Positions 1 to 64,000 of a stretch of DNA of 64,000 nucleotides are shown one piece after another (within the stretch, counting starts at the first letter, position 1; every line of letters starts with the position of its first letter). Position numbers and translations under genes: made by a program. Under the pieces are notes generated by a model, which saw only the letters and a program-made list of their open reading frames with translations, had not been told where the DNA came from and made no database searches. Source of the stretch: Xestospongia bergquistia (lineage: Eukaryota; Porifera; Demospongiae; Haplosclerida; Petrosiidae); NCBI GenBank assembly GCA_963965975.1, contig OZ014412.1:12538849-12602848 (forward strand), read 5' to 3'.

Positions 1-143
1 AACAGTTTATTTAGTTAGTCCCATAGAGTCCTTTAGACTGAGCTGTTTACTTTATTAACTTCACTCAATAGTCTAAACCTTCTAAAGTCTTTAATTTAAA
101 GATTTTAGGGTGTTAATGCAAACCAACTTACTAAACCGTTAAT
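1..143 (+). repeat. representative satellite monomer (F orientation)
   Basis: This is the first monomer of the window and defines the coordinates used here. In order it holds: the right half of dyad D1 (AACAGTTTA, 1-9), a TTAGTTAGTC block (11-20), the HinfI site (26-30), a CTTTAGACTGAGCTG block (31-45), an AT-rich stretch with TTAACTTCACTC (55-66), dyad D2 (81-109), a GCAAACCAACTT block (118-129) and the left half of D1 (132-141). This copy departs from consensus inside D2 (GATTTTAGGG in place of GACTTTAGAG) and at ACCGTTAATAAATG (135-148), which weakens both dyads here. The length is close to the 147 bp of a nucleosome core, as in many centromeric satellites. Confidence 0.9.
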
Positions 144-652
144 AAATGTTCATTTAGTTAGTCCAATGGAGTCCATTACACTGAACTGTTTACTTTATTA
201 ACTTCACTCAATAGTCTAAATCATCTAAAGTCTTTAATTTAAAGACTGTAGAGTGTTAATGCAAACCAACTTACTAAACTGTTAATAACAGTTCATTTAG
301 TTAGTCCCATAGAGTCCATTAGACTAAGCTGTTTACTTTGTTAACTTCAATCAATAGTCTAAACCTTCTAAAGTCTTTAATTTAAAGACTTTAGAGTGTT
401 AATGCAAACTAACCTACTAAACTGTTAATAACAGTTCATTTAGTTAGTCCCTTAGAGTCCATTAGACTGAGCTGTTTACTTTGTTAACTTCAATCAAGAG
501 TCTAAACCTTCTAAAGTCTTTAATTTAAAGACTTTAGAGTGTTAATGTAAACCAACTTACTAAACTGTTAATAACATTTTATTTAGTTAGTCCCATAGAG
601 TCCTTTAGACTGAGCTGTTTACTTTATTAACTTCACTCAATAGTCTAAACCT

Positions 653-681
653 TCTAAAGTCTTTAATTTAAAGACTTTAGA
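653..681. repeat. dyad D2: 29-bp perfect palindrome present in each monomer
   Basis: The arms are TCTAAAGTCTTTAA and its exact reverse complement, each 14 bases, around a single T at 667. This is a consensus example; the element recurs in nearly every monomer. In R blocks the centre base reads A. It could extrude as a cruciform or bind a symmetric protein dimer, but neither is shown by sequence alone. Some monomers break it, such as the GTCGTTAAG variants in R2. A few lose the centre base and become an exactly even palindrome (near 29417, 39702, 47706 and 60768). Confidence 0.9.
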
Positions 682-845
682 GCGTTAAGGCAAAGCAACT
701 TACTAAACTGTTAATAACGGTTTATTTGTTAGTCCCATGGAGTCCTTTAGACTGAGCTGTTTACTTTATTAACTTCACTCAATAGTCTAAACCTTCTAAA
801 GTCTTTAATTTAAAGACTTTAGAGTGTTAATGCAAACCAACTCCT

Positions 846-866
846 TAAACTGTTAATAACAGTTTA
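846..866. repeat. dyad D1: 21-bp palindrome core, the site of F-to-R switches
   Basis: TAAACTGTTA and its reverse complement flank one A at 856, a 10-1-10 palindrome. The symmetry continues imperfectly outwards: comparing 20-base arms in the consensus gives 17 matches, so the dyad spans about 41 bp. D1 lies at the monomer boundary as numbered here, with centres 96 and 47 bp from the neighbouring D2 centres. All three F-to-R orientation switches in the window occur within this dyad. Copies reading TTCATTTAG on the right arm keep only part of the symmetry. Confidence 0.88.
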
Positions 867-3800
867 TTTAGTTAGTCCCATAGAGTCCTTTTTAACTGAG
901 CTGTTTACTTTATTAACTTCACTCAATAGTCTAAACCTTCTGAAGTCTTTAATTTGAAGACTTTAGGGTGTTAATGCAAACCAACTTACTAAACTGATAA
1001 TAAATGTTCATTTAGTTAGTCCAATAGAGTCCATTACACTGAACTGTTTACTTTATTAACTTAACTCAATAGTCTAAATCATCTAAAGTCTTTAATTTAA
1101 AGACTGTAGAGTGTTAATGCTAACCAACTTACTAAACTGTTAATAACAGTTCATTTAGTTAGTCCCATAGAGTCCATTAGACTGAGCTGCTAACTTTGTT
1201 AACTTCAATCAATAGTCTAAACCTTATAAAGTCTTTAATTTAAAGACTTTAGAGTGTTAATGCAAACCAACCTACTAAACTGTTAATAACAGTTCATTTA
1301 GTTAGTCCCTTAGAGTCCATTAGACTGAGCTGTTTACTTTGTAACTTCAATCAAGAGTCTAAACCTTCTAAAGTCTTTAATTTAAAGACTTTAGAGTATT
1401 AATACAAACCAACTTACTAAACTGTCAATAACAGTTTATTTAGTTAGTCCCATAGAGTCCTTTAGGCTGAGCTGTTTAATTTATTAACTTCACTCAATAG
1501 TCTAAATCTTCTAAAGTCTTTAATTTAAAGACTTTAGAGTGTTAATGTAAACCAACTGACTAAACTGTTAATAACATTTTATTTAGTTAGTCCCGTAGAG
1601 TCCTTTAGACTGAGCTGTTTACTTTATTAACTTCACTCAATAGTCTAAACCTTCTAAAGTCTTTAATTTAAAGACTTTAGAGCGTTAACGCAAAGCAACT
1701 AACTAAACTGTTAATAACGGTTTATTTGTTAGTCCCATGGAGTCCTTTAGACTGAGCTGTTTACTTTATTAACCTCACTCAATAGTCTAAACCTTCTAAA
1801 GTCTTTAATTTAAAGACTTTAGAGTGTTAATGCAAACCAACTCCTCAAACTGTTAATAACAGTTTATTTAGTTAGTCCCATAGAGTCCTTTAGACTGAGC
1901 TGTTTACTTTATTAACTTCACTCAATAGTCTAAACCTTCTAAAGTCTTTAATTTAAAGACTTTAGGGTGTTAATGCAAACCAACTTACTAAACTGTTAAT
2001 AAATGTTCATTTAGTTAGTCCAATAGAGTCCATTACACTGAACTGTTTACTTTATTAACTTCACTCAATAGTCTAAATCATCTAAAGTCTTTAATTTAAA
2101 GACTGTAGAGTGTTAATGCAAACCAACTTACTAAACTGTTAATAACAGTTCATTTAGTTAGTCCCATAGAGTCCATTAGACTGAGCTGTTTACTTTGTTA
2201 ACTTCAATCAATAGTCTAAACCTTCTAAAGTCTATAATTTAAACACTTTATAGTGTTAATGCAAACCAACCTACTAAACTGTTAATAACAGTTCATTTAG
2301 TTAGTCCCTTAGAGTCCATTAGACTGAGCTGTTTACTTTGTAACTTCAATCAAGAGTCTAAAACTTCTTAAGTCTTTAATTTAAAGACTTTAGAGTATTA
2401 ATACAAACCAACTTACTAAACTGTTAATAACAGTTTATTTAGTTAGTCCCATAGAGTCCTTTAGGCTGAGCTGTTTAATTTATGAACTTCACTCAATAGT
2501 CTAAACCTTCTAAAGTCTTTAATTTAAAGACTTTAGAGTGTTAATGCAAACAAACTTACTAAACTGTTAATAACAGTTTATTTAGTTAGTCCCATAGAGT
2601 CGTTTAGACTGAGCTGTTTACTTTATTAACTTCACTCAATAGTCTAAATCATCTAAAGTCTTTAATTTAAAGACTGTAGAGTGTTAATGCAAACCAACTT
2701 ACTAAACTGTTAATAACAGTTCATTTAGTTAGTCCCTTAGAGTCCATTAGACTGAGCTGTTTACTTTGTAACTTCAATCAAGAGTCTAAACCTTCTAAAG
2801 TCTTTAATTTAAAGACTTTAGAGTATTAATACAAACCAACTTACTAAACTGTTAATAACAGTTTATTTAGTTAGTCCCATAGAGTCCTTTAGGCTGAGCT
2901 GTTTAATTTATTAACTTCACTCAATAGTCTAAATCTTCTAAAGTCTTTAATTAAAAGACTTTAGAGTGTTAATGTAAACCAACTGACTAAACTGTTAATA
3001 ACATTTTATTTAGTTAGTCCCGTAGAGTCCTTTAGACTGAGCTGTTTACTTTATTAACTTCACTCAATAGTCTAAACCTTCTAAAGTCTTTAATTTAAAG
3101 ACTTTAGAGCGTTAAGGCAAAGCAACTAACTAAACTGTTAATAACGGTTTATTTGTTAGTCCCATGGAGTCCTTTAGACTGAGCTGTTTACTTTATTAAC
3201 TTCACTCAATAGTCTAAACCTTCTAAAGTCTTTAATTTAAAGACTTTAGAGTGTTAATGCAACCCAACTCCTTAAACTGTTAATAACAGTTTATTTAGTT
3301 AGTCCCATAGAGTCCTTTAGACTGAGCTGTTTACTTTATTAACTTCACTCAATAGTCTAAACCTTCTAAAGTCTTTAATTTAAAGACTTTAGAGTGTTAA
3401 GGCAAAGCAAATTACTAAACTGTTAATAACGGTTTATTTGTTAGTCCCATGGAGTCCTTTAGACTGAGCTGTTTACTTTATTAACTTCACTCAATAGTCT
3501 AAACCTTCTAAAGTCTTTAATTTGAAGACTTTAGGGTGTTAATGCAAACCAACTTACTAAACTGTTAATAAATGTTCATTTAGTTAGTCCAATAGAGTCC
3601 ATTACACTGAACTGTTTAGTTTATTAACTTAACTCAATAGTCTAAATCATCTAAAGTCTTTAATTTAAAGACTGTAGAGTGTTAATGCAAACCAACTTAC
3701 TAAACTGTTAATAACAGTTCATTTAGTTAGTCCCATAGAGTCCATTAGACTGAGCTGCTTACTTTGTTAACTTCAATCAATAGTCTAAACCTTATAAAGT

Positions 3801-4425
3801 CTTTAATTTAAAGACTTTAGAGTGTTAATGCAAACCAACCTACTAAACTGTTAATAACAGTTCATTTAGTTAGTCCCTTAGAGTCCATTAGACTGAGCTG
3901 TTTACTTTGTAACTTCAATCAAGAGTCTAAACCTTCTAAAGTCTTTAATTTAAAGACTTTAGAGTATTAATACAAACCAACTTACTAAACTGTTAATAAC
4001 AGTTTATTTAGTTAGTCCCATAGAGTCCTTTAGGCTGAGCTGTTTAATTTATTAACTTCACTCAATAGTCTAAATCTTCTAAAGTCTTTAATTAAAAGAC
4101 TTTAGAGTGTTAATGTAAACCAACTGACTAAACTGTTAATAACATTTTATTTAGTTAGTCCCGTAGAGTCCTTTAGACTGAGCTGTTTACTTTATTAACT
4201 TCACTCAATAGTCTAAACCTTCTAAAGTCTTTAATTTAAAGACTTTAGAGCGTTAAGGCAAAGCAACTAACTAAACTGTTAATAACGGTTTATTTGTTAG
4301 TCCCATGGAGTCCTTTAGACTGAGCTGTTTACTTTATTAACTTCACTCAATAGTCTACACCTTCTAAAGTCTTTAATTTAAAGGCTTTAGAGTGTTAATG
4401 CAACCCAACTCCTTAAACTGTTAAT

Positions 4426-7065
4426 AACAGTTTATTTAGTTAGTCCCATAGAGTCCTTTAGACTGAGCTGTTTACTTTATTAACTTCACTCAATAGTCTA
4501 AACCTTCTAAAGTCTTTAATTTAAAGATTTTAGGGTGTTAATGCAAACCAACTTACTAAACTGTTAATAAATGTTCATTTAGTTAGTCCAATGGAGTCCA
4601 TTACACTGAACTGTTTACTTTATTAACTTCACTCAATAGTCTAAATCATCTAAAGTCTTTAATTTAAAGACTGTAGAGTGTTAATGCAAACCAACTTACT
4701 AAACTGTTAATAACAGTTCATTTAGTTAGTCCCATAGAGTCCATTAGACTAAGCTGTTTACTTTGTTAACTTCAATCAATAGTCTAAACCTTCTAAAGTC
4801 TTTAATTTAAAGACTTTAGAGTGTTAATGCAAACTAACCTACTAAACTGTTAATAACAGTTCATTTAGTTAGTCCCTTAGAGTCCATTAGACTGAGCTGT
4901 TTACTTTGTTAACTTCAATCAAGAGTCTAAACCTTCTAAAGTCTTTAATTTAAAGACTTTAGAGTGTTAATGTAAACCAACTTACTAAACTGTTAATAAC
5001 ATTTTATTTAGTTAGTCCCATAGAGTCCTTTAGACTGAGCTGTTTACTTTGTTAACTTCACTAAATAGTCTAAACCTTCTAAAGTCTTTAATTTAAAGAC
5101 TTTAGAGCGTTAAGGCAAAGCAACTTACTAAACTGTTAATAACGGTTTATTTGTTAGTCCCATGGAGTCCTTTAGACTGAGCTGTTTACTTTATTAACTT
5201 CACTCAATAGTCTAAACCTTCTAAAGTCTTTAATTTAAAGACTTTAGAGTGTTAATGCAAACCAACTCCTTAAACTGTTAATAACAGTTTATTTAGTTAG
5301 TCCCATAGAGTCCTTTTTAACTGAGCTGTTTACTTTATTAACTTCACTCAATAGTCTAAACCTTCTAAAGTCTTTAATTTGAAGACTTTAGGGTGTTAAT
5401 GCAAACCAACTTACTAAACTGTTAATAAATGTTCATTTAGTTAGTCCAATAGAGTCCATTACACTGAACTGTTTACTTTATTAACTTAACTCAATAGTCT
5501 AAATCATCTAAAGTCTTTAATTTAAAGACTGTAGAGTGTTAATGCTAACCAACTTACTAAACTGTTAATAACAGTTCATTTAGTTAGTCCCATAGAGTCC
5601 ATTAGACTGAGCTGCTTACTTTGTTAACTTCAATCAATAGTCTAAACCTTATAAAGTCTTTAATTTAAAGACTTTAGAGTGTTAATGCAAACCAACCTAC
5701 TAAACTGTTAATAACAGTTCATTTAGTTAGTCCCTTAGAGTCCATTAGACTGAGCTGTTTACTTTGTAACTTCAATCAAGAGTCTAAACCTTCTAAAGTC
5801 TTTAATTTAAAGACTTTAGAGTATTAATACAAACCAACTTACTAAACTGTTAATAACAGTTTATTTAGTTAGTCCCATAGAGTCCTTTAGGCTGAGCTGT
5901 TTAATTTATTAACTTCACTCAATAGTCTAAATCTTCTAAAGTCTTTAATTTAAAGACTTTAGAGTGTTAATGTAAACCAACTGACTAAACTGTTAATAAC
6001 ATTTTATTTAGTTAGTCCCGTAGAGTCCTTTAGACTGAGCTGTTTACTTTATTAACTTCACTCAATAGTCTAAACCTTCTAAAGTCTTTAATTTAAAGAC
6101 TTTAGAGCGTTAACGCAAAGCAACTAACTAAACTGTTAATAACGGTTTATTTGTTAGTCCCATGGAGTCCTTTAGACTGAGCTGTTTACTTTATTAACCT
6201 CACTCAATAGTCTAAACCTTCTAAAGTCTTTAATTTAAAGACTTTAGAGTGTTAATGCAAACCAACTCCTCAAACTGTTAATAACAGTTTATTTAGTTAG
6301 TCCCATAGAGTCCTTTAGACTGAGCTGTTTACTTTATTAACTTCACTCAATAGTCTAAACCTTCTAAAGTCTTTAATTTAAAGACTTTAGGGTGTTAATG
6401 CAAACCAACTTACTAAACTGTTAATAAATGTTCATTTAGTTAGTCCAATAGAGTCCATTACACTGAACTGTTTACTTTATTAACTTCACTCAATAGTCTA
6501 AATCATCTAAAGTCTTTAATTTAAAGACTGTAGAGTGTTAATGCAAACCAACTTACTAAACTGTTAATAACAGTTCATTTAGTTAGTCCCATAGAGTCCA
6601 TTAGACTGAGCTGTTTACTTTGTTAACTTCAATCAATAGTCTAAACCTTCTAAAGTCTATAATTTAAACACTTTATAGTGTTAATGCAAACCAACCTACT
6701 AAACTGTTAATAACAGTTCATTTAGTTAGTCCCTTAGAGTCGATTAGACTGAGCTGTTTACTTTGTAACTTCAATCAAGAGTCTAAAACTTCTTAAGTCT
6801 TTAATTTAAAGACTTTAGAGTATTAATACAAACCAACTTACTAAACTGTTAATAACAGTTTATTTAGTTAGTCCCATAGAGTCCTTTAGGCTGAGCTGTT
6901 TAATTTATGAACTTCACTCAATAGTCTAAACCTTCTAAAGTCTTTAATTTAAAGACTTTAGAGTGTTAATGCAAACAAACTTACTAAACTGTTAATAACA
7001 GTTTATTTAGTTAGTCCCATAGAGTCGTTTAGACTGAGCTGTTTACGTTATTAACTTCACTCAAT
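4426..7065 (+). repeat. 4,425-bp higher-order repeat, copy 2
   Basis: This is the second copy of 1-2640 and keeps the same order of variant monomers. The stretch between the copies (2640-4425) is built from the same monomer types. Its CCCGTAGAG monomer occurs at 3018 and 4159, offsets of 1,427 and 1,141 bp (10 and 8 monomers), so the HOR has grown by several exchanges of different length rather than one clean tandem duplication. After 7065 the sequence passes into less regular monomers. Confidence 0.88.
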
Positions 7066-9559
7066 TGTCTAAACCTTCTAAAGTCTTTAATTTAAAGACT
7101 TTAGAGTGTTAATGCAAACGAACTTACTAAACTGTTAAAAACAGTTTATTTATTTAGTCCCATAGAGTCGTTTAGACTTAGCTGTTTACTTTATTAACTT
7201 CACTCAATAGTCTAAACCTTCTAAAGTCTTTAATTTAAAGACTTTAGAGTGTTAATGCAAACCAACTTCCTAAACCGTTAATAACAGTTTATTTAGTTAG
7301 TCCCATAGAGTCCTTTAGACTGAGCTGTTTACTTATTAACTTCACTCAATAGTCTAAACCTTCTAAACTCTTTAATTTAAAGACTTTAGAGTGTTAATGC
7401 AAACCAACTTACTAAACTGTTAATAACAGTTCATTTAGTTAGTCCAATAGAGTCCATTACACTGAGCTGTTTACTTTATTAACTTCACTCAACAGTCTAA
7501 ATCATCTAAAGTCTTTAATTTAAAGACTTTAGAGTGTTAATGCAAAGCAACTTACTAAACTGTTAATAACAGTTCATTTAGTTAGTCCCATAGAGTCCAT
7601 TAGACTGAGCTGTTTACTTTGTTAACTTCAATCAATAGTCTAAACCTTCTAAAGTCTTTAATTTAAAGACTTTAGAGTGTTAATGCAAACCAACCTACTA
7701 AACTGTTAATAACAGTTCATTTAGTTAGTCCCTTAGAGTCCATTAGACTGAGCTGTTTACTTTGTTAACATCAATCAATAGTCTAAACCTTCTAAAGTCT
7801 TTAATTTAAAGACTTTAGAGTATTAATACAAACCAACTTACTAAACTGTTAATAACAGTTTATTTAGTTAGTCCCTTAGAGTCCATTAGACTGAGCTGTT
7901 TACTTTGTTAACATCAATCAATAGTCTAAACCTTCTAAAGTCTTTAATTTAAAGACTTTAGAGTATTAATACAAACCAACTTACTAAACTGTTAATAACA
8001 GTTTATTTAGTTAGTCCCATAGAGTCCTTTAGACTGAGCTCTTTAATTTATGAACTTCACTCAATAGTCTAAACCTTCTAAAGTCTTTAATTTAAAGACT
8101 TTAGAGTGTTAATGTAAACCAACTTAGTAAACTGTTAATAACAATAAATTTAGTTAGTCCCATAGAGTCCTTTAGACTGAGCTGTTTCCTTTATTAACTT
8201 CACTCAATAGTCTAAACCTTCTAAAGTCTTTAATTTAAAGACTTTAGAGCGTTAAGGCAAAACAACTTACTAAACTGTTAATAACGGTTTATTTGTTAGT
8301 CCCATAGAGTCCTTTAGGCTGAGCTGTTTACTTTATTAACTTCACTCAATAGTCTAAACCTTCTAAAGTCTTTAATTTAAAGACTTTAGAGTGTTAATGC
8401 AAACCAACTCCTTAAACTGTTAATAACAGTTTATTTAGTTAGTCCCATAGAGTCCTTTAGACTGAGCTGTTTACTTTATTAACTTCACTCAATAGTCTAA
8501 ACCTTCTAAAGTCTTTAATTTAAAGACTTTAGAGTGTTAATGCAAACCAACTTACTAAACTGTTAATAACAGTTTATTTATTTAGTCCCATAGAGTCGTT
8601 TAGACTTAGCTGTTTACTTTATTAACTTCACTCAATAGTCTAAACCTTCTAAAGTCTTTAATTTAAAGACTTTAGAGTGTTAATGCAAACAAACTTACTA
8701 AATTGTTAATAACAATTCATTTAGTTAGTGCCTTAGAGTCCATTAGACTAAGCTGTTGACTTTGTTAAATTCATTCAATAGTCTAAACCTTCTAAAGTCT
8801 TTAATTTAAAGACTTTAGAGTGTTAAGGCAAACCACCTTACTAAACAGTTAATAACAGTTTATTTAGTTAGTCCCATAGAGTCCTTTAGACTGAGCTGTT
8901 TACTTTATTAACTTCACTCAATAGTCTCAACCTTCTAAAGTCTTTGATTTAAAGACTTTAGAGTGTTAATGCAAACCAACTTACTAAACTGTTAATAACA
9001 GTTCATTTAGGTAGTCCCATAGAGTCCATTAGACTGAGCTGTTTACTTTATGAACTTCAATCAATAGCCAAAGCCTTTTAAAGTCTTTAATTTAAAGACT
9101 TTAGAGTGTTAATGCAAACCAACTTACTAAACTGTTAATAACAGTTTATTTAGTTAGTCCCATAGAGTCCTTTAGACTGAGCTGTTTACTTTATTAACTT
9201 CACTCAATAGTCCAAACCTTCTAAAGTCTTTAATTTACAGACTTGAGGGTGTTAATGCAAACAAACTTACTAAACTGTTAATAACAGTTTACTTAGTTAG
9301 TCCCATAGAGTCCTTTAGACTGAGCTGTTTATTTTATTAACTTCACTCAATAGTCTAAACCTTCTAAAGTCTTTAATTTAAAGACTTTAGAGTGTTAATG
9401 CAAACAAACTTACTAAACTGTTAATAACAGTTCATTTAGTTAGTCCAATAGAGTCCATTACACTGAGCTGTTTACTTTTTTAACTTCCCTCAATAGTCTA
9501 AATCATCTGCAGTCTTTAATTTAAAGACTTTAGAGTGTTAATGCAAACCAATATACTAA

Positions 9560-10990
9560 ACTGTTAATAACAGTTCATTTAGTTAGTCCCTTAGAGTCCA
9601 TTAGACTGAGCTGTTTACTTTGTTAACTTGAATCAAAAGTCTAAACCTTCTAAAGTCTTTAATTTAAAGACTTTAGAGTGTTAATGCAAACCAACCTACT
9701 AAACTGTTAATAATAGTTTATTTAGTTAGTCCCATAGAGTCCTTTAGACTGAGCTGTTTAATTTATGAACTTCACTCAATAGTCTAAAGCTTCTAAAGTC
9801 TTTAATTTAAAGACTTTAGTGTGTTAATGTAAACCAACTTACTAAACTGTTAATAACAGTTTATTTAGGTAGTCCCATAGAGTCCTTTAGACTGAGCTGT
9901 TTACTTTATTAACTTCACTCAATAGTCTAAACCTTCTAAAGTCTTTAATTTAAAGACTTTAGAGTGTTAATACAAACTCACTTACTAAACTGTTGATAAC
10001 AGTTTATTTAGTTAGTCCCATAGAGTCCTTTAGACTGAGCTGTTTACTTTATTAACTTCAGTCAATAGTCTAAACCTTCTAAAGTCTTTAATTTAAAGAC
10101 TTTAGAGTGTTAAAGCAAACAAACTAACTAAACTGTTAATAACAGTTCATTTAGTTAGTCCAATAGAGTCAGTTACACTGAGCTGTTTACTTTATTCACT
10201 TCACTCAATAGTCTAAATCATCTAAAGTCTTTAATTTAAAGACTTTAGAGTGTTAATGGAAACCAACTTACTAAACTGTTAATAACAGTTCATTTAGTTA
10301 GTCCCTTAGAGTCCATTAGACTGTGCTGTTTACTTTGTTAACTTGAATCAAAAGTCTAAACCTTCTAAAGTCTTTAATTTAAAGACTTTAGAGTGTTAAT
10401 GCAAACCAACCTACTAAACTGTTAATAATAGTTTATTTAGTTAGTCCCATAGAGTCCTTTAGACTGAGCTGTTTAATTTATGAACTTCACTCAATAGTCT
10501 AAAGCTTCAAAAGTCTTTAATTTAAAGACTTTAGTGTGTTAATGTAAACCAACTTACTAAACTGTTAATAACAGTTTATTTAGGTAGTCCTATAGAGTCC
10601 TTTAGACTGAGCTGTTTACTTTATTAACTTCACTCAATAGTCTAAACCTTCTAAAGTCTTTAATTTAAAGACTTTAGAGTGTTAATACAAACTCACTTAC
10701 TAAACTGTTGATAACAGTTTATTTAGTTAGTCCCATAGAGTCCTTTAGACTGAGCTGTTTACTTTATTAACTTCAGTCAATAGTCTAAACCTTCTAAAGT
10801 CTTTAATTTAAAGACTTTAGAGTGTTAAAGCAAACAAACTAACTAAACTGTTAATAACAGTTCATTTAGTTAGTCCAATAGAGTCAGTTACACTGAGCTG
10901 TTTACTTTATTCACTTCACTCAATAGTCTAAATCATCTAAAGTCTTTAATTTAAAGACTTTAGAGTGTTAATGGAAACCAACTTACTAAA
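9560..10990 (+). repeat. five-monomer tandem duplication, 715-bp period
   Basis: Two adjacent copies, about 9560-10275 and 10275-10990, share several rare variants exactly 715 bp (5 x 143) apart: GAATCAAAAGTC at 9630 and 10345, TTTATTTAGGTAGTCC, CTGTTGATAACAG, and a GAGTCAGTTACAC monomer with TTTATTCACTTC. The copies differ at only a few positions, so the duplication is recent compared with the average divergence between neighbouring monomers. Confidence 0.9.
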
Positions 10991-13900
10991 CTGTTAATAA
11001 CAGTTCATTTAGTTAGTTCCATAGAGTCCATTAGACTGAGCTGTTTACTTTGTTAACTTCAATCAATAGTCTAAACCTTCTAAAGTCTTTAATTTAAAGA
11101 CTTTAGAGTGTTAATACAAACCAACTTACTATACTGTTAATAACAGTTTATTTAGTTAGTCCCATAGAGTCCTTTAGACTAAGCTGTTTACTTTGTTAAC
11201 TTCAATCAATAGTCTAAACCTTCTAAAGTCTTTAATTTAAAGACTTTAGAGTGTTAATGCAAACAAACTTACTTAAGTGTTAATAACAGTTTATTTAGTT
11301 AGTCCCATAGAGTCGTTTAGACTGAGCTGTTTACTTTATTAACTTCACTCAATAGTCTAAACCTTCTAAAGTCTTTAATTTAAAGACTTTAGAGTGTTAA
11401 TGCAAACCAACTTCCTAAACTGTTAATAACAGTTTATTTAGTTAGTCCCATAGAGTCCTATAGACTGAGCTGTTTACTTTATTAACTTCACTCAATAGTC
11501 TAAACCTTCTAAAGTCTTTAATTTAAAGACTTTAGAGTGTTAATGCAAACCAACTTCCTAAACTGTTAATAACATTTTATTTAGTTAGTCCCATAGAGTC
11601 CTTTAGACTGAGCTGTTTACTTTATTAACTTCACTCAATAGTCTAAACCTTCTAAAGTCTTTAATTTAAAGACTTTAGAGTGTTAATGCAAACCAACTTA
11701 CTAAACTGTTAATAACAGTTCATTTAGTTAGTCCAATAGAGTCCATTACACTGAGCTGTTTACTTTATTACCTTCACTCAATAGTCTAAACCTTCTAAAG
11801 TCTTTAATTTAATGACTGTAGAGTGTTAACGCAAACAAACTTACTAAACTGTTAATAACAGTTCATTTAGTTAGTCCCATAGAGTCCATTAGACTGAGCT
11901 GTTTACTTTGTTAACTTCAATCAATAGTCTAAACCTTCTAAAGTCTTTAATTTAAAGACTTTGGAGTGTTAATGCAAACAAACCTACTAAACTGTTAATA
12001 ACAGTTCATTTAGTTAGTCCCTTAGAGTCCGTTAGACTGAGCTGTTTACTTTGTTAACTTCAATCAAGAGTCTAAACCTTCTAAAGTCTTTAATTTAAAG
12101 ACTTTAGAGTATTAATACAAACAAACTTACTAAACTGTTAATAACAGTTTATTTAGTTAGTTCCATAGAGTCCTTTAGACTGAGCTGTTTAATTTATGAA
12201 CTTCACTCAATAGTCTAAACCATCTAAAGTGTTTAATTTAAAGACTTTAGAGTGTTAATGTAAACCAACTTACTAAACTGTTAATAACATTTTATTTAGT
12301 TAGTCCCATAGAGTCCTTTAGACTGAGCTGTTTACTTTATTAACTTCACTCAATAGTCTAAACCTTCTAAAGTCTTTAATTTAAAGACTTTAGAGCGTTA
12401 AGGCAAAGCAAATTACTAAACTGTTAATTACGGTTTATTTGTTAGTCCCATGGAGTCCTTTAGACTGAGCTGTTTACTTTATTAACTTCACTCAATAGTC
12501 TAAACCTTCTAAAGTCTTTAAAATAAAGACTTTAGAGTGTTAATGCAAACCAACTCCTTAAACTGTTAATAACAGTTTATTTAGTTAGTCCCATAGAGTC
12601 CTTTAGACTGAGCTGTTTACTTTATTAACTTCACTCAATAGTCTAAACCTTCTAAAGTCTTTAATTTGAAGACTTTAGGGTGTTAATGCAAACCCACTTA
12701 CTAAACTGTTAATAAATGTTCATTTAGTTAGTCCAATAGAGTCCATTACACTGAGCTGTTTACTTTATTAACTTCACTCAACAGTCTAAATCATCTAAAG
12801 TCTTTAATTTAATGACTGTAGAGTGTTAATGCAAACCAACTTACTAAACTGTTAATAACAGTTCATTTAGTTAGTCCCATAGAGTCCATTAGACTGAGCA
12901 GTTTACTTTGTTAACTTCAATCAATAGTCTAAACATTCTAAAGTCTTTAATTTAAACACTTTAGAGTGTTAATGCAATCCAACCTACTAAACTGTTAATA
13001 ACAGTTCATTTAGTTAGTCCCTTAGAGTCCATTAGACTGAGCTGTTTACTTTGTAACTTCAATTAAGAGTCTAAACCTTCTAAAGTCTTTAATTTAAAGA
13101 CTTTAGAGTATTAATACAAACAAACTTACTAAACTGTTAATAACAGTTTATTTAGTTAGTTTCATAGAGACCTTTAGGCTGAGCTGTTTAATTTATGAAC
13201 TTCACTCAATAGTCTAAATCTTCTAAAGTCTTTAATTTAAAGACTTTAGAGTGTTAATGTAAACCAACTTACTAAACTGTTAATAACAGTTTATTTAGTT
13301 AGTCCCATAGAGTCCTTTAGACTGAGCTGTTTACTTTATTAACTTCACTCAATAGTCTAAACCTTCTAAAGTCTTTATTTTAAAGACTTTAGAGTGTTAA
13401 TACAAACCAACTTACTAAACTGTTGATAACAGTTTATTTAGTTAGTCCCATAGAGTCCTTTAGACTGAGCTGTTTACTTTATTAACTTCACTCAATAGTC
13501 TAAACCTTCTAAAGTCTTTAATTTAAAGACTTTAGAGTGTTAATGCAAACCAACTTACTAAACTGTTAATAACAGTTCATTTAGTTAGTCCAGTAGAGTC
13601 AGTTACACTGAGCTGTTTGCTTTATTAACTTCACTCAATAGTCTAAATCATCTAAAGTCTTTAATTTAAAGACTGTAGAGTGTTAATGCAAACCAACTTA
13701 CTAAACTGTTAATAACAGTTCATTTAGTTAGTCCCATAGAGTCCATTAGACTGAGCTGTTCACTTTGTTAACTTCACTCAATAGTCTAAACCTTCTAAAG
13801 TCTTTAATTTAAAGACTTTAGAGTGTTAATACAAACCAACTTACCAAACTGTTAATAACAGTTTATTTAGTTAGTCCCATAGAGTCCTTTAGACTGAGCT

Positions 13901-14719
13901 GTTTACTTTGTTAACTTCAATCAATAGGCTAAACCTTCTAAAGTCTTTAATTTAAAGACTTTAGAGTGTTAATGCAAACCAACCTACTAAACTGTTATTA
14001 ACAGTTCATTTAGTTAGTCCCTTAGAGTCCATTAGACTGAGCTGTTTACTTTGTTAACTTCAAACGAGAGTATAAACCTTCTAAAGTCTTTAATTTAAAG
14101 ACTTTAGAGTATTAATAAAACCAACTTACAAAACTGTTAATAACAGTTTATTTAGTTAGTCCCATAGAGTCCTTTAGACTGAGCTGTTTAATTTATGAAC
14201 TTCACTCAATAGTCTAAACCTTCTAAAGTCTTTAATTTAAAGACTTTAGAGTGTTAAGGTAAACCAACTTACGAAACTGTTAATAACAGTTCATTTAGTT
14301 AGTCCAATAGAGTCAGTTACACTGAGCTTTTTACTTTATTAACTTCACTCTATAGTCTAAATCATCTAAAGTCTTTAATTTAAAGACTGTAGAGTGTTAA
14401 TGTAAACCAACTTACTAAACTGTTAATAACAGTTCATTTAGTTAGTCCCATAGAGTCCATTAGACTGAGCTGTTTACTTTGTTAACTTCAATCAATAGTC
14501 TAAACCTTCTAAAGTCTTTAATTTAAAGACTTTAGAGTGTTAATACAAACCAACTTACTAAACTGTTAATAACAGTTCATTTAGTTACTCCCATGGAGTC
14601 CTTTAGACTGAGCTGTTTACTTTGTTAACTTCAATCAATAGTCTAAACCTTCTAAAGTCTTTAATTTAAAGACTTTAGAGTGTTAATGCAAACAAACTTG
14701 CTAAACTTTTAATAAAAGT

Positions 14720-15561
14720 TTATTTAGTTAGTCCCATAGAGTCGTTTAGACTGAGCTGTTTACTTTATTAACTTCACTCAATAGTCTAAACCTTCTAATG
14801 TCTTTAATTTAAAGACTTTAGAGTGTTAATGCAAACCAACTTACTAAACTGTTAATAACAGTTTATTTAGTTAATCCCAGAGAGTCGTTTAGACTTAGCT
14901 GTTTACTTTATTAACTTCACTCAATAGTCTAAACCTTCTAAAGTCTTTAATTTAAAGACTTTTGAGTGTAATGCAAACCAACTTACTAAACTGTTAATAA
15001 CAATTCATTTAGTTAGTGCCTTAGGGTCCATTAGACTGAGCTGTTTACTTTGCTCACTTCAATCAATAGTCTAAACCTTCTAAAGTCTTTAATTTAAAGA
15101 CTTTAGAGCGTTAAGGCAAAGCAATTTACTAAACTGTTAATAACGGTTTATTTAGTTAGTCCCATAGAGTCGTTTAGACTGAGCTTTACTTTATTAACTT
15201 CACTCAATAGTCTAAACCTTCTAATGTCTTTAATTTAAAGACTTTAGAGTGTTAATGCAAACCAACTTACTAAACTGTTAATAACAGTTTATTTAGTTAA
15301 TCCCAGAGAGTCGTTTAGACTTAGCTGTTTACTTTATTAACTTCACTCAATAGTCTAAACCTTCTAAAGTCTTTAATTTAAAGACTTTTGAGTGTAATGC
15401 AAACCAACTTACTAAACTGTTAATAACAATTCATTTAGTTAGTGCCTTAGGGTCCATTAGACTGAGCTGTTTACTTTGCTCACTTCAATCAATAGTCTAA
15501 ACCTTATGAAGTCTTTAATTTAAAGACTTTAGAGTGTTAATGCAAACAACTTTCTAAACTG
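14720..15561 (+). repeat. three-monomer duplication next to the J1 switch
   Basis: The variant CTTCTAATGTC recurs 426 bp apart (14793 and 15219). It is followed in both copies by CCCAGAGAGTCGTTTAG, ACTTTTGAGTGTAATGC and a monomer with GTGCCTTAGGGTCC and TTTGCTCACTTC. The period is three monomers minus 3 bases, part of which is the shortened GAGCTTTAC in the second copy. The second copy ends at the orientation switch. It explains most of the difference in distance from the switch between F1 markers and their mirror partners in R2. Confidence 0.88.
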
Positions 15562-15568
15562 TTAGTAA
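15552..15568. repeat. J1: F-to-R orientation switch at dyad D1
   Basis: F sequence runs to TTCTAAACTGTTA and R sequence starts with TTAGTAAATTGC. The inverted arms TTCTAA and TTAGTAA are separated by only ACTG, so the two blocks meet as a nearly spacerless palindrome. Read in reverse complement, the junction is GCAATTTACTAACAGTTTAG, the same join as at J2 and J3 but with the blocks exchanged. This indicates one ancestral breakpoint copied in both orientations. Confidence 0.88.
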
Positions 15569-17786
15569 ATTGCTTTGCCTTAACGCTCTAAAGTCTTTAA
15601 ATTAAAGACTTTAGAAGGTTTAGACTATTGAGTGAAGTGATCTAAGTAAACAGCTCAGTCTAATGGACTCTAAGGCACTAACTAAATGAATTTGTATTAA
15701 CAGTTTAGTAAGTTGGTTTGCATTACACTTTAAGTCTTTAAATTAAAGACTTTAGAAGGTTTAGACTACTGAGTGAAGTTAATAAAGTAAACAGCTAAGT
15801 CTAAACGACTCTGTGGGACTAAATAAATAAACTGTTATTAACAGTTTAGTAAGTTGGTTTGCATTAACACTCTAAAGTCTTTAAATTAAAGACTTTAGAA
15901 GTTTTAGACTAAATAGTGAAGTTAATAAAGTAAACAGCTCAGTCTAAACGACTCTATGGGACTAACTAAATAAACTGTTATTAACAATTTAGTAAGTTTG
16001 TTTGCATTAACACTGAAAAGTCTTTAAATTAAAGACTTTAGAAGGTTTAGACTATTGATTGAAGTTAACAAAGCAAACAGCTCAGTCTAAAGGACTCTAT
16101 GGGACTAACTAAATAAAATGTTATTAACAGTTTAGTAAGTTGTTTTGTATTAACATTCTAAAGTCTTTAAATTAAAGACTTTAGAAGGTTTAGACTATTG
16201 ATTGAAGTTAACAAAGTAAACAGCTCAGTCTAATGGACACTATGGGACTAACTAAATGAACTGTTATTAACAGTTTAGTAAGTTGGTTTGCAATAACACT
16301 CTACAGTCTTTAAATTAAAGACTTTAGACGATTTAGACTATTGAGTGAAGTTAATAAAGTAAACAACTCAGAGTAACTGACTCTATTGGACTAACTAAAT
16401 AAACTGTTATTAACAGTTTAGTAAGTTGGTTTGCATTAACACTCTAAAGTCTTTAAATTAAAGACTTTAGAAGGTTTAGACTATTGAGTGAAGTTAACAA
16501 AGTAAACAGCTCAGTCTAAAGGACTCTATGGGACTAACTAAATAAACTGTTATCAACAGTTTAGTAAGTTGGTTGTATTAACACTCTAAAGTCTTTAAAT
16601 TAAAGACTTTAGAAAGTTTGGACTATTGAGTGAAGTTAATAAAGTAAACAGCTCAGTGTAAAGGACTCTATGGGACTAACTAAATAAACTGTTATTAACA
16701 GTTTAGTAAGTTGGTTTACATTAACACTTTAAAGTCTTTAAATTAAAGACTTTAGAAGGTTTAGACTATTGAGTGAAGTTCATAAATTAAACAGCTCAGT
16801 CTAAAGGACTCTATGGAACTAACTAAATAAACTGTTATTAACAGTTTAGTAAGTTGGTTTGTATTAATACTCTAAAGTCTTTAAATTAAAGACTTTAGAA
16901 GGTTTAGACTCTTGATTGAAGTTAACAAAGTAAACAGCTCAGTCTAATGGACTCTAAGGGACTAACTAAATGAACTGTTATTAACAGTTTAGTAGGTTGG
17001 TTTGCATTAACACTCTAAAGTCTTTAAATTAAAGACTTTAGAAGGTTTAGACTATTGATTGAAGTTAACAAAGTAAACAGCTCAGTCTAATGGACTCTAT
17101 GGGACTAACTAAATGAACTGTTATTAACAGTTTAGTAAGTTGGTTTGCATTAACACCCTACAGTCTTTAAATTAAAGACTTTAGATGATTTAGACTATTG
17201 AGTGAAGTTAATAAAGTAAACAGCTCAGTGTAATGGACTCTATTGGACTAACTAAATGAACTGTTATTAACAGTTTAGTAAGTTGGTTTGCATTAACACT
17301 CTAAAGTCTTTAAATTAAAGACTTTAGAAGGTTTAGACTATTGACTGAAGTTAATAAAGTAAACAGCTCAGTCTAAAGGACTCTATGGGACTAACTAAAT
17401 AAACTGTTATTAAAAGTTTAGGAAGTTGGTTTGCATTAACAATCTAAAGCCTTTAAATTAAAGACTTTAGAAGGTTTAGACTCTTGACTGTAGCTAAGAA
17501 AGTAAACAGCTCAGTCTAAAGGACTCTATGGGACTAACTAAATAAACTGTTATTAACAGTTTAGTAAGTTCCTTTACATTAACACTCTAAAGTCTTTAAA
17601 TTAAAGACTTTAGAAGGTTTAGACTATAGAGTGAAGTTAATAAAGTAAACAGCTCAGTCTATAGGACTCTATTGGTCTAACTAAATAAACTGTTATTAAC
17701 AGTTTAGTAAGTTGGTTTGCATTAAGACTCTAAAGTCTTTAAATTAAAGACTTTAGAAGGTTTAGACCATTGAGTGAAGTTAATAA
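15562..17786 (-). repeat. block R1: about 15.5 monomers in R orientation
   Basis: R1 is the mirror of the right part of F2. Next to J1 it carries GAATTTGTATTA (15688-15699) and GTGATCTAAGTAAAC; F2 and F3 carry the reverse complement TAATACAAATTC at the matching distance (136 bp) before J2 and J3. Further out, AACAATCTAAAGCC (near 17445) and CTAAGAAAGTAAAC (near 17495) mirror F2 near 19455 and 19390, and GACTATAGAG and GTCTATAGGACTC mirror F2 at 19215-19275. R1 lacks about four monomers relative to F2, accounted for by a five-monomer duplication in F2. It ends at K1 within a monomer with the ACCATTGAG variant. Confidence 0.9.
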
Positions 17787-17829
17787 TAGTCCAATAGAGT
17801 CAGTTATACAGAGCTGTTTGCTTTATTAA
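17780..17829. repeat. K1: R-to-F orientation switch
   Basis: R sequence ends in AAGTTAATAA (to 17786) and F sequence begins TAGTCCAATAGAG at 17787. The inverted arms are ACCATTGAGTGAAGTTAATAA and, from 17823, TTATTAACTTCACTCAAT. They are separated by a 36-nt stretch (17787-17822) present on one side only. This asymmetric fold-back geometry differs from the spacerless J junctions. The join itself has at most 1-2 bases of microhomology. The same join, with the private variant CAGAGCT just downstream, is found at K2. Confidence 0.88.
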
Positions 17830-20800
17830 CTTCACTCAATAGTCTAAATCATCTAAAGTCTTTAATTTAAAGACTGTAGAGTGTTAATGCAAACAAACTT
17901 ACTAAACTGTTAATAACAGTTCATTTACTTAGTCCCATAGAGTCCAATAGACTGAGCTGTTTACTTTGTTAACTTCAATCAATAGTCTAAACCTTCTAAA
18001 GTCTTTAATTTAAAGACTTTAGAGTGTTAATACAAACCAACTTACTAAACTGTTAATAACAGTTTATTTAGTTAGTCCCATAGAGTACTTTAGATTGAGC
18101 TGTTTACTTTGTTAACTTCAATCAAAAGTCTAAACCTTCTAAAGTCTTTAATTTAAAGACTTTAGAGTGTTAATGCAAACAAACTTACTAAACTGTTAAT
18201 AACAGTTTATTTAGTTAGTCCCATAGAGTCGGTTAGACTTAGCTGTTTACCTTATTGACTTCACTCAATACTCTAAACCTTCTAAAGTCTTTAATTTAAA
18301 GACTTTAGAGTGTTAATGCAAAACAACTTACTAAACTGTTAATAACAGTTTATTTATTTAGTCGCAAAGAGTCGTTTAGACTTAGCTGTTTACTTTATTA
18401 ACTTCACTCAATAGTCTAAACCTTCTAAAGTCTTTAATTTAAAGACTTTAGAGTGTTAATGCAAACCAACTTACTAAACTGTTAATAACAGTTTATTTAG
18501 TTAGTCCAATAGAGTCAGTTACACTGAGCTGTTTACTTTATTAAGTTCACTCAATAGTCTAAATCATCTAAAGTCTTTAATTTAAAGACTGTAGAGTGTT
18601 AATGCAAACCAACTTACTAAACTGTTAATAACAGTTCATTTAGTTAGTCCCATAGAGTCCATTAGACTGAGCTGTTTACTTTGTTAACATCAATCAATAG
18701 TCTAAACCTTCTAAAGTCTTTAATTTAAAGACTTTAGAGTGTTAATACAAACCAACTTACTAACCTCTTAATAACAGTTTATTTATTTAGTCCCATAGAG
18801 TCCTTTAGACTGAGCTGTTTAATTTATGAACTTCACTCAATAGTCTAAACCTTCTAAAGTCTTTAATTTAAAGTCTTGACAGTGTCAACGTAAACCAACT
18901 TACTAAACTGTTAATAACAGTTTATTTAGTAAGTCCCATAGAGTCCTTTAGACTGAGCTGTTTACTTTATTAACTTCACTCAATAGTCTAAACCTTATAA
19001 AGTCTTTAACTTAAAGACTTTAGAGTGTTAATGCAAACCAACTTTCTAAACTGTTAATAACAGTTTATTTTGTTAGTCCCATAGAGTCCTTTAGACTGAG
19101 CCGTTTACTTTATTAACTTCACTCAATAGTCTAAACCTTCTAAAGACTTTAATTTAAAGACTTTAGAGTCTTAATGCTAACCAACTTACTAAACTGTTAA
19201 TAACACTTTATTTAGTTAGTCCAATAGAGTCCTATAGACTGAGCTGTTTACATTATTAACTTCACTCTATAGTCTAAACCTTCTAAAGTCTTTAATTTAA
19301 AGACTTTAGAGTGTTAATGTAAACCAACTTACTAAACTGTTAATAACATTTTATTTAGTTAGTCCCATAGAGTCCTTTAGACTGAGATGTTTACTTTCTT
19401 AACTTCAATCAAGAGTCTAAAGCTTCTAAAGTCTTTAATTTAAAGGCTTTAGATTGTTAATGCAAACCAACTTCCTAAACTGTTAATAACAGTTTATTTA
19501 GTTAGTCCCATAGAGTCCTTTAGACTGAGCTGTTTACTTTATTAACTTCACTCAATAGTCTAAACCTTCTAAAGTCTTTAATTTAAAGACTTTAGAGTGT
19601 TAATGCAAACCAACTTACTAAACTGTTAATAACAGTTCATTTAGTTAGTCCAATAGAGTCCATTACACTGAGCTGTTTACTTTATTAACTTCACTCAATA
19701 GTCTAAATCATCTAAAGTCTTTAATTTAGAGACTGTAGGGTGTTAATGCAAACCAACTTACTAAACTGTTAATAACAGTTCATTTAGTTAGTCCCATAGA
19801 GTCCATTAGACTGAGCTGTTTACTTTGTTAACTTCAATCAATAGTCTAAACCTTCTAAAGTCTTTAATTTAAAGACTTTAGAGTGTTAATGCAAACCAAC
19901 CTACTAAACTGTTAATAACAGTTCATTTAGTTAGTCCCTTAGAGTCCATTAGACTGAGCTGTTTACTTTGTTAACTTCAATCAAGAGTCTAAACCTTCTA
20001 AAGTCTTTAATTTAAAGACTTTAAAGTGTTAATGTAAACCAACTTACTAAACTGTTAATAACAGTTTATTTAGTTAGTCCCATAGAGTCCTTTACACTGA
20101 GCTGTTTACTTTATTAACTTCACTCAATAGTCCAAAATTTCTAAAGTCTTTAATTTAAAGACTTTAGAGTGTTAATACAAACCAACTTACTAAACTGTTA
20201 ATAACAGTTTATTTAGTTAGTCCCATAGAGTCCTTTAGACTCAGCTGTTTACTTTATTAACTTCACTCAATAGTCTAAACCTTCTAAAGTCTTTAATTTA
20301 AAGACTTTAAAGTGTTAATGCAAACCAACTTACTAAACTGTTAATAACAGTTTATTCAGTTAGTCCAATAGAGTCAGTTACACTGAGCTGTTTACTTTAT
20401 TAACTTCACTCAATAGTCTAAATCGTCTAAAGTCTTTAATTTAAAGACTGTAGAGTGTTAATGCAAACCAACTTACTAAACTGTTAATAACAGTTCATTT
20501 AGTTAGTCCCATAGAGTCCATTAGACTGAGCTGTTTACTTTGTTAGCTTCACTCAATAGTCTAAACCTTCTAAAGTCTTTAATTTAAAGACTTTAGAGTG
20601 TTAATGCAAAACAACTTACTAAACTGTTAATAACATTTTATTTAGTTAGTCCCATAGAGTCCTTTAGACTGAGCTGTTTACTTTGTTAACTTCAATCAAG
20701 AGTCTAAACCTTCTAAAGTCTTTAATTTAAAGACTTTAAAGTGTTAATGTAAACAAACTTACTAAACTGTTAATAACAGTTTATTTAGTTAGTCCCATAG

Positions 20801-21908
20801 AGTCCTTTACACTGAGCTGTTTACTTTATTAACTTCACTCAATAGTCCAAAATTTCTAAAGTCTTTAATTTAAAGACTTTAGAGTGTTAATACAAACCAA
20901 CTTACTAAACTGTTAATAACAGTTTATTTAGTTAGTCCCATAGAGTCCTTTAGACTGAGCTGTTTACTTTATTAACTTCACTCAATAGTCTAAACCTTCT
21001 AAAGTCTTTAATTTAAAGACTTTAGAGTGTTAATGCAAACCAACTTACTAAACTGTTAATAACAGTTTATTCAGTTAGTCCAATAGAGTCAGTTACACTG
21101 AGCTGTTTACTTTATTAACTTCACTCAATAGTCTAAATCGTCTAAAGTCTTTAATTTAAAGACTGTAGAGTGTTAATGCTAACCAACTTACTAAACTGTT
21201 AATAACAGTTCATTTAGTTAGTCCCATAGAGTCCATTAGACTGAGCTGTTCACTTTGTTAGCTTCACTCAATAGTCTAAACCTTCTAAAGTCTTTAATTT
21301 AAAGACTTTAGAGTGTTAATGCAAAACAACTTACTAAACTGTTAATAACAGTTTATTTAGTTAGTCCCATAGAGTCGTTTAGACTGAGCTGTTTACTTTG
21401 TTAACTTCAATCAAGAGTCTAAACCTTCTAAAGTCTTTAATTTAAAGACTTTAGAGTGTTAATGCAAACAAACTTACTAAACTGTTAATAACAGTTTATT
21501 TATTTAGTCCCATAGAGTCCTTTAGACTGAGCTGTTTACTTTATTAACTTCACTCAATAGTCTAAAACTTCTAAAGTCTTTAATTTAAAGACTTTAGAGT
21601 GTTAATGCAAACCAACTTACTAAACTGTTAATAACAGTTTATTTAGTTAGTCCGATAGAGTCGTTTAGACTTAGCTGTTTACTTCATTAACTTCACTCAG
21701 TAGTCTAAAGCTTCTAAAGTCTTTAATTTAAAGACTTTAGAGTGTAATGCAAACCAACTTACTAAACTGTTAATACAAATTCATTTAGTTAGTGCCTTAG
21801 AGTCCATTAGACTGAGCTGTTTACTTAGCTCACTTCAATCAATAGTCTAAACCTTCTAAAGTCATTAATTTAAAAACTTTAGAGCGTTAAGTCAAAGCAA
21901 TTTACTAA
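17787..21908 (+). repeat. block F2: about 29 monomers in F orientation
   Basis: From 19115 to 21908 this block is the reverse complement of R1. The first 1.3 kb (17787-19115) has no partner in R1 and forms the loop of the larger palindrome. F2 is also paralogous to F3: both start at the same K junction and end at the same J junction, and they share CTTGACAGTGT (near 18875 and 57836), CCTTATAAAG (near 18995 and 57957) and GAGCCGTTTAC (near 19098 and 58061). F2 is 431 bp longer than F3, about three monomers, because of gains and losses of whole monomers. Confidence 0.9.
19978..21407 (+). repeat. five-monomer tandem duplication in F2, 715-bp period
   Basis: Copies at about 19978-20692 and 20693-21407 share GTCCTTTACACTGAG, TCCAAAATTTCTAAAG (20131 and 20846), TTTATTCAGTTAGTCC and AAATCGTC, each 715 bp apart. 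The period equals that of the 9.6-11.0 kb duplication in F1, but the monomer types differ, so this is an independent event. R1 does not show the duplication, which dates it after the palindrome formed. Confidence 0.88.
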
Positions 21909-21919
21909 CAGTTTAGTAA
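21902..21919. repeat. J2: F-to-R orientation switch at dyad D1
   Basis: TTACTAA (21902-21908), a 4-nt centre CAGT and TTAGTAA (21913-21919) form the join. The symmetry continues outwards imperfectly into both blocks (CAAAGCAATT on the left, AAGTTGGTTTG on the right). The left flank GTCAAAGCAATTTACTAA and right flank are almost identical to J3, 38,390 bp away, and to the reverse complement of J1. The first R monomer ends in AACAAAATAAACCG (near 22031), a marker also found after J3. Confidence 0.9.
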
Positions 21920-24827
21920 GTTGGTTTGCATTAACGCTCTAAAGTCTTTAAATTAAAGACTTTATAAGGTTTAGACTATTGAGTGAAGTTAATAAAGTAA
22001 ACAGCTCAGTCTAAAGGACTCTATGGGACTAACAAAATAAACCGTTATTAACAGTTTAGTAAATTGCTTTGCCTTAACGCTATAAAGTCTTTAAATTAAA
22101 GGCTTTAGAAGGTTTAGACTATTGATTGAAGTGAGCAAAGTAAACAGCTCAGTCTAATGGACCCTAAGGCACTAACTAAATGAATTGTTATTAACAGTTT
22201 AGTAAGTTGGTTTGCATTACACTCAAAAGTCTTTAAATTAAAGACTTTAGAAGGTTTAGACTATTGAGTGAAGTTAATAAAGTAAACAGCTAAGTGTAAA
22301 CGACTCTGTGGGATTAACTGAATAAACTGTTATTAACAGTTTAGTAAGTTGGTTTGCATTAACACTCTAAAGTCTTTAAATTAAAGACATTAGTAGGTTT
22401 AGACTATTGAGTGAAGTTAATAAAGTAAACAGCTCAGTCTAAACGACTCTATGGGACTAACTAAATAAAATGTTATTAAAAGTTTAGCAAGTTTGTTTGC
22501 ATTAACACTCTAAAGTCTTTAAATTAAAGACTTTAGAAAGTTCAGACTATTGATTGAAGTTAACAAAGTAAACAGCTCAGTGTAAAGGACTCTATGGGAG
22601 TAACTAAATAAACTGTTATTAACAGTTTAGTAAGTTGGTTTGTATTAACACTCTAAAGTATTTAAATTAAAACACTTTAGAAGGTTTAGACTATTGATTG
22701 AAGTTAACAAAGTAAACAGCTCAGTCTAATGGACTCTATGGGACTGACTAAATGAACTGTTATTAACAGTTTAGTAAGTTGGTTTGCATTAACACTCTAC
22801 AGTCTTTAAATTAAAGACTTTAGATGATTTAGACTATTGAGTGAAGTTAATAAAGATAACAGCTCAGTGTAACTGACTCTATTGGACTAACTAAATGAAC
22901 TGTTATTAACAGTTTAGTAAGTTGGTTTACATTAACACTCTAAAGTCTTTAAATTAAAGACTTTAGAAGGTTTAGACTATTGAGTGAAGTTCATAAATTA
23001 AACAGCTCAGTCTAATGGACTCTATGGGACTAACTAAATAAACTGTTATTAACAGTTTAGTGAGTTGGTTTGTATTAACACTCTAAAGTCTTTAAATTAA
23101 AGACTTTAGAAGGTTTAGACTCTCGTTTGTAGTTAACAAAGTAAACAGCTCAGTCTAATGGACTCTAAGGGACTAGCTCAATGAACTGTTATTAACAGTT
23201 TAGTAGGTTGGTTTGCATTAACACTCTAAAGTCTTTAAATTAAAGACTTTCGAATGTTTAGCCTATTGATTGAAGTTAACAAAGTAAACTGCTCAGTCTA
23301 AAGGACTCTATGGGACTAACTAAATAAACTGTTATTAACAGTTTAGTAAGTTGGTTTGTATTAACACTCTAAAGTCTTTAAATTAAAGACTTTAGAAGGT
23401 TTAGACTATTGAGTGAAGTAAATAAAGTAAACAGCTCAGTCTAAAGGACTCTATGGGACTAACTAAATATACTGTTATTAACAGTTTAGTAAGTTGGTTT
23501 ACGTTAACACTCTAAAGTCTTTAAATTAAAGACTTTAGAAGGTTTAGACTATTGAGTGAAGTTCTTAAAAAAACAGCTCAGTCTAAAGGACTCTATGGGA
23601 CTAACTAAATAAACTGTTATTAACACTTCAGTAGGTTGGTTTGCATTAACACTCTAAAGTCTTTAAATTAAAGACTTTAGAAGGTTTAGACTATTGATTG
23701 AAGTTAACAAAGTAAACTGCTCAGTCTAATGGACTCTATGGGACTAACTAAATGAACTGTTATTAACAGTTTGGTAAGTTGGTTTGCATTAAAACTCTAA
23801 AGTCTTTAAATTAAAGACTTTAGATGATTTAGACTATTGAGTGAAGTTAATAAAGTAAACAGCTCAGTGTAATGGACTCTATTGGACTAACTAAATGAAC
23901 TGTTATTAACAGTTTAGTAAGTTTGTTTGCATTAACACTCTAAAGTCTTTCAATTAAAGACTTTAGAAGGTTTAGACTATTGAGTGAAGTTAATAAAATA
24001 AACAGCTGAGTCTAAAGGACTCTATGGGACTAACTAAGTAAACTGTTTTTAACAGTTTAGTAAGTTTGTTTGCATTAACACTCTAAAGTCTTTAAATTAA
24101 AGACTTTAGAAGGTTTAGACTATTGAGTGAAGTTATTAAAGTAAACAGCTCAGTCTAAAGGACTCTATGGGACTAAGTATATAAACTGTTATTAACAGTT
24201 TAGTAAGTTGGTTTGCCTTAACGCTCTAAAGTCTTTAAATTAAAGACTTTAGAAGGTTTAGACTATTGATTGAAGTTAACAAAGTAGACAGCTCAGTCTA
24301 ATGGACTCTATGGGACTAACTAAATGAACTGTTATTAACAGTTTAGTAAGTTTGTTTACATTAAGACTCTAAAGTCGTTAAGTTAAAGACTTTGGAAGGT
24401 TTAGACTATTGAGTGAATTTAATAAAGTAAACAGCTCAGTCTAAAGGACTCTATGGGACTAACTAAATAAACTGTTATTAACAGTTTAGTAAGTTGGTTT
24501 GCCTTAACACTCTAAAGTCTTTAAATTAAAGACTTTAGAAGGTTTAGACTATTGATTGAAGTTAATAAAGTAATCAGCTCAGTCTAAAGGACTCTATGGG
24601 ACTAACTAAATAAACTGTTATTAACAGTTTAGTAAGTTAGTTTGCATTAACACTCTAAAGTCTTTAAATTAAAGACTTTAGATGATTTAGACTATTGAGT
24701 GAAGTTAATTAAGTAAACAGCTCAGTTTAATGGACTCTATTGGACTAACTAAATGAACTGTTATTAACAGTTTAGTAAGTTTTTTTGCATTAACACTCTA
24801 AAGTCTTTCAATTAAAGACTTTAGAAG

Positions 24828-24863
24828 GTTTAGACTATTGAGTGAGGTTTAGACTATTGAGTG
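24828..24863 (-). repeat. fused monomer from a 124-bp deletion (copy 1)
   Basis: AGGTTTAGACTATTGAGTG appears twice in a row here, giving a 162-bp unit. Compared with sister sequence at 26265-26430, the simplest explanation is loss of 124 bp between equivalent places in adjacent monomers, joining GAGTGA to AGGTTTAGAC with 1-2 bases of microhomology. The identical structure at about 27134-27169 shows that the deletion happened before the 2,306-bp HOR was duplicated. Confidence 0.8.
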
Positions 24864-27133
24864 AAGTTATTAAAGTAAACAGCTCAGTCTAAAGGACTCT
24901 ATGGGACTAAGTAAATAAACTGTTATTAACAGTTTAGTAAGTTGGTTTGCCTTAACGCTCTAAAGTCTTTAAATTAAAGACTTTAGAAGGTTTAGACTAT
25001 TGATTGAAGTTAACAAAGTAAACAGCTCAGTCTAATGGACTCTATGGGACTAGCTAAATGAACTGTTAGTAACAGTTTAGTAAGTTGGTTTCCATTAAGA
25101 CTCTAAAGTCGTTAAGTTAAAGACTTTAGAAGGTTTAGACTATTGAGTGAATTTAATAAAGTAAACAGCTCAGTCTAAAGGACTCTATGGGACTAAATAA
25201 ATAAACTGTTATTAACAGTTTAGTAAGTTGGTTTGCCTTAACTCTCTAAAGTCTTTAAATTAAAGACTTTAGAAGGTTTAGACTATTGATTGAAGTTAAT
25301 AAAGTAATCAGCTCAGTCTAAAGGACTCTATGGGACTAACTAAATAAACTGTTATTAACAGTTTAGTAAGTTAGTTTGCATTAACACTCTAAAGTCTTTA
25401 AATTAAAGACTTTAGAAGGTTTAGACTATTGAGTGAAGTTAATAAAGTAATCAGCTCAGTCTAAAGGACTCTATTGGACTAACTAAATAAACTGTTATTA
25501 ACAGTTTAGTAAGTTGGTTTGCCTTAACACTCTAAAGTCTTTAATTAATGACTTTAGAAGGTATAGACTATTGAGTGATGTTAATAAAGTAAACAGCTCA
25601 GTCTAAAGGACTCTATGGGACTAACTAAATAAACTGTTATTAACAGTTTAGTAAGTTGGTTTGCCTTAACACTCTAAAGTCTTTAAATTAAAGACTTTAG
25701 AAGGTTTAGACTATTGATTGAAGTTAACAAAGTAGACAGCTCAGTCTAATGGACTCTATGGGACTTACTAAATGAACTGTTATTAACAGTTTAGTAAGTT
25801 TGTTTGCATTAAGACTCTAAAGTCGTTAAGTTAAAGACTTTAGAAGGTTTAGACTATTGAGTGAATTTAGTAAAGTAAACAGCTCAGTCTAAAGGACTCT
25901 ATGGGACTAACTAAATAAACTGTTATTAACAGTTTAGTAAGTTGGTTTGCCTTAACACTCTAAAGTCTTTAAATTAAAGACTTTAGAAGGTTTAGACTAT
26001 TGATTGAAGTTAATAAAGTAATCAGCTCAGTCTAAAGGACTCTATGGGACTAACTAAATAAACTGTTATTAACAGTTTAGTAAGTTAGTTTGCATTAACA
26101 CTCTAAAGTCTTTAAATTAAAGACTTTAGATGATTTAGACTATTGAGTGAAGTTAATAAAGTAAACAGCTCAGTGTAATGGACTCTATTGGACTAACTAA
26201 ATGAACTGTTATTAACAGTTTAGTAAGTTTGTTTGCATTAACACTCTAAAGTCTTTCAATTAAAGACTTTAGAAGGTTTAGACTATTGAGTGAAGTTAAT
26301 AAAATAAACAGCTCAGTCTAAAGGACTCTATGGGACTAACTAAGGAAACTGTTTTTAACAGTTTAGTAAGTTTGTTTGCATTAACACTCTAAAGTCTTTA
26401 AATTAAAGACTTTAGAAGGTTTAGACTATTGAGTGAAGTTATTAAAGTAAACAGCTCAGTCTAAAGGACTCTATGGGACTAAGTAAATAAACTGTTATTA
26501 ACAGTTTAGTAAGTTGGTTTGCCTTAACGCTCTAAAGTCTTTAAATTAAAGACTTTAGAAGGTTTAGACTATTCATTGAAGTTAACAAAGTAGACAGCTC
26601 AGTCTAATGGACTCTATGGGACTAACTAAATGAACTGTTATTAACAGTTTAGTAAGTTGGTTTGCATTAAGACTCTAAAGTCGTTAAGTTAAAGACTTTG
26701 GAAGGTTTAGACTATTGAGTGAATTTAATAAAGTAAACAGCTCAGTCTAAAGGACTCTATGGGACTAACTAAATAAACTGTTATTAACAGTTTAGTAAGT
26801 TGGTTTGCCTTAACACTCTAAAGTCTTTAAATTAAAGACTTTAGAAGGTTTAGACTATTGATTGAAGTTAATAAAGTAATCAGCTCAGTCTAAAGGACTC
26901 TATGGGACTAACTAAATAAACTGTTATTAACAGTTTAGTAAGTTAGTTTGCATTAACACTCTAAAGTCTTTAAATTAAAGACTTTAGATGATTTAGACTA
27001 CTGAGTGAAGTTAATTAAGTAAACAGCTCAGTTTAATGGACTCTATTGGACTAACTAAATGAACTGTTATTAACAGTTTAGTAAGTTTTTTTGCATTAAC
27101 ACTCTAAAGTCTTTCAATTAAAGACTTTAGAAG

Positions 27134-27169
27134 GTTTAGACTATTGAGTGAGGTTTAGACTATTGAGTG
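27134..27169 (-). repeat. fused monomer from a 124-bp deletion (copy 2)
   Basis: Same structure as the fused monomer near 24844, 2,306 bp downstream. It is absent from the partial third copy, where the corresponding place near 29455 reads an intact GAGTGATGTTAATAAAG. Confidence 0.8.
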
Positions 27170-27949
27170 AAGTTATTAAAGTAAACAGCTCAGTCTGAAG
27201 GACTCTATGGGACTAAGTAAATAAACTGTTATTAACAGTTTAGTAAGTTGGTTTGCCTTAACGCTCTAAAGTCTTTAAATTAAAGACTTTAGAAGGTTTA
27301 GACTATTGATTGAAGTTAACAAAGTAAATAGCTCAGTCTAATGGACTCTATGGGACTAGCTAAATGAACTGTTAGTAACAGTTTAGTAAGTTGGTTCCAT
27401 TAAGACTCTAAAGTCGTTAAGTTAAAGACTTTAGAAGGTTTAGACTATTGAGTGAATTTAATAAAGTAAACAGCTCAGTCTAAAGGACTCTATGGGACTA
27501 AATAAATAAACTGTTATTAACAGTTTAGTAAGTTGGTTTGCCTTAACTCTCTAAAGTCTTTAAATTAAAGACTTTAGAAGGTTTAGACTATTGATTGAAG
27601 TTAATAAAGTAATCAGCTCAGTCTAAAGGACTCTATGGGACTAACTAAATAAACTGTTATTAACAGTTTAGTAAGTTAGTTTGCATTAACACTCTAAAGT
27701 CTTTAAATTAAAGACTTTAGAAGGTTTAGACTATTGAGTGAAGTTAATAAAGTAATCAGCTCAGTCTAAAGGACTCTATTGGACTAACTAAATAAACTGT
27801 TATTAACAGTTTAGTAAGTTGGTTTGCCTTAACACTCTAAAGTCTTTAATTAATGACTTTAGAAGGTATAGACTATTGAGTGATGTTAATAAAGTAAACA
27901 GCTCAGTCTAAAGGACTCTATGGGACTAACTAAATAAACTGTTATTAAC

Positions 27950-30900
27950 AGTTTAGTAAGTTGGTTTGCCTTAACACTCTAAAGTCTTTAAATTAAAGAC
28001 TTTAGAAGGTTTAGACTATTGATTGAAGTTAACAAAGTAGACAGCTCAGTCTAATGGACTCTATGGGACTTACTAAATGAACTGTTGTTAACAGTTTAGT
28101 AAGTTTGTTTGCATTAAGACTCTAAAGTCGTTAAGTTAAAGACTTTAGAAGGTTTAGACTATTGAGTGAATTTAATAAAGTAAACAGCTCAGTCTAAAGG
28201 ACTCTATGGGACTAACTAAATAAACTGTTATTAACAGTTTAGTAAGTTGGTTTGCCTTAACACTCTAAAGTCTTTAAATTAAAGACTTTAGAAGGTTTAG
28301 ACTATTGATTGAAGTTAATAAAGTAATCAGCTCAGTCTAAAGGACTCTATGGGACTAACTAAATAAACTGTTATTAACAGTTTAGTAAGTTAGTTTGCAT
28401 TAACACTCTAAAGTCTTTAAATTAAAGACTTTAGATGATTTAGACTATTGAGTGAAGTTAATAAAGTAAACAGCTCAGTGTAATGGACTCTATTGGACTA
28501 ACTAAATGAACTGTTATTAACAGTTTAGTAAGTTTGTTTGCATTAACACTCTAAAGTCTTTCAATTAAAGACTTTAGAAGGTTTAGACTATTGAGTGAAG
28601 TTAATAAAATAAACAGCTCAGTCTAAAGGACTCTATGGGACTAACTAAGGAAACTGTTTTTAACAGTTTAGTAAGTTTGTTTGCATTAACACTCTAAAGT
28701 CTTTAAATTAAAGACTTTAGAAGGTTTAGACTATTGAGTGAAGTTATTAAAGTAAACAGCTCAGTCTAAAGGACTCTATGGGACTAAGTAAATAAACTGT
28801 TATTAACAGTTTAGTAAGTTGGTTTGCCTTAACGCTCTAAAGTCTTTAAATTAAAGACTTTAGAAGGTTTAGACTATTGATTGAAGTTAACAAAGTAAAC
28901 AGCTCAGTCTAATGGACTCTATGGGACTAGCTAAATGAACTGTTATTAACAGTTTAGTAAGTTTTTTTCCATTAAGACTCTAAAGTCGTTAAGTTAAAGA
29001 CTTTAGAAGGTTTAGACTATTGAGTGAATTTAATAAAGTAAACAGCTCAGTGTAAAGGACTCTATGGGACTAACTAAATGAACTGTTATTAACAGTTTAG
29101 AAAGTTGGTCTGCCTTAACTCTCTAAAGTCTTTAAATTAAAGACTTTAGAAGGTTTAGACTATTGATTGAAGTTAATAAAGTAATCAGCTCAGTCTAAAG
29201 GACTCTATGGGACTAACTAAATAAACTGTTATTAACAGTTTAGTAAGTTAGTTTGCATTAACATTCTAAAGTCTTTAAATTAAAGACTTTAGAAGGTTTA
29301 GACTATTGAGTGAAGTTAATAAAGTAATCAGCTCAGTCTAAAGGACTCTATGGGACTAACTAAATAACCTGTTATTAACAGTTTAGTAAGTTGGTTTGCA
29401 TTAACACTCTAAAGTCTTTAATTAAAGACTTTAGAAGGTATAGACTATTGAGTGATGTTAATAAAGTAAACAGCTCAGTCTGAAGGACTCTATGGGACTA
29501 ACTAAATAAACTGTTATTAACAGTTTAGTAAGTTGGTTTGCCTTAACACTCTAAAGTCTTTAAATTAAAGACTTTAGAAGGTTTAGACTATTGATTGAAG
29601 TTAACAAAGTAGACAGCTCAGTCTAATGGACTCTAAGGGACTAACTAAATGAACTGTTATTAACAGTTTAGTAAGTTTGTTTGCATTAAGACTCTAAAGT
29701 CGTTAAGTTAAAGACTTTAGAAGGTTTAGACTATTGAGTGAAGTTAATAAAGTAAACAGCTCAGTCTAAAGGACTCTATGGGACTAACTAAATGAACTGT
29801 TATTAACAGTTTAGTAAGTTGGTTTGCCTTAACACTCTAAAGTCTTTAAATTAAAGACTTTAGAAGGTTTAGACTATTGATTGAAGTTAATAAAGTAATC
29901 AGCTCAGTCTAAAGAACTCTATGGGACTAACTAAATAAACTGTTATTAACAGTTTAGTAAGTTAGTTTGCATTAACACTCTAAAGTCTTTAAATTAAAGA
30001 CTTTAGAAGGTTTAGACTATTGAGTGAAGTTAATGAAGTAAACAGCTCAGTCTAAAGGACTCTATGGGACTAACTAAATAAACTGTTATTATCAGTTTAG
30101 TAAGGTGGTTTGCATTAACACTCTAAAGTCTTTAAATTAAAGACTTTAGAAGGTTTAGACTATCGATTGAAGTGAACAAAGTAAACAGCTTAGTCTAATG
30201 GACTCTAAGGCACTACTAAATGAATTGTTATTAACAGTTTAGTAAGTTGGTTTGCCTTAACACTCTAAAGTCTTTAAATTAAACACTTTAGAAGGTTTAG
30301 ACTATTGAGTGAAGTTAATAAAGTAAACAGCTCAGTCTAAAGGACTCTATGGGACAAACTAAATAAACTGTTATTAACAGTTTAGGAAGTTGGTTTGCAT
30401 TAACACTCTAAAGTCTTTAAATTAAAGACTTTAGAAGGTTTAGACTATTGAGTGAAGTTCATAAATTAAACAGCTCCGTCTAAAGGACTCTATGGGACTA
30501 ACTAAATAAACTGTTATTAACAGTTTAGTAAGTTGGTTTGTATTAACACTCTAAAGTCTTTAAATTAAAGACTTTAGAAGGTTTAGACTATTCAGTGAAG
30601 TTAATAAAGTAAACAGCTCAGTCTAATGGACTCTATGGGACTAACTAAATGAACTGTTATTAACAGTTTAGTAAGTTGGTTAGCATTAAGCCACTAAAGT
30701 CTTTAAATTGAAGACTTTAGAAAGTTTAGACTATTGAGTGAAGTTAATAAAGTAAAAAGCTCAGTCTAGTGAACTCTATGGGACTAACTAAATGAACTGT
30801 GATTAACAGTTTAGTAAGTTGGTTTGCCTTAACACTCTAAAGTCTTTAAATTAAAGACTTTAGAAGGTTTAGACTATTGACTGAAGTTAATAAAGTAATC

Positions 30901-33900
30901 AGCTCAGTCTAAAGGACTCTATGGGACTAACTAAATAAACTGTTATTAACAGTTTAGTAAGTTGGTTTGCATTAACACTCTAAAGTCTTTAAATTAAAGA
31001 CTTTAGAAGGTTTAGACTATTGAGTGAAGTTAATAAAGTAAACAGCTCAGTGTAAAGGACTCTATGGGACTAACTATATAAACTGTTATTAACAGTTTAG
31101 TAAGGTGGTTTGCCTTAACACTCTAAAGTCTTTAAATTAAAGACTTTAGAAGGTTTAGACTATTGTTTGAAGTTAACAAAGTCAACAGCTTAGTCTAATG
31201 GAGTCTAAGGCACTAACTAAATGAATTGTTATTAACAGTTTAGTAAGTTGGTTTGTATTAACACTCTAAAGTCTTTAAATTAAAGACTTTAGAAGGTTTA
31301 GACTATTGAGTGAAGTTAATAAAGTAAACAGCTCAGTCTAAAGGTCTCTATGGCACAAACTAAATAAACTGTTATTAACAGTTTAGGAAGTTGGTTTGCA
31401 TTAACACTCTAAAGTTTTTAAATTAAAGACTTTAGAAGGTTTAGACTATTGAGTGAAGTTCATAAATTAAACAGCTCCGTCTAAAGGACTCTATGGGACT
31501 AACTAAATAAACTGTTATTAACAGTTTAGTAAGTTGGTTTGTATTAACACTCTAAAGTCTTTAAATTAAAGACTTTAGAAGGTTTAGACTATTGAGTGAT
31601 GTTAATAAAGTAAACAGCTCAGTCTAAAGGACTCTATGGGACTAACTAAATAAACTGTTATTAACAGTTTAGTAAGTTGGTTAGCATTAAGCCACTAAAG
31701 TCTTTAAGTTGAAGACTTTAGAAAGTTTAGACTATTGATTGAAGTTAACAAAGTAAAAAGCTCAGTCTAGTGAACTCTATGGGACTAACTAAATGAACTG
31801 TTATTAACAGTTTAGTAAGGTGCTTTGCCTTAACACTCTAAAGTCTTTAAATTAAAGACTTTAGAAGGTTTAGACTATTGAGTGAAGTTAATAAAGTAAA
31901 CAGCTCAGTCTAAAGGACTCTATGGGACTAACTAAATAAACTGTTATTAACAGTTTAGTAAGTTGGTTTGCATTAAGACTCTAAAGTCTTTAAATTAAAG
32001 ATTTTAGAAGGTTTAGACTATTGAGTGAAGTTAATAAAGTAAACAGCTCAGTCTAAAGGACTCTATGGGACTAAATAAATAAACTGTTGTTAACAGTTTA
32101 GTAAGATGGTTTGCTTTAACACTCTAAAGTCTTTAAATTAAAGACTTTAGAATGTTGAGACTATTGAGTGAAGTTAATAAAGTAAACAGCTCAGTCTAAA
32201 AGACTCTATGGGACTAACTAAAAAAACTGTTATTAATAGTTTAGTAAGTTGGTTTGCTTTAACACTCTAAAGTCTTTAAATTAAAGACTTTAGAATGTTG
32301 AGACTATTGATTGAAGTTAACAAAGTCAACAGCTTAGTCTAATGGACTCTAAGGCACTAACTAAATGAATTGTTATTAACAGTTTAGTAAGTTTGTTTGG
32401 ATTACACTCTAAAGTCTTGAAATGAAAGACTTTAGAAGGTTTAAACTGTTGAGTGAAGTTAATAAAGTAAACAGCACAGTCTAAACGACTCTATGGGACT
32501 AACTAAATAAACTGCTATTAACAGTTCAGTAAGATGGTTTGCCTTAACACTCTAAAGTCTTTAAATTAAAGACTTTAGAAGGTTTAGACTATAGATTGAA
32601 GTTCACAAAGTAAAAAGCTCAGTCTAATGGACTCTATGGGACTAACTAAATGAACTGTTATTAACAGTTTAGTAAGTTGGTTTGCATTAACACTCTAAAG
32701 TCTTTAAATTAAAGACTTCAGAAGTTTTAGACTATTGAGTGAAGTTAATAAAGTAAACAGCTCAGTCTAAAGGACTCTATGGGACTAACTAAATAAACTG
32801 TTATTAACAGTTTAGTAAGTTGGTTTGTATTAACACTCTAAAGTGTTTAAATTAAAGACTTTAGAAGGTTTAGACTATTGACTGAAGTTAATAAAGTAAA
32901 CAGCTCAATCTAAAGGACTCTATGAGACTAACTAAATAAACTGTTATTAACAGTTTAGTAAGTTGGTTTGCATTAACATTCTAAAGTCTTTAAATTAAAG
33001 ACTTTAGAAGGTTTAGACTATTGAGTGAAGTTAATAAAGTAAACAGCTCAGTCTAAAGGACTCTATGGGAGTAACTAAATAAACTGTTATTAACAGTTTA
33101 GTAAGGTGGTTTGCCTTAACACTCTAAAGTCTTTAAATTAAAGACTTTAGAAGGTTTAGACTATTGATTGAAGTTAACAAAGTCAAGAGCTTAGTCTAAT
33201 GGACTCTAAGGCACTAACTAAATGATTTGTTATTAACAGTTTAGTAAGTTTGTTTGCATTACACTCTAAAGTCTTTAAATTAAAGACTTTAGAAGGTTTA
33301 GACTATTGAGTGAAGTTAATAAAGTAAACAGCTAAGTCTAAAGGACTCTATGGGACTAACTAAATAAACTGTTATTAACGGTTTTGTAAGTTGGTTTGCA
33401 TTAACACTCTAAACTCTTTAAATTAAAGACTATAAGGTTTAGACTATTGAGTGAAGTTAATGACGTAATCAGCTCAGTTTAAAGGAATCTGTGGGACTAA
33501 CTAAATAAACTGTTATTAACAGTTTAGTAAGTTGGTTTGCCTTAACACTCTAAAGTCTTTAAATTAAAGACTTTAGAAGGTTTAGACTATTGATTGAAGT
33601 TAATAAAGTAAACAGCTCAGTCTAATGGACTCTAAGGGACTAACTAAATGAACTGTTATTAACACTTTAGTAGTTTGGTTTGCATTAACATTCTAAAGTC
33701 TTTAAATTAAAGACTTTAGAAGGTTTAGACTATTGATTGAAGTTAACAAAGTAAACAGCTCAGTCTAATGGACTCTATGGGACTAACTAAATGAACTGTT
33801 ATTAACAGTTTAGTAAGTGGGTTTGCATTAACTCTTTACAGTCTTTAAATTAAAGACTTTAGATCCTTTAGACTATTGAGTGAAGTTAATAAATAAACAG

Positions 33901-36900
33901 CTCAGTCTAATGGACTCTATTGGACTAACTAAATGAACAGTTATTAACAGTTTAGAAAGTTGGTTTGCGTTAACACTCTAAAGTCTTTAAATTAAAGACT
34001 TTAGAATGTTTAGACTATTGAGTGAAGTCAAAAAAGTAAACAGCTCAGTCTAAAGGACTCTATGGGACTAACTAAATAAACTGTTATTAACAGTTTAGTA
34101 AGTTGGTTAGCATTAAGCCACTAAAGTCTTTAAATTAAAGACTTTAGAAGGTTTAGACCATTGAGTGAAGTTAATAAATAAACAGCTCAGTCTAATGGAC
34201 TCTATTGGACTAACTAAATGAACAGTTATTAACAGTTTAGAAAGTTGGTTTGTATTAACACTTTAAAGTGTTTAAATTAAAGACTTTAGAAGGTTTAGAC
34301 TATTGAGTGAAGTTAATAAAGTAAACAGCTCAATCTAAAGGACTTTATGAGACTAACTAAATAAACTGTTATTAACAGTTTAGTAAGTTGGTTTGCATTA
34401 ACATTCTAAAGTCTTTAAATTAAAGACTTTAGAAGGTTTAGACTATTGAGTGAAATTAATAAAGTAAACAGCTCAGTCTAAAGGACTCTATGGGAGTAAC
34501 TAAATAAACTGTTATTAACAGTTTAGTAAGGTGGTTTGCCTTAACACTCTAAAGTCTTTAAATTAAAGACTTTAGAAGTTTTAGACTATAGATTGAAGTT
34601 AACAAAGTAAAAAGCTCAGTCTAATGGACTCTATGGGACTAACTAAATGCACTGTTATTAACAGTTTAGTAAGTTGGTTTGCATTAACACTCTAAAGTCT
34701 TTAAATTAAAGACTTTAGAAGTTTTAGACTATTGAGTGAAGTTAATAAAGTAAACAGCTCAGTCTAAAGGACTCTATGGGACTAACTAAATAAACTGTTA
34801 TTAACAGTTTAGTAAGTTGGTTTGTATTAACACTCTAAAGTGTTTAAATTAAAGACTTTAGAAGGTTTAGACTATTGACTGAAGTTAATAAAGTAAACAG
34901 CTCAATCTAAAGGACTCTATGAGACTAACTAAATAAACTGTTATTAACAGTTTAGTAAGTTGGTTTGCATTAACATTCTAAAGTCTTTAAATTAAAGACT
35001 TTAGAAGGTTTAGACTATTGAGTGAAGTTAATAAAGTAAACAGCTCAGTCTAAAGGACTCTATGGGAGTAACTAAATAAACTGTTATTAACAGTTTAGTA
35101 AGGTGGTTTGCCTTAACACTCTAAAGTCTTTAAATTAAAGACTTTAGAAGGTTTAGACTATTGAGTGAAGTTAACAAAGTCAACAGCTTAGTCTAATGGA
35201 CTCTAAGGCACTAACTAAATGAATTGTTATTAACAGTTTAGTAAGTTTTTTTGCATTACACTCTAAAGTCTTTAAATTAAAGACTTTAGAAGGTTTAGAC
35301 TATTGAGTGAAGTTAATAAAGTAAACAGCTAAGTCTAAAGGACTCTATGGGACTAACTAAATAAACTGTTATTAACGGTTTTGTAAGTTGGTTTGCATTA
35401 ACACTCTAAACTCTTTAAATTAAAGACTTTATAAGATTTAGACTATTGAGTGAAGTTAATGACGTAATCAGCTCAGTCTAAAGGAATCTGTGGGACTAAC
35501 TAAATAAACTGTTATTAACAGTTTAGTAAGTTGGTTTGCCTTAACACTCTAAAGTCTTTAAATTAAAGACTTTAGAAGGTTTAGACTATTGATTGAAGTT
35601 AATAAAGTAAACAGCTCAGTCTAATGGACTCTAAGGGACTAACTAAATGAACTGTTATTAACCGTTTAGTAGTTTGGTTTGCATTAACATTCTAAAGTCT
35701 TTAAATTAAAGACTTTAGAAGGTTTAGACTATTGATTGAAGTTAACAAAGTAAACAGCTCAGTCTAATGGACTCTATGGGACTAACTAAATGAACTGTTA
35801 TTAACAGTTTAGTAAGTGGGTTTGCATTAACTCTTTACAGTCTTTAAATTAAAGACTTTAGATGCTTTAGACTATTGAGTGAAGTTAATAAATAAACAGC
35901 TCAGTCTAATGGACTCTATTGGACTAACTAAATGAACAGTTATTAACAGTTTAGAAAGTTGGTTTGCGTTAACACTCTAAAGTCTTTAAATTAAAGACTT
36001 TAGAATGTTTAGACTATTGAGTGAAGTCAAAAAAGTAAACAGATCAGTCTAAAGGACTCTATGGGACTAACTAAATAAACTGTTATTAACAGTTTAGTAA
36101 GTTGGTTAGCATTAAGCCACTAAAGTCTTTAAATTAAAGACTTTAGAAGGTTTAGACCATTGAGTGAAGTTAATAATGTAAACAGCTCAGTCTAAAGGAC
36201 TCTATGGGAGTAACAAAATAAACTGTTATTAACAGTTTGGTAAGTTGCTTTGCCTTAACACTCTAAAGTCTTTAAACTAAAGACTTCAGTACGTTTACAC
36301 TATTGATTGAAGTTAACAAAGTAAACAGCTCAGTCTAAACGACTCTATGGGACTAACTAAATAAACTGCTATTAACAGTTTAGTAAGTTGGTTTGCATTA
36401 ACACTCTAAAGTCTTTAAATTAATGACTTTAGAAGGTTTAGACTATTAAGTGAAGTTCATAGAGTAAACAGCTCAGTCTAATGGACTCTATGGGACTAAA
36501 TAAATAAACTGTTATTAACAGATTAGTAAGTTTCTTTGCCTTAACACTCTAAAGTCTTTAAATTAAAGACTTTAGAAGGTTTAGACTATTGAGTGAAGTT
36601 AATAAAGTAAACAGCTCAGTCTAAAGGACTCTATGGGACTAAGTAAGTAAAGTGTTATTAACAGTTTAGTAAGTTGGTTTGCCTTAACGCTCTAAAGTCT
36701 TTAAATTAAAGACTTTAGAAGGTTTAGACTATTGATTGAAGTGAACAAAGTAAACAGCTCAGTCTAATGGGCTCTAAGGCTCTATTTAAAGGAATTTTTA
36801 TAAACAGTTTAGTAAGTTGGTTTGCATTACACTCTAAAGTCTTTAAATTAAAGACTTTAGAAGGTTTAGATTATTGAGTGAAGTTAATAAGGTAAACAGC

Positions 36901-38305
36901 TCAGTCTAAACGACTCTATGGGAGTAACTAAATAAACTGTTATTAACAGTTTAGTAAGTTGGTTTCCATTAACACTCTAAACTCTTTAAATTAAAGACTT
37001 TATAAGGTTTAGACTATTGAGTGAAGTTAAGAAAGTAATCAGCTCAGTCTAAAGGAATCTGTGGGACTAACTAAATAAACTGTTACTAACAGTTTAGTAA
37101 GTTGGTTTGCCTTAACACTCTAAAGTCTTTAAATTAAAGACTTTAGAAGGTTTAGACTATTGATTGAAGTTAATAAAGTAAACAGCTCAGTCTCATGGAC
37201 TCTAAGGGACTAACTAAATGAACTGTTATTAACAGTTTAGTAGGTTGGTTTGCATTAACACTCTAAAGTCTTTAAATTAAAGACTTTAGAAGGTTTAGAC
37301 TATTGATTGAAGTTAACAAAGTAAACAGCTCAGTCTAATGGACTCTATGGGACTAACTAAATGAACTGTTATTAACAGTTTAGTAAGTGGGTTTGCATTA
37401 ACTCTCTACAGTCTTTAAATTAAAGACTTTAGGAGGTTTAGACTATTGTGTGAAGTTAATAAATAAACAGCTCAGTCTAATGGACTCTATTGGACTAACT
37501 GAATGAACAGTTATTAACAGTTTAGAAAGTTGGTTTGCGTTAACACTCTAAAGTCTTTAAATTAAAGACTTTAGAAGGTTTAGACTATTGAGTGAAGTCA
37601 AAAAAGTAAACAGCTCAGTCTAAAGGACTCTATGGGACTAACTAAATAAACTGTTATTAAAAGTTTAGTAAGTTGGTTAGCATTAAGCCACTAAAGTCTT
37701 TAAATTAAAGACTTTAGAAGGTTTAGACCATTGAGTGAAGTTAATAAAGTAAACAGCTTAGTCTAAAGGACTCTATCGGTCTAACAAAATAAACTGTTAT
37801 TAACAGTTTTGTAAGTTGCTTTGCCTTAACACTCTAAAGTCTTTAAACTAAAGACTTTTGAAGGTTTACACTATTGATTGAAGTTAACAATGTAAACAGC
37901 TCAGTCTAAACGACTCTATGGGACTAACTAAATAAACTGCTATTAACAGTTTAGTAAGTTGGTTTGCATTAACACTCTAAAGTCTTTAAATTAACGACTT
38001 TTGAAGGTTTAGACTATTGAGTGAAGTTCATAAAGTAAACAGCTCAGTCTAAAGGACTCTATGGGACTAACTAAATAAACTGTTATTAACAGTTTAGTAA
38101 GTTGGTTTGCCTTAATAGTCTAAAGTCTTTAAATTAAACACTTTAGATGGTTTAGACTATTGAGTGAAGTTAATAAAGTAAACAGCTCAGTCTATAGGAC
38201 TCTATGATACTAACTAAATAAACTGTTATTAACAGTTTAGTAAGTTGCTTTGCCTTAACACTCTAAAGTCTTTAAATTAAAGACTTTAGAAGGTTTAGAC
38301 TATTG
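27950..38305 (-). repeat. 10-kb segmental duplication, copy A
   Basis: This segment is repeated at about 46237-56165. The offset is 18,287 bp at the left (CTGTTTTTAAC 28654/46941, TGTGATTAACAG 30799/49086, TATTGTTTGA 31161/49448). It drops to 18,144 at GCTATTAACAGTTCAG (32515/50659) and to about 17,858-17,860 from GGTTTTGTAAG (33380/51238) to CTTAATAGTC (38111/55971). The steps are exactly 143 and 286 bp, so copy B has lost one and then two whole monomers. Boundaries are placed where private variants stop matching and are good to about one monomer. Confidence 0.87.
32530..36160 (-). repeat. 1,998-bp higher-order repeat pair
   Basis: Copies at about 32530-34160 and 34528-36160 share GACTGAAGTTAATAAAG with CTCAATCTAAAG (32881/34878), GGTTTTGTAAG (33380/35378), GTTAATGACGTAATC, TTTAGTAGTTTGG and TAGCATTAAGCCAC (34109/36108). 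The period is 14 monomers minus 4 bases. About two and a half monomers (34160-34527) between the copies resemble other parts of the HOR. The arrangement is carried into the 46-56 kb duplicate, where GGTTTTGTAAG is at 51238 and 53238. Confidence 0.83.
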
Positions 38306-38484
38306 AGTGAAGTTAATAAAGTAAACAGCTCAGTCTAAAGGACTCTGTGGGACTAACTAAATAAACTGTTATTAACAGTTTAGTAAGTTGGTTTCCATTA
38401 ACACTCTAAAGTCTTTAAAGTAAAGACTTTAGAAGGTTTAGACTATTGATTGAAGTTAACAAAGTAGACAGCTCAGTCTAATGG

Positions 38485-41439
38485 ACTCTATGGGACTAAC
38501 TAAATAAACTGTTATTAACAGTTTAGTAAGTTGGTTTGCCTTAACACTCTAAAGTCTTTAAATTAAAGACTTTAGAAGGTTTAGACTATTGATTGAAGTT
38601 AATAAAGTAATCAGCTCAGTCTAAAGGACTCTATGGGACTAACTAAATAAACTGTTATTAACAGTTTAGTAAGTTAGTTTGCATTAACACTCTAAAGTCT
38701 TTAAATTAAAGACTTTAGATGATTTAGACTATTGAGTGAAGTTAATAAAGTAAACAGCTCAGTGTAATGGACTCTATCGGACTAACTAAATGAACTGTTA
38801 TTAACAGTTCAGTAAGTTTGTTTGCATTAACACTCTAAAGTCTTTCAATTAAAGACTTTAGAAGGTTTAGACTATTGAGTGAAGTTAATAAAATAAACAG
38901 CTCAGTCTAAAGGACTCTATGGGACTAACTAAGGAAACTGTTTTTAACAGTTTAGTAAGTTTGTTTGCATTAACACTCTAAAGTCTTTAAATTAAAGACT
39001 TTAGAAGGTTTAGACTATTGAGTGAAGTTATTAAAGTAAACAGCTCAGTCTAAAGGACTCTATGGGACTAAGTAAATAAACTGTTATTAACAGTTTAGTA
39101 AGTTGGTTTGCCTTAACGCTCTAAAGTCTTTAAATTAAAGACTTTAGAAGGTTTAGACTATTGATTGAAGTTAACAAAGTAAACAGCTCAGTCTAATGGA
39201 CTCTATGGGACTAGCTAAATGAACTGTTATTAACAGTTTAGTAAGTTGGTTTCCATTAAGACTCTAAAGTCGTTAAGTTAAAGACTTTAGAAGGTTTAGA
39301 CTACTGAGTGAATTTAATAAAGTAAACAGCTCAGTCTAAAGGACTCTATGGGACTAACTAAATGAACTGTTATTAACAGTTTAGTAAGTTGGTCTGCCTT
39401 AACTCTCTAAAGTCTTTAAATTAAAGACTTTAGAAGGTTTAGACTATTGATTGAAGTTAATAAAGTAATCAGCTCAGTCTAAAGGACTCTATGGGACTAA
39501 CTAAATAAACTGTTATTAACAGTTTAGTAAGTTAGTTTGCATTAACATTCTAAAGTCTTTAAATTAAAGACTTTAGAAGGTTTAGACTATTGAGTGAAGT
39601 TAATAAAGTAATCAGCTCAGTCTAAAGGACTCTATGGGACTAACTAAATAACCTGTTATTAACAGTTTAGTAAGTTGGTTTGCATTAACACTCTAAAGTC
39701 TTTAATTAAAGACTTTAGAAGGTATAGACTATTGAGTGATGTTAATAAAGTAAACAGCTCAGTCTAAAGGACTCTATGGGACTAACTAAATAAACTGTTA
39801 TTAACAGTTTAGTAAGTTGGTTTGCCTTAACACTCTAAAGTCTTTAAATTAAAGACTTTAGAAGGTTTAGACTATTGATTGAAGTTAACAAAGTAGACAG
39901 CTCAGTCTAATGGACTCTAAGGGACTAACTAAATGAACTGTTATTAACAGTTTAGTAAGTTTGTTTGCATTAAGACTCTAAAGTCGTTAAGTTAAAGACT
40001 TTAGAAGGTTTAGACTATTGAGTGAAGTTAATAAAGTAAACAGCTCAGTCTAAAGGACTCTATGGGACTAACTAAATAAACTGTTATTAACAGTTTAGTA
40101 AGTTTGTTTGCCTTAACACTCTAAAGTCATTAAATTAAAGACTTTAGAAGGTTTAGACTATTGAGTGAAGTTAATAAAGTAAACAGCTCAGTCTAAAGGA
40201 CTCTATGGGACTAACTAAATAAACTGTTATTAACAGTTTAGTAAGTTAGTTTGCATTAACACTCTAAAGTCTTTAAATTAAAGACTTTAGAAGGTTTAGA
40301 CTATTGAGTGAAGTTAATAAAGTAAACAGCTCAGTCTAAAGGACTCTATGGGACTAACTAAATAAACTGTTATTATCAGTTTAGTAAGGTGGTTTGCCTT
40401 AACACTCTAAAGTCTTTAAATTAAAGACTTTAGAAGGTTTAGACTATCGATTGAAGTGAACAAAGTAAACAGCTTAGTCTAATGGACTCTAAGGCACTAC
40501 TAAATGAATTGTTATTAACAGTTTAGTAAGTTGGTTTGCCTTAACACTCTAAAGTCTTTAAATTAAAGACTTTAGAAGGTTTAGACTATTGAGTGAAGTT
40601 AATAAAGTAAACAGCTCAGTCTAAAGGACTCTATGGGACAAACTAAATAAACTGTTATTAACAGTTTAGGAAGTTGGTTTGCATTAACACTCTAAAGTCT
40701 TTAAATTAAAGACTTTAGAAGGTTTAGACTATTGAGTGAAGTTCATAAATTAAACAGCTCCGTCTAAAGGACTCTATGGGACTAACTAAATAAACTGTTA
40801 TTAACAGTTTAGTAAGTTGGTTTGTATTAACACTCTAAAGTCTTTAAATTAAAGACTTTAGAAGGTTTAGACTATTGAGTGAAGTTAATAAAGTAAACAG
40901 CTCAGTCTAATGGACTCTATGGGACTAACTAAATGAACTGTTATTAACAGTTTAGTAAGTTGGTTAGCATTAAGCCACTAAAGTCTTTAAATTGAAGACT
41001 TTAGAAAGTTTAGACTATTGAGTGAAGTTAATAAAGTAAAAAGCTCAGTCTAGTGAACTCTATGGGACTAACTAAATGAACTGTGATTAACAGTTTAGTA
41101 AGTTGGTTTGCCTTAACACTCTAAAGTCTTTAAATTAAAGACTTTAGAAGGTTTAGACTATTGACTGAAGTTAATAAAGTAATCAGCTCAGTCTAAAGGA
41201 CTCTATGGGACTAACTAAATAAGCTGTTATTAACAGTTTAGTAAGTTGGTTTGCATTAACACTCTAAAGTCTTTAAATTAAAGACTTTAGAAGGTTTAGA
41301 CTATTGAGTGAAGTTAATAAAGTAAACAGCTCAGTCTAAAGGACTCTATGGGACTAACTATATAAACTGTTATTAACAGTTTAGTAAGGTGGTTTGCCTT
41401 AACACTCTAAAGTATTTAAATTAAAGACTTTAGAAGGTT
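38485..41439 (-). repeat. third copy of the 28.2-31.2 kb segment
   Basis: It matches 28201-31155 at a constant offset of 10,284 bp (CTGTTTTTAAC 28654/38938; TGTGATTAACAG 30799/41083) and matches copy B at 8,003 bp (38938/46941). The left boundary is near 38485. At about 41440 the match to the 28-31 kb segment stops and a copy of the 37.2-38.4 kb segment begins (CATGGACTCTAAGGG at 37194 and 41481), a clear recombination joint between two HOR types. Confidence 0.85.
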
Positions 41440-42700
41440 TAGACTATTGATTGAAGTTAATAAAGTAAACAGCTCAGTCTCATGGACTCTAAGGGACTAA
41501 CTAAATGAACTGTTATTAACAGTTTAGTAGGTTGGTTTGCATTAAAACTCTAAAGTCTTTAAATTAAAGACTTTAGAAGGTTTAGACTATTGATTGAAGT
41601 TAACAAAGTCAACAGCTCAGTCTAATGGACTCTATGGGACTAACTAAATGAACTGTTATTAACAGTTTAGGAAGTGGGTTTGCATTAACTCTCTACAGTC
41701 TTTAAATTAAAGACTTTAGGAGGTTTAGACTATTGTGTGAAGTTAATAAATAAACAGCTCAGTCTAATGGACTCTATTGGACTAACTAAATGAACAGTTA
41801 TTAACATTTTAGAAAGTTGGTTTGCGTTAACACTCTAAAGTCTTTAAATTAAAGACTTTAGAAGGTTTAGACTATTGAGTGAAGTCAAAAAAGTAAACAG
41901 CTCAGTCTAAAGGACTCTATGGGACTAACTAAATAAACTGTTATTAAAAGTTTAGTAAGTTGGTTAGCATTAAGCCACTAAAGTCTTTAAATTAAAGACT
42001 TTAGAAGGTTTAGACCATTGAGTGAAGTTAATAAAGTAAACAGCTTAGTCTAAAGGACTCTATCGGTCTAACAAAATAAACTGTTATTAACAGTTTTGTA
42101 AGTTGCTTTGCCTTAACACTCTAAAGTCTTTAAACTAAAGACTTTTGAAGGTTTACACTATTGATTGAAGTTAACAATGTAAACAGCTCAGTCTAAACGA
42201 CTCTATGGGACTAACTAAATAAACTGCTATTAACAGTTTAGTAAGTTGGTTTGCATTAACACTCTAAAGTCTTTAAATTAACGACTTTTGAAGGTTTAGA
42301 CTATTGAGTGAAGTTCATAAAGTAAACAGCTCAGTCTAAAGGACTCTATGGGACTAACTAAATAAACTGTTATTAACAGTTTAGTAAGTTGGTTTGCCTT
42401 AATAGTCTAAAGTCTTTAAATTAAACACTTTAGATGGTTTAGACTATTGAGTGAAGTTAATAAAGTAAACAGCTCAGTCTATAGGACTCTATGATACTAA
42501 CTAAATAAACTGTTATTAACAGTTTAGTAAGTTGCTTTGCCTTAACACTCTAAAGTCTTTAAATTAAAGACTTTAGAAGGTTTAGACTATTGAGTGAAGT
42601 TAATAAAGTAAACAGCTCAGTCTAAAGGACTCTGTGGGACTAACTAAATAAACTGTTATTAACAGTTTAGTAAGTTGGTTTGCCTTAACACTCTAAAGTC
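41440..42700 (-). repeat. copy of the 37.15-38.4 kb segment
   Basis: The segment matches 37153-38413 at an offset of 4,287 bp (30 monomers minus 3 bases). Markers are CATGGACTCTAAGGG (37194/41481), CTATCGGTCTAAC, AACTAAAGACTTTTG, and CTTAATAGTC followed by a D2 reading AAACACTTTAGATGG (38111/42398). It is one of five copies of this HOR type, with CTTAATAGTC at 38111, 42398, 44542, 45971 and 55971. Confidence 0.84.
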
Positions 42701-43590
42701 TTTAAATTAAAGACTTTAGAAGGTTTAGACTATTGATTGATGTTAACAAAGTAGACAGCTCAGTCTAATGGACTCTATGGGACTAACTAAATGAACTGTT
42801 ATTAACAGTTTAGTAAGTTTGTTTGCATTAAGACTCTAAAGTCGTTAAGTTAAAGACTTTAGAAGGTTTAGACTATTGAGTGAATTTAATAAAGTAAACA
42901 GCTCAGTCTAAAGGACTCTATGGGACTAACTAAATAAACTGTTATTAACAGTTTAGTAAGTTGGTTTGCCTTAACACTCTAAAGTCTTTAAATTAAAGAC
43001 TTTAGAAGGTTTAGACTATTGATTGAAGTTAATAAAGTAATCAGCTCAGTCTAAAGGACTCTATGGGACTAACTAAATAAACTGTTATTAACAGTTTAGT
43101 AAGTTAGTTTGCATTAACACTCTAAAGTCTTTAAATTAAAGACTTTAGATGATTTAGACTATTGAGTGAAGTTAATAAAGTAAACAGCTCAGTGTAATGG
43201 ACTCTATTGGACTAACTAAATGAACTGTTATTAACAGTTTAGTAAGTTTGTTTGCATTAACACTCTAAAGTCTTTCAATTAAAGACTTTAGAAGGTTTAG
43301 ACTATTGAGTGAAGTTAATAAAATAAACAGCTCAGTCTAAAGGACTCTATGGGACTAACTAAGGAAACTGTTTTTAACAGTTTAGTAAGTTTGTTTGCAT
43401 TAACACTCTAAAGTCTTTAAATTAAAGACTTTAGAAGGTTTAGACTATTGAGTGAAGTTATTAAAGTAAACAGCTCAGTCTAAAGGACTCTATGGGACTA
43501 AGTAAATAAACTGTTATTAACAGTTTAGTAAGGTGGTTTGCCTTAACGCTCTAAAGTCTTTAAATTAAAGACTTTAGAAGGTTTAGACTA

Positions 43591-46448
43591 TTGATTGAAG
43601 TTAACAAAGTAAACAGCTCAGTCTAATGGACTCTATGGGACTAGCTAAATGAACTGTTATTAACAGTTTAGTAGGTTGGTTTGCATTAAAACTCTAAAGT
43701 CTTTAAATTAAAGACTTTAGAAGGTTTAGACTATTGATTGAAGTTAACAAAGTCAACAGCTCAGTCTAATGGACTCTATGGGACTAACTAAATGAACTGT
43801 TATTAACAGTTTAGGAAGTGGGTTTGCATTAACTCTCTACAGTCTTTAAATTAAAGACTTTAGGAGGTTTAGACTATTGTGTGAAGTTAATAAATAAACA
43901 GCTCAGTCTAATGGACTCTATTGGACTAACTAAATGAACAGTTATTAACAGTTTAGAAAGTTGGTTTGCGTTAACACTCTAAAGTCTTTAAATTAAAGAC
44001 TTTAGAAGGTTTAGACTATTGAGTGAAGTCAAAAAAGTAAACAGCTCAGTCTAAAGGACTCTATGGGACTAACTAAATAAACTGTTATTAAAAGTTTAGT
44101 AAGTTGGTTAGCATTAAGCCACTAAAGTCTTTAAATTAAAGACTTTAGAAGGTTTAGACCATTGAGTGAAGTTAATAAAGTAAACAGCTTAGTCTAAAGG
44201 ACTCTATCGGTCTAACAAAATAAACTGTTATTAACAGTTTTGTAAGTTGCTTTGCCTTAACACTCTAAAGTCTTTAAACTAAAGACTTTTGAAGGTTTAC
44301 ACTATTGATTGAAGTTAACAATGTAAACAGCTCAGTCTAAACGACTCTATGGGACTAACTAAATAAACTGCTATTAACAGTTTAGTAAGTTGGTTTGCAT
44401 TAACACTCTAAAGTCTTTAAATTAACGACTTTTGAAGGTTTAGACTATTGAGTGAAGTTCATAAAGTAAACAGCTCAGTCTAAAGGACTCTATGGGACTA
44501 ACTAAATAAACTGTTATTAACAGTTTAGTAAGTTGGTTTGCCTTAATAGTCTAAAGTCTTTAAATTAAACACTTTAGATGGTTTAGACTATTGAGTGAAG
44601 TTAATAAAGTAAACAGCTCAGTCTATAGGACTCTATGATACTAACTAAATAAACTGTTATTAACAGTTTAGTAAGTTGCTTTGCCTTAACACTCTAAAGT
44701 CTTTAAATTAAAGACTTTAGAAGGTTTAGACTATTGAGTGAAGTTAATAAAGTAAACAGCTCAGTCTAAAGGACTCTGTGGGACTAACTAAATAAACTGT
44801 TATTAACAGTTTAGTAAGTTGGTTTGCCTTAACACTCTAAAGTCTTTAAATTAAAGACTTTAGAAGGTTTAGACTATTGATTGATGTTAACAAAGTAGAC
44901 AGCTCAGTCTAATGGACTCTATGGGACTAACTAAATGAACTGTTATTAACAGTTTAGTAAGTTTGTTTGCATTAAGACTCTAAAGTCGTTAAGTTAAAGA
45001 CTTTAGAAGGTTTAGACTATTGATTGAAGTTAACAAAGTAAACAGCTCAGTCTAATGGACTCTATGGGACTAGCTAAATGAACTGTTATTAACAGTTTAG
45101 TAGGTTGGTTTGCATTAAAACTCTAAAGTCTTTAAATTAAAGACTTTAGAAGGTTTAGACTATTGATTGAAGTTAACAAAGTCAACAGCTCAGTCTAATG
45201 GACTCTATGGGACTAACTAAATGAACTGTTATTAACAGTTTAGGAAGTGGGTTTGCATTAACTCTCTACAGTCTTTAAATTAAAGACTTTAGGAGGTTTA
45301 GACTATTGTGTGAAGTTAATAAATAAACAGCTCAGTCTAATGGACTCTATTGGACTAACTAAATGAACAGTTATTAACAGTTTAGAAAGTTAGTTTGCGT
45401 TAACACTCTAAAGTCTTTAAATTAAAGACTTTAGAAGGTTTAGACTATTGAGTGAAGTCAAAAAAGTAAACAGCTCAGTCTAAAGGACTCTATGGGACTA
45501 ACTAAATAAACTGTTATTAAAAGTTTAGTAAGTTGGTTAGCATTAAGCCACTAAAGTCTTTAAATTAAAGACTTTAGAAGGTTTAGACCATTGAGTGAAG
45601 TTAATAAAGTAAACAGCTTAGTCTAAAGGACTCTATCGGTCTAACAAAATAAACTGTTATTAACAGTTTTGTAAGTTGCTTTGCCTTAACACTCTAAAGT
45701 CTTTAAACTAAAGACTTTTGAAGGTTTACACTATTGATTGAAGTTAACAATGTAAACAGCTCAGTCTAAACGACTCTATGGGACTAACTAAATAAACTGC
45801 TATTAACAGTTTAGTAAGTTGTTTTGCATTAACACTCTAAAGTCTTTAAATTAACGACTTTTGAAGGTTTAGACTATTGAGTGAAGTTCATAAAGTAAAC
45901 AGCTCAGTCTAAAGGACTCTATGGGACTAACTAAATAAACTGTTATTAACAGTTTAGTAAGTTGGTTTGCCTTAATAGTCTAAAGTCTTTAAATTAAACA
46001 CTTTAGATGGTTTAGACTATTGAGTGAAGTTAATAAAGTAAACAGCTCAGTCTATAGGACTCTATGATACTAACTAAATAAACTGTTATTAACAGTTTAG
46101 TAAGTTGCTTTGCCTTAACACTCTAAAGTCTTTAAATTAAAGACTTTAGAAGGTTTAGACTATTGAGTGAAGTTAATAAAGTAAACAGCTCAGTCTAAAG
46201 GACTCTGTGGGACTAACTAAATAAACTGTTATTAACAGTTTAGTAAGTTGGTTTGCCTTAACACTCTAAAGTCTTTAAATTAAAGACTTTAGAAGGTTTA
46301 GACTATTGATTGATGTTAACAAAGTAGACAGCTCAGTCTAATGGACTCTATGGGACTAACTAAATGAACTGTTATTAACAGTTTAGTAAGTTTGTTTGCA
46401 TTAAGACTCTAAAGTCGTTAAGTTAAAGACTTTAGAAGGTTTAGACTA
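43591..46448 (-). repeat. 1,429-bp ten-monomer tandem repeat, two copies
   Basis: TTGATTGAAG starting 43591 and 45020 marks two adjacent copies, 43591-45019 and 45020-46448. Each runs through GTAGGTTGGTTTGC, GTCAACAGC, AGGAGGTTTAG, TAGCATTAAGCCAC, CTATCGGTCTAAC, CTTAATAGTC and GTCGTTAAG. The period is 10 monomers minus 1 base. Differences between copies are few (for example GTTAGTTTGCG at 45388 and GTTGTTTTGC near 45818), making this one of the youngest duplications in the window. The first copy lies 2,144 bp (15 monomers) from the 41.4-42.7 kb segment. Confidence 0.88.
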
Positions 46449-49400
46449 TTGAGTGAATTTAATAAAGTAAACAGCTCAGTCTAAAGGACTCTATGGGACT
46501 AACTAAATAAACTGTTATTAACAGTTTAGTAAGTTGGTTTGCCTTAACACTCTAAAGTCTTTAAATTAAAGACTTTAGAAGGTTTAGACTATTGATTGAA
46601 GTTAATAAAGTAATCAGCTCAGTCTAAAGGACTCTATGGGACTAACTAAATAAACTGTTATTAACAGTTTAGTAAGTTAGTTTGCATTAACACTCTAAAG
46701 TCTTTAAATTAAAGACTTTAGATGATTTAGACTATTGAGTGAAGTTAATAAAGTAAACAGCTCAGTGTAATGGACTCTATTGGACTAACTAAATGAACTG
46801 TTATTAACAGTTAAGTAAGTTTGTTTGCATTAACACTCTAAAGTCTTTCAATTAAAGACTTTAGAAGGTTTAGACTATTGAGTGAAGTTAATAAAATAAA
46901 CAGCTCAGTCTAAAGGACTCTATGGGACTAACTAAGGAAACTGTTTTTAACAGTTTAGTAAGTTTGTTTGCATTAACACTCTAAAGTCTTTAAATTAAAG
47001 ACTTTAGAAGGTTTAGACTATTGAGTGAAGTTATTAAAGTAAACAGCTCAGTCTAAAGGACTCTATGGGACTAAGTAAATAAACTGTTATTAACAGTTTA
47101 GTAAGTTGGTTTGCCTTAACGCTCTAAAGTCTTTAAATTAAAGACTTTAGAAGGTTTAGACTATTGATTGAAGTTAACAAAGTAAACAGCTCAGTCTAAT
47201 GGACTCTATGGGACTAGCTAAATGAACTGTTATTAACAGTTTAGTAAGTTGGTTTCCATTAAGACTCTAAAGTCGTTAAGTTAAAGACTTTAGAAGGTTT
47301 AGACTATTGAGTGAATTTAATAAAGTAAACAGCTCAGTCTAAAGGACTCTATGGGACTAACTAAATGAACTGTTATTAACAGTTTAGTAAGTTGGTCTGC
47401 CTTAACTCTCTAAAGTCTTTAAATTAAAGACTTTATAAGGTTTAGACTATTGATTGAAGTTAATAAAGTAATCAGCTCAGTCTAAAGGACTCTATGGGAC
47501 TAACTAAATAAACTGTTATTAACAGTTTAGTAAGTTAGTTTGCATTAACATTCTAAAGTCTTTAAATTAAAGACTTTAGAAGGTTTAGACTATTGAGTGA
47601 AGTTAATAAAGTAATCAGCTCAGTCTAAAGGACTCTATGGGACTAACTAAATAACCTGTTATTAACAGTTTAGTAAGTTGGTTTGCATTAACACTCTAAA
47701 GTCTTTAATTAAAGACTTTAGAAGGTATAGACTATTGAGTGATGTTAATAAAGTAAACAGCTCAGTCTAAAGGACTCTATGGGACTAACTAAATAAACTG
47801 TTATTAACAGTTTAGTAAGTTGGTTTGCCTTAACACTCTAAAGTCTTTAAATTAAAGACTTTAGAAGGTTTAGACTATTGATTGAAGTTAACAAAGTAGA
47901 CAGCTCAGTCTAATGGACTCTAAGGGACTAACTAAATGAACTGTTATTAACAGTTTAGTAAGTTTGTTTGCATTAAGACTCTAAAGTCGTTAAGTTAAAG
48001 ACTTTAGAAGGTTTAGACTATTGAGTGAAGTTAATAAAGTAAACAGCTCAGTCTAAAGGACTCTATGGGAATAACTAAATAAACTGTTATTAACAGTTTA
48101 GTAAGTTGGTTTGCCTTAACACTCTAAAGTCTTTAAATTAAAGACTTTAGAAGGTTTAGACTATTGATTGAAGTTAATAAAGTAATCAGCTCAGTCTAAA
48201 GAACTCTATGGCACTAACTAAATAAACTGTTATTAACAGTTTAGTAAGTTAGTTTGCATTAACACTCTAAAGTCTTTAAATTAAAGACTTTAGAAGGTTT
48301 AGACTATTGAGTGAAGTTAATAAAGAAAACAGCTCAGTCTAAAGGACTCTATGGGACTAACTAAATAAACTGTTATTATCAGTTTAGTAAGGTGGTTTGC
48401 CTTAACACTCTAAAGTCTTTAAATTAAAGACTTTAGAAGGTTTAGACTATCGATTGAAGTGAACAAAGTAAACAGCTTAGTCTAATGGACTCTAAGGCAC
48501 TACTAAATGAATTGTTATTAACAGTTTAGTAAGTTGGTTTGCCTTAACACTCTAAAGTCTTTAAATTAAAGACTTTAGAAGGTTTAGACTATTGAGTGAA
48601 ATTAATAAAGTAAACAGCTCAGTCTAAAGGACTCTATGGGACAAACTAAATAAACTGTTATTAACAGTTTAGGAAGTTGGTTTGCATTAACACTCTAAAG
48701 TCTTTAAATTAAAGACTTTCGAAGGTTTAGACTATTGAGTGAAGTTCATAAATTAAACAGCTCCGTCTAAAGGACTCTATGGGACTAACTAAATAAACTG
48801 TTATTAACAGTTTAGTAAGTTGGTTTGTATTAACACTCTAAAGTCTTTAAATTAAAGACTTTAGAAGGTTTAGACTATTGAGTGAAGTTAATAAAGTAAA
48901 CAGCTCAGTCTAATGGACTCTATGGGACTAACTAAATGAACTGTTATTAACAGTTTAGTAAGTTGGTTAGCATTAAGCCACTAAAGTCTTTAAATTGAAG
49001 ACTTTAGAAAGTTTAGACTATTGAGTGAAGTTAATAAAGTAAAAAGCTCAGTCTAGTGAACTCTATGGGACTAACTAAATGAACTGTGATTAACAGTTTA
49101 GTAAGTCGGTTTGCCTTAACACTCTAAAGTCTTTAAATTAAAGACTTTAGAAGGTTTAGACTATTGACTGAAGTTAATAAAGTAATCAGCTCAGTCTAAA
49201 GGACTCTATGGGACTAACTAAATAAACTGTTATTAACAGTCTAGTAAGTTGGTTTGCATTAACACTCTAAAGTCTTTAAATTAAAGACTTTAGAAGGTTT
49301 AGACTATTGAGTGAAGTTAATAAAGTAAACAGCTCAGTCTAAAGGACTCTATGGGACTAACTATATAAACTGTTATTAACAGTTTAGTAAGGTGGTTTGC

Positions 49401-52400
49401 CTTAACACTCTAAAGTCTTTAAATTAAAGACTTTAGAAGGTTTAGACTATTGTTTGAAGTTAACAAAGTCAACAGCTTAGTCTAATGGAGTCTAAGGCAC
49501 TAACTAAATGAATTGTTATTAACAGTTTAGTAAGTTGGTTTGTATTAACACTCTAAAGTCTTTAAATTAAAGACTTTAGAAGGTTTAGACTATTGAGTGA
49601 AGTTAATAAAGTAAACAGCTCAGTCTAAAGGTCTCTATGGCACAAACTAAATAAACTGTTATTAACAGTTTAGGAAGTTGGTTTGCATTAACACTCTAAA
49701 GTTTTTAAATTAAAGACTTTAGAAGGTTTAGACTATTGAGTGAAGTTCATAAATTAAACAGCTCCGTCTAAAGGACTCTATGGGACTAACTAAATAAACT
49801 GTTATTAACAGTTTAGTAAGTTGGTTAGCATTAAGCCACTAAAGTCTTTAAGTTGAAGACTTTAGAAAGTTTAGACTATTGATTGAAGTTAACAAAGTAA
49901 AAAGCTCAGTCTAGTGAACTCTATGGGACTAACTAAATGAACTGTTATTAACAGTTTAGTAAGGTGCTTTGCCTTAACACTCTAAAGTCTTTAAATTAAA
50001 GACTTTAGAAGGTTTAGACTATTGAGTGAAGTTAATAAAGTAAACAGCTCAGTCTAAAGGACTCTATGGGACTAACTAAATAAACTGTTATTAACAGTTT
50101 AGTAAGTTGGTTTGCATTAAGACTCTAAAGTCTTTAAATTAAAGACTTTAGAAGGTTTAGACTATTGAGTGAAGTTAATAAAGTAAACAGCTCAGTCTAA
50201 AGGACTCTATGGGACTAAATAAATAAACTGTTGTTAACAGTTTAGTAAGTTGGTTTGCTTTAACACTCTAAAGTCTTTAAATTAAAGACTTTAGAATGTT
50301 GAGACTATTGAGTGAAGTTAATAAAGTAAACAGCTCAGTCTTAAAGACTCTATGGGACTAACTAAATAAACTGTTATTAATAGTTTAGTAAGTTGGTTTG
50401 CTTTAACACTCTAAAGTCTTTAAATTAAAGACTTTAGAATGTTGAGACTATTGATTGAAGTTAACAAAGTCAACAGCTTAGTCTAATGGACTCTAAGGCA
50501 CTAACTAAATGAATTGTTATTAACAGTTTAGTAAGTTTGTTTGGATTACACTCTAAAGTCTTGAAATGAAAGACTTTAGAAGGTTTAAACTGTTGAGTGA
50601 AGTTAATAAAGTAAACAGCACAGTCTAAACGACTCTATGGGACTAACTAAATAAACTGCTATTAACAGTTCAGTAAGATGGTTTGCCTTAACACTCTAAA
50701 GTCTTTAAATTAAAGACTTTAGAAGGTTTAGACTATAGATTGAAGTTCACAAAGTAAAAAGCACAGTCTAATGGACTCTATGGGACTAACTAAATGAACT
50801 GTTATTAACAGTTTAGTAAGTTGGTTTGCATTAACACTCTAAAGTCTTTAAATTAAAGACTTCAGAAGTTTTAGACTATTGAGTGAAGTTAATAAAGTAA
50901 ACAGCTCAGTCTAAAGGACTCTATGGGACTAACTAAATAAACTGTTATTAACAGTTTAGTAAGTTGGTTTGTATTAACACTCTAAAGTGTTTAAATTAAA
51001 GACTTTAGAAGGTTTAGACTATTGACTGAAGTTAATAAAGTAAACAGCTCAATCTAAAGGACTCTATGAGACTAAATAAATAAACTGTTATTAACAGTTT
51101 AGTAAGTTGGTTTGCATTACACTCTAAAGTCTTTAAATTAAAGACTTTAGAAGGTTTAGACTATTGAGTGAAGTTAATAAAGTAAACAGCTAAGTCTAAA
51201 GGACTCTATGGGACTAACTAAATAAACTGTTATTAACGGTTTTGTAAGTTGGTTTACATTAACACTCTAAACTCTTTAAATTAAAGACTTTATAAGGTTT
51301 AGACTATTGAGTGAAGTTAATGACGTAATCAGCTCAGTCTAAAGGAATCTGTGGGACTAACTAAATAAACTGTTATTAACAGTTTAGTAAGTTGGTTTGC
51401 CTTAACACTCTAAAGTCTTTAAATTAAAGACTTTAGAAGGTTTAGACTATTGATTGAAGTTAATAAAGTAAACAGCTCAGTCTAATGGACTCTAAGGGAC
51501 TAACTAAATGAACTGTTATTAACAGTTTAATAGTTTGGTTTGCATTAACATTCTAAAGTCTTTATATTAAAGACTTTAGAAGGTTTGGACTATTGATTGA
51601 AGTTAACAAAGTAAACAGCTCAGTCTAATGGACTCTATGGGACTAGCTAAATGAACTGTTATTAACAGTTTAGTAAGTGGGTTTGCATTAACTCTTTACA
51701 GTCTTTAAATTAAAGACTTTAGATGCTTTAGACTATTGAGTGAAGTTAATAAATAAACAGCTCAGTCTAATGGACTCTATTGGACTAACTAAATGAACAG
51801 TTATTAACAGTTCAGAAAGTTGGTTTGCGTTAACACTCTAAAGTCTTTAAATTAAAGACTTTAGAATGTTTAGACTATTGAGTGAAGTCAAAAAAGTAAA
51901 CAGCTCAGTCTAAAGGACTCTATGGGACTAACTAAATAAACTGTTATTAACAGTTTAGTAAGTTGGTTAGCATTAAGCCACTAAAGTCTTTAAATTAAAG
52001 ACTTTAGAAGGTTTAGACCATTGAGTGAAGTTAATAAATAAACAGCTCAGTCTAATGGACTCTATTGGACTAACTAAATGAACAGTTATTAACAGTTTAG
52101 AAAGTTGGTTTGTATTAACACTCTAAAGTGTTTAAATTAAAGACTTTAGAAGGTTTAGACTATTGAGTGAAGTTAATAAAGTAAACAGCTCAATCTAAAG
52201 GACTTTATGAGACTAACTAAATAAACTGTTATTAACAGTTTAGTAAGTTGGTTTGCATTAACATTCTAAAGTCTTTAAATTAAAGACTTTAGAAGGTTTA
52301 GACTATTGAGTGAAATTAATAAAGTAAACAGCTCAGTCTAAAGGACTCTATGGGAGTAACTAAATAAACTGTTATTAACAGTTTAGTAAGGTGGTTTGCC

Positions 52401-55400
52401 TTAACACTCTAAAGTCTTTAAATTAAAGACTTTAGAAGGTTTAGACTATAGATTGAAGTTAACAAAGTAAAAAGCTCAGTCTAATGGACTCTATGGGACT
52501 AACTAAATGAACTGTTATTAACAGTTTAGTAAGTTGGTTTGCATTAACACTCTAAAGTCTTTAAATTAAAGACTTTAGAAGTTTTAGACTATTGAGTGAA
52601 GTTAATAAAGTAAACAGCTCAGTCTAAAGGACTCTATGGGACTAACTAAATAAACTGTTATTAACAGTTTAGTAAGTTGGTTTGTATTAACACTCTAAAG
52701 TGTTTAAATTAAAGACTTTAGAAGTTTTAGACTATTGACTGAAGTTAATAAAGTAAACAGCTCAATCTAAAGGACTCTATGAGACTAAATAAATAAACTG
52801 TTATTAACAGTTTAGTAAGTTGGTTTGCATTAACATTCTAAAGTCTTTAAATTAAAGACTTTAGAAGGTTTAGACTATTGAGTGAAGTTAATAAATTAAA
52901 CAGCTCAGTCTAAAGGACTCTATGGGAGTAACTAAATAAACTGTTATTAACAGTTTAGTAAGGTGGTTTGCCTTAACACTCTAAAGTCTTTAAATTAAAG
53001 ACTTTAGAAGGTTTAGACTATTGATTGAAGTTAACAAAGTCAACAGCTTAGTCTAATGGACTCTAAGGCACTAACTAAATGAATTGTTATTAACAGTTTA
53101 GTAAGTTTGTTTGCATTACACTCTAAAGTCTTTAAATTAAAGACTTTAGAAGGTTTAGACTATTGAGTGATGTTAATAAAGTAAACAGCTAAGTCTAAAG
53201 GACTCTATGGGACTAACTAAATAAACTGTTATTAACGGTTTTGTAAGTTGGTTTGCATTAACACTCTAAACTCTTTAAATTAAAGACTTTATAAGGTTTA
53301 GACTATTGAGTGAAGTTAATGACGTAATCAGCTCAGTCTAAAGGAATCTGTGGGACTAACTAAATAAACTGTTATTAACAGTTTAGTAAGTTGGTTTGCC
53401 TTAACACTCTAAAGTCTTTAAATTAAAGACTTTAGAAGGTTTAGACTATTGATTGAAGTTAATAAAGTAAACAGCTCAGTCTAATGGACTCTAAGGGACT
53501 AACTAAATGAACTGTTATTAACCGTTTAGTAGTTTGGTTTGCATTAACATTCTAAAGTCTTTAAATTAAAGACTTTAGAAGGTTTAGACTATTGATTGAA
53601 GTTAACAAAGTAAACAGCTTAGTCTAATGGACTCTATGGGACTAACTAAATGAACTGTTATTAACAGTTTAGTAAGTGGGTTTGCATTAACTCTTTACAG
53701 TCTTTAAATTAAAGACTTTAGATGCTTTAGACTATTGAGTGAAGTTAATAAATAAACAGCTAAGTCTAATGGACTCTATTGGACTAACTAAATGAACAGT
53801 TATTAACAGTTTAGAAAGTTGGTTTGCGTTAACACTCTAAAGTCTTTAAATTAAAGACTTTAGAATGTTTAGACTATTAAGTGAAGTCAAAAAAGTAAAC
53901 AGCTCAGTCTAAAGGACTCTATGGGACTAACTAAATAAACTGTTATTAACAGTTTAGTAAGTTGGTTAGCATTAAGCCACTAAAGTCTTTAAATTAAAGA
54001 CTTTAGAAGGTTTAGACCATTGAGTGAAGTTAATAATGTAAACAGCTCAGTCTAAAGGACTCTATGGGAGTAACAAAATAAACTGTTATTAACAGTTTTG
54101 TAAGTTGCTTTGCCTTAACACTCTAAAGTCTTTAAACTAAAGACTTCAGTACGTTTACACTATTGATTGAAGTTAACAAAGTAAACAGCTCAGTCTAAAC
54201 GACTCTATGGGACTAACTAAATAAACTGCTATTAACAGTTTAGTAAGTTGGTTTGCATTAACACTCTAAAGTCTTTAAATTAATGACTTTAGAAGGTTTA
54301 GACTATTAAGTGAAGTTCATAGAGTAAACAGCTCAGTCTAATGGACTCTATGGGACTAAATAAATAAACTGTTATTAACAGATTAGTAAGTTTCTTTGCC
54401 TTAACACTCTAAAGTCTTTAAATTAAAGACTTTAGAAGGTTTAGACTATTGAGTGAAGTTAATAAAGTAAACAGCTCAGTCTAAAGGACTCTATGGGACT
54501 AAGTAAATAAAGTGTTATTAACAGTTTAGTAAGTTGGTTTGCCTTAACGCTCTAAAGTCTTTAAATTAAAGACTTTAGAAGGTTTAGACTATTGATTGAA
54601 GTGAACAAAGTAAACAGCTCAGTCTAATGGGCTCTAAGGCTCTATCTAAAGGAATTTTTATAAACAGTTTAGTAAGTTGGTTTGCATTACACTCTAAAGT
54701 CTTTAAATTAAAGACTTTAGAAGGTTTAGATTATTGAGTGAAGTTAATAAGGTAAACAGCTCAGTCTAAACGACTCTATGGGAGTAACTAAATAAACTGT
54801 TATTAACAGTTTAGTAAGTTGGTTTCCATTAACACTCTAAACTCTTTAAATTAAAGACTTTATAAGGTTTAGACTATTGAGTGAAGTTAAGAAAGTAATC
54901 AGCTCAGTCTAAAGGAATCTGTGGGACTAACTAAATAAACTGTTACTAACAGTTTAGTAAGTTGGTTTGCCATAACACTCTAAAGTCTTTAAATTAAAGA
55001 CTTTAGAAGGTTTAGACTATTGATTGAAGTTAATAAAGTAAACAGCTCAGTCTCATGGACTCTAAGGGACTAACTAAATGAACTGTTATTAACAGTTTAG
55101 TAGGTTGGTTTGCATTAACACTCTAAAGTCTTTAAATTAAAGACTTTAGAAGGTTTAGACTATTGATTGAAGTTAACAAAGTAAACAGCTCAGTCTAATG
55201 GACTCTATGGGACTAACTAAATGAACTGTTATTAACAGTTTAGTAAGTGGGTTTGCATTAACTCTCTACAGTCTTTAAATTAAAGACTTTAGGAGGTTTA
55301 GACTATTGTGTGAAGTTAATAAATAAACAGCTCAGTCTAATGGACTCTATTGGACTAACTAAATGAACAGTTATTAACAGTTTAGAAAGTTGGTTTGCGT

Positions 55401-56165
55401 TAACACTCTAAAGTCTTTAAATTAAAGACTTTAGAAGGTTTAGACTATTGAGTGAAGTCAAAAAAGTAAACAGCTCAGTCTAAAGGACTCTATGGGACTA
55501 ACTAAATAAACTGTTATTAAAAGTTTAGTAAGTTGGTTAGCATTAAGCCACTAAAGTCTTTAAATTAAAGACTTTAGAAGGTTTAGACCATTGAGTGAAG
55601 TTAATAAAGTAAACAGCTTAGTCTAAAGGACTCTATCGGTCTAACAAAATAAACTGTTATTAACAGTTTTGTAAGTTGCTTTGCCTTAACACTCTAAAGT
55701 CTTTAAACTAAAGACTTTTGAAGGTTTACACTATTGATTGAAGTTAACAATGTAAACAGCTCAGTCTAAACGACTCTATGGGACTAACTAAATAAACTGC
55801 TATTAACAGTTTAGTAAGTTGGTTTGCATTAACACTCTAAAGTCTTTAAATTAACGACTTTTGAAGGTTTAGACTATTGAGTGAAGTTCATAAAGTAAAC
55901 AGCTCAGTCTAAAGGACTCTATGGGACTAACTAAATAAACTGTTATTAACAGTTTAGTAAGTTGGTTTGCCTTAATAGTCTAAAGTCTTTAAATTAAACA
56001 CTTTAGATGGTTTAGACTATTGAGTGAAGTTAATAAAGTAAACAGCTCAGTCTATAGGACTCTATGATACTAACTAAATAAACTGTTATTAACAGTTTAG
56101 TAAGTTGCTTTGCCTTAACACTCTAAAGTCTTTAAATTAAAGACTTTAGAAGGTTTAGACTATTG
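46237..56165 (-). repeat. 10-kb segmental duplication, copy B
   Basis: Second copy of 27950-38305, three monomers shorter. It ends about 440 bp before K2; after 56165 the sequence (GATTGAAGTCAATAAAG) departs from copy A (GAGTGAAGTTAATAAAG). Missing monomers lie near 49800, where the GTATTAAC monomer present in copy A at about 31500-31640 is absent, and near 51100, where two monomers present at 32.97-33.26 kb are absent. Confidence 0.87.
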
Positions 56166-56600
56166 ATTGAAGTCAATAAAGTAAACAGCTCAGTCTAATG
56201 GACTCTATGGGACTAAATAAAAGAACTGTTATTAACAGTTTAGTAAGTGGGTTTGCATTAACTCTCTACAGTCTTTAAATTAAAGACTTTAGACGCTTTA
56301 GACTATTGAGTGAAGTTAATAAATAAACAGCTCAGTCTAATGGACTCTATTGGACTAACTAAATGAACAGTTATTAAAAGTTTAGAAAGTTGGTTTGCGT
56401 TAACACTCTAAAGTCTTTAAATTAAAGACTTTAGAAGGTTTAGACTATTGAGTGAAGTCAAAAAAGTAAACAGCTCAGTCTAAAGGACTCTATGGGACTA
56501 ACTAAATAAACTGTTATTAACAGTTCAGTAAGTTGGTTAGCATTAAGCCACTAAAGTCTTTAAATTAAAGACTTTAGAAAGTTTAGACCATTGAGTGAAG

Positions 56601-56650
56601 TTAATAATAGTCCAATAGAGTCAGTTACACAGAGCTCTTTGCTTTATTAA
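56601..56650. repeat. K2: R-to-F orientation switch, copy of K1
   Basis: R sequence ends in TTAATAA at 56607 and F begins TAGTCCAATAGAGTC at 56608. It is the same breakpoint as K1 (offset 38,821 bp), with identical flanks from ACCATTGAG through GAGTCAGTTA and the shared private variants CAGAGCT and TTGCTTTATTAAC. Two independent inversions would be unlikely to give the same non-palindromic join, so K1 and K2 descend from one event. Confidence 0.88.
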
Positions 56651-59600
56651 CTTCACTCAATAGTCTAAACCTTCTAAAGTCTTTAATTTAAAGACTGTAG
56701 AGTGTTAATGCAAACCAACTTACTAAACTGTTAATAACAGTTCATTTAGTTAGTCCCATAGAGTCCATTAGACTGAGCTGTTTACTTTGTTAACTTCAAT
56801 CAATAGTCTAAACCTTCTAAAGTCTTTAATTTAAAGACTTTAGAGTGTTAATACAAACCAACTTACTAAACTGTTAATAACAGTTTATTTAGTTAGTCCC
56901 ATAGAGTCCTTTAGACTGAGCTGTTTACTTTGTTAACTTCAATCAATAGTCTAAACCTTCTAAAGTCTTTAATTTAAAGACTTTAGAGTGTTAATTCAAA
57001 CAAACTTACGAAACTGTTAATAACAGTTTATTTAGTTAGTCCCATAGAGTCGTTTAGACTGAGCTGTTTACTTTATTAACTTCACTCAATAGTCTAAACC
57101 TTCTAAAGTCTTTAATTTAAAGACTTTAGAGTGTTAATGCAAAACCACTTACTAAACTGTTAATAACAGTTTATTTACTTAGTCCCAAAGAGTCGTTTAG
57201 ACTTAGCTGTTTACTTTATTAACTCCACTCAATAGTCTAAGCCTTCTAAAGTCTTTAATTTAAAGACTTTAGAGTGTTAATGCAAACCAACTTCCTAAAC
57301 TGTTAATTACAGTTTATTTAGTTAGTCCCATAGAGTCCTTTAGACTGAGCTGTTTACTTTATTAACTTCACTCAATAGTCTAAACCTTCTAAAGTCTTTA
57401 ATTTAAAGACTTTAGAGTGTTAATGCAAACCAACTTACTAAACTGTTAATAACAGTTCATTTAGTTAGTCCAATAGAGTCCATTACACTGAGCTGTTTAC
57501 TTTATTAACTTCACTCAATAGTCTAAATCATCTAAAGTCTTTAATTTAAAGACTGTAGAGTGTTAATGCAAACCAACTTACTAAACTGTTAGTAACAGTT
57601 CATTTAGATAGTCCAATAGAGTCCAGTAGACTGAGCTGTTTACTTTGTTAACGTCAAACATTAGTCTAAACCTTCTAAAGTCTTTAATTTAAAGACTTTA
57701 GAGTGTTAATACAAACAAACTTACTAACCTGTTAATAACAGTTTATTTATTTAGTCCCATAGAGTCCTTTAGACTGAGCTGTTTAATTTATGAACTTCAC
57801 TCAATAGTCTGACCTTCTAAAGTCTTTAATTTAAAGACTTGACAGTGTTAATGTAAACCAACTTACTAAACTGTTAATAACAGTTTATTTAGTTAGTCCC
57901 ATAGAGTCCTTTAGACTGAGCTGTTTACTTTATTAACTTCACTATATAGTCTAAACCTTATAAAGTCTTTAATTTAAAGACTTTAGAGTGTTAATACAAA
58001 CCAACTTTCTAAACTGTTAATAACACTTTATTTTGTTAGTCCCATAGAGTCCTTTAGACTGAGCCGTTTACTTTATTAACTTCACTCAATAGTCTAAACC
58101 TTCTAAAGTCTTTAATTTAAAGACTTTAGAGTCTTAATGCAAACAAACTTACTAAACTATTAATAACACTTTATTTAGTTAGTCCAATAGAGTCCTTTAG
58201 ACTGAGCTGTTTACTTTATTAACTTCACTCTATAGTCTAAACCTTCTAAAGTCTTTAATTTAAAGACTTTAGAGTGTTAATGGAAACCAACTTACTAAAC
58301 TGTTAATAACAGTTTATTTAGTTAGTCCCATAGAGTCCTTTAGACTGAGCTGTTTACTTTATTAACTTCAATCAAGAGTCTAAACCTTCTAAAGTCTTTA
58401 ATTTAAAGGCTTTTAATTGTTAATACAAACCAACTTCCTAATCTGTTAATAACAGTTTATTTAGTTAGTCCCATAGAGTCCTTTAGACTGAGCTGTTTAC
58501 TTTATTAACTTCACTCAATAGTCTAAACCTTCTAAAGTCTTTAATTTAAAGACTTTAGAGTGTTAATGCAAACCAACTTACTAAACTGTTAATAACAGTT
58601 CATTTAGTTAGTCCAATAGAGTCCATTACACTGAGCTGTTTACTTTATTAACTTCACTCAATAGTCTAAATCATCTAAAGTCTTTAATTTAAAGACTGTA
58701 GAGTGTTAATGCAAACCATCTTACTAAACTGTTAATAACAGTTCATTTAGTTAGTCCCATAGAGTCCATTAGACTGAGCTGTTCACTTTGTTAACTTCAA
58801 TCAATAGTCTAAACCTTCTAAAGTCTTTAATTTAAAGACTTTAGAGTGTTAATGCAAACCAACCTACTAAACTGTTAATAACAGTTCATTTAGTTAGTCC
58901 CTTAGAGTCCATTAGACTGAGCTGTTTACTTTCTTAACTTCAATCAATAGTCTAAACCTTCTAAAGTCTTTAATTTAAAGACTTTAGAGTATTAATACAA
59001 ACCAACTTACTAAACTGTTAATAACAGTTTATTTAGTTAGTCCCATAGAGTCCTTTAGACTGAGCTGTTTAATTTATGAACTTCACTCAGTAGTCTAAAC
59101 CTTCTAAAGTCTTTAATTTAAAGACTTTAGAGTGTTAATGTAAACCAACTTACTAAACTGTTAATAACAGTTTATTTATTTAGTCCCATACAGTCGTTTA
59201 GACTGAGCTGTTTACTTTATTAACTTCACTCAATAGTCCAAACTTTCTAAAGTCTTTAATTTAAAGACTTTAGAGTGTTAATACAAACCAACTTACTAAA
59301 CTGTTGATAACAGTTTATTTAGTTAGTCCCATAGAGTCCTTTAGACTGAGCTGTTTACTTTATTAACTTCACTCAATGGTCTAAACCTTCTAAAGTCTTT
59401 AATTTAAAGACTTTAGAGTGTTAATGCAAACCAACTTACTAAACTGTTAGTAACAGTTCTTTTAGTTAGTCCAATAGAGTCAGTTACACTGAGCTGTTTA
59501 CTTTATTAACTTCACTCAATAGTCTAAATCGTCTAAAGTCTTTAATTTAAAGACTGTAGAGTGTTATTGCAAACCAACTTACTAAACTGTTAATAACAGT

Positions 59601-60298
59601 TCATTTAGTTAGTCCCATAGAGTCCATTAGACTGAGCTGTTTACTTTGTTAACTTCACTCAATAGTCTAAACCTTCTAAAGTCTTTAATTTAAAGACTTT
59701 AGAGTGTTAATACAAAACAACTTACTAAACTGTTAATAACATTTTATTTAGTTAGTCCCATAGAGTCCTTTAGACTGAGCTGTTTACTTTCTTAACTTCA
59801 ATCAATAGTCTAAACCTTCTAAAGTCTTTAATTTAAAGACTTTAGAGTGTTAATGCAAACAAACTTACTAAACTGTTAATAACAGCTTATTTAGTTAGTC
59901 CCATAGAGTCGTTTAGACTGAGCTGTTTACTTTATTAACTTCACTCAATAGTCTAAACCTTCTAAAGTCTTTAATTTCAAGACTTTAGAGTGTTAATGCA
60001 AACCAACTTACTAAACTGTTAATAACAGTTTATTTAGTTAGTCCCATAGAGTCATTTATACTTAGCTGTTTACTTTATTAACTTTACTCAGTAGTCTAAA
60101 CCTTCTAAAGTCTTTAATTTAAAGACTTTATGTGTAATGCAAACCAACTTACTAAACTGTTAATACAAATTCATTTAGTTAGTGCCTTAGAGTCCATTAG
60201 ACTGAGCTGTTTACTTTGCTCACTTCAATCAATAGTCTAAACCTTCTAAAGTCTTTAAATTAAAGACTTTAGAGCGTTAAGGCAAAGCAATTTACTAA
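56608..60298 (+). repeat. block F3: about 26 monomers in F orientation
   Basis: F3 is paralogous to F2: same start at K, same end at J, same private variants in the same order. It lacks the 715-bp duplication of F2 and has about one extra monomer in its first part (offset to F2 rises from 38,821 to 38,963 at GAGCCGTTTAC). The last monomer before J3 has a D2 with an R-type centre base (GTCTTTAAATTAAAGAC, 60251-60267), unlike its F neighbours. Confidence 0.9.
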
Positions 60299-60309
60299 CA
60301 GTTTAGTAA
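60292..60309. repeat. J3: F-to-R orientation switch, copy of J2
   Basis: TTACTAA, the 4-nt centre CAGT and TTAGTAA repeat the J2 arrangement 38,390 bp downstream. The left flank reads GGCAAAGCAATTTACTAA and the first R monomer again ends in AACAAAATAAACCG (near 60421). Compared with J2, the R flank differs at a few bases (TTTGTTTACATTAACAC), so the copies have diverged since duplication. Confidence 0.9.
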
Positions 60310-63300
60310 GTTTGTTTACATTAACACTCTAAAGTCTTTAAATTAAAGACTTTATAAGGTTTAGACTATTGAGGGAAGTTAGGAAAGTAAACGGCTCAGT
60401 CTAAAGGACTCTATGGGACTAACAAAATAAACCGTTATTAACAGTTTAGTAAATTGCTTTGCCTTAACGCTCTAAAGTCGTTAAATTAAAGACTTTAGAA
60501 GGTTTAGACTATTGATTGAAGTGAGCAAAGTAAACAGCTCAGTCTAATGGACCCTAAGGCACTAACTAAATGAATTGTTATTAACAGTTTAGTAAGTTGG
60601 TTTGCATTACACTCAAAAGTCTTTAAATTAAAGACTTTAGAAGGTTTAGACTATTGAGTGAAGTTAATAAAGTAAACAGCTAAGTCAAAACGTCTCTCTG
60701 GGATTAACTAAATAACCTGTTATTAACAGTTTAGTAAGTTTGTTTGCATTAACACTCTAAAGTCTTTAATTAAAGACATTAGAAGGTTTAGACTATTGAG
60801 TGAAGTTAATAAAGTAAACAGCTCAGTCTAAACGACTCTATGGGACTAACTAAATAAACTGTTATTAAAAGTTTAGCAAGTTTGTTTGCATTAAAACTCT
60901 AAAGTCTTTAAATTAAAGACTTTAGAAGGTTTAGACTATTGATTGAAGTTAACAAAGTAAACAGCTCAGTCTAAAGGACTCTATGGGACTAACAAAATAA
61001 ACCGTTATTAACAGTTTAGTAAATTGCTTTGCCTTAACGCTCTAAAGTCTTTAAATTAAAGACTTTAGAAGGTTTAGACTATTGATTGAAGTGAGCAAAG
61101 TAAACAGCAAGTCTAATGGACACTAAGGCACTAACTAAATGAATTGTTATTAACAGTTTAGTAAGTTGGTTTGCATTACACTCAAAAGTCTTTAAATTAA
61201 AGACTTTAGAAGGTTTAGACTATTGAGTGAAGTTAATAAAGTAAACAGCTAAGTCTAAACGACTCTCTGGGATTAACTAAATAAACTGTTATTAACAGTT
61301 TAGTAAGTTGGTTTGCATTAACACTCTAAAGTCTTTAAAGTAAAGACATTAGAAGGTTTAGACTATTGAGTGAAGTTAATAAAGTAAACAGCTCAGCCTA
61401 AAGGACTCTATGGGACTAACTAAATAAACAGTTATTAACAGTTTAGTAAGTTGGTTTGTATTAACACTCTAAAGTCTTTAAATTAAAGACTTTAGAAGGT
61501 TTAACTATTGAGTGAAGTTAACAAAGTAAACAGATCAGTCTAATGGACTCTATGGGACTAACTAAATGAACTGTTATTAACAGTTTAGTAAGTTGGTTTG
61601 CATTAACACTCTACAGTCTTTAAATTAAAGACTTTAGATGATTTAGACTATTGAGTGAAGTTAATAAAGTAAACAGCTCAGTGTAACTGAGTCTATTGGA
61701 CTAACTAAATGAACCGTTATTAACAGTTACGAAGTTGGTTTGCATTAACACTCTAAAGTCTTTAAATTAAAGACTTTAGAAGGTTTAGACTATTGAGTGA
61801 AGTTAATAAAGTAAACAGCTCAGTCTAAAGGACTCTATGGGACTAACTAAATAAACTGTTATCAACAGTTTAGTAAGTTGGTTTGTATTAACACTCTAAA
61901 GTCTTTAAATTAAAGACTTTAGAAGGTTTAAACTATTGAGTGATGTTACAAAGTAAACAGCTCAGTCTAATGGACTCTAAGGGACTAACTAAATGAACTG
62001 TTATTAACAGTTTAGTTAGTTGGTTTGCATTAACACTCTAAAGTGTTTAAATTAAAGACTTTAGAATGTTTAGACTATTGATTGAAGTTAACAAAGTAAA
62101 CAGCTCACTCTAATGGACTCTATGGGACTAACTAAATGAACTGTTATTAACAGTTTAGTAACTTGGTTTGATTTAACACTCTACAGTCTTTAAAATAAAG
62201 ACTTTAGATGATTTACACTATTGAGTGAAGTTAATAAAGTAAACAGCTCAGTGTAATGGACTCTATTGGACTAACCCAATGAACATTTATTAACAGTTTA
62301 GTAAGTTGGTTTGCATTAACACCCTAAAGTCTTTAAATTAAAGACTTTAGAAGGTTTAGATTATTGAGTGAAGTTAATAAAGTAAACAGCTCAGTCTAAA
62401 GGACTCTATGGGACTAACTATATAAACTGTTATTAACAGTTTAAGAAGTTTGTTTGCATTAACACTCTAAAGTCTTTAAATTAAAGACTTTAGAAGGTTT
62501 AGACTATTGAGTGAAGTTCATAAAGTAGACAGCTCAGTCTAAAGGACTCTATAAGACTAACAAATAAACCGTTATTAACAGTTTAGTAAGTTGCTTTGCC
62601 TTAACGCTCTAAAGTCTTTAAATTAAAGACTTTAGAAAATTTAGACTATTGAGTGAAGTTAATAAAGTAAACAGCTCAGTCTTAAGGACTCTATGGGACT
62701 AACTAAATAAAATGTTACTAACAGTTTAGTAAGTTGGTTTACATTAACACTCTAAAGTCTTTAAATTAAAGAGTTTAGAAGGTTTAGACTATTGAGTGAA
62801 GTTCATAAATTAAACAGCTCAGTCTAAAGGACTCTATGGGACTAACTAAATAAACTGTTATTAACAGTTTAGTAAGTTGGTTTGTATTAACACTCTAAAG
62901 TCTTTAAATTAAAGACTTTAGAAGGTTTAGACTCTTGATTGAAGTTAACAAAGTAAACAGCTCAGTCTAATGGACTTTAAGGCACTAACTAAATGAACTG
63001 TTATTAACAGTTTAGTAGGTTGGTTTGCATTAACACTCTAAAGTCTTTAAATTAAAGACTTTAGAAGGTTTAGACTATTGATTGAAGTTAACAAAGTAAA
63101 TAGCTCAGTCTAATGGACTCTATGGGACTAACTAAATGAACTGTTATTAACAGTTTAGTAAGTTGGTTTGCATTAACACTCTACAGTCTTTAAATTAAAG
63201 ACTTTAGACGGTTTAGACTATTGATTGAAGTTAATAAAGTCAACAGCTCAGTGTAATGGACTCTATTGGACTAACTAAATGAACTGTTATTAACAGTTTA

Positions 63301-64000
63301 GTAAGTTGGTTTGCCTTAACACTCTAAAGTCTTTAAATTAAAGACTTTAGAAGGTTTAGACTATTGAGTGAAGTTAATAAAGTAAACAGCTCAGTCTAAA
63401 GGACTCTATGGGACTCACTAAATAAACTGTTATTAACAGTTTAGGAAGTTGGTTTGCATTAACACTCTAAAGTCTTTAAATTAAAGACTTTAGAAGGTTT
63501 AGACTATTGAGTGAAGTTAATAAAGTAAACAGCTAAGTCTAAACGACTCTATAGGACTAAATAAATAAACTGTTATTAACAGTTTAGTAAGTTTGTTTGC
63601 ATTAACACTCTAAAGTCTTTAAATTAAAGACTTTAGAAGGTTTAGACTATTGAGTGAAGTTAATAAAGTAAACAGCTCAGTCTAAAGGACTCTATGGGAC
63701 TAACTAAATAAACTGTTATTAACAGTTTAGTAAGTTTGTTTGCATTAACACTCTAAAGTCTTTAAATTAAAGACTTTAGAAGGTTTAGACTATTGAGTGA
63801 AGTTAATAAAGTAAACAGCTCAGTGTAATGGACTCTATGGGACTAACTAAATGAACATTTATTAACAGTTTAGTAAGCTGGTTTGCATTAACACCCTAAA
63901 GTCTTTAAACTAAAGACTTTAGAAGGTTTAGGCTATTGAGTGAAGTTAATAAAGTAAACAGCTCAGTCTAAAGGACTCTATGGGACTAACTAAATAAACT
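60299..64000 (-). repeat. block R3: about 26 monomers in R orientation, open at the window end
   Basis: R3 mirrors F3 in monomer order for at least 2 kb outwards from J3: GCACTAACTAAATGAATTG, AGCTAAGTC with a CTCTGGGATTAAC, GTAACTGAGTCTATTGG, CTGTTATCAACAG (near 61857, the reverse of CTGTTGATAACAG near 59302), then CTAAGGGACTAAC and GTAATGGACTCTATTGG. R3 lacks about two monomers relative to F3 in this stretch. The end of the block is outside the window. Confidence 0.9.
60310..61400 (-). repeat. four-monomer tandem duplication near J3, 570-bp period
   Basis: AACAAAATAAACCG recurs at 60421 and 60991, followed both times by AAATTGCTTTGCC, GTGAGCAAAG, GCACTAACTAAATG, ACTCAAAAGTC and a CTCTGGGATTAAC monomer. 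The period of 570 bp is four monomers minus 2 bases. The second copy carries a 2-base loss (CAGCAAGTC for CAGCTCAGTC) near 61109. The corresponding region after J2 has a single copy, so this duplication is private to R3. Confidence 0.85.

Follow-up and report, generated by a model that had tools for sequence, protein, structure and literature searches.

A shared strand-switch join in a 143-bp sponge satellite array, probably begun by a single fold-back and since multiplied

Where the monomers of a satellite array change strand, does each switch record an inversion of its own, or can the switches share an ancestry? Strand switches in satellite arrays tend to pass for inversions: directional switches in mouse, put at 1.7% for the minor and 1.9% for the major satellite, are taken to suggest inversion events in the available part of that account (PMC10880262). 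The question is raised here by a 64,000-nucleotide stretch of the sponge Xestospongia bergquistia (the window; C2:12538849-12602848, in an assembly of 146.46 Mb and 21 contigs), in which three switches (J1, J2 and J3) had been read as one breakpoint, once in inverted orientation, moved about by duplication and inversion. Analysis of the surrounding array shows that most of its orientation changes trace to two joins, a and b, and are readable as a family tree. For join a, comparison of the sequences favors, with a probability of roughly three in four, a single fold-back inverted duplication as the founding event, after which a cassette carrying both joins would have been multiplied and occasionally inverted.

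The window consists throughout of a 143-bp satellite (Tandem Repeats Finder), for which a literature search of incomplete coverage gave no matches. Neighboring loci were added, extending the sequence to 264 kb (twenty loci), then to 314 kb and 334 kb (C2:12408849-12742848), and every base was placed on the monomer by a phase-tracking alignment in which strand changes are allowed (the phase map). By this map 99.25% of the 334 kb is satellite, the sole exception being one transposon, and the satellite persists to both ends. The first version of the map gave 29 strand changes, of which 14, inside or at the edges of the transposon (12467786-12470289), are noise because that version had no non-satellite state; the final map, which has one, gives 20 switches plus the two transposon edges (in either version, switches around very short pieces could escape). 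A 32-base core of the monomer occurs 598 times in 314 kb of C2 and 3076 times, exactly, genome-wide, and among the 100 matches listed all are on a second contig, C1, where 7 kb were surveyed and proved to be of a single orientation throughout. Array size and presence on both contigs are no more than compatible with a centromeric satellite.

Neighboring and distant monomers are equally alike (mean identity 0.917-0.922 over 24 lags tried, from 1 to 30 monomers). No higher-order repeat period was found at these lags, and a higher-order repeat array was rejected, since identity shows no rise at any fixed monomer multiple tried. In human alpha satellite, according to the available part of one account, orientation is typically maintained and inversions are few (PMC9859433); here, by contrast, there are 20 switches in 334 kb and no higher-order period up to 30 monomers. 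Given that neighbors are no more alike than distant monomers, ordinary array structure does not yield shared flanks at separate switches, and shared flanks, where they are found, are therefore informative.

The 20 switches of the 334 contiguous kb fall into seven breakpoint classes by the phase map (Table 1). Switches are dense between 12.50 and 12.62 Mb, and there are other zones without any. The window contains three of class a (J1, J2 and J3) and two of class b, at 17786 and 56607. The original prediction of a single copied event, in place of a series of independent inversions, thus holds for the 12 of 20 switches that belong to class a or b, with the amendment that the single event looks like a fold-back; it does not extend to the other eight, which are spread over five further classes (c to g). 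Because most switches are copies of two old joins, the switch count overstates the frequency of inversion.

Table 1. Features of the satellite array and classes of orientation switch. Positions are those of the window, with contig coordinates in brackets; class rows give the phases at the join and the number of switches in 334 kb.
Feature	Position	Strand	Details
143-bp satellite array	1..64000		continuous in C2 from at least 12408849 to 12742848; Tandem Repeats Finder and phase map
J1, join a, inverted copy	15548..15576 (C2:12554396-12554424)	-	1 mismatch to join pattern
Arm of inverted copy J1, 2225 bp	15562..17786	+	inverted match to J3 cassette, 15 monomers at 97.1%
Join b (phases 94/130), left end of J2 cassette	17772..17801 (C2:12556620-12556649)	+	exact
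Inverted b-to-a cassette ending at J2, 4119 bp	17787..21905	-	phase map
L1 monomer of J2	21758..21900	-	carries six-variant haplotype
J2, join a, forward copy	21894..21922 (C2:12560742-12560770)	+	no mismatch, 29-base pattern
R2 monomer of J2	22064..22206 (end = start plus 142)	+	mirror partner of L1, same haplotype
Join b, left end of J3 cassette	56593..56622 (C2:12595441-12595470)	+	exact
Inverted b-to-a cassette ending at J3, 3688 bp	56608..60295	-	phase map
L1 monomer of J3	60148..60290	-	carries six-variant haplotype
J3, join a, forward copy	60284..60312 (C2:12599132-12599160)	+	no mismatch, 29-base pattern
R2 monomer of J3	60454..60596 (end = start plus 142)	+	mirror partner of L1, same haplotype
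Class a			phases 15/5; 7 switches
Class b			phases 94/130; 5 switches
Class c			phases 69/29; 2 switches
Class d			phases 98/74; 1 switch
Class e			phases 132/49; 2 switches
Class f			phases 34/47; 2 switches
Class g			phases 45/136; 1 switch

Searched for beyond the window, join a is found at seven places genome-wide at up to 3 mismatches (five forward, two inverted), all on C2, and the reversed pattern, used as a control, gave 0 matches genome-wide at the same tolerance. The letters first given for the join, GCAAAGCAATTTACTAA followed by CAGTTTAGTAAG, are exact at J3 (from window position 60282) but one base off at the other two: J2, read from 21892, differs at its start (TCAAAGC...), and J1 (...TTTAGAAAG, from 15550) is the reverse complement with one mismatch, so that the identity claimed for all three joins is borne out with that small departure. 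The private variants said to flank them also agree. The 12-mer TAATACAAATTC stands at the equal place beside each: it starts 138 bp before CAGTTTAG at both J2 (21771, 21909) and J3 (60161, 60299), and its reverse complement, at 15688, lies at the matching distance after J1. The distance is thus constant, as had been noticed, but is 138 bp to CAGTTTAG rather than 136 bp, a value that depends on where the join is cut. There are five occurrences of TAATACAAATTC in 334 kb, at the same place beside a3i, J1, J2, J3 and a7; at this site a1 has the common state of the array and a2 another variant. When 320 bp on either side of the seven a joins are aligned, shared variants are evident throughout, J1 being without one right-side monomer. 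Comparison of monomers in their true order gave 267 matching segments above threshold (the best being 36 monomers at 99.3%), against none in one random monomer order. J3 and a7, 22.5 kb apart, match over 30 monomers at 98.8% to the right of the join and over 13 at 99.0% to the left.

A further prediction concerns the monomers beside the joins, which, if the joins are copies, should cluster by distance from the join and not with the local array. Numbering monomers outward on the left (L1, L2, L3) and on the right (R1, R2, R3), we built a tree of 70 rows from these six monomers of the seven a joins plus 28 local controls; its bootstrap had not settled. The seven L1 and the seven R2-role monomers form one clade (100/97), which includes one control, a nearby R2-like monomer of a1; at J1 the R2 role is taken by R1 because one monomer was lost there. 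Separate clades are formed by R1 of six joins (99/93), by the R3-role monomers of six joins (99/95) and by L2 of five joins (96/77), the last two being weakly supported sisters (82/76). Within the first clade, L1 of a1 is sister to L1 of the other six joins (98/89 for those six). Grouping by distance is absent from the tree for L3 and for some L2 and R3 of a1 and a3i. Among the monomers of 264 kb, L1 has as its nearest neighbor an L1 from a different a join in six of seven cases and a local monomer in none; for R1 the corresponding counts are five and two of seven, and strict matches drop further out (L2 4/7, L3 3/7, R2 2/7). For random monomers the nearest neighbor lies within 20 monomers in 182 of 600 cases. 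Clustering by distance from the join is, as predicted, clear for L1, R1 and R2; L2 and R3 show it in part and L3 not at all. Two outcomes that would tell against a single event were not seen for class a within the array examined, namely flanking monomers placed with unrelated local ones and many different joins at the same dyad.

These data bear on whether the same join might have been remade by recurrent breakage at a near-palindromic hotspot. The monomer has two dyads, one of 14 pairs with its center at phase 51 and one of 11 pairs with its center at phase 4; among 2000 shuffles, 14 pairs are never reached and 10 pairs are reached 15 times. The dyad at phase 4 is the site of join a (the left side of the join ends ...TTTACTAA and the right side begins TAACAG...), and join f borders the dyad at phase 51, positions that a hotspot would explain. 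Recurrence would not, however, copy private variants on both sides of a join, nor cassette arms many monomers long; by their phases, classes b, c, d, e and g are not centered on either dyad; and the a joins at up to 3 mismatches number only seven in the whole genome, all in one array. Since private flanks and cassette arms are shared, recurrent breakage was rejected for join a, and we regard it as extremely improbable.

Fold-back chimeras are a known sequencing artefact, and chimeric reads of this kind, or contig pieces falsely duplicated during assembly, might mimic a set of copied joins. The flanks of most copy pairs nevertheless differ by about 2-8%, and even the closest pair, J3 and a7, shows flank differences of about 1%; neither chimeras nor false duplication would readily give such values. 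An artefact is thus very unlikely.

Join b is also one join, present genome-wide at five places at up to 3 mismatches (three forward, two inverted), all on C2; compared with the consensus, no base is shared at the join. Joins b and a bound an inverted cassette, of which three complete copies lie in one orientation (those ending at J2 and J3, and one of 3975 bp ending at a7, outside the window) and one in the opposite orientation (a3i to b2, 3121 bp), the lengths differing by about whole monomers. The J2 and J3 cassettes align along their whole arms (25 monomers at 96.7%), as do those of J3 and a7 (26 monomers at 97.7%). The a3i cassette aligns with that of J3 over 12 monomers and with those of J2 and a7 over the first monomer only, and its b end aligns with b3 over 18 monomers. 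From J1 a 2225-bp arm leads, without an intervening switch, to the b join of the adjoining cassette, and the b1-a2 segment (2222 bp) is the same arrangement turned round. We infer that these two arrangements are the expected trace of in-register exchange between arms facing in opposite directions. The inverted block of a1, which extends over 68 kb as far as join g, contains no b join, and a1 may be the copy nearest to the original event.

What made join a in the first place is a separate question. A cut-and-flip inversion, made once and then copied by duplication and inversion, would do without any fold-back: any one event suffices for shared joins and flanks, and the orientation blocks alternate as inversions would leave them. 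Such an inversion predicts that the two sides of the join are unrelated. At join a, however, they show a mirror likeness displaced by one monomer: L1 clusters with R2 and, more weakly, L2 with R3, while R1 has no left-side partner in the tree. A haplotype combining six rare variants marks 16 of the 1906 monomers in 264 kb, and all 16 lie no further than about 2.2 kb from an a join; 12 are the mirror-placed L1 or R2, and the remaining four are right-side monomers of a1, J1, J3 and a7. The exact haplotype is present on both sides of six of the seven a joins. Of its 32-base core, the 264 kb contain 12 exact copies, none of them more than 0.8 kb from an a join. The phases also fail to close under an inversion, about 63 and about 17 bp being lost at the ends (by arithmetic, modulo whole monomers).

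The extent of the likeness was compared with that of random arm pairs. At a shift of one monomer the z for shared rare variants is 6.2 at a1, 6.7 at a2 (4 pairs only), 2.7 at a3i, 4.0 at J1, 6.3 at J2, 3.2 at J3 and 3.6 at a7; among 3000 random arm pairs a z of 6 is reached by 0.33%, of 3.2 by 1.2% and of 2.7 by 2.0%. Sharing in the first pair is at least 15 at six of seven a joins, against 68 of 50000 random arm pairs; with at least 5 in the second pair as well, the counts are three of seven (a2, J2, a7) and 23 of 50000. Two pairs of at least 15 within seven monomers are found at a1 and J2, against 18 of 20000 random arm pairs. At join b no consistent shift gave a mirror structure, and its sides do not depart from the unrelated ones of a plain inversion: z is below 2 for b4 and b5, and reaches 7.2 at b3 because the left arm there belongs to the inverted copy J1. 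Given the mirroring of L1 with R2 and of L2 with R3, and the haplotype common to both sides, join a is most likely a fold-back and not a cut-and-flip; the plain inversion we consider unlikely.

In keeping with a plain inversion, the mirror signal is weak past the first monomers in several copies. It is carried by few monomer pairs, mainly L1-R2, L2-R3 and L6-R7 (the strong partner of L6 is R7 in a1 and J2, R9 in J1, and R10 in J3 and a7), and z without L1 is 3.3 at a1, 1.5 at a2, -0.5 at a3i, 4.3 at J1, 3.3 at J2, 0.1 at J3 and 0.5 at a7. Nor is shift one always the highest: J1 peaks at shifts eight (8.9) and three (6.0), and at J3 and a7 the z at shift four (3.6) equals or exceeds that at shift one. 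Values of 3.2, at shifts two and eight, are also found for b1 and b2, two joins taken as non-mirrored. Left and right arms were also aligned monomer by monomer without anchoring, at two divergence settings, against 177 and 400 random arm pairs. The a joins fall mostly inside the random range, because the array is full of segmental duplications; in one run J1 alone (27.7) is narrowly above the random 95th percentile (27.0) and in the other no a join is. Moreover, as the seven a joins are copies, the mirror test amounts to one observation. R2-like monomers recur further out (R6 in J3 and a7, R15 in a1), which may point to a formerly longer spacer. Looser forms of the haplotype core are common: with up to 2 mismatches allowed, its matches in 264 kb number 76. 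At 12754858, about 133 kb away from any a join, there is also a monomer that resembles R2 of J2 at 97%. Later gene conversion could also be a source of likeness between the sides.

A fold-back would account for join a as follows. Synthesis along one orientation would switch strand beside the dyad, at a microhomology of TAA (exact) or TTAYTAA (with one mismatch), as read from the join sequences with no chance test; the opposite strand about 150 bp away would be taken as template and the array copied back outwards. The outcome would be a palindrome interrupted by a spacer of one unduplicated monomer, and by phase arithmetic, with R2 as partner, the left arm does match sequence starting about 154 bp to the right, giving a spacer of about 153 bp. 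A piece with an inverted arm of about 4 kb, closed by the non-mirrored join b, would then constitute an inverted cassette in a forward array. Segmental duplication would multiply it (as suggested by J3 and a7, whose surroundings are about 99% alike), and now and then it would be turned by in-register exchange between oppositely oriented arms, leaving J1 and a3i inverted without new breakpoints.

Human fold-back inverted duplications, in the available part of their description, have a spacer that is not duplicated and, at 13 junctions, inverted microhomology of 2-8 bp (PMC3907307). Join a resembles them in its inverted copy, its unduplicated spacer and the TAA/TTAYTAA microhomology (one mismatch) at the spacer edge. 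It differs in the length of the spacer, about 153 bp against 766-70466 bp in the human cases, and in its setting within a satellite array, where it has been multiplied; no terminal deletion is seen. Both ingredients, fold-back and copying within an array, are known processes; new to the present analysis is the mirror, offset by one monomer, at join a. It is doubtful, and on present evidence quite unlikely, that the cassette is itself a palindromic unit promoting its own spread, its arms and dyads favoring fork stalling or exchange; were this so, one self-amplifying structure, and not inversions, would drive orientation mosaicism in the satellite.

Like the mouse satellites, the sponge array has strand switches inside it; unlike in the mouse account, whose available part is without a breakpoint comparison, the breakpoints here are shared and most switches copy two joins (PMC10880262). 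Among the matches listed in a search of incomplete coverage on satellite switches, inversions and fold-back, no title concerned shared switch breakpoints. If general, the pattern would make switch joins heritable markers of array history, and switch counts would not be rates. The array also provides a concrete case for asking if fold-back replication errors, and not inversions, start orientation changes in centromere-like arrays.

Inversions and occasional transposons in or near the array are likewise features of human satellites, going by the available parts of two accounts (PMC10150506, PMC9859433); on human chromosome 1 a large polymorphic inversion adjoins the alpha-satellite array, its breakpoints being predicted to lie inside or close to HSAT repeats (PMC10150506). 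In the sponge array, classes c to g show that further events also took place, and among them a small inverted segment formed by the e-f pair occurs in two copies 1818 bp apart.

Two sites in the window where the 143-bp satellite takes on a longer period both carry a tandem doubling of the 19-bp piece AGGTTTAGACTATTGAGTG. They lie 2306 bp apart, inside a 29-monomer duplication with the same offset, and look like copies of a single event.

Local duplication has also multiplied a further pair of orientation switches, which bounds an inverted piece of 159 bp that is present twice, the copies being 1818 bp apart. Elsewhere three switches fall inside 394 bp, a short inverted piece among them; one of the joins concerned, c, has a single other occurrence in the 334 kb of contiguous satellite, at C2:12518451. 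The phase map of these 334 kb shows no orientation switch over at least 121 kb, a stretch adjoined by a switch-rich zone (12.50-12.62 Mb).

The piggyBac-like transposon (2504 bp) is flanked at each end by TTAA, has terminal inverted repeats CCCTTTGAGCGCG and encodes the transposase domains DDE_Tnp_1_7 and zf-Tnp_2. The transposase is split over two frames, so the element appears to be defective here, unless the frame change can be put down to an intron.

Features of the satellite array (C2, contig OZ014412.1; letters, breakpoint classes of switches)
Feature	Position	Remark
162-bp period site 1	window 24686-25011	period 162 bp vs 143
162-bp period site 2	window 26992-27317	period 162 bp vs 143
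Inverted piece between joins e and f	C2:12430854-12432831	two copies
piggyBac-like transposon	C2:12467786-12470289	outside window, inserted in satellite
Switch cluster b, d, c	C2:12533304-12533698	
Stretch without orientation switches	C2:12621634-12742848
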